Assembly (NCBI GenBank): GCA_902777355.1
Contig: CACYTU010000024.1
Coordinates: 1 to 40,590, forward strand
Reading direction: 5' to 3'
DNA from: an uncultured Lachnospiraceae bacterium
Lineage (GTDB): Bacteria; Bacillota; Clostridia; Lachnospirales; Lachnospiraceae
Length of the DNA stretch: 40,590 nt
The notes below the pieces were generated by a model. It saw nothing but the letters and a program-made list of their open reading frames with translations, was not told the origin of the DNA and ran no database searches. The position numbers and the translations under genes are program-made. Shown in pieces: positions 1 to 40,590 of the stretch (position 1 is the first letter of the stretch; the number at the start of each line of letters is the position of its first letter).

Positions 1-40
1 TATAGAATCTGCCTTTTACCTGAACAGCATGTAAACTCAT
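1..40 (-). CDS. Start of an unidentified gene running off the left edge
   Basis: Reading the minus strand, an ATG at 40 follows an AGGAG at 49-53 with 8 nt spacing and opens a frame (MSLHAVQVKGRFY) that is still open at the window edge. An in-frame ATG at 46 is only 2 nt from the same ribosome site and is less likely. A TATAAT hexamer lies upstream on the same strand at 77-82, without a convincing -35 box. Only 13 residues are visible, so no family can be assigned. The neighbouring IS3 debris makes a transposase one possibility, but that is a guess. Confidence 0.4.
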   Translation of the reverse strand, partial: MSLHAVQVKGRFY

Positions 41-130
41 AGCCATCGCTCCTATATATGGTGATCTTATAATACTATTATACACCATTTAGGAGTTTAA
101 GAATAGTAGGAAATTTCAATTTGACGCAAA

Positions 131-160
131 AAAACAGGCGCCATGCGCCTTTCAGAGTTT
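131..160 (+). terminator. Small terminator-like hairpin
   Basis: AGGCGC (136-141) pairs with GCGCCT (145-150) across a 3-nt loop, preceded by seven A and followed by a poor T-rich stretch. It may end a transcript, or be a remnant of the junction at which the transposase fragment was truncated. Confidence 0.35.
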
Positions 161-164
161 TGGG

Positions 165-410
165 GTGTCAAATACCCGCGTAGACCATTGTTACGATAAC
201 GCACGTATGGAGAGCTTCTTTGCTGTGCTTAAGAAGGAACTGTTGTACCGGATCCCGACCTACCGGATGAAAAAGTCCGAGGTGGAGACGATCATATTCA
301 GGTATGTATTCACTTACTATAACAAGGTCAGGATCCATACCTCAAACCCGGATGGACTCCCTCCCGTTGCCTATAGAAACTCTCAGCTGGAGGAAGCAGA
401 TGTAGCCTGA
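165..410 (+). pseudogene. IS3-family transposase (OrfB), C-terminal fragment
   Basis: The frame encodes the last about 80 residues of an IS3-type integrase-core transposase. CYDNARMESFF matches the conserved block carrying the final Glu of the DDE triad, followed by the LKKELLYR helix and the Y-N-x-x-R-x-H segment near the C-terminus of the family. Both catalytic Asp residues and the upstream OrfA are missing, so this is a decayed remnant unable to transpose. The frame is open upstream of the GTG at 165, but that part does not resemble the family; the true break is probably near 165. No clear terminal inverted repeats were found on either side. Confidence 0.8.
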
Positions 411-564
411 TAATATTTGGGGGTTTAGATACTATACTTATATTGACAGTTCCAGAAGTATACTGCCGTGACCTCCATATGACTTGCTGGAACGTCTGGC
501 ATCGGACATGTTGCAAGAATTGCAAGAGAGGCACGAGGAGGCTCATAGAAAAAATTGTGTTTAT

Positions 565-598
565 AAAGCGTAATAATAAGGGTTTTTGACGCTTTTTT
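565..598 (+). terminator. Possible rho-independent terminator
   Basis: AAAGCGT (565-571) pairs with ACGCTTT (589-595) around a 17-nt loop and runs into TTTTTT. The stem is short and the loop large, so the strength is uncertain. It would end transcripts from the IS remnant before the giant gene. Confidence 0.4.
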
Positions 599-713
599 AG
601 AGGATGGGCTTGTATACTGACAATGGAATATATTCTTTTAATACCAACTACTGCAGATACAGTATTCATGTTTACCCGTGTTTCGGAATGACTTTACATT
701 CGCGGAGGACGTC

Positions 714-720
714 AGAAGGA
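714..720 (+). promoter_or_regulatory. Ribosome binding site deciding the start at 729
   Basis: AGAAGGA lies 8 nt before ATG 729. It favours that start over the in-frame GTG at 678. The choice is supported by the paralogue at 18405, which begins with the same M-K-x-LLEKIR sequence. Confidence 0.75.
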
Positions 721-728
721 CAATATTT

Positions 729-3700
729 ATGAAAGCGTTACTTGAAAAAATAAGAAATATTCTCAGAAGCCGCAAAAACAGACAGGTGCTAGCCAGATCT
801 GTCAGTGTTGTTGCGGCTGTTGTTGTGTTTATAACAACTTATGCCCTGGTGCTGCCCGCAATCACAATGGAACAGAATGCGCCATGCGGTATTGAGGAAC
901 ATCAGCATACTGATGGCTGTTATGAGGAGAGGCTGGTATGCGGGATCCCGGAAGGCCAGGGACATCACCATGATGCGTCATGCTATGAGAAGATCCTTGT
1001 CTGTGAGAGAGAAGTACATATACACAGCCCGGAGTGCTATCAGCAGGGCGGCAGGGTACTGACTTTCGCAGACGGCGGGGAGGTTGTATCTACTGAATCG
1101 GGGGCTGCCGGCCAGTCGGATGTCCTGTACGGAACAGATGACAGTGACTATGATCCCGATGCCCTTGTAACAGACGGCTCCGCTGCCGGCGAAGAAGGTA
1201 TGGAGGGATCCGCTTCCGGAGAATCTGTCTCTGGACAGCCTTCCGCGGAGGAAACCGATGTTGATAAAAATGCTCCTGAGGGATCTGGCGCAGAGGGAGT
1301 TGATGCAGAGGAAGGAGCTTCAGGAGCAGCTGCCCCTGAAGGACTTGAAGGAGCTGAAGGATTTGAGGCAGGAGAAGCTGTCTCAGGAGAAAATGTCCCG
1401 GGCGGCGCTGGTTCAGAGACCGCTTCGGAAAATGTCTCCGCAGATGAAACAGTCACTGCCCCTGCAGGGGATACATCCGGGGAGGCGGCTTCGGAAGACG
1501 CCGCAGCTGCCGCTTCCACAGCCGCTTCAACAACTTCCGGCCAGGGGACAGCTGCCGCTGCGCAGGAGTTGAAAGGCGCAGAGGATGCTTCCTTCAAATC
1601 AGGCACCCTTATCGCCGAAGGCGACGGATACAAAATCACACTTGAATATACGGAAAAAGCAGAGATTCCCGAAAATGCCGAGCTTTCTGTCCGCGAGATC
1701 ACGGCTGAGACAGACAGGGAGGCTTATGAGGCATGCCTTGAACAGGCCGGGCAGCAGATCGCTGCAGACGAGAAAACCAGCGTGGACCGCAAGGCGTCAC
1801 GTTTCTTTGACATTGAGATTCTTGAAAGGAATACAGACAGCGAAGGCAATGAAGTAATCAGAAAGATTGAGCCCTCCGCACCGGTCAGCGTGAATATCCA
1901 GATCATCGATGACCAGGCAGTGGAAAACGATACTTCTTCCGCGAATCAGAAAACCGGCCTGAGTGAACCCGCTGTGCTCCATTTTGCCGAGGAAGGCGTG
2001 GAACAGCTTGATGCTGAAGTCAAAGAAGGTCAGGTACAGGAACAGGAAGGCGATAGGGACAAGAAGAGCACAGGCAAAGAGTCTGAACCCGCCGGGACCG
2101 CCACAGAATTCAGCTTTGAAGCCGAATCCTTCTCGATTTACGCCGTAGTGTATACTGTGGACTTCCACTGGGAAGTGGACGGGAAAGAGTATGAATTCAG
2201 CATTCCCGGAGGCGGCTTTGTCAGCCTTGAACACCTGGTGGAAATGCTGGGTATCGGAACAAGCGATGCAAATACTGAAAACGGGATTGAAGAAGCTGAG
2301 AGTACAGCTGAAAATGCAGCCGAAAATACAGTTGAAGATACAGCTGCAAATTCGAAGTCCGGAGAAGACGCGCAGATTCCGACAGGCAGCCCTGCCGCGT
2401 ATGACGAGGCCATCAGGCTGAATGAGGAAAAAGTCAGCGAAACTGCTAAAAAATTTGTCGCGGACGTGGTGAGCGTGGAGTTCAGCAGTCCGGAACTTGT
2501 CTGGACAGGAAAGGCAGATGAAGAGTCTACAGTCGGCGGCCTGAAGGAAGCCAATGGGCTGGAAGTTGAATATGGCGCGGATCTGACAAAAAAGCAGACT
2601 GCGGAGATCAATGCACAGACGGTGGATGCCGGGGACTGGGCTGTAATCAGTGTGCAGCCGTTTACCAGTGAAGAAACACTGACTGTGACCATGAAGGATG
2701 GAGAAGTGTTCACGATTCGGGTAACGGACGCGCAGATTTCCACTCATGTGATCACGGCAGATGGCAAAGACTATATCATTACCGTGACTTATGACGAATC
2801 GGCACAGATTCCGGAAGGCGCGGTGCTGAAAGCCGTCGAGATCACAGATGCGGACGAGTATTTCGACGACTATGTGCAGCGGGCTATGGCCAAGGTCGAA
2901 GAATCAGACGATGCCGGAACGTCCGATGAAGAAGGAGCCGGCGAAGGATATGCCAATGAAGAAGACGCCGAAGTAGAAGCCGTGGAAGAAGATGACGGCG
3001 AAGATCAGGAACCGGGAGATATTCCGGAGAGTGAGGCCAACATCTGGTCGGCGGAACAGGTATCCGGGCAAGCCGGTCCCGCATACACCCGTTTCTTCGA
3101 TATCGAGATTCAGGCAGACGGCAGGAAGGTAGAGCCGAAGGCCAGTGTATCTGTGCAGATTTCCCTTGCAGATGTTCCGGAGGACGCACGGTCGGATCTG
3201 CAGGTAGTGCATTTCGGTGAGGACGGCGATGAACTGATGACGGTGGAAACGAGCCGGGATAGCGGAGAGAATACTGCCGAGCTGTCCTTCGTGACGGATG
3301 GTTTCTCTGTCTATGCCATTGCATCCCAGGGTAACGGTCTGGAGGCAAACATCTTTAACAAGCAGTATGTGCTGGTCTGCCACGGGGTGGCGGTTTCTCC
3401 TGAGCAGAATACGACCTGGAATTACACGCAGAACCTGCGCGGCATCCCTGTAACGGTGGCGGATGGGAAGATTTCCACCACGGAGGATGAACTCCCGGTG
3501 TGGCAATTGAACAGGCGATGGGATAATCAGTCGTGGCAATGGGTCTATTGGCTCTCCACAACATTGAATGGCAATACTGTTTATCTGCACATCTCGAGAG
3601 ATAATTCCGGCAGGACGTATGTGGACGGTACGATTCAGGAACTGAGGATCGAGACCCGGAACAATAGTTCAGAATACAGGTTTTACCGTACAGACAGCGG

Positions 3701-6700
3701 ACAGTCTCTGGATCTGTTCGACAACAATTATACCCATGGCTTTGGTACCTATGATGGCCAGAGAGATTATGAATTCTTCACTCTCTACGAGCTGGGCGAG
3801 GAAATTTTCAACAAGGTCACAGTGCACTTTGTCGACCGCGAAGGGAATCCGATACCCGCTACTGTGACCTACAAGGGCCAGTACACCAGCCAGGTGACAG
3901 CTAAGGGCGACAACACATTTGAGATTCCCTATAACTGGAAGAGCCAGGATGAAGCCATCGTCAACCTTAAGGATGATTTTACCGCATCCGGTTATACTTA
4001 TGCCAGCAGCCACCTGGCCGGTACCCGTACAGGGGAGACTGAACTGAAAGAAGGCGGCCTCACCATTGACGAAAAGCTGCACAGCACGGGCAGCTCGCTG
4101 GAGTACTATTCCGATAGGGGTGTAAACGACCGTCGGAATGGCTTGGGCAATATGGGGTATTTAACACCGATTACATATGATTTCAACAATGAACTGAGGG
4201 TGTTTGACTCATCAGGCAATGATACGGCGTATTCTTCGGCAGGGGTGGATAAGGATGTGTATGTCATACTGGATTCGACAACTTCAAGCACAGGTTCAGG
4301 CAGCAGTTCCGGCAGTGGAACGGGAGGCAGTTCTGGGACTGGTGGAGATACACAGGATGTGGAGGATCCCAACTTCCATAAGCAACTGGACAAAAACCCG
4401 GATGGAACCTACACGCTGTCTTTGAGCGTGACTGGACACGCGAAAAACACCGCGGAACGTCCAAAAGCAAATATTTTATTGGTGGTAGATACGTCTTCCA
4501 GTATGACCGGCCAGACTTCAACCGGTACTCGTCTGAGTGATACCAAGGCTGAACTCAGGGAACTGGGAGGTCATCTTTTGGATAAAAACAGGCCAGAGGA
4601 AACGAATCCCAGCGTAGAGTTGGCAATGATATCGTTTGATGGTGGTGTTACTGATGAGCTGGATTGGGTACATGTAAAAAGCGATTTTACCAACTGTGTG
4701 GATTCCAATTCACACTTGGTTACACACCAGGGAACGGACTGGGAGGACGGGCTGAAGCGTGCGCTTGAGATTGCAAACGATAAAAAAGATGAAGAACCGG
4801 ATCAGCCAGTCTTCATTGTGTTCTTCACAGACGGCGAGCCTTCTCAGTATACAAATTTCCATGGTCGGGCAACTAATAACAATGGCTACGCACATTGGTA
4901 CAGTTATTACCTCTCACGTGAAGCTGCAAATGATGAGATGCGCGCTATCGTTCAGGCGGGTCATCGTCTTTACGGCGTGTATGCTTTCAATAATTATGTG
5001 ATCGATTGGGAGCATCCGAATCCTCCATATCACAATGAGAAAGGTAATGACCTGCTTCATCACGCGATCCAGTATGGCTATAATACCACGGCGGATCTCG
5101 AGGGGTCCTATTATCACTATGCCTCTAATAAAGAAGATCTGAATAAAGCCTTCACATCTATCCTCAGGTCGATCAATCAAATCGTGGGATTTGACGACGT
5201 GGTGATGAACGACAGCATCACTTCACTTACCAGCGTGGGTGCTACCAATGAGGGAAGCAATGCTCACGGTTTCACCTATACACGTTCCGGCGGCAAGTAC
5301 GGCGAGGGACAGGAATGGGTCGGCGCTCCGCAGGTGACCTACACGGAGGAGAGCGGAAACGAACTCGGCAAAATCACCTGGGATCTGTCGAATTGTGAAG
5401 ATTTGCCTAATGGTCTGGAGAATGGTGTGACCTACACGGTCAGCTTCACAGTCTGGCCAAGCCAGGAAGCTTTTGACTATGTGACGAAGCTGAACAACGG
5501 GTTCATTACTATGGACGATATCCCGGAGGCCGCCAGATCCTGCTTTTTCAAAAATGAAACGACCGGGAAATACGAGGTGAGGACCAACCCCGAGAGCGGT
5601 CCCGACCCTGACAATAATAATGAAGTGACCAACAGGATCGACTATGTGAAAAATCAGTCTGATGTCGTCAGTGAACTTCCGGAAGGCGCTTCAACAGAAC
5701 CGGACGATCCGGTTGTTGTCACTTCGCAGCAGGGTGACTGGCCCCAGGTCCGGACTGAAACCTGGTATGAAAAAAATGATGATGATACCTGGACAAAGCA
5801 TGTGACCACCACGGTGGTGACCGCCTTTGGACCGCCGGACAAGAACATGGTCCTGGACGACAGCCTCTTCAAGGTCCAGAAGGAGTGGCAGGCCAGCAGG
5901 GAAGAGGAAATGATCTACTTCCTTTATGACGCCACGACAGGCCTGCCCGTTGAAGACCACAAGTATCTCAGGTTTAATGTACAGGAGGTGGATAATCCCG
6001 ACAATCCCAACGATTTTGCCAGGGTAGACATGGGCTACGATGAAACACTGGGCGACTACAGATGGGCAGATACTACCCATCTTGTCGTTGTACATGAAAT
6101 ACCCCATCAGGTGGGCAGGATCTGGGAGAAGAATCTGGATATTTCCTATGGACAGATGATCAGTCCCGAGTTTGCCAACCTGCGCCACCTGTATCTGGGA
6201 GATCCCAGATATATTCCGATTTACACCAGCGAAGAGGCCAGGCAGTCGGAAACAGTCAGCTACTATGTGCTGGAGACGGGACATGATTACAAGATTGCTG
6301 AGCCCGCCCTGGACTATCGATTTGAATTCCAGACCGAAGTCTATCATCCGATGCTGGTGAACGGCACGCCCTCGAATGTCAAGATCACATACCTTGAAGA
6401 CGGGGACGGCAGGTACGGCATCCTTGAGGAATCGGAGGCCGACTCCGTTCTCAAGGGTACGAACATTCTCCGCGGTGATCTGAAGATGCGGAAGGTCATC
6501 ATCGGTCCGGACGGTGAGCAGGTGCCGGACAGCGATGCAGTGTTCGATTTCAGGGTTACCCTGACCAACAACGATGATCCGGGACCCTTCGAGGATGACC
6601 CCCATAACCCCGACCAGCACAACATCCCCTGGTACGGCGTCAAGGTCAACGGGGAAGGTGAATATCTGTACTATCATAAAATAGAGCCCAATGCGGACGG

Positions 6701-7766
6701 CAGTTACGAGTACACTGACGAACTGCATGCCTGTGTCGGCGGCAACTACCTCAACGGCCTGCTGCCCGGTTATGACGGCAACAGAATGAATCAGGACGAA
6801 GAAACCCCCCGGAACGTGGTCTGGGCAGATATCAGAATTCAGGCGACTGATGTGTGGAACATCACCAACATTCCCAGCGGAACTACATACCAGATCGAGG
6901 AGGCTGTGACCAAAGGCTATGAGTTTGTAGACGCGGTGGAGGTCGACAGCAATCCCCTGATCAAGGTTGAGAGTCCGGAAGATCCGGTCATCTCCGGCGC
7001 GATCGGGCTCAATACCACCAAGGAGGTCGTGTTCAAAAACGAGCAGAGGCTTGAGTTTGAGATCACCAAGGTTGACGTGCTTGACCTGGACAATGAGGAT
7101 GCCGATCCGCTGGCAGGTGCTGCTTTCAAGCTGGAAAAGTATACGAATCATTCTTTCAGGTTCGTGGATACCACCTGGGGAAACCGCGGCTCGAAGACTG
7201 CGGCGGAAACAGCGGAGAATCCCGGCAGATTCTATTTCGAAGGACTTAAGGAGGGATATTATAAGCTTATAGAGACAGCCTGGCCCGATGGATACGTGAA
7301 GCAGAAAACGGATCCTATGATACAGGTGGTCTTTAACAGGGATTCCGGTAAGTTCGAGATGAAGCTTCTTGTATACAATGACAACGGACAACTTGTAGAG
7401 GCCGGGAACAACAGAGACGAAAATGTGAAGATCGAGACGATCCAGAGGCCTGTCCAGACGGATACCGGAGACGGGGGTGACAGCGGAACCGGAGATGAAG
7501 GTGATGGCGGATCCGGAAACGCAGGTGACAGTGGATCCGGTAACGAGGGCGACGGTGGAAGCGGCTCGGGTTCTGACAGTGGAAGCGGCGAAGAGACGGA
7601 ACCGGTAATGGAAAACGTCCTCATGTTTACCTATGGTAACATCCCGGGCGCGGAACTTCCCAACTCCGGCGGCCCCGGCACTTGCATGATATACCTCTTC
7701 GGCATGGCTCTGATCTGCCTTGCCGCTGCAGGTCTGGCCATGAAGAGGAGGCGGAAAGCAGCGTAA
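729..7766 (+). CDS. Giant sortase-anchored vWA/CnaB surface protein (2345 aa)
   Basis: Predicted cell-wall adhesin. Residues about 1-47 form a basic N-terminus plus hydrophobic export signal ending TTYALVLPAITME. Residues about 48-103 carry tandem HxH...CY motifs with spaced Cys. A long Ala/Glu/Gly-rich linker runs to about 287. Two related beta-rich modules follow (about 288-511 and 677-867; shared wording such as RFFDIEI and the FSIYAV type). A Gly/Ser linker at about 1186-1207 precedes a von Willebrand A domain (about 1247-1488) with an intact MIDAS: D1254-x-S-x-S, T1336 and D1368. At least one CnaB/SpaA-type domain lies at about 2109-2198, where intramolecular isopeptide bonds are usual (inference). 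A Gly/Ser/Asp repeat linker (about 2244-2293) leads to the sorting signal LPNSG (2310-2314), a hydrophobic helix and KRRRK. The Ser in place of Thr in the motif is non-canonical. No sortase gene is in the window. The protein is a paralogue of the gene at 18405. Ligand unknown. Confidence 0.9.
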   Translation: MKALLEKIRNILRSRKNRQVLARSVSVVAAVVVFITTYALVLPAITMEQNAPCGIEEHQHTDGCYEERLVCGIPEGQGHHHDASCYEKILVCEREVHIHSPECYQQGGRVLTFADGGEVVSTESGAAGQSDVLYGTDDSDYDPDALVTDGSAAGEEGMEGSASGESVSGQPSAEETDVDKNAPEGSGAEGVDAEEGASGAAAPEGLEGAEGFEAGEAVSGENVPGGAGSETASENVSADETVTAPAGDTSGEAASEDAAAAASTAASTTSGQGTAAAAQELKGAEDASFKSGTLIAEGDGYKITLEYTEKAEIPENAELSVREITAETDREAYEACLEQAGQQIAADEKTSVDRKASRFFDIEILERNTDSEGNEVIRKIEPSAPVSVNIQIIDDQAVENDTSSANQKTGLSEPAVLHFAEEGVEQLDAEVKEGQVQEQEGDRDKKSTGKESEPAGTATEFSFEAESFSIYAVVYTVDFHWEVDGKEYEFSIPGGGFVSLEHLVEMLGIGTSDANTENGIEEAESTAENAAENTVEDTAANSKSGEDAQIPTGSPAAYDEAIRLNEEKVSETAKKFVADVVSVEFSSPELVWTGKADEESTVGGLKEANGLEVEYGADLTKKQTAEINAQTVDAGDWAVISVQPFTSEETLTVTMKDGEVFTIRVTDAQISTHVITADGKDYIITVTYDESAQIPEGAVLKAVEITDADEYFDDYVQRAMAKVEESDDAGTSDEEGAGEGYANEEDAEVEAVEEDDGEDQEPGDIPESEANIWSAEQVSGQAGPAYTRFFDIEIQADGRKVEPKASVSVQISLADVPEDARSDLQVVHFGEDGDELMTVETSRDSGENTAELSFVTDGFSVYAIASQGNGLEANIFNKQYVLVCHGVAVSPEQNTTWNYTQNLRGIPVTVADGKISTTEDELPVWQLNRRWDNQSWQWVYWLSTTLNGNTVYLHISRDNSGRTYVDGTIQELRIETRNNSSEYRFYRTDSGQSLDLFDNNYTHGFGTYDGQRDYEFFTLYELGEEIFNKVTVHFVDREGNPIPATVTYKGQYTSQVTAKGDNTFEIPYNWKSQDEAIVNLKDDFTASGYTYASSHLAGTRTGETELKEGGLTIDEKLHSTGSSLEYYSDRGVNDRRNGLGNMGYLTPITYDFNNELRVFDSSGNDTAYSSAGVDKDVYVILDSTTSSTGSGSSSGSGTGGSSGTGGDTQDVEDPNFHKQLDKNPDGTYTLSLSVTGHAKNTAERPKANILLVVDTSSSMTGQTSTGTRLSDTKAELRELGGHLLDKNRPEETNPSVELAMISFDGGVTDELDWVHVKSDFTNCVDSNSHLVTHQGTDWEDGLKRALEIANDKKDEEPDQPVFIVFFTDGEPSQYTNFHGRATNNNGYAHWYSYYLSREAANDEMRAIVQAGHRLYGVYAFNNYVIDWEHPNPPYHNEKGNDLLHHAIQYGYNTTADLEGSYYHYASNKEDLNKAFTSILRSINQIVGFDDVVMNDSITSLTSVGATNEGSNAHGFTYTRSGGKYGEGQEWVGAPQVTYTEESGNELGKITWDLSNCEDLPNGLENGVTYTVSFTVWPSQEAFDYVTKLNNGFITMDDIPEAARSCFFKNETTGKYEVRTNPESGPDPDNNNEVTNRIDYVKNQSDVVSELPEGASTEPDDPVVVTSQQGDWPQVRTETWYEKNDDDTWTKHVTTTVVTAFGPPDKNMVLDDSLFKVQKEWQASREEEMIYFLYDATTGLPVEDHKYLRFNVQEVDNPDNPNDFARVDMGYDETLGDYRWADTTHLVVVHEIPHQVGRIWEKNLDISYGQMISPEFANLRHLYLGDPRYIPIYTSEEARQSETVSYYVLETGHDYKIAEPALDYRFEFQTEVYHPMLVNGTPSNVKITYLEDGDGRYGILEESEADSVLKGTNILRGDLKMRKVIIGPDGEQVPDSDAVFDFRVTLTNNDDPGPFEDDPHNPDQHNIPWYGVKVNGEGEYLYYHKIEPNADGSYEYTDELHACVGGNYLNGLLPGYDGNRMNQDEETPRNVVWADIRIQATDVWNITNIPSGTTYQIEEAVTKGYEFVDAVEVDSNPLIKVESPEDPVISGAIGLNTTKEVVFKNEQRLEFEITKVDVLDLDNEDADPLAGAAFKLEKYTNHSFRFVDTTWGNRGSKTAAETAENPGRFYFEGLKEGYYKLIETAWPDGYVKQKTDPMIQVVFNRDSGKFEMKLLVYNDNGQLVEAGNNRDENVKIETIQRPVQTDTGDGGDSGTGDEGDGGSGNAGDSGSGNEGDGGSGSGSDSGSGEETEPVMENVLMFTYGNIPGAELPNSGGPGTCMIYLFGMALICLAAAGLAMKRRRKAA

Positions 7767-7796
7767 CTGTAACTGCAAAATCATATGATTAAAAAA

Positions 7797-7834
7797 CCCG
7801 GCAGAGTGTATGAAAATGCATTCTGCCGGGTTTG
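7797..7834 (+). terminator. Strong terminator after first giant gene
   Basis: CCCGGCAGA (7797-7805) pairs with TCTGCCGGG (7822-7830), and two G-U pairs extend the stem to about 14 bp. Six A precede it and TTT follows. It lies 30 nt after the stop codon and could also serve the convergent gene on the minus strand. Confidence 0.9.
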
Positions 7835-7930
7835 TATTTTATGTTATAAGAGAGGATGCGGCTGTAATTATTTATGTTTCTTTGTCTTTACCATATCCTA
7901 TCGCCGGCAACAGGATATGTGAATGGACAC

Positions 7931-8410
7931 TCACTGCGGAGCCTTCCTGAAAAACATGCCCTCCGAGACCGCCAGCATTCCTAAAAGCTGCTGCAGCTTC
8001 TCGTCGGCGTTGTACACTGCGGCCCAGGGATCGTCGCCGTTCAGGACCAGCATGGCCCTGTCCTCATCCACAAAAATATTCATGTAACCGCGCTTACGCT
8101 GCTTAGCGGCAAAGCACTTTCTGACCCGCTTGCGGAGAATATCCGGAGCGGGATTTTTTATGATATGATCTTCATGATAAATGGTGAGGTCGTGGTAGCA
8201 GTTCAGCTTCAGCAGAATGTGGAAATACTTCCCCGCCAGCTCTTCATATTCATTGTCCAGGATCCAGTCGTTGATGCGAAAATAAGAGCCCGGAGAGTTC
8301 TCCGGAACCTGAATCGGATAGATGTCGATCAGATGGCAGGGTGTTTCCAGCAGATAATCGATCCGGTCCGCGTATTCCATCGATTTATTTGAATCAGGGC
8401 TTATTTTCAT
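7931..8410 (-). CDS. Conserved hypothetical protein, 159 aa
   Basis: ATG at 8410 follows AAAGGA at good spacing. The soluble protein has no signal peptide or membrane segment. Recognisable parts are a central hydrophilic section (YHEDHIIKNP, then a basic RKRVRKCFAAKQRKRG stretch) and a C-terminal part with WAAVYNADEKLQQLLGMLA. The style MEYADRIDYLLETPCHLIDI resembles uncharacterised Lachnospiraceae proteins known to me only as hypothetical. No catalytic motif is visible. It is convergent with the giant gene and divergent from the HD-domain gene. The region just upstream of its start is a 12-bp tandem array. Confidence 0.8.
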   Translation of the reverse strand: MKISPDSNKSMEYADRIDYLLETPCHLIDIYPIQVPENSPGSYFRINDWILDNEYEELAGKYFHILLKLNCYHDLTIYHEDHIIKNPAPDILRKRVRKCFAAKQRKRGYMNIFVDEDRAMLVLNGDDPWAAVYNADEKLQQLLGMLAVSEGMFFRKAPQ

Positions 8411-8424
8411 ATCTTTGTCCTTTC

Positions 8425-8460
8425 TTCCTGACTATTTTCCTGACTGTCTTCCTGATTGCC
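8425..8460. repeat. 12-bp tandem repeat, three units
   Basis: Three consecutive 12-bp units all begin TTCCTGA (8425-8436, 8437-8448, 8449-8460). A second loose series based on TATGCAGCG follows to about 8505. The array sits in the 5' region of the hypothetical gene on the minus strand. Confidence 0.85.
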
Positions 8461-8642
8461 AGATTGTTTTATGCAGCGGTTATGCAGCGTCTTTATGCAG
8501 TGCCTTAATTTAGCACATGTACTATCACGCCTATTATTGTATAATATTACGGATGCGCTTGAAATTGTTAAAGCGATCGTGATTGCGAATATTTGCAATC
8601 ATTAGTGTAAACATTAATGTATCCATTCATGCGGGGATTACC

Positions 8643-8760
8643 GCAGACCTTTTGCATGCTTTTTTGCATGCCTTTGTGCAGGCATTCCTGCAGGTTTTTT
8701 TGCAGGGACTGTCGCAGGATTTTCTGCAGGGATTACCGCAGGCGATCTCGCAGGGATGGA
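8643..8760. repeat. 12-bp tandem array, about ten degenerate units
   Basis: Units starting GCAGG or GCATG recur every 12 bp from about 8654 to 8760; the first unit at 8643 is 11 bp. In one plus frame they read as a tetrapeptide repeat (FLHA, FLQV, FLQG and similar), in another as Cys/Arg-rich sequence. No ribosome site supports translation. The array lies directly upstream of the HD-domain gene and may form part of its leader. Confidence 0.9.
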
Positions 8761-8787
8761 AGGAGTATTGGAGGAAAAATATTTATC

Positions 8788-9720
8788 ATGACCAGAGAAG
8801 AAGCATTTGAACTTTTGAAAAAATATAACAGTGATCCCTTTCATATCCGCCACGCCATTACAGTGGAGGCGGTGATGAAGTGGTTCGCAAAGGATCAGGG
8901 ATACGGTGATGAGGCAGATTACTGGGGGCTGGTCGGTCTCCTTCACGATATCGATTTTGAGCTGTATCCGGACCAGCACTGCATCAAGGCTCCGGAGCTT
9001 CTGCGGGCAGGCGGTGTGCCGGAGGACATCATTCACGGAGTGGTGAGCCACGGCTACGGGATTACGGTGGATGTGAAGCCTGAGCATCAGATGGAAAAGA
9101 TCCTCTTTGCCAGCGATGAGCTGACAGGCCTGATCTGGGCGGCGGCTCTCATGCGCCCCTCCAAGAGTACAAAGGACATGGAACTGAAGTCCCTGAAGAA
9201 GAAATACAAGAGTAAGGGCTTTGCGGCTGGCTGCTCCCGTGAGGTCATCGCCAGGGGTGCGGAGATGCTGGGCTGGGACCTGAACGAGCTGCTGCAGAAG
9301 ACCCTGACCGCTATGCAGGACTGCGAGGATGAGATCCTGGCGCAGCGATTGTATAGTGAACGACAAATATCCATTGACGTTCACTATAATGGATGCACAA
9401 GGACGCGTAAGGTATGCTGCGGTTTATGCCGCACGCGGCCGGCGCGGAGAAAACGACAAAATAAAGACTATTTTTCGTTTTCCACAAATAATTGTAAACA
9501 GGCAAGTGTGTTGCGTACAGCAAAGGCTATTGATAATGCGAAGCAGTGTTATCGCCGCGCGCAGCGTTACAGGAACACGTCCTTCGAGGGGGCGTGTTCC
9601 TGTAACATTTTTTGTTACTGTTCACGCCCTATCGAGGGCGTGAACAGTAACTTGCGAAAATCCCATTCCAAATCGCTTCGCGATGGGATTTTCGCCGTAA
9701 AACTCGGGTTTTTGCGCTGA
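8788..9720 (+). CDS. HD-domain phosphohydrolase-like protein with aberrant C-terminus
   Basis: The start is ATG 8788, preceded by GGAGGA at 8770-8775 (12-nt spacer, slightly long). Residues 1 to about 188 form a compact HD domain: H22, the H53-D54 pair, H88 and D110 fit the metal-binding pattern of small HD phosphohydrolases that act on nucleotides or other phosphoesters; the substrate is unknown. Related small HD proteins are about 190 aa. Here the frame continues a further 120 or so residues through the inverted repeats starting at 9352, giving an Arg/Cys-rich tail that looks like translated hairpins. The likely explanation is insertion or recombination of a repeat element at the 3' end, removing the native stop. 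The HD core seems intact, so activity may be retained. A GTG start at 8617 would add translated repeat array and is rejected. Confidence 0.8.
   Translation: MTREEAFELLKKYNSDPFHIRHAITVEAVMKWFAKDQGYGDEADYWGLVGLLHDIDFELYPDQHCIKAPELLRAGGVPEDIIHGVVSHGYGITVDVKPEHQMEKILFASDELTGLIWAAALMRPSKSTKDMELKSLKKKYKSKGFAAGCSREVIARGAEMLGWDLNELLQKTLTAMQDCEDEILAQRLYSERQISIDVHYNGCTRTRKVCCGLCRTRPARRKRQNKDYFSFSTNNCKQASVLRTAKAIDNAKQCYRRAQRYRNTSFEGACSCNIFCYCSRPIEGVNSNLRKSHSKSLRDGIFAVKLGFLR
9352..9388. repeat. Inverted repeat at the HD gene 3' end
   Basis: TATAGTGAACG (9352-9362) is the exact reverse complement of CGTTCACTATA (9378-9388), with a 15-nt loop. It coincides with the point where the HD-domain protein loses similarity to its family, so it may mark the edge of an inserted element. 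Confidence 0.8.
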
Positions 9721-9765
9721 AAACCGCGCAAAAACGCCTCGAATTCAGTGGAGTGTGAACAGTAA
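9567..9765. repeat. Multi-hairpin intergenic element, copy 1
   Basis: Consecutive strong hairpins: a 14-bp stem GTTACAGGAACACG/CGTGTTCCTGTAAC; a 17-bp stem with 4-nt loop at about 9614-9651 starting GTTACTGTTCACG; a 12-bp stem CGAAAATCCCAT/ATGGGATTTTCG; and GTTTTTGCGC/GCGCAAAAAC. The element ends near a second GAACAGTAAC. The order and several sequence blocks recur in diverged form at 31035-31250; the best match is 9693-9725 against 31181-31213 (about 28 of 33 identical by eye). It resembles REP/MITE-type palindromic elements rather than a gene. Confidence 0.85.
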
Positions 9766-9825
9766 CCATTTTTTTCTCTGATATCCGTATTCTTATCAGA
9801 GAGTGAGGTAAGAGAGGAAGAAAAG

Positions 9826-9834
9826 TGCTATAAT
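9826..9834 (+). promoter_or_regulatory. Extended -10 promoter for the 2427-aa gene
   Basis: TGCTATAAT is a perfect extended -10 element (TGnTATAAT). The -35 region is weak, which is usual with an extended -10. Transcription would begin near 9841, leaving a leader of about 410 nt before ATG 10252. Confidence 0.6.
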
Positions 9835-9840
9835 AACTGT

Positions 9841-10251
9841 GTGTTTACAAAGCATAATGTAAGCGATAAACACGCTTTGCAGACACGCGTTTTGAAAGCG
9901 CAGCTGCCGGGAAATGAATGGATCTTCCGTATCATCCTGTGCTTTCCCGGATAAACCCGGTTCAATGAAAGCAGATTGCGAATAAATGCGGAAGAACCAA
10001 AGGAATTCGGCAAAAGTGCTTTCATGTAACAGAGTATACCTGTCCTCTGGTCTTTTTTCGGAGAAAGGATTCGATGCGTCAGCATGATCTTTCACTCTAC
10101 CGACCATGCCGCTCGTAAGAGCGGCAGCCTGAGGCGTTTTCGCATAGGCGAAAACGGTGAAGGATCACGGGAGCTTTGAGAACAGGGGAAAAGAGCATTC
10201 CGCGACGCTCTGTCTTGCAGCATAGTTTTTTAAAAAAATAGGAGGACGGAA
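9841..10251 (+). ncRNA. Long structured 5' leader (candidate RNA element)
   Basis: The leader has no credible ORF but many long-range complementarities: GTGTTT/AAACAC near its 5' end; CCGGGAAA (9907-9914) with TTTCCCGG (9943-9950) enclosing GGAT/ATCC; ATGAAAGCA (9965-9973) with TGCTTTCAT (10017-10025); and a three-way junction at 10085-10167. I do not recognise a known riboswitch class: the conserved cores I know for c-di-GMP-I, cobalamin, TPP and purine are absent. It could be a regulatory leader or a separate RNA. The ribosome site AGGAGG is at 10240-10245. Confidence 0.5.
10085..10167 (+). ncRNA. Three-way-junction RNA structure in leader
   Basis: P1 pairs TGATCTTTCAC (10085-10095) with GTGAAGGATCA (10157-10167), 11 bp with one G-U. 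Inside are P2, GCCGCTC/GAGCGGC (10108-10114/10119-10125), capped by a GTAA (GNRA) tetraloop, and P3, CGTTTTCGC/GCGAAAACG (10135-10143/10148-10156), with a 4-nt loop. The joining segments are 12, 9 and 0 nt. This compact closed architecture is typical of aptamers, but no class is assigned. Confidence 0.6.
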
Positions 10252-13200
10252 ATGAAACGAAGACAATTGGCTGCTGTTGCGCTGTCAGCGATCCTGTCTT
10301 TTTCTGCTTGTTTCCCTGCAACAGGGATTGGCGTGTACGCCGCGGAAAATGACACAAGTCCGGGTTTTTCCGCTGAAGAGACTGTAGAAGCCGGCGGCAG
10401 CGATGAAATGACAGAAGCTGCAGGGCAGGCGGGCGAATCTGCCCGGGACAACGCGGAAGAGACTGTTGACGGTCTGCCTGAAGATTATGCAGAGCAGGCC
10501 GGCGAGTCAGCCCAGGACAATTCGGAGGAAGCCTTTGATACATTGTCAGGGGAGATCCCGTCCGAAACAGATCCTGTCGGGGAAGCCGATGGGGGAGAGA
10601 CGGCTGCAGAAGCGGAAACAGAATCCGCCGATAAAGCCGCAGCAGACGCGGAAGCGGTTTCCGAAGGTGAAGCCGGGGACGCAGATCCTGCAGACAGCGG
10701 GACCGCCGGTCAGGAGGAGGCCTCCCCTGATGAAGGGACAGCTGTTCAGGAGGAAGTCCCTGCCGGTGAGGAGGAGGAAACTCTTTTCGATGGCGGTGAC
10801 ATCGCTCAGGAAGATGCACAGGATCAGGCTGAAGACCAGGCTCAGGACGATGCACAGGACCAGGCTCAGGACGGTTTCGAGACGGTCACAGAGGAAGGCG
10901 GCCTGCAGGAAGACGAAGCAGTCAGTGAAAATGCTGCAGGCGATGCAGTGGAGGTCGTTTCCCAGGACTTTGAGGGCGCAATAGAGATTCCTGTCGGAGG
11001 TGCTGTTGATGTCAATATCACCGGCGATGCCCCTGCGTTTTTCTATTTAAGCCCTGAGTATAACGGAAAATATGTGATCTACTCCACCAGCTCCGGATGT
11101 AACCCCGCCATGATCCTGTATGATGACGACTATAATGAAATCGGTGCCTCCGATGATGATAGCGGCATGGATTTCGAATATACGACATTTTTGGAGGGAG
11201 ATGCCGGATATTACATTCAGGCTTACTGCTTTGATGAACAGGCCGAATATCAGGTGCATTTTGAAAAACTGCCGTATTATGCCAGGGCAGCGGAGGGGAT
11301 CACCGATTTTCATCTTGAACGGGGCGGCGGCCAGACTCTCAAGGTAGAAACCGGAGCGCCCGAAGGGGAAGAGGTCACCTTCCGCTGGCACAAATCAGAC
11401 GGAAGCGGGCTTTCATATGACACCGGTATCCCCAATATCTGCTCAGTACAGAATGTGCAGTCCTATACACAGATCTGCTGTGATGTCGGTTACCCGGACG
11501 GGACCGGGGAAACCGTTTTCTTTAATCTTTATGTAAACGGTGTTATCTCTGCCTGGCCGGAAGGAGGCGCGCCTGATTCGAGATCCAGCATGTTATTTAT
11601 TGAACGCGGCAGTTCGCCGTCTCTTTCTGTCTCCTTCACCAGTGAAGGCCTGGATCCTTCCATCGTCTGGTATGATGAAGACAATCAGGTGCTCCAGGAT
11701 AATGGGTGGAATGATTATACTCTGTTTGATATTCAGGAATCCCGTACGATCTTCTGCCGCGTGTCCGATGTCAATGATCCGGACAACTATGCGGTTGTCA
11801 CATTTTATATCAATATCAATCCTGCCAATGATCTCTTTGTCTATCCGGAAGGAAATGAAAGAAAAGAGAATGAAAAATACATAGACATTACAGGCAAGGA
11901 ATCGCTTACACTCCGCACGATGGTCGAAGCCGGAGAAAACGTCGAAGGAATCACCTATAAATGGGAAAACAGAAAATATCTGGAAGAAGACTGGACTGAG
12001 ATCCCCGGGATCGAGGGAGATACATACGAAGTCAGCATGCCCATGAAAGGCGATTACATGTGCACCGTCACTGACTCGAACGGCCGGTCAGAGTCTGCCT
12101 TTTTCCATCTGTATCTGGGGAATGACGAGGAATTCTCTCTTTCCGGAACTGACCTGTATGGAGAGGTGGTATACGCCACAGAGATTTATCTTGATGCCGA
12201 TGATTCAGACGGTCCGGTCTCGCTCTGGGTCACAGCATATACGGGAGTCGGCGACCGTCTCACTTATCAGTGGTACAAGGATGCCGGCAGCGGTGAGGAA
12301 CTCATTGAGGGGGCGGACAATCCCGCCTATTCCGTCGATAATCCCGTGAACGGTACAGCCTACACCTGCGTTGTGGACAACGGCTACGGAGATAAACCGC
12401 TTTCACTGACTTATTTCTTCAGGCACAGCAACAGCTTCTGCGTCTATGCGGACGCTGAGAGATTGGAATGGTCAGTGGAACTGGACCCCCGCGCAGCGGA
12501 GAGCTTTACATTGTCTCCTTACGTGACGGCAGATAACATGGACGGGCTCACTTACGAGTGGAAAATGTCCCACAGCGATGACGAAGAACTTGCCCCGACC
12601 GGTGATACATCGGCATCCCTGACTGTCAGCTCTCCTGCAAACGGAGAAACCTACGCGTGTACAGTTACGGATTCCTTCGGAAACAGTGGAACAGCCAGGT
12701 ACAGGTTTATTGTCAACAACCATCTCCGGGTGTATGCAGCTGAGGATCCCTCGAAACAGAATTACTTTTATATTGATGTTACGGGAAAAGAGACTCTGAC
12801 CCTCAACGCTGTCGTGGAGGCGGACGAAGGAACTCCGGTGACCTACTTTTGGTCAGTGTCAGACGACTTCGGCGATCAGGTGCTGGTAGACGCGGACGGG
12901 GCATCCGGCAAGCTCACCGGAGGGGGAGAAATCTCCCTGCAGGTGGGTACACCTGAGGCAGGCAGAATATATGAATGCGTCGTTAAGGACGATTATAACG
13001 CCATGATGATCCTCTCGATTCAGCTTGTTTCGGAAACACCTGCCCTGAATATTTATCCGGAAGGTGCTTCAGAGGGCGAGGATACCGCTGTCATCAACGT
13101 TGGCTGGGAGGACGCATATACGGTACTCACTGTCAATAGCGTCGGGGAACCCGACGGGTTTTCTTATACCTGGAAAAATGCGTCGGGCGAGATAGTAAGC

Positions 13201-16200
13201 TCCCTGAATAACGAGCCATCTTATTCTCTTTATGAGCCCGTTGACGGCGAAAAATATTCCTGCACGGTGACCGACCGTTACGGGCAGGAGGCCACCGTCT
13301 GGTTCGAACTGCATGTGGAGAGGGATCCGAATGGTCTCACAGATGAGCAGATGGCATCCGCCCGGGCGATCAGGGCGGGAGAAACGGCATCTGTCGAGGG
13401 AGAAGCCGGAGATGGAAGCACTCTGTTTGCCTTTACCCCGGAGGCGGACGGACATTATCTCTTCTACTCTTCCCACGAAGAGACGGAACAAAGCGATCCT
13501 TATGGAGAACTCTATGACCCGAGAGGATCCTTGATCACTTCAGATCATGACAGCAGAGGGAATGCGGATTTCCTGATCAGCGTAGATCTGACCGCAGGAA
13601 AAACCTATTACCTGAAAGCACAGTACTACAGTGAAGAACCCGCCTCCTACACTGTACACGTGGAGGCAACGGACTTTTTCGTTCTTCGGAACGGGACTGC
13701 GGAAAGAACAGCCTATATTGGAGAAGAAACAAGGTTCGATTTCATCTGGTGGTCAGCAACCGATATCGACTGCCAGTGGTATGAGGGCGATGCGGACGGT
13801 ACGGAAGGCTCGTTTGTGGAAATCAGCGGCGCGACCGGAACGGAGTATAGTCCTGTTATAGAGAAGGACTGCAGTTTTATGTGCCGGGTCTCGGATACAG
13901 CCGGGCATACCGAAGACATCATCTTCTATATTACGGCACAAATCGACCGGAATCCTGTAGACAGCGATTTTGAGAACGCGGAGGAAATTGGCTCCGGTGA
14001 ATCAAGAGACATCACGCTCACGGAAGACCACTTCGCGGAAGTGTACAAATACACAGCGGAGAAGGGCGGAAGCCTGAATATTTACGTGAATTCCGAAGAC
14101 GAGGATTTTTACGGCTTTGTTCAGATCTATACCAAAGAGACGGATGCGGAAGATACCTACTACAACTACGTCATAAGCAGCGATCGTTTCGAATATGAGC
14201 TCAATGCCGGAGAAACGATCTATCTGAGGGTCGTGGAAAACAACTACAGGCCGGGCAGCTGCACCCTTCATGTGGACCATATCCCCTTGAAGGCAGAGGC
14301 TGTTACTGACTCGATTGTCAATGTCCGCAAGGGTGAGGAAGCGACCTTCGGTGTGAGCGCCCGGTCTTCTGAATCCGCGGTGCATTACCAGTGGTATGAA
14401 GAGACCTCCCTGAATTCGGATGAATACACACTGGTTGAAGGAGCAGACAAAGATTCCTACACATTTACTGCTGACAGGGATTGCAACATAAAGTGCATTG
14501 TTTCGGATGACAGCGGAAATACCGTCCCTGTTTATTTCACGGTCTTCATTTCTTACGGACCTTCGGAAAAATCTTTTGAGGAAGCGGAGAACATCGAAGC
14601 CGGAGACACTGTACAGGTTGGTGTGGATCCGGAGCATTACGCGAAGACTTTCAAATTCGTACCGGAAAAGGAAGGCGCCTATACCGTCCGCGCTGTCCTC
14701 GGTGAAAACACTTATGATGCTCCCCGGGTCATGGTGTACGGCAATGATCACACTGGGATTCCGAATGATCAAAAATATGATGCCTATCCTGAATACCTCA
14801 GCTCATTCGTCGCCGGGGCGGGAGAGACCTATTATATTTATATCCTTTCAGAAAATCCAGTCATTACGGGCTCTTATACGCTCAGTCTGACGGAGAGCAC
14901 GGATCTGTGTGCCTATAACCGTGATGACTCCAATTATATTACAATATGGCCGGAAGAAGAGGCATCCTTTGAGGTGACCGCCTGGTCGGCTTCCCCTCTC
15001 CACTATCAGTGGTTCTATCGGGTGGAAGACGAAAATGAAGAGAACGAGCCTTCTGAGATTCCGGGCGCCACAGAGGCTTCCTATACAACGGACAGCCCTA
15101 AGAGCGGCTGCTATATCTGTAAAGTATGGGACGATGAGGGCCGTTCGAAAGAGGTGGAATTCCAGCTTCATGTGGATAACAGCCTGTATTTCGAAGAGTA
15201 CGAAAAGGAGATCAGCTGCAACCCTGGAGGGACTGCGCTTCTGGAGGCAGATGCAACAGCCCGGGATGAGGATGGACTTCAGTTCAGATGGCAGAAATAT
15301 GACAATGCCACTGAAGAATGGGTCGATCTGAGCGGAGTTTCAGGCAGAACCTATACGACACCGGAGGTCTCGGAGAGGACTGAATACCGGGTCATCGTTA
15401 CAGACAGATACAATAACGAAAAATATAAATCGTTCACAGTGGGTGTCGAAAACAATTTCTCTGCCGCTTACGTTCAGCATGAGAATGATGACAAAGAGGA
15501 GGTCATTGACGATGTCCTGACAGTTCAGTTCTCTGCGGATGATCCGTCTTATGAGCCAAAGCTCGAGGTGAAGGCGGAAGCAGCTGACCTCAACGGCGTC
15601 ACTTACAGATGGGGCTGCAAATCAGGAGATCAGTCTACGATCACCCTTGAGGAAACCGGGCCGACATGCATTCCGCGGTATGACGGTTACTATTTCTGCA
15701 CAGTGACTGACAGATACGGAAATGAAAGAGAAGTCACCTTCAGGGTGATCATCGACAACGACCTGCACTTTACCAGGATGGAAGACACTGATCTGGAAGT
15801 CCGCGGAAGCCGGGCTGTGACGCTCACTGCATCGGCGGAAGCCCTGAAGCAGGATTCCATCCGCTACCTCTGGTTTAGAGACCTTAGTTATGACACGGAA
15901 TTCCTCGGGGAGACCAGTGAAAATCATTTTGAGGTCACTCCTGAGTCGGAATATGAGAGGTATTTCTGCTGCCTGACAGATATTTACAGGCACTACGATG
16001 ATTCCAGCCAGGTGTACTTCAACATCACAATAATACCGGGGATCGATCTCTCGGATGCAGAGATTACAGTCGCCGCGGACGGCCTCACCTATGACGGAAA
16101 AGCCAAGACCCCTGCTGTCACTGTCAAATATAGCGGCAATACGCTTACGGCAGGCACAGACTATGAAGTTGCATATAGCAACAACACAAACGCAGGCACC

Positions 16201-17535
16201 GATACTGCCAAACTCACTGTCACAGGCCTTGGAGATTATGAGGGAACAGTTGAAAAGACCTTCTCCATTGCGAAGGCTTCCCAGTCCCTCCAGGCAGAGG
16301 ATCTCTCTGTCCCCTTCTCCGGAACGGCAGCAATCGGCGTCACGGGCGCACAGGGCAAAGTGACATTCACTTCCGACGCACCCGAAGTAGCCGCTGTGGA
16401 TGCGGACGGAAATGTGACCGGCAATAAGATCGGAACCGCCGGAATCAAGGTTTCCGCTGCCGGAAATAACAATTACCTTCCCGCAGAGAAAGAGATCACA
16501 GTCACGGTCACTGCCGCAGAACTTAAGGCTGAAGACGTGACAGTCGCCGCGAATGGCCTCACCTACAACGGAAAGGCCCAGAAGCCTGCCGTCACTGTCA
16601 AATATGGCAGCCAGACCCTGGCAGAAAACACCGATTACAAAGTCTCTTACAAGAACAACACAAATGCCGGCACCAATACTGCGGAGGTCACCATCGCCGG
16701 CATGGGCAATTTCAAGGGTTCGGTCACAAAGAAATTCTCCATCGCCAAAGCGGCTCAGAAACTCACTGCGTCAGCAGTGAAGACCCCCGTGGGCAAGACA
16801 GCCACGATCTCTGTTACAGGCGCCAAAGGCACTAAGACCTTTAAATCCGCCAACAGTACGATCGCGGCAGTGAACAGCAAAACGGGTGTGGTCACCGGCA
16901 AAAAGGTGGGCACTGTCAAGATCACTGTGACATCCGCGGCTACGTCAAACTATAAAGCTGCAAGCAAGACCGTCACTGCCACAGTCCTTCCTGCGGCAAC
17001 CACTAAGATTACGGCTGAAAACCTGGCAACAGGCATCAAGGTCACTTGGAACAAAGTCACAGGAGCCAACGGCTACATCCTCTACCGCAACAACGCCAAG
17101 ATTGCCACGCTGAGCGGAAACGCAAAAGTAACTTACACGGACAGCAAGGCAAATACAAACGGAACCAAGTACACCTACAAGGTCGTCGCAAAGGCTTCCA
17201 CAGGCACAAGTACTCTCTCCAAGTCCCTGGCAACCTACCGCCTGGCGAGACCTGCGGTGAGCTCACTCACTAACAGCGCCGCCGGGAAGATGACAGTCAA
17301 GTGGGCAAAGAATGCCAAAGCGACCGGATATCAGATTCAGTACACGACCGACAGCGGATTCAAATCCGGTGTCAAGACCGTCAAGATCACAAAGGCCGCG
17401 ACGGTCTCCACAGTGATCGCAAAGCTGACGAAGACAAAGACCTACCATGTGAGAATGCGCACTTACAAGACTGTAGGCAGTACCAGCTATTACTCGACCT
17501 GGAGCGCTTCAAAGAGACTGAAGATCACAAAGTAA
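10252..17535 (+). CDS. Giant secreted Ig-like/PPC-like multidomain protein (2427 aa)
   Basis: AGGAGG at 10240-10245 is 6 nt before the ATG. A classical signal peptide (MKRRQLAAVALSAIL..., likely cleaved after VYA at about 30) leads into an acidic linker (about 31-242) that includes a tetrapeptide AQDQ-type array. PPC-like beta-sandwich modules lie at about 242-340, 1030-1137, 1234-1344 and 1434-1547. They are interleaved with about a dozen Ig-like domains, each showing a YxW/YQWY Trp and a YxCxVxDxxG Cys. The C-terminus has two YDGKAKxPAVTVKY (MBG-like) units (about 1936-2005 and 2092-2165), each followed by a BIG2-like unit, then two fibronectin III-like domains (about 2250 to end). There is no sortase motif or C-terminal membrane helix, so the protein is released or held non-covalently. 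Probable adhesin or matrix-like protein; the ligand cannot be inferred. Confidence 0.9.
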   Translation: MKRRQLAAVALSAILSFSACFPATGIGVYAAENDTSPGFSAEETVEAGGSDEMTEAAGQAGESARDNAEETVDGLPEDYAEQAGESAQDNSEEAFDTLSGEIPSETDPVGEADGGETAAEAETESADKAAADAEAVSEGEAGDADPADSGTAGQEEASPDEGTAVQEEVPAGEEEETLFDGGDIAQEDAQDQAEDQAQDDAQDQAQDGFETVTEEGGLQEDEAVSENAAGDAVEVVSQDFEGAIEIPVGGAVDVNITGDAPAFFYLSPEYNGKYVIYSTSSGCNPAMILYDDDYNEIGASDDDSGMDFEYTTFLEGDAGYYIQAYCFDEQAEYQVHFEKLPYYARAAEGITDFHLERGGGQTLKVETGAPEGEEVTFRWHKSDGSGLSYDTGIPNICSVQNVQSYTQICCDVGYPDGTGETVFFNLYVNGVISAWPEGGAPDSRSSMLFIERGSSPSLSVSFTSEGLDPSIVWYDEDNQVLQDNGWNDYTLFDIQESRTIFCRVSDVNDPDNYAVVTFYININPANDLFVYPEGNERKENEKYIDITGKESLTLRTMVEAGENVEGITYKWENRKYLEEDWTEIPGIEGDTYEVSMPMKGDYMCTVTDSNGRSESAFFHLYLGNDEEFSLSGTDLYGEVVYATEIYLDADDSDGPVSLWVTAYTGVGDRLTYQWYKDAGSGEELIEGADNPAYSVDNPVNGTAYTCVVDNGYGDKPLSLTYFFRHSNSFCVYADAERLEWSVELDPRAAESFTLSPYVTADNMDGLTYEWKMSHSDDEELAPTGDTSASLTVSSPANGETYACTVTDSFGNSGTARYRFIVNNHLRVYAAEDPSKQNYFYIDVTGKETLTLNAVVEADEGTPVTYFWSVSDDFGDQVLVDADGASGKLTGGGEISLQVGTPEAGRIYECVVKDDYNAMMILSIQLVSETPALNIYPEGASEGEDTAVINVGWEDAYTVLTVNSVGEPDGFSYTWKNASGEIVSSLNNEPSYSLYEPVDGEKYSCTVTDRYGQEATVWFELHVERDPNGLTDEQMASARAIRAGETASVEGEAGDGSTLFAFTPEADGHYLFYSSHEETEQSDPYGELYDPRGSLITSDHDSRGNADFLISVDLTAGKTYYLKAQYYSEEPASYTVHVEATDFFVLRNGTAERTAYIGEETRFDFIWWSATDIDCQWYEGDADGTEGSFVEISGATGTEYSPVIEKDCSFMCRVSDTAGHTEDIIFYITAQIDRNPVDSDFENAEEIGSGESRDITLTEDHFAEVYKYTAEKGGSLNIYVNSEDEDFYGFVQIYTKETDAEDTYYNYVISSDRFEYELNAGETIYLRVVENNYRPGSCTLHVDHIPLKAEAVTDSIVNVRKGEEATFGVSARSSESAVHYQWYEETSLNSDEYTLVEGADKDSYTFTADRDCNIKCIVSDDSGNTVPVYFTVFISYGPSEKSFEEAENIEAGDTVQVGVDPEHYAKTFKFVPEKEGAYTVRAVLGENTYDAPRVMVYGNDHTGIPNDQKYDAYPEYLSSFVAGAGETYYIYILSENPVITGSYTLSLTESTDLCAYNRDDSNYITIWPEEEASFEVTAWSASPLHYQWFYRVEDENEENEPSEIPGATEASYTTDSPKSGCYICKVWDDEGRSKEVEFQLHVDNSLYFEEYEKEISCNPGGTALLEADATARDEDGLQFRWQKYDNATEEWVDLSGVSGRTYTTPEVSERTEYRVIVTDRYNNEKYKSFTVGVENNFSAAYVQHENDDKEEVIDDVLTVQFSADDPSYEPKLEVKAEAADLNGVTYRWGCKSGDQSTITLEETGPTCIPRYDGYYFCTVTDRYGNEREVTFRVIIDNDLHFTRMEDTDLEVRGSRAVTLTASAEALKQDSIRYLWFRDLSYDTEFLGETSENHFEVTPESEYERYFCCLTDIYRHYDDSSQVYFNITIIPGIDLSDAEITVAADGLTYDGKAKTPAVTVKYSGNTLTAGTDYEVAYSNNTNAGTDTAKLTVTGLGDYEGTVEKTFSIAKASQSLQAEDLSVPFSGTAAIGVTGAQGKVTFTSDAPEVAAVDADGNVTGNKIGTAGIKVSAAGNNNYLPAEKEITVTVTAAELKAEDVTVAANGLTYNGKAQKPAVTVKYGSQTLAENTDYKVSYKNNTNAGTNTAEVTIAGMGNFKGSVTKKFSIAKAAQKLTASAVKTPVGKTATISVTGAKGTKTFKSANSTIAAVNSKTGVVTGKKVGTVKITVTSAATSNYKAASKTVTATVLPAATTKITAENLATGIKVTWNKVTGANGYILYRNNAKIATLSGNAKVTYTDSKANTNGTKYTYKVVAKASTGTSTLSKSLATYRLARPAVSSLTNSAAGKMTVKWAKNAKATGYQIQYTTDSGFKSGVKTVKITKAATVSTVIAKLTKTKTYHVRMRTYKTVGSTSYYSTWSASKRLKITK
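10816..10875 (+). repeat. In-frame 12-bp array, five units
   Basis: Five 12-bp units (GCACAGGATCAG type) encode AQDQ, AEDQ, AQDD, AQDQ, AQDG within the acidic linker. The period matches the non-coding arrays elsewhere in the window. Confidence 0.9.
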
Positions 17536-17539
17536 GGAT

Positions 17540-17745
17540 GAGAAAGCGCGGAAGAAGCGTGGAACAAGCCTTAAAAAGCTTGTAAAAAGCGTGAAAGAAG
17601 CGCGAAAGCGTGCCTGAAAAAACTTGTAAGAAACAAGGAAGAAATCACGGAAGCGTGTCTTAAAAAGCTTGTTAGAAACGCGGAAGCAAGCGCGAAAGCG
17701 TGCCTGAAAACGCTTTAAGAAACGCGGAAGCAAGCGCAAAAGAAA
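17540..17745. repeat. Degenerate tandem repeat array after 2427-aa gene
   Basis: The array begins a few bases after the stop codon. Short A-rich units with GCGCGGAAG, AAGCGTGCCTG and AAAAAGCTTGT cores recur at roughly 11-13 bp, with a longer-range duplication (for example GCGCGAAAGCGTGCCTGAAA, seen twice). Read on the minus strand it gives a Phe/Arg-rich pseudo-peptide; that reading frame is not a credible gene. Confidence 0.85.
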
Positions 17746-17771
17746 ACTTGCAGCAACTGTAAAAAAAGACG

Positions 17772-17850
17772 CCCCCGGCAGGAGCAGGAATACTGTGATC
17801 AGGCATTACCGCCAGATCAAGTGTTACCTGCAGGCCGGGGGATTTTTTTA
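17772..17850 (+). terminator. Layered hairpin with T-run (terminator of 2427-aa gene)
   Basis: CCCCCGGC (17772-17779) pairs with GCCGGGGG (17834-17841), followed by ATTTTTTT. Inside, GCAGGAATACTGTGATC and GATCAAGTGTTACCTGC form a second, imperfect long stem. The size (about 70 nt) exceeds a simple terminator, so it may be a terminator with an extended arm or a small structured RNA. Confidence 0.7.
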
Positions 17851-17874
17851 TGACACAGTCAGTGCAATGTGTTT

Positions 17875-17995
17875 TTCCGCCTTGCAGCGGACACGGGGCG
17901 GTCGGGGCGGTCGGGGTAGAGGACAGCGTGGCCGCCTCTGCCCTATTAACGAAACAGGAGAAGCGAAATATATTCCGCCTTGCAGCGGACACGGG
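17875..17995. repeat. 23-bp direct repeat pair
   Basis: An identical 23-bp sequence beginning TTCCGCCTTGCAGCGG occurs at 17875-17897 and 17973-17995, start to start 98 bp. Both copies are followed by G-rich CGGTCGG. The spacer has no gene. Confidence 0.9.
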
Positions 17996-18012
17996 CCGGT
18001 CGGAGGGAGAGA

Positions 18013-18032
18013 GGGCAGGGCATCCCCTGCCC
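18013..18032 (+). terminator. Terminator-like hairpin
   Basis: GGGCAGGG (18013-18020) pairs with CCCTGCCC (18025-18032) across CATC, followed by TGTTTCTT. The transcript it would end is unclear, since the 2427-aa gene already has a terminator at 17772. Confidence 0.55.
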
Positions 18033-18404
18033 TGTTTCTTCGGAGTGCAGAACTTGTGAACAGGACTTAAATGTGATCGGAAAACCACATGGTTTTGACG
18101 CTTTTTTTGTATTGCGATTTGCTAAAATGATTATGAGGCAGATTCTCACATTTGTCTGGTCAAACTACATATTGTTGAAAGGATACCTGATTCGGGGCCG
18201 GCGTTTACCTGACCCCGAAGACTAATCTCCAAAGCTGATATCGTATTTATATTCTTTTTGTGACATCTTCAATATCGGGATTATTACGGATACCGCCTTT
18301 GTCATCATTCCGGAGTACTGACAAAAATGATGTGAGCGGCAGTGATCTGAAAGCAAAGAAAAATCCCCTGTTCGTTTAAATGCCATGGGGAGGGAATGAC
18401 GATT
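18033..18404 (+). other. Leader/promoter region of the third giant gene
   Basis: No gene is seen. AAAACC/GGTTTT (18081-18096) forms a small hairpin running into GACGCTTTTTTT, which repeats the motif found at 581-598 before the paralogous gene. TTGACG (18095-18100) and TAAAAT (18123-18128) are 22 bp apart, too far for a normal promoter. TTCGGGG (18191-18197) pairs with CCCCGAA (18213-18219). Confidence 0.5.
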
Positions 18405-21400
18405 ATGAAAAAGCTTCTGGAAAAAATCCGAAGAATTTTAAGGAACCGCAGAACCAGACTGCTCCTAACCAGAGTGGTCAGTGTTACTGCGGCTCTTGTG
18501 GTTTTTGTGACCACATATGCGCTGGTGCTTCCTGCTATTACAATGGAAGCAAATGCTTTATGCGGAATAGAAGCGCATGAACACACCGACGACTGCTATT
18601 CCGAAGAGCTGATCTGCGTGCTTGAGGAATCTCCCGGACACACGCACGATGAGAGCTGTTATGAAGTATCTCAGGTTCAGGTGTGCCGGGCGGAGGAACA
18701 TCAGCATGACCAGTCCTGTTACGATGATGAAGGAAATCTGACTTGCCAACTGGAGGAGCACGAGCATACAGATGAGTGCTTTGAGGAGCACAAAGAGCTG
18801 ATCTGCGATATTCCGGAGTCGGAGGGACACACTCATACCGCGGAATGTTATCAAAAAACTCTTACCTGCGGAAAAGAAGTGCACATACACAGTACAGAGT
18901 GCTACGAGGAAGAAGAGACTGACGATCCTGAAGACGTGTATGAAATGGAAGAGTATTCCGATGACATGACCATAGATGAGACCGATGACATGGAGGAAGA
19001 TTTCGAGGAAGATTTCGAGGAAGACTCAGAGGACGACTTTGCAGGGGATGATCAGGACAGTGAATATGACCCGGAAGACGGAGAAGACCTCGGGGAAGAC
19101 TTTGAGGAAGACTCCGGGGAAGATTTTGAGGAAGACTTCGAGGAGGATGACGGCGCGGAATATGACGCAGATACCTCTGATGAAGATGAGTCCGATGAAG
19201 ACGGCTCCGATGAAGATGATTCCGCGCTGAGCAGTATGGACGAGGCGGAAACCGTCCAGACAATGGATGATGAAATCAGTGTGGAAGACGGGGATTCCCC
19301 TGACGACAATACCGACAATACCTATAACGAAACCGGGGAAGAAGACGGAGAAGAGAGTGGACAGGAAGCCGGTCAGGAAGATCTGGAGGAGAACGAACAG
19401 GAAGCCGGCCAGGGAGCCGGAGAAGGAACCGGACAGGAAGCCCCGGAAGAAAACGAAAATGGCGCGGAGGATGAGAACACAGCCGGCGTCCCTTCAGAAG
19501 AATCGGAAGCGGGAACAGATGCTGCAGAAAAAGCAGCACAAAAGGATGCGGAAGATGTCGACAGTGCTTCCGAAGATAAAAAAGATGACGATGCTTCTTC
19601 CAAAGATGCAGAAAGTGCTGACGACGCTTCCAAAGATGCAAAAGATGCCGGCAGTGCATCTGCGGATGCAGCTGCAGCAGAGAAGACTGAGAAATCCTAT
19701 ATACCGGAGCTGGATCCTTTGAATTTCGAGGCAGTCCTGAACAGGAGCACCGGGATTTACTATTATCATGTCTCTGAGGATGAGACGATTGAAAACAGCT
19801 CTGCCATCACCGATTGGAACAGAGTTGAAAAAGATACAGAACTCGGGAAGAGCGATCTTCTTCGGGTCTATCTGTCGTACACGATTCCGCCGGGGAGCCT
19901 CAACGAGACCAATCCGACCGCGCGCTACAGGCTGCCGGAAAATATATGTCTCAACGATGCGCAGATTGAGGCAATCAACAAGTCTGAGAACGGAATCGCA
20001 GCTGCATACTCCGATTCGGAGGAGGACTATCAGAAATATCTCGGCATGGAGGCCGTGGAAGGCGGCAGGAAACCGGATGAAAAGCTTCAGGACGGCGCGC
20101 AGGAGTTTATCAGCGCGACTGTCAGGGCAGAGAATATCTATGATGAGGCAGGCAAAGACGGGGAAGCGGGCACGTACCAGGGCCAGGATCTGATTTTCAC
20201 CTTTGCCCCCTATACCATTGAAAAGAACCGCAATACCTATGATGCGGAGCATAAGATCGTTTCTGCCGGCGAGGAGATCACCGGCTGGTTTGTATGCGAT
20301 CTGAACACAGAGCAGGTTGAGTGGGCTGATGAAACAGTCATCCGGGAAACAGAGCCCTCTGAAGATGCAGCTGTAGAACTCTCTGAGAATAACGGCGAAG
20401 ACGATCAGGAAACCCCGGAAGATGTTAAGGAGGACAGCCGGGACGGCCAGAATGCTCCGGAGGACATTCAGGAGAAGAGTCAGGACGACCAGGACGCTTC
20501 GGAAGAAAACCAGAAGGACAGCCGGGACGGCCAGAATGCTCCGGAAGACATCCAGGATAACAGCGAAACCGTTCAGGAGAACGAAGAGGACGGCCCGGAA
20601 GAAGACGGAGTCAATACCGGGGAAGATCCTGACGGTGATCATACTGACAGAATCACAATTACAGTCGAAAAGACTGCCGAGATCATTTTTGCGGCTGAAG
20701 ACAAAGAGGAAGGCATCAAGGAGATCAGCAGCAGGTTGAGACTGGTCGAGCAGACGGAAGCTGTCCGGGAGACCGGCATGGATGCAGATTCCGACGGGAA
20801 AAATGAAGAAGATGAGGCTGCCGGCGTGAAGGATACTGAAGGGGCAGCAGCTGAAGATGAAAAAACCGAAAACATTGCTGAAAACATTGCGGATACTGAA
20901 AAGAATGCCGCAAAAGATACAGCCGCCACGGAAAAAGATGATGCGAAAAGAACAGACGATGACAAGGATAAGAAAGAGGAAGAGAAGCAGACATTCAAGG
21001 CAGGCAGGCTGACTGCTGAAGGTGACGGATACAAAATTACACTTGACTACACAGCGGAAGCGGAGATTCCTGACAATGCGGAACTGTCCGTCCGCGAGAT
21101 CACTGCGGAGACGGACAAAGAAGCATACGAGCAGTGCCTCGCTCAGGCAAGAGCGCATGTAGGGAAAGATGCCGAAGAGAAAGCTGGAGTGGACACAAAT
21201 ATGACGCGTTTCTTTGACATCGAGATCCTTGCTGAAAATGTGGAGCCTGATGAAAAGGAGACTGAAGGAAGCGCGGCAATAGACAAGATCGAGCCTGCGG
21301 CTCCCGTGAAAGTCAGTATACAGATTTTTGATACACCGGACACCGTCTCCGGACAGATGCAGCAGACCGATCCGACCGTTCTGCACTTTGCAGAGGATGG

Positions 21401-24400
21401 TGTGGAGCAGATTGACGCCACTGCAGCTACTGAAGAAGCTGCAGCAGGAACTGGTGGAAGAGCGGATGATCCCGAAAGAAAAGAAAGCAGGGAGACCGAA
21501 CCCGACAGGAAATCCGGAAAAGAAAACGGAGAGGATTCCGGGTCTGATAAGGAGCCCCCGGCAATTTCCGGTACTGCCCCTGAAGGTGGAAAGACCACGG
21601 AAATACAGTTTGAGGCGGAGTCCTTCTCCATCTACGGTGTCGTCTATACGGTTGATTTCCACTATGAAGTAAATGGGAAAACATACGATTTCAGCATACC
21701 CGGAGGCGGTTTTGTCACTTTACAGCACCTCGTGGAGGCGCTGGGCATAGCCGACGGCGATACTCAGGGCGATGCTGTCAGCGGCGGGCATTATGAAGAA
21801 GCCGTCAATCTGAACAAGGCGGCTGTGAGTGAGAAGACACGGGAGTTCACAGCTGACGTGGAGAGCGTGGAATTCTCGAATTCCGAACTGGTTTGGGTCG
21901 GGAAGGACGACGAAAAAAGAACTGTAGGCCAGATTAAAAACGCGAATGGGCTGGAAGTTCAGTACAGTGCGGAATTGAAAGAGGAGCAGATTGAGGAGAT
22001 CAATGCACAGACGGTGGAAGCCGGGGACTGGGCTTTGATCAGCATGCAGCCGTTTACAAGCGAAGAGAAACTCACCGTTACTATGAAGACCGGGGAAGTG
22101 TTCACGATCAGAGTGACGGATGCGCAGATCAGCACAAACGTACTGACTGCAGACGGCATTTCTTTCAAGGTTACCGTGACCTATGATGAGGAAGCCAGGC
22201 TTCCGGAAGGAACAAAGCTTGAGGCCAATGAGATTGAGGCTGACACGGACGAATACTTACAGTATCTGGGAAGAACCTGGTCGGAGGTCAACAAGGCATA
22301 TGAAGCGGCAAAGGGTGCGGAAGAGGATTCGGATGCCCGATCTGTCAATGTGAACATGGCGCGCTTTTTCGATATCAAGCTGCTTTACCAGGGAAAAGAG
22401 GTCAAGCCGAAAGCCCCGGTTCATGTTGAAATCACCTATATCGACGGCCTGCTGTCCTGGGACGGGACGAAGCCCGGTGTAGTCAATTTCAAACAGAATG
22501 GAGAAATAGAGATTCTGGAAAAAGTGGAGACAGACATCGAGGACGGTGCTGCTGTCAGCTTTTGCTATGATCAGGATGCTTTCTCGGTTATAGGCACCTA
22601 TATTCAGGAAGAAACGTTTGATGCGGTAACACCGCCCAGGGGTGCGGAGTTCACATCATCTTATAGCAGGGCTTCTGCAGAAAAGCGCAGCTCAGCTGAT
22701 TTGGACGGTAACGGCGATGGCGTAGAGTATGTTGAGAATCCGGCTCTGGCAATTGCGCCTGTTGAATTGCGGGCAGGCAGCGAAACGGAAAGCCCGGCTG
22801 ATCAGGATACTTCGGATCTTCCCCGGCCCGATAGCCATAAGAGCCTCGAGCCGAATGAAGACGGAACCTACACCCTGACCCTTAGCGTCAAGGGCAGTTC
22901 GCAAACTACAATTCGAAAAAATCAGGAGAAAGCGAATGTGCTTTTTGTCATGGACCGCTCCAGTAGTATGATTACGAATACGGTCGATGAGGAAGATAAG
23001 TTCTGGTATTACGGGACAAAAAACACGGCTGAGTTTAGACAGGATATAGGTGATCCAAATCACGCCACTGGTAAACTGTATCAGTTTTGGGGGGTTGTGA
23101 ATGGCGAATATGTGCAGTTAAATACTAATTTTACAGATTGGAGTCATGCTAATTTCACCTATTGGGATGGCACTTATGACTATTACTATGGCAACAGGGT
23201 CCCGCACTATGTGTCCTATCCGGACGATGCGCCTTTGTACGTGAAGAGTAAAACCACCCGTCTGTATGCCGAGCAGCAGGCCCTGGATGACGTAGTGGGT
23301 CGACTTCTTGCTTATAATACTTCGGAAGAACCGGATAATGTCGAAATCGCAGTGATCAGCTTTGCTGTTCATCGTGCTGACAGTATGGGGTGGACAGACA
23401 CCGAGCATGCGGATTGGACTCAGGGTGCGGATAAAACCGATTTGATGAATGCTGTCAACCAAACTCGTTATGCCAGCGGCACAAACTGGGAAGAGGCGCT
23501 GAAGTATGCATATGATGTTATTTCTGACAAGAAATCCGCAGAAAGCAATAAACCGGAAGAAAAATACTATGTAGTCTTTTTGACAGATGGTGAGCCCACT
23601 AATATGGTGGGCGATACAAGCTCGGCCCAGCACACAGGGGATGCCGGAAATAGGGACGCGTATGACGCAGCAAAAGATGATGCACTGAAACTGGTTCAGG
23701 AAGGCTATGAATTCTACAATATTTTCACATACAGGATAGACGAGCCTGTCAAGTATTCCAAATATCTGACGAATTATGCATACAGCGAAGGGCAGAGCGA
23801 TTATAACGAATCATCAACAGAAGCCTTAAACACTTACTTCTCGGACGCACAGACAATTGAACAGCTCAATGATACTTTCGATAATATTTTCCAGACCATC
23901 GCGGATGTCATCGGTCACGCCGATGTCAGAATCACAGATACGCTGACCACCGACGCCATGACCACGACCATTGTGCAGGGCAAGACAAACGGATACGTCT
24001 ACACCGTAAAAAACCCGTCGGGAACCGTGCTTTATACAGTCACAGCGACGGGTGATATTAGTAACCCCACGGTGTCGTTCCATGTGCCCGCTTCTGCAAC
24101 GAAAGACTATATTGCCACACCAACCGAAGTCGGTGACAAGACACTCTATTCAGTGACCACTGCCGAGGGTGACGAGTACAGGATGGCCCTTGCGGATGTC
24201 AACAGCACAACCGGTGAGCTGGAATGGGATCTCTCGCCGGTCGGCATCCTCATGAACGACTGTACCTATTCTGTTAGTTTTGTGGTCTGGCCAGATCAGG
24301 AAGCATATGATTATGTGGCCGGGCTGAACAACGGCCTGCCTGGGTATACCTGGGATACAAGCACGGAAAACGAGGCTTATCAGGATCTTACAGATACAAA

Positions 24401-27400
24401 GGGATATGAAATCGGCGGTGTTCCCAGATTCCCTTCCATCGTCAAGTATGCAGATGGAACGTTTGCTGTCCTGACTAACACAGATCAGAAGGTTCACTAT
24501 TCTGTCGTCGAAATGGAAACGGTTAACGGGGTACCAAACGGCGATCCCACGATTCATGGTCCGTATTACCAGGATCTGGAAACGCCGAATCCCATGGAAC
24601 TGACCTCCACGGAAACGAAACTGCAGAAGGCGTGGGGCATTGACAGAAATCCTTCAACGCTTGCCCAGCTACTGTATAACGATGATGGAACTCCGACCCA
24701 GTTCCAAATTGAATACGGCATTAAAATCCTGGATCAGGGAAAAACAGGGACAGGCTCTGAAGGGTCAGGAACCGGGCAGGAGGAGCCTGACGGCGGTCAG
24801 GAGGGTTCTGATGACGGTCAGGACCAACCTTCATACTATACCACTTTAACTCTGGGCTGGGACGGAACAAAATACGATTGGGATCCGAACAGCGTCCGGT
24901 ATGTCTCGCTGAACGGGAACTCCGGGCCTTCCGTCCCCGTTGGCACAAGCTGGTCTAAGGACTTTGCGATTGCAACCGGTCTGATGCTGAGCGAATCGCG
25001 TATGGACGCGCTGGGACTGGATAAAGTGAAATATGGCCCCCCTTACCGTTATGGCTCAACGAATTATTTCATTCTTGAAACCGGGCATGACTATACCATC
25101 GAGGAGATAATCCCTGAGGATGCCCCCAGGGATGCATATGAATTCGACTTTGACGCACCTACGTATCATCCGATGCTGGTAGACGGAAAGTTGAAAAGCG
25201 TTACATTTAACAGAGATGAAGAGAATAATGAAATCATCAGTATTAAGGAAATCTCAAAGGAAGATTGGCTCCTTTCTCTGAAGATTGAAAACACCCTTCG
25301 CGGCTATATCAGGCTCGAGAAGGATATCGTCGATAAGGACGGGCGTACGCCTTTACCGGAAGATGATACCGAGTTTGAGTATAAAATCGATATTGAAGAT
25401 CCACTCAACCCCGGCCGCTTTACAGGCACCCATATTCCGTGGTACGGCGTAGATGGTCTGTTCTATCACAACATTGATGACGACGGGAATTATCATTACT
25501 TCCAGGCAGAAACGAACACGCCGGATAGAAAAGCTCATGAATTCACACTTACAACGGAATCGGGTGAGGAATGTCCGGCAGTGTGTATTGATGCGGAAAC
25601 AGAGGGAATATTTAACGAAGACGTTGTGGGACCGACACTTATTCAGTACGTGGAAAACGGCGTAACGAAAGAAATCTCGCTCTATGGCAACCAGATGGAA
25701 CACATAGACGATAATCACGTCCGTGCCGTGATGAAAATCAACCAGAATCAGGTTCTGGATATTGCCAACGTTCCCTCAAAGTCGACCTATACTATCGAGG
25801 AAGTGAGCCAGGAGGGGTATAATCTCGTAAATATCCGCAGGGAAATCAGGAACAATAATAGAGTGGAGTCCGGAAATACGTTTAAGGGAAGTGCTACCGT
25901 TTCCGGAAGGATCGTGGCGGATAGGGATAACCATATCATTTATACAAATAAGGTTTATTCCGCAGATTTAACCGTGAAGAAAATAGATGAGAACGATATG
26001 CCACTTACAGGAGCGGTGTTCAGCCTTTATAAGAAGGATGGTGAAAACTGGCCGGCTGAGCCTTTTGCGGCCAAACCAGGCAACGGTGAAGAGGATACAG
26101 CGGAATATGAGTTTATCAATCTGCCCGACGGCATCTATAAGCTGGTCGAGACTCCGCCTGCGGGCTATGCAGCAGTCAGTGATGTGTTCTTTACTGTAAC
26201 AAATGGTGTGTTGAACATTGATGGATCGCTGCCGGAAGGAGTTACGAAGGATGAGAATAAGCTTCTTCTTACGGTAAAGAACAAGCCTCGTGATGATTCG
26301 CTGACAGTCCGGAAGCAGTGGCTGGATTCCGAGGGAAATCCGAGGGAGCCAGGAGCAGACGAAGTGACAATTACTCTAAAGCGCTGGGTAGACGTTCCTC
26401 AGACGAAGAAGTTGCATGTCATCGTGAGGGTTCGCAACAGTGCAAACAATGGCTACAATACAAAGATTGACGAGTACTGGGACATTACGAACGAGTCTGC
26501 AATCGTATCCTGGTACGATAATCGACAGTACAACTATGAAAATGGCAGGATGAGCATCGAGACGAGCACCGGATTGGAATATACGCCGCAGGCTGACAAC
26601 AACAATCTCAATCGGGCCAGATTCAAGCTCTCCAACCTGGAAAGCGCCGCAGATCCGGCGACCATTACCTTCTCCTACACGCGGTCGAATGAAAGCTGGA
26701 TATATGACCAGATCAGTGATTACAGCATAGTGGGAAGCGGAGATCAAGTTACTTTTGGCGGTGACCCGGTGGTAGATGACTGGTCTCAGACGGTTACACT
26801 GAACGACGACAACGAATGGTCGTCCACTATTGAGAACCTACCCGCACATGATGCAAACGGGAGCGCCTATCATTATTATATCGTGGAGGAGTCTGTCCCG
26901 ACGGGTTATGACGTAAACTACTCTAACGCCAACGAAAACGGCGTCACCACTGGCGTCCTTACTGCCTACAATAAGAGAACGACCGAAGATGTGGACGTCA
27001 CAGTCAGGAAAGTATGGGAGAATGGAACAAACGAGGACGGCACACCTACAAGTCATCAGGAAAATCTGGTGGTCACACTTTCAAATGGTCAAAGCGTTAC
27101 ATTGAACGAGGGCAATAATTGGGAAGCGACGATTACCGGTCTGCCCAGGTATGATGAAGAAGGAAATGAGATTGCCTACAGCTGGACAGAGGATGAACTG
27201 GAAAACGGCTATTATCTGTCAGATTCGAACACAGTGGTTTATGATAATGAGGCCACGACAACCCTGACAAACAGCTATTCTGAGCATTATATGCCTGAGA
27301 TGGAGATTGACGGCGTCAAGGTCTGGGACGACGACGGCGATGCAGACAGGCCGTCATCCATTACGGTCAGGCTTTATAAGGACGGCGTGCTTTATAAAAC

Positions 27401-29222
27401 GACCACCGTGAATCCACCGACAGGAGAAGACGCGGATCCCGACCGATGGGCATTTAAGTTCACCAATCTGCCCATATTCAATACCGATGAGAATGGCAAT
27501 GCGACAGGAACGCTCGTCGTGTATACTGTCGAAGAGGTCCTGCCGCCGGGATACACGAGCGACTACGAAACCACGATCCAACAGGTTCAGGCGACGTATG
27601 AAGCCGGAACGGCAGAAGCGCATATTATAAACAGCTACACTGCTGAAAATCAGCTTGTCAGCGAAAACGCCGATCTGGGCTATGTCGTTGTCAGACATGG
27701 GCAGAGCTATGTTATCTGGACGCCAAGACCTCTGAGGGATGGAGAACTGGACAAGATCAAGCAGGCAGCGGTTGACGCAAGCCGTCAGTTTAGCGGGATC
27801 ATGTCCGCATCAGGGGAGAATTTAACAATTATCTCCGGCGTGCCCAAAACTGTCAAAGTAGGTAAAAAAGAAGCCGCATCCCTCTATATGAAGGACGGGG
27901 ATGTGTGGGTAAGGTTCGAGGACCCCAGTGCGGAGTCCGACATCGTTTACGGTTCCATTCCGTATACCTACACGCAGATCGGTGGTGAAGGCGGTGTCAC
28001 CATCACCAACGTCAGAAAAACCACCAGCATCAGCGGAACGAAAACATGGGTTGATGGCGGGCGGCAGCACAATAACGCGGAAGAGATTACGCTTAAGCTA
28101 TATCGCACGAACAGGCCTGTGACAGATGTCTCTCAGTGGGAAGAGGTACAACTGACAGCAGCCGGGGCAATAAGCCTCAGCTGGGATGGCAATACCTACA
28201 CTTATTCCAATCTGCCGCGATATTATGATTACACCAGTACTCCGCCGATAGAGTATGAGTATCGTGTTGAAGAAACCGCTGTCAATGTGACTGAAGGAGC
28301 AGCGGATAATCCGCATACCATAAACTATATGATGGAGGCTGACGGCAACAATTTCATCAATACAGAGCTGATGAATATTGAAGCCACAAAGACATGGAAA
28401 GATGCGGGAGTTTCTGCCAACGCCGTGCTGACCAATGCGTCTGTGACCTTCGAACTGCAGAAGAAGGTTGGAGATAACTGGATCAAGGTTGAGCAGCAAG
28501 GAATCACAAATCCGCAGACATTGTCGGTAACTGAAACAGCTAATGCGAATGCCTGGAAGGCTGCATGGAACCGACTGCCCAAGTATGAAAAGAGCGGTGA
28601 GGATATTGTTTTTATCGAATACAGAGTGGTTGAGACAGCGGCAACGGTTGGCGGTATCAGTGTCAAACCGGATACAGATCCATCAGCTGCGGTGCCGGCA
28701 GACGGCAGGGTAAATATTGATAACATTTTGCCGATAACAATCAGTATTCTGAAAGTTGATGAAAACGATCATACGATCAGACTGGGCAACGCTGAATTTG
28801 AGCTTACTAAAGTACAGTCTCTCGAAACTATAAACCAGGTAACGGAGGGCCAGTATAAACAGACCGGGACTACCAGTAATGCAGACGACGATACAAAGGG
28901 AACGCTTCAGTTCACAGGAATCACTCCCGGATATTATTATCTGCATGAGACAAAGGTTCCGGATGGATATGTTATAACGGAAAGCAGCGGATGGCATTTC
29001 CAGGTGGACGAAAACGGTATTGTTCGGGGTGTGGGTGATTTTACCGATGATGGTATATTCCATTATGTGGATGCAAAAAATATTACGGTCGGCAACATTC
29101 CAGGCGCCGCCCTCCCCTACACCGGCGGTTCCGGCACCAGCATGATCTATCTCTTAGGCATCTCACTGATCGGCCTTGCAGGAGCAGGTCTGCTTTTGCT
29201 TAAAAGAAGGAGAATCATTTAA
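18405..29222 (+). CDS. Giant LPXTG-anchored vWA/CnaB surface protein (3605 aa)
   Basis: ATG 18405 is chosen over 18396 because the GGGAGGG ribosome site abuts the latter, and because the first giant gene starts identically (MKxLLEKIR). Order: basic plus hydrophobic export signal with TTYALVLPAITME; HxH...CY motifs (about 51-167); extremely acidic Glu/Asp linker (to about 430); an adhesin-like domain (about 432-650); a second acidic linker; a module shared with the first giant (from about 864, EGDGYKITLDYT); a vWA domain with intact MIDAS (D1517-x-S-x-S, T1693, D1728); then several CnaB-type domains, for example near TVKKIDENDMPLTGA, TVRKVWENG and GVKVWDDDGD. LPYTG at 3570-3574, a hydrophobic helix and KRRR form a canonical sorting signal. 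Likely tip-type adhesin; no sortase or backbone pilin is nearby. MIDAS metal binding and isopeptide bonds are family-based inferences. Confidence 0.92.
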   Translation: MKKLLEKIRRILRNRRTRLLLTRVVSVTAALVVFVTTYALVLPAITMEANALCGIEAHEHTDDCYSEELICVLEESPGHTHDESCYEVSQVQVCRAEEHQHDQSCYDDEGNLTCQLEEHEHTDECFEEHKELICDIPESEGHTHTAECYQKTLTCGKEVHIHSTECYEEEETDDPEDVYEMEEYSDDMTIDETDDMEEDFEEDFEEDSEDDFAGDDQDSEYDPEDGEDLGEDFEEDSGEDFEEDFEEDDGAEYDADTSDEDESDEDGSDEDDSALSSMDEAETVQTMDDEISVEDGDSPDDNTDNTYNETGEEDGEESGQEAGQEDLEENEQEAGQGAGEGTGQEAPEENENGAEDENTAGVPSEESEAGTDAAEKAAQKDAEDVDSASEDKKDDDASSKDAESADDASKDAKDAGSASADAAAAEKTEKSYIPELDPLNFEAVLNRSTGIYYYHVSEDETIENSSAITDWNRVEKDTELGKSDLLRVYLSYTIPPGSLNETNPTARYRLPENICLNDAQIEAINKSENGIAAAYSDSEEDYQKYLGMEAVEGGRKPDEKLQDGAQEFISATVRAENIYDEAGKDGEAGTYQGQDLIFTFAPYTIEKNRNTYDAEHKIVSAGEEITGWFVCDLNTEQVEWADETVIRETEPSEDAAVELSENNGEDDQETPEDVKEDSRDGQNAPEDIQEKSQDDQDASEENQKDSRDGQNAPEDIQDNSETVQENEEDGPEEDGVNTGEDPDGDHTDRITITVEKTAEIIFAAEDKEEGIKEISSRLRLVEQTEAVRETGMDADSDGKNEEDEAAGVKDTEGAAAEDEKTENIAENIADTEKNAAKDTAATEKDDAKRTDDDKDKKEEEKQTFKAGRLTAEGDGYKITLDYTAEAEIPDNAELSVREITAETDKEAYEQCLAQARAHVGKDAEEKAGVDTNMTRFFDIEILAENVEPDEKETEGSAAIDKIEPAAPVKVSIQIFDTPDTVSGQMQQTDPTVLHFAEDGVEQIDATAATEEAAAGTGGRADDPERKESRETEPDRKSGKENGEDSGSDKEPPAISGTAPEGGKTTEIQFEAESFSIYGVVYTVDFHYEVNGKTYDFSIPGGGFVTLQHLVEALGIADGDTQGDAVSGGHYEEAVNLNKAAVSEKTREFTADVESVEFSNSELVWVGKDDEKRTVGQIKNANGLEVQYSAELKEEQIEEINAQTVEAGDWALISMQPFTSEEKLTVTMKTGEVFTIRVTDAQISTNVLTADGISFKVTVTYDEEARLPEGTKLEANEIEADTDEYLQYLGRTWSEVNKAYEAAKGAEEDSDARSVNVNMARFFDIKLLYQGKEVKPKAPVHVEITYIDGLLSWDGTKPGVVNFKQNGEIEILEKVETDIEDGAAVSFCYDQDAFSVIGTYIQEETFDAVTPPRGAEFTSSYSRASAEKRSSADLDGNGDGVEYVENPALAIAPVELRAGSETESPADQDTSDLPRPDSHKSLEPNEDGTYTLTLSVKGSSQTTIRKNQEKANVLFVMDRSSSMITNTVDEEDKFWYYGTKNTAEFRQDIGDPNHATGKLYQFWGVVNGEYVQLNTNFTDWSHANFTYWDGTYDYYYGNRVPHYVSYPDDAPLYVKSKTTRLYAEQQALDDVVGRLLAYNTSEEPDNVEIAVISFAVHRADSMGWTDTEHADWTQGADKTDLMNAVNQTRYASGTNWEEALKYAYDVISDKKSAESNKPEEKYYVVFLTDGEPTNMVGDTSSAQHTGDAGNRDAYDAAKDDALKLVQEGYEFYNIFTYRIDEPVKYSKYLTNYAYSEGQSDYNESSTEALNTYFSDAQTIEQLNDTFDNIFQTIADVIGHADVRITDTLTTDAMTTTIVQGKTNGYVYTVKNPSGTVLYTVTATGDISNPTVSFHVPASATKDYIATPTEVGDKTLYSVTTAEGDEYRMALADVNSTTGELEWDLSPVGILMNDCTYSVSFVVWPDQEAYDYVAGLNNGLPGYTWDTSTENEAYQDLTDTKGYEIGGVPRFPSIVKYADGTFAVLTNTDQKVHYSVVEMETVNGVPNGDPTIHGPYYQDLETPNPMELTSTETKLQKAWGIDRNPSTLAQLLYNDDGTPTQFQIEYGIKILDQGKTGTGSEGSGTGQEEPDGGQEGSDDGQDQPSYYTTLTLGWDGTKYDWDPNSVRYVSLNGNSGPSVPVGTSWSKDFAIATGLMLSESRMDALGLDKVKYGPPYRYGSTNYFILETGHDYTIEEIIPEDAPRDAYEFDFDAPTYHPMLVDGKLKSVTFNRDEENNEIISIKEISKEDWLLSLKIENTLRGYIRLEKDIVDKDGRTPLPEDDTEFEYKIDIEDPLNPGRFTGTHIPWYGVDGLFYHNIDDDGNYHYFQAETNTPDRKAHEFTLTTESGEECPAVCIDAETEGIFNEDVVGPTLIQYVENGVTKEISLYGNQMEHIDDNHVRAVMKINQNQVLDIANVPSKSTYTIEEVSQEGYNLVNIRREIRNNNRVESGNTFKGSATVSGRIVADRDNHIIYTNKVYSADLTVKKIDENDMPLTGAVFSLYKKDGENWPAEPFAAKPGNGEEDTAEYEFINLPDGIYKLVETPPAGYAAVSDVFFTVTNGVLNIDGSLPEGVTKDENKLLLTVKNKPRDDSLTVRKQWLDSEGNPREPGADEVTITLKRWVDVPQTKKLHVIVRVRNSANNGYNTKIDEYWDITNESAIVSWYDNRQYNYENGRMSIETSTGLEYTPQADNNNLNRARFKLSNLESAADPATITFSYTRSNESWIYDQISDYSIVGSGDQVTFGGDPVVDDWSQTVTLNDDNEWSSTIENLPAHDANGSAYHYYIVEESVPTGYDVNYSNANENGVTTGVLTAYNKRTTEDVDVTVRKVWENGTNEDGTPTSHQENLVVTLSNGQSVTLNEGNNWEATITGLPRYDEEGNEIAYSWTEDELENGYYLSDSNTVVYDNEATTTLTNSYSEHYMPEMEIDGVKVWDDDGDADRPSSITVRLYKDGVLYKTTTVNPPTGEDADPDRWAFKFTNLPIFNTDENGNATGTLVVYTVEEVLPPGYTSDYETTIQQVQATYEAGTAEAHIINSYTAENQLVSENADLGYVVVRHGQSYVIWTPRPLRDGELDKIKQAAVDASRQFSGIMSASGENLTIISGVPKTVKVGKKEAASLYMKDGDVWVRFEDPSAESDIVYGSIPYTYTQIGGEGGVTITNVRKTTSISGTKTWVDGGRQHNNAEEITLKLYRTNRPVTDVSQWEEVQLTAAGAISLSWDGNTYTYSNLPRYYDYTSTPPIEYEYRVEETAVNVTEGAADNPHTINYMMEADGNNFINTELMNIEATKTWKDAGVSANAVLTNASVTFELQKKVGDNWIKVEQQGITNPQTLSVTETANANAWKAAWNRLPKYEKSGEDIVFIEYRVVETAATVGGISVKPDTDPSAAVPADGRVNIDNILPITISILKVDENDHTIRLGNAEFELTKVQSLETINQVTEGQYKQTGTTSNADDDTKGTLQFTGITPGYYYLHETKVPDGYVITESSGWHFQVDENGIVRGVGDFTDDGIFHYVDAKNITVGNIPGAALPYTGGSGTSMIYLLGISLIGLAGAGLLLLKRRRII
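20433..20544 (+). repeat. In-frame 84-bp duplication in acidic linker
   Basis: A 28-bp sequence beginning GACAGCCGGGACGGCCAG occurs at 20433-20460 and 20517-20544, start to start 84 bp (28 codons, seven times 12). It encodes a repeated DSRDGQNAPEDIQ segment of the linker. Confidence 0.9.
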
Positions 29223-29302
29223 CCTGCATCAGCACCAGGACAGAGTGCTATAAACTGCGTATGGATTAAATGGTTTTTTGCGGCCGCTTTCCCTGCTGCT
29301 TC

Positions 29303-29340
29303 TTATATCCTTTTTATATCCTTTGCTTCTTATATCCTTT
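29303..29340. repeat. TTATATCCTTT repeat, three copies
   Basis: Exact copies lie at 29303-29313, 29314-29324 and 29330-29340, between the stop codon of the third giant gene and its terminator. Confidence 0.9.
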
Positions 29341-29344
29341 AAAG

Positions 29345-29378
29345 AAAGGCCAGTCACTTCGGTGACCGGCCTTTTCCT
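29345..29378. terminator. Bidirectional terminator between giant gene and CaiB-family gene
   Basis: AAAGGCCaGTCAC (29345-29357) pairs with GTGACcGGCCTTT around a TTCG tetraloop with one mismatch, followed by TTTTCC. On the opposite strand it is followed by TTTCTTT, so it can serve both convergent genes. Confidence 0.85.
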
Positions 29379-29388
29379 TATGCCTTAT

Positions 29389-29460
29389 CAGCTGTTGATC
29401 CAGATAGTTTTCCGGATAGCTTACCAGCTGTTTTTTCAGGTGGTTTTTGCTGTTTTTTTA
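29389..29460. repeat. 12-bp tandem array, six units
   Basis: Contiguous 12-bp units (CAGCTGTTGATC, CAGATAGTTTTC, CGGATAGCTTAC, CAGCTGTTTTTT, CAGGTGGTTTTT, GCTGTTTTTTTA) fill the space downstream of the CaiB-family gene on the minus strand. Confidence 0.85.
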
Positions 29461-29492
29461 AATAATTTACAGTTGGCTTTCCGCAAGGTTTT

Positions 29493-30797
29493 TCAGGTCA
29501 TCTTCTCAATCTCCTCTTCGGTATATCCCAGCCCCTTCAGGATTTCTTCAGTGTGGTACCCTTCCGGATATCCGGCGTGGTCATAGCGGGGCGGGCAGGC
29601 GGAGAGGTGCATGGGACAGCCCATCTGGGTGATGCGAACGGGAGAACCCTGGCAGTCTGCTGTCACGGAAGCGGATTCACTGTCTGTACCGCTGTCTGAG
29701 ACTTTGTAGGTACTGTTATCTGAGTCGCTGTCTGAGACTTTGTAGGTACTGTTATCTGAATCGCTGCCCATGCCGCTGTCTGCGGAAAGGGGAACTTCCA
29801 CTTTGGGCCACATACCGCGCTGCACCAGATGCTGGTCCGTGGACACCTCTTCAAGGTCCATGACGGGCTCCACACAGGCGTCGAGCCCGCTGAAGACGTC
29901 CGTCCATTCGTCCCGTGTCTTTGTCCTGAAAACTGAGCGGAAGGTCTCTTTGACCATAGCAGAATCGGATTTGAGGATTTTCCCGTCCTTCCATTCAGGG
30001 TGCCCCAGTCCGGTGCAGAGAGCGGCGAAAAACTTGGGCTCCAGGGATCCCACGCTCATGTATTTGCCGTCGGAAGTCTCGTAGAAGTCATAGATTCCGC
30101 CGCCGTTCAGAAGGCCGCTCTCCCTCATGGGCATGGGACCGCCTGCGAAATAGCTGGCCCCGTCCATGGAATTGAATGGTATGACGCTGTCCTGCATGGA
30201 GACGTCTATAAACTGCCCCTCCCCTGTGCGCTCCCGGTAAATGATCGCGGCCAGGATGCTGGAGACGGCATTCATGGAGCCTCCCGCCACGTCGGCAATC
30301 TGGAAGTTGTAGAGACCCGGGCCGCCTGCCTTTCTGCCGCCTGCCCATGCGATGCCGGAGCGGGACAAGTAGTTGATATCGTGGCCGGCCTTCATGGCGA
30401 AGGGACCGTCCTGTCCGTAACCGGTGATTGCGCAGTAGATCAGGCGCGGATTGACTTTTTTCAACTCCTCGTAGCCGACGCCCAGCTTGTCCATGACACC
30501 GGGACGGAACTGCTCCACTACGATGTCATACTCCATGACCAGCTTTTTGACGGCCTCGACGGCAGCCGGCTTTTTCAGATTCAGAAAGATTGTCTTCTTA
30601 TTGCGGCCAAGCCAGGCCTGCGCCCCGGTCACCTTCGCTCCCTCAATCACCGGAGGCCAGTTGACCACCAGGTCATACTTGTCGCGGCCGCTGACTTTGA
30701 GCACTTCCGCGCCCAGATCCGCCAGGGTCATCGTGGCATAGGGACCCGGGAGAAGCGTCGTGAAATCCAGAATTTTGTACCCGTCTAAAGCACCCAT
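29493..30797 (-). CDS. CaiB/BaiF-family CoA protein, alpha-methylacyl-CoA racemase-like (434 aa)
   Basis: AGGAG precedes ATG 30797 at good spacing. The sequence follows the alpha-methylacyl-CoA racemase branch of family III CoA transferases: FRPGVMDKLG, GYGQDGPF, AGHDINYLS with H139, ADVAGGSM with D169, and E240 in YDFYETSDG. These correspond, from memory of the mycobacterial racemase, to the catalytic His/Asp and an active-site Glu. It probably epimerises or transfers CoA on a branched acyl-CoA; the substrate is unknown. Between PKVEVPLSADS (about 345) and ITQMGCP (about 390) lies an insertion of about 45 residues rich in Ser/Asp, built from a 36-bp duplication; such proteins normally have only a short loop here. 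The gene is monocistronic, convergent with the giant gene and divergent from hemC. Confidence 0.87.
   Translation of the reverse strand: MGALDGYKILDFTTLLPGPYATMTLADLGAEVLKVSGRDKYDLVVNWPPVIEGAKVTGAQAWLGRNKKTIFLNLKKPAAVEAVKKLVMEYDIVVEQFRPGVMDKLGVGYEELKKVNPRLIYCAITGYGQDGPFAMKAGHDINYLSRSGIAWAGGRKAGGPGLYNFQIADVAGGSMNAVSSILAAIIYRERTGEGQFIDVSMQDSVIPFNSMDGASYFAGGPMPMRESGLLNGGGIYDFYETSDGKYMSVGSLEPKFFAALCTGLGHPEWKDGKILKSDSAMVKETFRSVFRTKTRDEWTDVFSGLDACVEPVMDLEEVSTDQHLVQRGMWPKVEVPLSADSGMGSDSDNSTYKVSDSDSDNSTYKVSDSGTDSESASVTADCQGSPVRITQMGCPMHLSACPPRYDHAGYPEGYHTEEILKGLGYTEEEIEKMT
29691..29762 (-). repeat. 36-bp tandem duplication inside the CaiB-family gene
   Basis: Two 36-bp units (29691-29726 and 29727-29762) differ at one base and encode a repeated DSDNSTYKVSDS-type segment. 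Length is three times 12 bp, so the frame is kept. Confidence 0.95.
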
Positions 30798-30887
30798 GTC
30801 AAATCTCCTTTTCTTTTTTATTCTTCATCGCGCAATATTTGCAAGAGAGTCTTGATTTTCCCTGTCTTCCGTGTACTGCATGAATCC

Positions 30888-30912
30888 GCAGGCGATGAAG
30901 GGCATCGCCTGC
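30888..30912. other. Hairpin upstream of the CaiB-family gene
   Basis: GCAGGCGATG (30888-30897) pairs perfectly with CATCGCCTGC (30903-30912) around a 5-nt loop. No T-run follows on either strand, so an operator or leader hairpin is more likely than a terminator. Confidence 0.6.
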
Positions 30913-31034
30913 AGGAATGATAATAGTTGTAAAAACAATGTCAGCCGGTAATAATCAGGCCAAAAAAGCAGATATTTTATAAAAAAACAAACACGAATCC
31001 CAACATAATTACCTGCAAAGAGCCGCTGTTTTGG

Positions 31035-31250
31035 TTACAATGTTATGAGGTTTGCTTCTGTGCACACCCTGTCGTGGGTTTGTACGAGTAACGTTGAGAA
31101 ATGCAACAGCAAAGCACTATATTGTCAAAGCATCATTTTACCAAAGCTTCGTATCGTCAAAATGCTTTGCATGCGCAGTACGCCGTATAACCCGGGTTTT
31201 TGCGTTGAGACCCACATAAAATACATCGACTTTCGTACCGGTCATATCAG
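31035..31250. repeat. Multi-hairpin intergenic element, diverged copy 2
   Basis: It shares block order with copy 1 (9567-9765): a degraded hairpin ending GAGTAAC; a hairpin of the AAAGCAT/ATGCTTT type containing CCAAAGCTTCG (copy 1 has CCAAATCGCTTCG); the best-conserved block at 31181-31213; and a terminal CAGTAAC. Stems are broken by substitutions, so this copy looks older. The surrounding gap (30798-31528) also holds the hairpin at 30888, a candidate hemC promoter and a 25-bp repeat, and no gene. Confidence 0.65.
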
Positions 31251-31291
31251 TAACAGGGGTTCACACATGGCGGGGCATAAATCTGCCCGGC

Positions 31292-31320
31292 TTGAGGAGA
31301 ATCTGTTATTAATATACAAT
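31292..31320 (+). promoter_or_regulatory. hemC: Candidate promoter of the hem cluster
   Basis: TTGAGG (31292-31297) and TACAAT (31315-31320) are separated by exactly 17 bp, matching 4/6 and 5/6 of the vegetative consensus. They lie about 210 bp before hemC, leaving a leader that contains a 25-bp repeat. No cobalamin-riboswitch core was seen. Confidence 0.45.
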
Positions 31321-31376
31321 ATAACCTGGTCTGAGAAAAGGCGGGGAAGTCCGGCATGGAAGTGCGCCGGATGTCC

Positions 31377-31440
31377 GGCATAAAAGAACCCATATAATCG
31401 GGGCATAAAAGTATCCATAAATTGGCGTAAAGAAGTGCGT
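31377..31440. repeat. 25-bp tandem repeat in hemC leader
   Basis: Two 25-bp units starting GGCATAAAAG (31377-31401 and 31402-31426) are followed by a partial third. Confidence 0.8.
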
Positions 31441-31528
31441 TTGGAAGCCCGACGCAGAGACCCTGCATAATAATACGTATAGAACATATCCGGTATGAAT
31501 CGCAGCAGGTGTCAGGCAGGAGGAAGCA

Positions 31529-32665
31529 GTGGAAAAGGACGAAAAACAATTGATCATCGGGAGCCGGGACAGCCTGCTGGCAGTCAGACAGTCCACGATT
31601 GTTCTGGACTATCTGAGGAGGGCACATTCGGAGATGCGCTGCGAACTCCTGACCATGAAGACGACCGGGGACAGGATTCTCGAGAAGCGTCTGGATCAGA
31701 TCGGCGGCAAGGGACTCTTTGTAAAGGAACTGGATATCGCGCTCCGGGGCGGGAGGACGGATCTGTCGGTCCACAGCCTCAAGGACATGCCCGCCGAAAT
31801 TCCGGAGGACCTGCCGGTCATAGGCTTTTCCGGACGGGAGGATCCCCGGGACGTGCTGGTACTGCCGGAGGGCATTTCTGATATCGCTGAAATGGACTTC
31901 ACAAAGCCGATCGGAACATCTTCACGCAGGCGGGCCCTGCAGGCGCGGGAACTCTTTCCCCGGGCCCGCTTTGAGAGCGTGCGGGGAAATGTCCAGACAA
32001 GGCTTCGCAAGCTCGACGAAGGGCAGTACTGCGCGCTGATCCTGGCCGCAGCCGGCCTCCGTCGTCTGGGGCTGGACAAGCGGATCAGCCGGGTTTTCTC
32101 CGTAGAGGAAATCATTCCGTCCGCAGGCCAGGGTATCCTGGCCCTTCAGGGCAGACAGGGTGTGGACTATTCCTGTCTGGACGGCTTCCTCAACGAGCGG
32201 TCGGCCATCGCGGCAGCGGCTGAGAGAGCTTTTGTCGGGGCTCTCGGGGGCGGCTGCACCTCTCCGATTGCAGCTCACGCAGCTTTTGTGGATGTAGACG
32301 ATTCAGGTATGGATGCCTGCTCAGGGAATGAGAATGGATTTGGTGCGAATGCCTGCTCAGGGAATGAAAATGGATCCTGTTCGGATGCCTGTGTTCATTG
32401 CGGATCCGGTTCAGGCCGGGACGCTGAAAACCGCCCTGACAGAGGCACTTACAGCGATCCTGACAGAGGCCTTTACAGCAATCCTGACAGAGGCCTTGCC
32501 AGCAGCCCTGACAAGGAGATGATGACGCTGCGGGGCTTCTATTATGATGAACTGACCTGCAGATCCTATCGCAAAAAAATAACTGTGCGGGCCGGTTCCT
32601 CCGAAGAGGGAAGGGAAGCGGGAAAAGAGCTCGCGGCTGCCATCCTGGCGGAAGCCAGAGGATGA
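31529..32665 (+). CDS. hemC: Porphobilinogen deaminase with repeat insertion
   Basis: Hydroxymethylbilane synthase: joins four porphobilinogens into the linear tetrapyrrole. The GTG start at 31529 has AGGAGG at 31518-31523. Diagnostic features are IGSRDSLLAVRQS, the HSLKDMP loop with catalytic D86, GTSSRRRALQ, the arginine-rich RFESVRGNVQTR, and GGGCTSP with C243, the dipyrromethane cofactor anchor. At 378 aa it is about 70 longer than usual. The excess lies at residues about 256-330, right after the cofactor loop in domain 3, and consists of a 36-bp repeat (DACSGNENG units) and a 24-bp repeat (PDRGLYSN units). The C-terminal strand and helix resume at MTLRGFYYDE, so the fold is probably intact. 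First gene of a hemC / cobA-hemD / hemB series, and probably co-transcribed. Confidence 0.95.
   Translation: MEKDEKQLIIGSRDSLLAVRQSTIVLDYLRRAHSEMRCELLTMKTTGDRILEKRLDQIGGKGLFVKELDIALRGGRTDLSVHSLKDMPAEIPEDLPVIGFSGREDPRDVLVLPEGISDIAEMDFTKPIGTSSRRRALQARELFPRARFESVRGNVQTRLRKLDEGQYCALILAAAGLRRLGLDKRISRVFSVEEIIPSAGQGILALQGRQGVDYSCLDGFLNERSAIAAAAERAFVGALGGGCTSPIAAHAAFVDVDDSGMDACSGNENGFGANACSGNENGSCSDACVHCGSGSGRDAENRPDRGTYSDPDRGLYSNPDRGLASSPDKEMMTLRGFYYDELTCRSYRKKITVRAGSSEEGREAGKELAAAILAEARG
32313..32384 (+). repeat. 36-bp in-frame repeat inside hemC
   Basis: ATGCCTG recurs at 32313, 32349 and 32385, exactly 36 bp apart. The first two units continue identically through CTCAGGGAATGA. The encoded loop is Cys/Asn/Gly-rich and lies after the cofactor Cys. 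Confidence 0.93.
32438..32509 (+). repeat. 24-bp in-frame repeat inside hemC, three units
   Basis: Units of 24 bp start GACAGAGGC at 32438, 32462 and 32486 and encode PDRGTYSD, PDRGLYSN, PDRGLASS. Each unit is itself two related 12-mers: read in another frame they give LTEA/LTAI tetrapeptides, so the ancestral period appears to be 12 bp. Confidence 0.93.
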
Positions 32666-32743
32666 AAAGCGCAGAAATGATTCCGGCGAAAGCGAGAGGA
32701 TACAAGCGCAGAAATGTTTTAATCATGTCCTGCGGAGGTGAAT

Positions 32744-34597
32744 ATGAGCGGAAAAGTATGGCTGGTCGGGGCTGGCCCCGGAGACAGCGGCCTTTTTACA
32801 CTGAAGGGACTGGAAGTCCTGCAGAGAGCGGATGTTGTGGTTTATGATGCCCTGATCGGCGTGGAACTCCTGGCCCTGATCCCTGAAGACGCGGTCAAAA
32901 TAGATGTCGGCAAAAGGGCTTCAAACCACCGCATGCCCCAGGAGAGAATCAATCAGATCCTTCTGGAACAGGCGCAGGCGGGGCGGAAAGTGGTCCGTCT
33001 CAAGGGGGGCGACCCTTTCCTGTTCGGCCGCGGAGGGGAGGAACTCGAACTCCTGGTGGAGAACCATATTCCTTACGAAATAGTTCCGGGCGTCACCAGT
33101 GCTTTCGCTGTTCCCGCCTATAACGGGATTCCCGTTACCCACCGCGACTACACGTCGTCCGTGCACGTGATCACCGGGCACCGCAGGGCCGACCGCGGGC
33201 AGGACGGGAATCGCGGGCAGGATGGGAGTCACGGACAGGACGGAAACCGTGGTCTGGACATTGACTTCGAGGCGCTTGCCCGCACGAACGGCACCCTGAT
33301 CTTTTTGATGGGCCTGTCAAATCTGCCGGTCATTATGAAAGGACTTATGGACGCAGGACTGGACCCGGGGACGCCTGCCGCTGTTCTGGAAAAGGGAACA
33401 ACGGCTGAGCAGAGGCGGGTTATCGCGACTGTGGAAACCCTGGAGGCGGAATCAAAGAAGGCCGGGATCCAGGCACCTGCCATCATTGTCGTCGGTCAGG
33501 TCTGCAAATTAGCGGAATCCTTTGCCTGGGCGGAAAAACGCCCTCTCGGGGGCAAAAGAATCCTCCTCACCCGGCCAAAGGAGCTGATTTCGGAGATGGC
33601 GGCGCACCTGCGCAGACTCGGCGCTGAGGTCGTGGAGCTGCCCGCCATCGACACTGTTCCGATCGACCCCAATCCGGCACTTGATGATTGTCTGGGCCGC
33701 TTTTTCGGAACCGCCTGCCGGGCACAGACGGCAGAATCAGAGGCAGTGACAGAGGCAGTGACAGGCGGCTGCGTGCAGAATGCAGAGCTTGCTCAAGACT
33801 CCCGCCATTCCCCGGACTGGCTTGTCTTTACATCCCCTACAGGGGTGCGGATTTTTATGGACAGATTCTTGCAGGACCACGATATCCGGGACTTGTGGGG
33901 CACCAGGATCGCCTCCATAGGAGCCGGAAGCAGCCGCAAACTGAAGCAATATGGAATCAAGCCGGATTTTGTGCCTTCTGTTTTTGACGGAGAGACCCTC
34001 GGCAGGGAGCTCGCTGAGAAGATTATCCGGGAGAAAACTGCCGGGGAAAATAATAAACCGGAGAAAAACGATAGGGAGAATAATGCCCCGGAGATGAATG
34101 AACGGGGGGAAAAGATCCGGGAGAAAAATGCCGGGGAAAAGATTATTCCGGTCAGCATTGCTGCGATTTCCCAAGGGAAGAACTGCGGGCTGCAGGATGA
34201 ATCCGTTCCTGTGCGGATCCTGATTCCCAGAGCCGCGATCGGAAACCCGGAGCTGATTGAAGAATTGAAGAAGATCGGCAGTGTTGAGATACTTGACATT
34301 CCGACTTATAACACTGAGTACAGATCCTCCGGGATCGTGGATGTCAAAGGGCTGCTCAGTGAGGGAAGTATTGACTATGCCGTCTTCACCAGTGCCTCAA
34401 CGGTGCGCGGTTTCAGGGCGCAGACGGAAGGCCTGGATTTGTCCGGACTGAAAGCAGTCTGCATAGGACGCCAGACCCGTGCTGCTGCGGATGCGCTGGG
34501 CATGGAAACCAGAATGGCGGAGAAGGCCACACTCGACGCGCTTGTCGATGCCGTCGTGGCATGCGCCGGGGAAGATGAAAAGACCGGCGGAAGATGA
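32744..34597 (+). CDS. cobA-hemD: Uroporphyrinogen-III methyltransferase / uroporphyrinogen-III synthase fusion
   Basis: ATG 32744 is 5 nt after GGAGG (32734-32738). Residues 1 to about 265 are the SAM-dependent methyltransferase (CobA/SUMT): GAGPGD at 9-14, GGDPFLFGRGGEE at about 87-100, PVTHRDY and the VITGHR segment. Residues about 268-617 are uroporphyrinogen-III synthase (HemD), which closes the HemC product. Together they carry the pathway to precorrin-2 for siroheme or cobalamin. Fusions of this order are well known in Clostridia. Three low-complexity insertions are present: an 18-bp repeat in CobA (about 149-172, RGQDGN units), an acidic loop with AGAGGCAGTGAC-type repeats in HemD (about 324-353), and a 15-bp pentapeptide array in HemD (about 425-469). 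All keep frame. The stop codon lies inside a further repeat array. Confidence 0.95.
   Translation: MSGKVWLVGAGPGDSGLFTLKGLEVLQRADVVVYDALIGVELLALIPEDAVKIDVGKRASNHRMPQERINQILLEQAQAGRKVVRLKGGDPFLFGRGGEELELLVENHIPYEIVPGVTSAFAVPAYNGIPVTHRDYTSSVHVITGHRRADRGQDGNRGQDGSHGQDGNRGLDIDFEALARTNGTLIFLMGLSNLPVIMKGLMDAGLDPGTPAAVLEKGTTAEQRRVIATVETLEAESKKAGIQAPAIIVVGQVCKLAESFAWAEKRPLGGKRILLTRPKELISEMAAHLRRLGAEVVELPAIDTVPIDPNPALDDCLGRFFGTACRAQTAESEAVTEAVTGGCVQNAELAQDSRHSPDWLVFTSPTGVRIFMDRFLQDHDIRDLWGTRIASIGAGSSRKLKQYGIKPDFVPSVFDGETLGRELAEKIIREKTAGENNKPEKNDRENNAPEMNERGEKIREKNAGEKIIPVSIAAISQGKNCGLQDESVPVRILIPRAAIGNPELIEELKKIGSVEILDIPTYNTEYRSSGIVDVKGLLSEGSIDYAVFTSASTVRGFRAQTEGLDLSGLKAVCIGRQTRAAADALGMETRMAEKATLDALVDAVVACAGEDEKTGGR
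33194..33259 (+). repeat. 18-bp in-frame repeat inside the CobA domain
   Basis: Units at 33194-33211, 33212-33229, 33230-33247 and a partial one to 33259 encode RGQDGN, RGQDGS, HGQDGN, RGLD. They lie directly after the conserved VITGHR segment. Confidence 0.93.
34016..34150 (+). repeat. 15-bp in-frame array inside the HemD domain, nine units
   Basis: Nine contiguous 15-bp units (GAGAAAACTGCCGGG type) encode charged pentapeptides such as EKTAG, ENNKP, EKNDR, EKNAG. The array splits the HemD domain between the DGETLGRELA region and the VRILIPRA strand. Confidence 0.93.
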
Positions 34598-34717
34598 AAA
34601 GACCGGCAGGAGATGAAAAAACGGCAGTAGAAAAAAAGCTGGCAGGAGATGAAAAACCGGCAGTAGAAAAAAACCGGCGGTTGATAAAAAAGGCCGGCAG
34701 GAGATGGAAGGCCGGTA
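34574..34717. repeat. Degenerate repeat array spanning hemD stop and hemB leader
   Basis: Units of about 18-20 bp or double length start GATGAAAA and end ACCGGCAGGA. The first encodes the last residues of HemD (DEKTGGR); the second supplies its stop (GATGA). The rest is non-coding up to about 75 bp before hemB. Confidence 0.88.
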
Positions 34718-34793
34718 AGGACCCATGGTTAAGAAAAGCAGGCTGAAGCCGGATTCACTAAGGACCGTGGATGAATAAAGACAGGAGGAAAAA

Positions 34794-35777
34794 ATGGATT
34801 TGACAATCAGGCCGAGGAGGCTGCGTGGAAGCGATACTCTGAGGCGCATGGTGCGCGAGACCAGAGTGGATACTGCATCGCTGATCTATCCCATGTTTGT
34901 TATGGACGGAGAAAACAAAGTGGAGGAGATATCCGCACTCCCCGGACAGTACCGCTATACTGTGGACCGGATGGGAGAAGAACTCGAGAGGCTCGAGCAG
35001 GCAGGAGTGAAGAATGTTATGTTTTTCGGTATTCCTGCGGTCAAGGATGAGATCGGCTCGCAGGCCTACAGCGCTGACGGAATCGTACAGCGGGCATTAC
35101 GTACGGCTAAGCGTGATTTCCCGTGTTTGTTCCTGATCACTGATGTCTGTATGTGCGAATACACATCCCATGGGCATTGCGGCATTCTCTGCGGCTGTGA
35201 TGTCGACAATGACAAGACTCTGGATCTGCTTTCCATGACGGCACTCTCCCATGTGGAAGCCGGAGCCGATATGGTGGCACCTTCGGATATGATGGACGGA
35301 CGCGTCCTCGCCATCCGGCAGACTCTGGACGCGGCGGGACATACAGGGATTCCGATCATGTCCTACGCGGTCAAGTACGCCTCCGCTTTCTACGGACCCT
35401 TCCGCGAGGCGGCCGGCTCCGCCCCTGCCTTTGGTGACCGCAAGAGCTATCAGATGGATTTCCACAACCGTCACGAAGCGATCCGGGAGGCACTGCTGGA
35501 CGTGGAAGAGGGCGCAGATATCATCATGGTCAAGCCCGCTATGTCCTACCTGGACATAGTCCGGGATGTCAGAGAACGCGTGGAGGTGCCGGTGGCAGCC
35601 TACAGCGTCAGCGGCGAATACGCCATGATCAAAGCCGCCGCGGCAAAGGGCTGGATCGATGAGGAGAAAGTCATGTGCGAAGCAGCGGCATCAGTTTTCC
35701 GCGCGGGAGCATCAGTTCTGCTCACTTATTACGCAAAGGAACTTGCGGACTGCATCCGCAACGGCAGAATCGGATGA
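34794..35777 (+). CDS. hemB: Porphobilinogen synthase (5-aminolevulinate dehydratase)
   Basis: ATG 34794 follows AGGAGG at good spacing. The enzyme condenses two 5-aminolevulinates to porphobilinogen. At 327 aa it has the usual family length and no repeat insertion, unlike its two neighbours. Zn-site cysteines C119, C121 and C129 in DVCMCEYTSHGHCG mark the zinc-dependent type. Active-site lysines are K194 (SYAVKYASAFYGP) and K247 (MVKPAMSYLD). It is the last gene of the hem series and is followed by a strong terminator. Genes for making 5-aminolevulinate (hemA, hemL) are not in the window. Confidence 0.97.
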   Translation: MDLTIRPRRLRGSDTLRRMVRETRVDTASLIYPMFVMDGENKVEEISALPGQYRYTVDRMGEELERLEQAGVKNVMFFGIPAVKDEIGSQAYSADGIVQRALRTAKRDFPCLFLITDVCMCEYTSHGHCGILCGCDVDNDKTLDLLSMTALSHVEAGADMVAPSDMMDGRVLAIRQTLDAAGHTGIPIMSYAVKYASAFYGPFREAAGSAPAFGDRKSYQMDFHNRHEAIREALLDVEEGADIIMVKPAMSYLDIVRDVRERVEVPVAAYSVSGEYAMIKAAAAKGWIDEEKVMCEAAASVFRAGASVLLTYYAKELADCIRNGRIG

Positions 35778-35829
35778 AAAGGACGAAAAACGGTACCATG
35801 TAAGCCGCATCGCAGCAATAATGAATGGT

Positions 35830-35894
35830 AAAAAAAGACCCTCCGGCTTCAGGTGATTTTCAATCACCAATCCTTCAGCCGGAAGGTCTTTTTT
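35830..35894 (+). terminator. Strong terminator after hemB
   Basis: AAAAGACC plus TCCGGCT (to about 35848) pairs with AGCCGGA plus GGTCTTTTTT, enclosing a second perfect hairpin GGTGATTttcAATCACC. The T-run ends at 35894, about 115 bp after the hemB stop. Confidence 0.9.
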
Positions 35895-36048
35895 CAGTGA
35901 ATCGCTGCATTAAGATATTTCAATGAATCATTGCTTTAAGACATTTCAATAAATCATTGTTCTGAATGATATTTCAATGAATCATTGTTTTAAAACATTT
36001 CAGTGAATCATTGTTCTATTGTGCGGAATGATATTTCAGTGAAAACTG
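35892..36048. repeat. 26-bp repeat array with internal palindromes
   Basis: Units begin TTTCA(A/G)TGAATC at 35892 and then every 26, 26, 28, 26 and about 36 bp. Three units carry CAATGAATCATTG or a one-base variant, a 13-bp palindrome. The region is AT-rich and lies between the hemB terminator and the 3' end of the convergent secreted-protein gene. No ORF. Confidence 0.88.
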
Positions 36049-36096
36049 TCGGGACGGCGCGTAAAAACACGGCTGGCCAGGCATTCCACAGTCACA

Positions 36097-36873
36097 TCAT
36101 CTCCACATGATCGTGCCGATTCTGCCCACATAATAGTCGTTATCACTGTAGTAATCACTGGGACGCAGGCGGATATAATAGGTTCCCTTGGCGAGTGTTT
36201 TGGTACGGATGGTGGTATCATTGACTCTGGAAGTGCTGATTCTGACGCCGGCTGCGTTAAAGACATCGGCACTCAGGTTGGACTTTTTGGTCAGATCAGT
36301 GACATAGACGGTCAGTGTCTTTTTTGAAGAAAGAGTCACTTTGTACCACTTTCCGAATTCATATCCGCGGGTGAACACAGCCGTGGTTTTTTTGCCGATG
36401 CTCAGGCCGGCAGCCCTTGATCTGCAGTAGTTGGTTGTAGTGGCAGCCTTGTGGAAAGCCCACTTGACCTTTAAACCCTTCTCGGCAAACATGTAGTAGG
36501 TTCCGGCAGGGAGCACACGGTAATAGCTGGTATAGTTGTACAGGTAACCCACATACTTGTTATCGTAGTAAGCCTTATTTTTATTTAAGGTCTTGAACAG
36601 ATAAAAGCCTTTGGATTTGTTGTTGGTATTGAAGGTCACATAACCGCCCGACGGAACTGTGATTTTGTAATAATAAGAGGTTGTAGTACTGGTATCGGTT
36701 GAAGAGTTATAATTGGTCACATATCCTTTGCCGGTGACATAAGTGTTCTGCCTCAGGGTGGTGATATTGGACGTATACCTCTTCGTGTAGGCATCTGCCC
36801 GCTGAGGAGCAAGGCATGCTATGATGCACAGGGCCAGAGCCATGCATAATAATTGTTTCATACATTTTTTCAT
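36097..36873 (-). CDS. Small secreted PPC-like beta-sandwich protein (258 aa)
   Basis: AGGAGG (36881-36886, minus strand) is 7 nt before ATG 36873. A signal peptide (MKKCMKQLLCMALALCIIAC...) probably ends after ADA at about 28. The mature protein is rich in Tyr, Thr and Lys and shows two related modules: YYYKITVPSGGYVTFNT...LPAGTYYMF and WYKVTLSSKKTLTVYVTDL...LAKGTYYIRL, a pattern of pre-peptidase C-terminal (PPC) domains, which also occur in the 2427-aa protein. There is no protease domain, membrane anchor or sortase motif. A secreted binding or accessory protein is the most that can be inferred. Confidence 0.82.
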   Translation of the reverse strand: MKKCMKQLLCMALALCIIACLAPQRADAYTKRYTSNITTLRQNTYVTGKGYVTNYNSSTDTSTTTSYYYKITVPSGGYVTFNTNNKSKGFYLFKTLNKNKAYYDNKYVGYLYNYTSYYRVLPAGTYYMFAEKGLKVKWAFHKAATTTNYCRSRAAGLSIGKKTTAVFTRGYEFGKWYKVTLSSKKTLTVYVTDLTKKSNLSADVFNAAGVRISTSRVNDTTIRTKTLAKGTYYIRLRPSDYYSDNDYYVGRIGTIMWR

Positions 36874-37257
36874 CTTTTTCCCTCCTTGATTTCAGTGATG
36901 GCATTGTGGCAGGATATGGGCGAATCCGCTTTGGTACATTCAGGAACCGCACCTGAGTCTTGTGCGATCAAGAATACACCGAATAGATGCAATATATATT
37001 ACAACGGTTTTAACCAAAAGGAAATGAATATTTTCGGGCATTCCTGTTGCAGGTGCTTGATTTATCGGTCTAAATTTTTCTGTCGGGTGTATAATGAATT
37101 GATTGTCAATTGGTTTTAAATGGAAAAACGAGAGGGAAAGAGCAGTGCTGCCTAAAAATCAATTGTTTTTTAAATGAAAAAAAGAATAGAAGAGATTAGA
37201 AGAGATTAGAAGAGAATAGAAGAGTCGTGTCGTTTGAAAAACAGGAGGAGAAGAGTC
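36874..37257. other. Divergent intergenic region
   Basis: It separates the secreted-protein gene (minus) from the YbaK-type gene (plus). A TATAAT at 37090-37095 lacks a good -35. TCAATTG followed by TTTTAAATG occurs twice (37106-37122 and 37159-37176), a short direct repeat. A 10-bp array and a duplicated start region occupy the 3' end. No gene longer than the mini-ORF at 37227 is credible. Confidence 0.6.
37184..37225. repeat. 10-bp tandem repeat upstream of ybaK
   Basis: AGAGATTAGA-type units repeat at 10-bp intervals (AGAGATTAGA twice, AGAGAATAGA once, plus flanking partials), purine-rich, ending at the duplicated start region of the next gene. Confidence 0.88.
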
Positions 37258-37268
37258 GTGTCATTTGA
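37227..37268 (+). other. 13-codon mini-ORF made by duplication of the ybaK start
   Basis: GTG 37227 opens MSFEKQEEKSRVI and stops at TGA 37266-37268. Its first five codons copy the real gene's start (GTG TCA TTT GAA AAG) with silent changes, in a different frame, and it overlaps the true start at 37258. Translation is unproven. Confidence 0.4.
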
Positions 37269-37719
37269 AAAGGCTGTAAATTATCTGCGTACAAAGGGAA
37301 TGGAAGACAGGGTGATCGTGCCGGAGGCGTCCAGCGCGACAGTGGAGCTGGCAGCGCTGGCCATCGGAGTAACACCGGGTGAGATCGCCAAGACACTCTC
37401 ATTTATTACAAAAGAGGGACCGGTCCTGGTCATTGCGGAGGGAACAGCACGGGTGGACAACCGCAAATATAAAGATACTTTCCACACCAAGGCAAAGATG
37501 ATGCCCGGAGACCAGGTGGAAGAACTTGTTGGGCACGCCCCGGGGGGTGTCTGTCCCTTCGGCATAAATGAGGGAGTTCCGGTTTATATGGATGAGAGCC
37601 TCAGGAAATATGAGATCGTCTATCCGGCAGCAGGTGATGACCACAGCGCCGTGAAACTGACCGTGGCCGAACTGGAAGAGGTGTCGGGAGCCATTGGCTG
37701 GGTGGATGTCTGTAAGTAA
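37258..37719 (+). CDS. ybaK: YbaK/ProX-family aminoacyl-tRNA deacylase
   Basis: The family hydrolyses misacylated tRNA (for example Cys-tRNAPro or Ala-tRNAPro) in trans, acting in translation quality control. The 153-aa protein covers the whole domain. K45 in EIAKTLSFI corresponds to the essential Lys of YbaK; GGVCPFG is the family's GGxxP loop; AVKLTVAEL closes the domain. The start is GTG 37258 with AGGAGG at 37243-37248. A TTG at 37234 is open but precedes that ribosome site. Subfamily, and thus substrate, cannot be fixed from sequence alone. Confidence 0.9.
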   Translation: MSFEKAVNYLRTKGMEDRVIVPEASSATVELAALAIGVTPGEIAKTLSFITKEGPVLVIAEGTARVDNRKYKDTFHTKAKMMPGDQVEELVGHAPGGVCPFGINEGVPVYMDESLRKYEIVYPAAGDDHSAVKLTVAELEEVSGAIGWVDVCK

Positions 37720-37866
37720 AGCAAGTAAACCGGATATGAACCCTGCATAGTACGCGCATAGTGCCTGGTGCCGGCGGGATCCGAAGACAAACAGGGAAAA
37801 AGAGAAAGTCAAAGATCAGCCCCGGAGAGAAGGGCAAAAAGAAGGTCAAAGAAAGTAAAGCAAAAA

Positions 37867-37998
37867 CAAAAGACCGGAAAGAAGGTCAGACAGAAGGATA
37901 AACAAAACGCCGGGCAGAAGGTTAAACAGAAAGACAAACAAAAGACCGGAAAGAAGGTCAGGCAGAAGGTCAAAGAGAAGGGCAAAAAGAGAAGGTAA
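37867..37998. repeat. 12-bp tandem array, eleven units, before the MATE gene
   Basis: Contiguous 12-bp units (CAAAAGACCGGA, AAGAAGGTCAGA, CAGAAGGATAAA, ...) with a higher-order repeat of 72 bp (units at 37867 and 37939 match). One plus frame reads through all of it as a Lys/Gln/Arg-rich peptide (KVRQ, KDKQ, KTGK units) from a GTG at 37768, but no ribosome site supports a gene. The last unit supplies the GAGAAGG ribosome site of the MATE gene. Confidence 0.92.
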
Positions 37999-37999
37999 A

Positions 38000-39352
38000 A
38001 TGGCAAAGAGAAGAGAAATGGATCTGATCAACGGATCCCTGGGTGACAAAATCGTCATGTTTGCGCTTCCGCTGGCTGCGACTGGGATTTTGCAGCAGTT
38101 TTTTAATGCCGCGGACATCGCTGTGGTCGGCCGCTTCGCCGGCAAGCACGCGATGGCAGCGGTGGGCAGCAATGCGCCCATCGTCGGTCTGATGATCAAT
38201 CTCTTCATCGGGATCTCGATGGGCACCAATGTGGTGATCGCCCGTTTCACCGGGGAGGGAAATAAAGAAAATATCCGGAAATCGGTCCACACAGCTATTG
38301 TCCTGGCGGTGGCCGGAGGCCTTGTCATGGGACTGCTGGGAGAACTGCTCACAGTGCCCCTGCTCCGCCTGATGGGAGTCCCCGCCGAAATATACGATAT
38401 GGCGGTGCTCTATATGAGGGTCTATCTGGTCGGCATGCCTGTGATCCTTCTCTACAACTTTGAGTCGGCCATTTTTCGCAGTCAGGGGGACACCAGGACC
38501 CCGCTGATGTGTCTGACGATCTCCGGAATTGTCAACGTCATCCTGAATGTCTTCTTTGTGGTTGTACTCGGAATGACGGTCAACGGCGTCGCGCTGGCGA
38601 CAGTGATCGCAAATCTGGTCAGTTCGTCCCTGCTCTTTTATTTTCTGTGCAGAACCGAGAGCGCGGTACATGTGGATTTCAGGGAATTGAAGATCCATCC
38701 GGATGTGCTGATACACATGCTGCAGATCGGCGTCCCCGCAGGTCTGCAGAGCATGGTCTTTTCACTGGCCAATATATGCGTGCAGTCCGCAATCAACTCG
38801 CTGGGAGCGGATGTCGTGGCGGGATCCTCCGCCGCCTTCAATATTGAGATTTTTTCCTATTTCCTGCTCAATTCATTCGGCCAGGCCTGTACGACCTTTG
38901 TCGGCCAGAACTACGGAGCGGGAAAGCCCGGGCGGTGCAGGAAAACCCTGCGGCTCTGTCTGGTCCAGGACTTCATTGTGGTTGCCGCCGCGGCAGCCCT
39001 GATCCTGTCTTTCGGCACGCAGATTCTGGGTATTTTCAATACGGACCCGGCAGTGGTAAAGTTTGGGATGATCCGCATGCGCTATATCCTTGGAGCCCAT
39101 CTCTTTTCTGTTTTTGTGGAAGTGATTTCCGGCGCCATGCGCGGATACGGTTACTCAACCTGGCCAGCTCTCATGTCCCTGTTCGGAATCTGCGGAATCC
39201 GCATCACCTGGGTCTACACGGTCTTCCGTGCATCCCCGACATTCTCCACTCTCATGATGGTCTACCCGGTCAGCATAGCTGCCACCGCCGTGGCGGTCAT
39301 TCTCTCGTACTTCTACCTGCAGCGCACAAGGCTGCAGAGACATGCACTTTGA
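38000..39352 (+). CDS. MATE-family multidrug/metabolite exporter (450 aa)
   Basis: Integral membrane protein with about 12 hydrophobic helices in two similar halves, full length for the family. Typical signatures are FALPLAATGILQQFFNAADIAVVGRFAG at the start of the first half (given in parts: FALPLAATGILQQF, then NAADIAVVGRF), FRSQGDTRTP, and the second-half start IGVPAGLQSMVFSLANICVQ with VGQNYGAGK. It exports cationic compounds against Na+ or H+ flow (family knowledge); the substrate is unknown. ATG 38000 follows GAGAAGG. ATG 38018 (MDLINGSLG) is a possible alternative. No regulator is adjacent. Confidence 0.93.
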   Translation: MAKRREMDLINGSLGDKIVMFALPLAATGILQQFFNAADIAVVGRFAGKHAMAAVGSNAPIVGLMINLFIGISMGTNVVIARFTGEGNKENIRKSVHTAIVLAVAGGLVMGLLGELLTVPLLRLMGVPAEIYDMAVLYMRVYLVGMPVILLYNFESAIFRSQGDTRTPLMCLTISGIVNVILNVFFVVVLGMTVNGVALATVIANLVSSSLLFYFLCRTESAVHVDFRELKIHPDVLIHMLQIGVPAGLQSMVFSLANICVQSAINSLGADVVAGSSAAFNIEIFSYFLLNSFGQACTTFVGQNYGAGKPGRCRKTLRLCLVQDFIVVAAAAALILSFGTQILGIFNTDPAVVKFGMIRMRYILGAHLFSVFVEVISGAMRGYGYSTWPALMSLFGICGIRITWVYTVFRASPTFSTLMMVYPVSIAATAVAVILSYFYLQRTRLQRHAL

Positions 39353-39360
39353 GCCGTTTT

Positions 39361-39447
39361 GACAGAAAAAGACAGAAAAAAGATAGGAAACAGACAGAAA
39401 AAAGACAGGAAAAAGACAGGAAAAAGACAGAAAAAAGACAGAAAAAA
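39361..39447. repeat. 11-bp tandem array, eight units
   Basis: GACAGAAAAAA-type units recur every 11 bp (the first is 10 bp) from directly after the MATE stop codon to the terminator at 39444. On the minus strand they are repeated TTTTTTCTGTC, the natural tail of that terminator, suggesting growth by duplication of the terminator T-run. Confidence 0.93.
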
Positions 39448-39506
39448 GACAGGCTGCTGAACAGCGCCGCCCACGGGGAGTGAACACAGTTCAGCCAGCC
39501 TGTCTT
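39444..39506 (-). terminator. Terminator of chrA, possibly bidirectional
   Basis: AAGACAGGCT-GCTGAAC (39446-39462) pairs with GTTCAGCcAGCCTGTCTT (39489-39506), an approximately 17-bp stem with one bulge. On the minus strand it is followed by TTTTTT; on the plus strand the T-run is poor. It lies about 120 bp after the chrA stop. Confidence 0.65.
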
Positions 39507-39622
39507 ATTATCGAAACGGCGCATAAAACCAGGGCCGACGAAGTCGTCCGCGGGTACATCACATATCCGTCAATTCATGATTCCGGCGCGGAAACTGTTC
39601 ATGCCTGTCTGCACGGAGATTA

Positions 39623-40198
39623 TCAGGCACCGGCAAAGCGGAAGACGATTCCGATTACAGCCGAAAAAACTATAAAGGCGATGGGATGGACCTTAGGGAA
39701 TATTTTCTGCCCCGCGAAAATGACAATCCCCAATAGGATCGCTTTCCACAAAAAGAGGTCTGTAATATTGCGGGAAGCAAGAAAAGCATCGATGTTGACG
39801 AGCGCCACTTTGGCTACGTTCAGGCCGGCCGCGGTGATCATGGCGATTGAGGCTGGGCGCAGTCCATACAGGGCGTTCTGTACGTGATGGCTCTCCTGGA
39901 ATTTTTTCAGGAAACTGGAGATGATCAGAATGATGATCAGAGAGGGTGTCGCCAGGGCCAGGGTCGCTATGACGCCGCCCGGATATCCGGCGGTTTTGAA
40001 GCCGGCAAAGGTAGACATGTTGATTCCGATTGCCCCGGGTGTGGACTCGGAGATCGCGATCATGTCCGCGATGTCCGCGTGAGAGAACCAGTGGGTTTTA
40101 TTTGACATCTCATAGAGGAAGGGGAGTGTCGCAAGGCCGCCTCCGATGGAAAAGAGACCTGTTTTAAAAAACTCCCAGAACAGCTGCAGATAGATCAT
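39623..40198 (-). CDS. chrA: Short-chain chromate transporter (ChrA domain), single half
   Basis: The 191-aa membrane protein corresponds to one ChrA half. FSIGGGLATLPFLYE and the loop ISESTPGAIGINMSTFAG are the family signatures; about five or six hydrophobic helices follow. GGAG precedes ATG 40198. Short-chain ChrA proteins usually occur as adjacent gene pairs forming a heterodimer; the flanks here (39353-39622 and 40199-40590) hold only repeats, so the partner is missing or elsewhere. Physiological substrates in anaerobes are uncertain; chromate or another oxyanion is family-based inference. Confidence 0.9.
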   Translation of the reverse strand: MIYLQLFWEFFKTGLFSIGGGLATLPFLYEMSNKTHWFSHADIADMIAISESTPGAIGINMSTFAGFKTAGYPGGVIATLALATPSLIIILIISSFLKKFQESHHVQNALYGLRPASIAMITAAGLNVAKVALVNIDAFLASRNITDLFLWKAILLGIVIFAGQKIFPKVHPIAFIVFSAVIGIVFRFAGA

Positions 40199-40250
40199 TT
40201 CTTTTCTCCATATATCTTAATTGTGTAACATTCTGATAAAATCTTAAAAA

Positions 40251-40311
40251 GCGCTTCAGAAAAATTCTGAAAAAGCGTTTCTGAAAAATTCTGAAAAGCG
40301 CTTCAGAAAAA
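40251..40311. repeat. 24-bp repeat with palindromic cores, upstream of chrA
   Basis: Units at 40251-40274 (24 bp), 40275-40297 (23 bp) and a partial 40298-40311, each starting GCG(C/T)TT. Each full unit contains a TTCTGAA or TTCAGAA pair forming a small inverted repeat. It lies 50-110 bp before the chrA start. Confidence 0.88.
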
Positions 40312-40447
40312 GCCGGATGATTCAGAATTGCTGCCCGCCAGGACAATATCGAACTGCTTTCCGGCAGGGTGATTCTGAATGGCTTTCACACTGTATTATC
40401 TTTCTCATTGTATGATGTAAAGGTCAAAAGCCAGGAAAAGGCTCTGA

Positions 40448-40587
40448 GTCTCGTCAATATGCACATACAACCGCAGGACCATTGCGAGCGGCTGGTACTT
40501 GGGCGCTGGTTTTTAGCGCCCTTAGTACCGCTGCCAGCGAGGATTGAGCGAGAGCGTGTCCAAGGTGTTTGTGCATATTGACGAGAC
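40448..40587. repeat. Nested palindromic element at right edge
   Basis: GTCTCGTCAATATGCACA (40448-40465) is the exact reverse complement of 40570-40587. Inside, a second imperfect long stem centres on GGGCGCT...AGCGCCC (40501-40522), flanked by GGTAC/GTACC and GCGG/CCGC. The element is about 140 bp with no ORF, which suggests a MITE-like element or a structured RNA. The sequence ends 3 bp after it, so its flanks cannot be judged. Confidence 0.8.
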
Positions 40588-40590
40588 GGA

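Follow-up and report, generated by a model that had tools for sequence, protein, structure and literature searches.

Gaps and enzymes are lean in most bacteria, and the locus described here raises the question of why an uncultured Lachnospiraceae bacterium carries so many short tandem arrays, both between its genes and inside conserved enzymes. The window, by which we mean the whole analysed stretch of 40,590 nucleotides (contig CACYTU010000024.1), holds 26 arrays by Tandem Repeats Finder (TRF) at a score of at least 50 with overlapping rows merged, whereas 100 order-2 Markov shuffles of the window gave a mean of 0.19 arrays and a maximum of 2. The arrays, all found by TRF, and the hemC gene are as follows.

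2294..2351, plus strand, 12-bp array within the first of the giant surface proteins
2958..3004, plus strand, 15-bp array in the first giant
7459..7553, plus strand, 24-bp array close to the C-terminus of the first giant
8423..8455, unstranded, 12-bp intergenic array
8650..8757, unstranded, 12/24-bp array (12-bp part 8650-8706), intergenic, upstream of a start predicted at 8788
10804..10872, plus strand, 12-bp array in the second giant
17541..17742, unstranded, 45-bp intergenic array of 4.6 copies
18993..19449, plus strand, third giant, cluster of arrays with periods of 12, 24, 15 and 36 bp
20428..20564, plus strand, 42-bp array in the third giant (TRF and lag identity; previously described as 84 bp)
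24773..24823, plus strand, 21-bp array in the third giant
29310..29340, unstranded, 16-bp intergenic duplication
29683..29766, minus strand, 36-bp array, in frame, in the CaiB-family CoA transferase
31529..32665, plus strand, hemC, encoding porphobilinogen deaminase; its array-coded insert (residues 256-325) is predicted to be disordered
32311..32391, plus strand, 36-bp array in hemC
32435..32513, plus strand, 24-bp array in hemC
33194..33243, plus strand, 18-bp array, CobA portion of the CobA-HemD fusion
33738..33764, plus strand, exact 12-bp array within the HemD part of the fusion
34025..34142, plus strand, 45/15-bp array in the HemD part, ahead of the second stretch of HEM4 (from residue 492 of the protein)
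34573..34706, plus strand, 18/36/55-bp array running from the last hemD codons past the stop into the gap before hemB
35892..36017, unstranded, 26-bp intergenic array
37183..37224, unstranded, 10-bp intergenic array
37864..37990, unstranded, 12/36-bp intergenic array
39361..39453, unstranded, 11/33-bp intergenic array
40231..40311, unstranded, 24-bp intergenic array

These results bear out the preliminary description in calling local tandem arrays pervasive, and the periods that it named were recovered for the 12-bp arrays at 8423-8455, 8650-8706 and 10804-10872, for hemC (36 and 24 bp), for the CaiB-family gene (36 bp) and at 37864-37990 (12/36 bp). On the other hand, a 12-bp array placed at 29389 has no TRF row even at a score of 30, and the lag-12 identity over 29380-29480 is just 0.52, with about 0.26 expected by chance. 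An 84-bp repeat in the third giant holds in part, as the TRF unit is 42 bp and the identity over 20400-20600 is 0.69 at lag 84 and 0.65 at lag 42. The statement that almost every intergenic region holds an array was too strong, since arrays lie in 9 of the 15 window gaps of at least 50 bp. The array between hemD and hemB begins within hemD; in relatives, this gap holds other sequence. As a side observation, the surface giants are array-rich.

In the window's own genome (G000, a 3.87-Mb draft, 84% complete with 5% contamination), TRF found 218 arrays in a 400-kb sample, or 5.45 per 10 kb, with 3-16 arrays in each of the 20 sampled stretches. We found 125 arrays in 400 kb of G008, 31 in 400 kb of G019 and 26 in 293 kb of G014, a member of the same genus (0.89 per 10 kb), and 50 kb of E. 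coli K-12 gave 0.20 per 10 kb. The density of G000 is far above that of the sampled relatives, and between genes it reaches 15.0 per 10 kb versus 1.25 in G014; arrays occupy 106 of 240 gaps of at least 50 bp in G000 versus 3 of 173 gaps in G014, and 13.7% of the intergenic bases of G000 belong to an array. In terms of phylogeny, the five array-rich genomes (G000, G008, G009, G013 and G017) form one clade of the MutS tree with a support of 1.0. The pooled density was 4.07 in six genomes (this clade and G010) and 0.84 in ten further members of the genus, a difference with p 0.001 by a Mann-Whitney test for which the clade was picked after the densities were known and which ignored the relatedness of the genomes. 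The test left out G001 (3.7 readable kb, 2 arrays), G011 (5.4 kb) and G006 (none readable). High array density is not confined to the clade: G005, which lies outside it, has 2.38 arrays per 10 kb (25 kb), exceeding G009 (1.66) and G017 (1.78), and the rest of the genus is mostly low with some exceptions.

A twelve-base periodicity had been proposed as a signature of these arrays. Multiples of 12 make up 14 of the 26 periods in the window, but 37 of 218 in the 400-kb sample of G000, and its intergenic periods show no excess (12 of 138, the 1/12 expected; p 0.88). Intergenic periods that are multiples of 3 are likewise at the chance level (44 of 138), whereas 65 of the 69 coding periods are multiples of 3. 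Among these 65 coding arrays, 23 have periods that are multiples of 12, versus the one quarter expected (p 0.06). A mild lag-12 peak appeared in all four genomes tested, array-poor ones included. Accordingly, the intergenic periods and the peak in array-poor genomes rule out twelve-base periodicity as a signature.

The reading frame is one of the ways in which selection acts on coding arrays, and amino-acid constraint is the other, as dN/dS between adjacent copies is 0.41 in 62 coding arrays. The preliminary description also had coding arrays read in the frame that gives polar peptides. Of 69 arrays, however, 20 would give their most hydrophilic peptide in the frame actually used, which is about chance, and we rejected selection for a polar frame. 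With respect to position, arrays cover 4.0% of the 50 bp upstream of starts in G000 versus 16.1% directly downstream of stops. Convergent gaps have the highest array share in G000 (30.4%), but this peak is not repeated in G008, and we discarded gap orientation as a determinant.

HemC offers an example of an array inside an enzyme. From comparison and prediction, a loop of a few residues appears to have grown to about 70 at one turn with the fold kept, and the array-coded insert (residues 256-325) is predicted to be a disordered loop on an intact fold; the comparison comprised 16 rows, of which two from minus-strand loci, L019 and L021, made no sense and were disregarded. HemC shows how disordered inserts may begin in enzymes. 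Proteins lengthened in this way also matter for annotation, as profile- and length-based methods will break or split them.

An excess of arrays could come from frequent birth or from slow loss. Exact duplications with a unit of at least 10 bp numbered 74 in 400 kb of G000 (185 per Mb), 37 in G008 (92 per Mb), 4 in G014 (14 per Mb) and 5 in G019 (12 per Mb), and this 13-fold excess of fresh copies in G000 over G014 suggests that the birth rate is raised and that slow loss is not the whole cause. Retention alone would mean that copies born at an ordinary rate persist in the clade because selection, or the bias towards deletion, is weak there. The larger genome of G000 (3.87 Mb versus 2.2-3.7 Mb in 18 same-genus genomes) and its longer gaps (median 250 bp versus 149 bp in G014) fit such an account, and the filtering of arrays within genes is consistent with tolerance where they are harmless. 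However, retention should show as an excess of chiefly old arrays, unless relatives lose new ones very rapidly, and the excess here is at least as great in the youngest class as in the old one: arrays with a 95-100% match number 115 per Mb in G000, 60 in G008, 0 in G014 and 8 in G019, while those with a 75-84% match number 138 per Mb in G000 versus 41 in G014. We therefore consider retention alone a somewhat improbable explanation. It is very improbable that the arrays are contingency or phase-variation loci, or repeats otherwise kept for function. The amino-acid constraint on in-gene copies and the array-rich surface giants would suit a function, but arrays also lie in housekeeping enzymes and in the many gaps counted above, with sequence that differs between places, and because units within genes keep the frame, a change in copy number would not turn genes off.

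A mobile or REP-like element that seeds the arrays was also considered. In G008, 16 of 125 arrays resemble another, one of them being an inverted repeat bearing GAACCGTCCC, a shorter form of which has 25 occurrences in 400 kb of G008, 13 in 440 kb of G000 plus the window, and none in the samples of G014 and G019. Of the 244 arrays of G000 and the window, however, 242 have no sequence in common with another and only 2 share it, which largely rules out such an element for G000. The arbitrary unit lengths also speak against it, and overall it is hardly to be expected. The arbitrary units, fresh copies and unshared sequence agree with the earlier suggestion of a process that makes local tandem duplications instead of a single mobile repeat. 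An artefact of assembling or binning metagenome-assembled genomes has equally little claim. The completeness and contamination of G000, the fragmentation of some relatives and one record that holds two hem loci (L004 and L005) leave room for it, but the arrays are degenerate and lie in frame within genes, they occur in records from separate projects (L001, L002, L003, L005 and L006), and G014, likewise a draft, is without such arrays.

We think it probable that a clade-wide bias towards tandem duplication, filtered by selection, explains the arrays. The lineage would produce short local tandem duplications of about 10 to 150 bp, of any length and genome-wide, at a raised rate; an existing repeat would then expand or contract further, and point mutation would wear the copies down. 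Inside genes, units that are not a multiple of 3 would be lost and inserts would persist at loops, linkers and ends, while in gaps arrays would be avoided directly upstream of start codons and tolerated elsewhere. Births may occur where a replication fork stalls, by template switching or by slipping backward with a need for 0-2 bp of homology, and later growth may be aided by the repeats themselves; both are guesses. Among 46 isolated fresh duplications (21 from G000, 25 from G008), 34 junctions share 0-2 bp of end sequence, and 10 share at least 4 bp, where random breakpoints would give about 1.2, indicating that part of the duplications are homology-driven. Alignments between species gave less. 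A six-species hem-region alignment (85-92% identity) had 21 species-specific insertions of at least 6 bp, 2 of them runs of N, and 1 of the remaining 19 scores as a tandem duplicate of the adjoining sequence (null 1.6%), which is not supportive, the alignment of diverged gaps being unreliable. In the closest pair available, L004 and L006 (identity 92.4% across 6332 bp; not strains), 2 of 6 indels of at least 5 bp are clean tandem copies.

The molecular cause of such a bias was not found, as none of the eleven replication and repair families tested yielded a causal gene. Missing mismatch-repair genes or an unusual polymerase had been suspected. MutS and MutL are present in G000, above the family cut-offs when neighbouring pieces are counted, as are PolA, RecJ, XseA, SSB, PolC and an SbcC-like protein, so named because 0 of 31 genomes pass the curated cut-off of the SbcC family; no gene loss was found in G000 among these eight. 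G000 and six relatives have a PolC with intact proofreading exonuclease motifs. Ku was found in 0 of 19 genus genomes (1 of the 31 genomes searched has it), which speaks against non-homologous end joining as the source of the duplications, and the PolX thumb domain is also absent from the genus, so that gain of either is rejected as a cause. Y-family polymerases occupy 1-4 places per genome in the genus, mostly 3, versus 0-1 in 12 genomes of other families, but their number does not separate genomes cleanly by array density and was rejected as well. MutS carries an insert of 81 aa in G000, and array-poor G014 has one of 63 aa at the same site, a point against the proposed bias. A stronger reading, which we regard as improbable, is that an altered replication or repair factor would act as a duplication mutator without need for homology, despite intact mismatch repair and proofreading, lengthening gaps and adding disordered, fast-changing extensions to core enzymes including MutS, MutL and SbcC.

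Several known systems share features with this one. Mismatch-repair-deficient mutators likewise have unstable repeats, but G000 keeps mutS and mutL and its units are mostly longer than 10 bp, exceeding the length that mismatch repair is known to handle. In Plasmodium, housekeeping enzymes are extended by disordered, fast-changing low-complexity inserts, as in G000, which differs in being a bacterium with arrays in its gaps too. A literature search for insertions, low complexity and tandem repeats in Lachnospiraceae, whose coverage took in few subscription papers, gave no match. The closest known cases are Ehrlichia ruminantium and Candidatus Portiera. Part of the account of E. ruminantium describes a 1.3-Mb obligate intracellular genome, about 64% coding, with non-coding tandem repeats that expand and contract (PMC10710844). 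Abundant tandem repeats in long gaps and a low coding ratio are shared with it, and active expansion and contraction may be. G000, at 3.87 Mb, is not reduced; a home-made gene finder puts its coding share at about 77%, and, unlike the repeats described there, its arrays also lie in frame in conserved enzymes. In Portiera of Bemisia and Singhiella whiteflies, as part of the published work describes, the proofreading subunit dnaQ was lost, gaps were enlarged and repeats arose in one clade while sister lineages stayed stable (PMC7821994). The onset in one clade is similar here; unlike Portiera, G000 and six relatives keep the PolC proofreading motifs, and mutS and mutL are present in G000. Minisatellite birth rate is usually studied in reduced endosymbionts or eukaryotes, and an array-rich lineage beside array-poor members of the same genus provides a natural comparison for what sets it.

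Short tandem arrays are a real, lineage-linked feature of this bacterium and are unusual in strength. The window is one entire contig of the draft genome G000 (3,868,868 bases, 150 contigs, 84% complete, 5% contaminated), in which TRF (score 50, overlapping rows merged) called 26 arrays; 100 order-2 Markov shuffles averaged 0.19 and never exceeded 2. A purpose-written gene finder assigned 16 arrays to genes and 10 to gaps, and 9 of the 15 gaps of at least 50 bp hold one. Arrays exist at the positions named in the preliminary description, except at 29389, where TRF lists nothing. The arrays extend across the genome: 20 stretches of 20 kb, each from a different contig and none from the window's, held 218 arrays, a density of 5.45 per 10 kb and a coverage of 5.43% of bases; no stretch had fewer than 3 or more than 16. 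As had been supposed, this density exceeds that of relatives given the same treatment, G014 of the same genus (0.89 per 10 kb) and G019 of another family (GC 35%; 0.78). The related G008 reached 3.12, E. coli K-12 showed one array in 50 kb, and a single shuffle of each genome's sample set gave 1 to 4 arrays.

In a MutS tree of 29 of the 31 genomes (G010 and G020 lack a usable MutS), G000, G008, G009, G013 and G017 formed a clade with support 1.0, with which G010 was placed on HemC and 86.7% nucleotide identity to G008. Pooled density was 4.07 arrays per 10 kb of readable bases in these six genomes and 0.84 in ten further members of the genus for which at least 10 kb was readable (G001, G006 and G011 fell below this and were excluded; p 0.001, with genomes treated as independent and the clade named after the densities were seen). 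Outside the clade, G005 held 2.38 per 10 kb in 25 kb. Judged from stop-to-stop open frames, the clade also has longer core proteins: the SbcC-like protein spans 1211-1361 aa in six clade genomes versus 1073-1155 in 11 others (p 1.6e-4; fragments in G002 and G011 excluded), and MutL 761-915 aa in five versus 638-761 in 11 (p 0.003; fragments in G002, G010 and G011 excluded). The MutS insert of G000 is 81 aa long, and at the same site G008, G017, G013 and G006 carry 19-34 aa. The array-poor G014 has a 63-aa insert there, indicating that inserts also occur in other genus members, though fewer.

Sequence comparison indicates that the arrays arose locally. By blastn, 242 of 244 (G000 sample plus window) resembled no array elsewhere, bearing out the earlier statement that arrays in different genes have no common sequence, and the same held for 109 of 125 in G008. 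The unit of the array at 34573-34706 starts in the final hemD codons and continues beyond the hemD stop; read by eye, the hemD-hemB gap of nine relatives differs in sequence from that of the window. Several G008 gap arrays (e.g., loci L055, L058 and L061) have in common a REP-like inverted repeat with GAACCGTCCC, whose short form did not occur in the sampled stretches of G014 or G019.

The sampled arrays were mainly intergenic (138, 15.0 per 10 kb), with 69 coding (2.24 per 10 kb) and 11 of mixed placement. On the one hand, intergenic periods were divisible by 3 at chance level (44/138, p 0.79); on the other hand, 65 of 69 coding periods were. This contrast between gaps and genes matches the prediction of mutation pressure filtered by selection, indicating that arbitrary lengths arise and that genes keep those preserving the frame. 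The proposed 12-bp periodicity is wrong: in the gaps, multiples of 12 are at chance (12/138, p 0.88), and they made up 23 of the 65 frame-keeping coding periods (p 0.06). No dedicated 12-bp system has to be invoked, since the abundance of such periods in the window (14 of 26) is happenstance and a weak lag-12 signal is also found in array-poor genomes. Arrays cover 4.0% of the 50 bp upstream of start codons and 16.1% of the 50 bp downstream of stops. The peptides that arrays encode are polar (mean GRAVY -1.31, against -0.49 for whole proteins), which had been read as choice of a polar frame. However, the other two frames are likewise polar (-1.11 and -1.48, stops removed), and of the three frames the translated one ranks as most hydrophilic in only 20 of 69. 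Neighbouring in-frame copies show a dN/dS of 0.41 (62 indel-free arrays, G000 and window). Hence there was no choice of frame; growth is tolerated where the protein is polar, and constraint follows.

A less likely alternative is that duplications are born at an ordinary rate and simply kept. Exact duplications of at least 10 bp numbered 74 in 400 kb of G000 (185/Mb), 37 in G008 (92/Mb), 4 in 293 kb of G014 (14/Mb) and 5 in G019 (12/Mb). The freshest percent-match class stood at 115, 60, 0 and 8 per Mb, respectively. Since retention alone should raise old arrays most, we infer a raised birth rate. Among 46 isolated fresh duplications, 34 junctions had 0-2 bp of common end sequence (random breakpoints predict about 93%), suggesting that most births need little homology. 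Ten had 4 bp or more (about 2.6% predicted); this minority either does not fit low-homology births or may represent trimmed three-copy arrays.

Mismatch repair is not missing, contrary to an earlier suggestion: G000 has MutS and MutL, along with PolA, PolC, RecJ, XseA, SSB and the SbcC-like protein, as well as PcrA and RecD2, each bearing an array. All three PolC exonuclease motifs are intact in G000, G008, G009, G017, G014, G004 and G016. Neither Ku nor the PolX thumb was found in the genus genomes. Y-family polymerase domains occur at 1-4 places per genome in the genus (G000-G018) versus 0-1 in 12 other-family genomes; as a cause, their number was rejected, since it does not separate array-rich from array-poor members. 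Considering these gene contents, our best guess is that the duplications would originate by slippage or backward template switching at forks.

Comparisons of close relatives count against the duplication reading. In a hem-region alignment of six species (two N runs removed), 1 of 19 species-specific insertions scored as a clean tandem copy, and the process is not displayed there. The closest pair, hem loci L004 and L006 (92.4% identity over 6332 bp), differed by six indels of at least 5 bp; in each, L006 has the additional bases, whether gained there or lost in L004. Two were tandem copies, one exact of 9 bp and one of 12 bp at 0.83, and three more looked internally repetitive by eye. A single metagenome-assembled record set (JAUNEM01) contains both L004 and L005, which are distinct hemC-hemD-hemB loci, indicating a mixed bin.

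The available text on E. ruminantium describes long gaps with tandem repeats that expand and contract (PMC10710844), and that on Portiera describes repeats and enlarged gaps in lineages that lost dnaQ (PMC7821994). As far as these texts go, the process in G000 works alike, yet it runs in a genome of another size whose proofreading motifs and mismatch repair are intact, and its arrays have spread into conserved enzymes. Searches of an open-access library turned up no described case in Lachnospiraceae, which is weak evidence of absence.

Of 20 array-bearing G000 proteins scanned with NCBIfam, 14 matched a family (threshold 1e-10), with arrays lying between or outside the matched stretches: N-terminal to the matched domain in RlmD, RluD and UbiB, before the main matched stretch in RecD2, C-terminal to the match in PdxR and PcrA (its matched part), and separating matched parts in CbiG, CbiK and an EF-G-like GTPase. 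In a fused G000 frame (L030:12180-14741), an array-coded linker joins an ABC-type ATPase to a CobB-like cobyrinic acid a,c-diamide synthase. At L029:5847-9056 of G000, arrays lie between and after the matched stretches of a long EF-G-like GTPase paralogue. The HemC insert occupies a single turn (AHAAF / MTLRGFYYD in the window), interrupts the C-terminal domain match (pfam scan), and is long and species-specific in the window and loci L001-L006, whereas L007-L010 and L016-L018 have just a few residues at this turn. AlphaFold2 with a 13-sequence alignment gave pLDDT of about 30 for residues 256-325 and >90 for both flanking strands; the predicted fold matched porphobilinogen deaminase 1pda (TM 0.88 by target).

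The window also encodes three giant predicted proteins:
678-7766, giant with an N-terminal membrane segment (TTYALVLPAITME) and a sortase-like C-terminal end
10252-17535, giant without a sortase-like C-terminal end
18396-29222, giant whose N-terminal membrane segment is like that of 678-7766 (TTYALVLPAITME), also with a sortase-like C-terminal end
The C-terminal ends of the giants at 678-7766 and 18396-29222 carry LPNSG or LPYTG, followed by a hydrophobic stretch and arginines.
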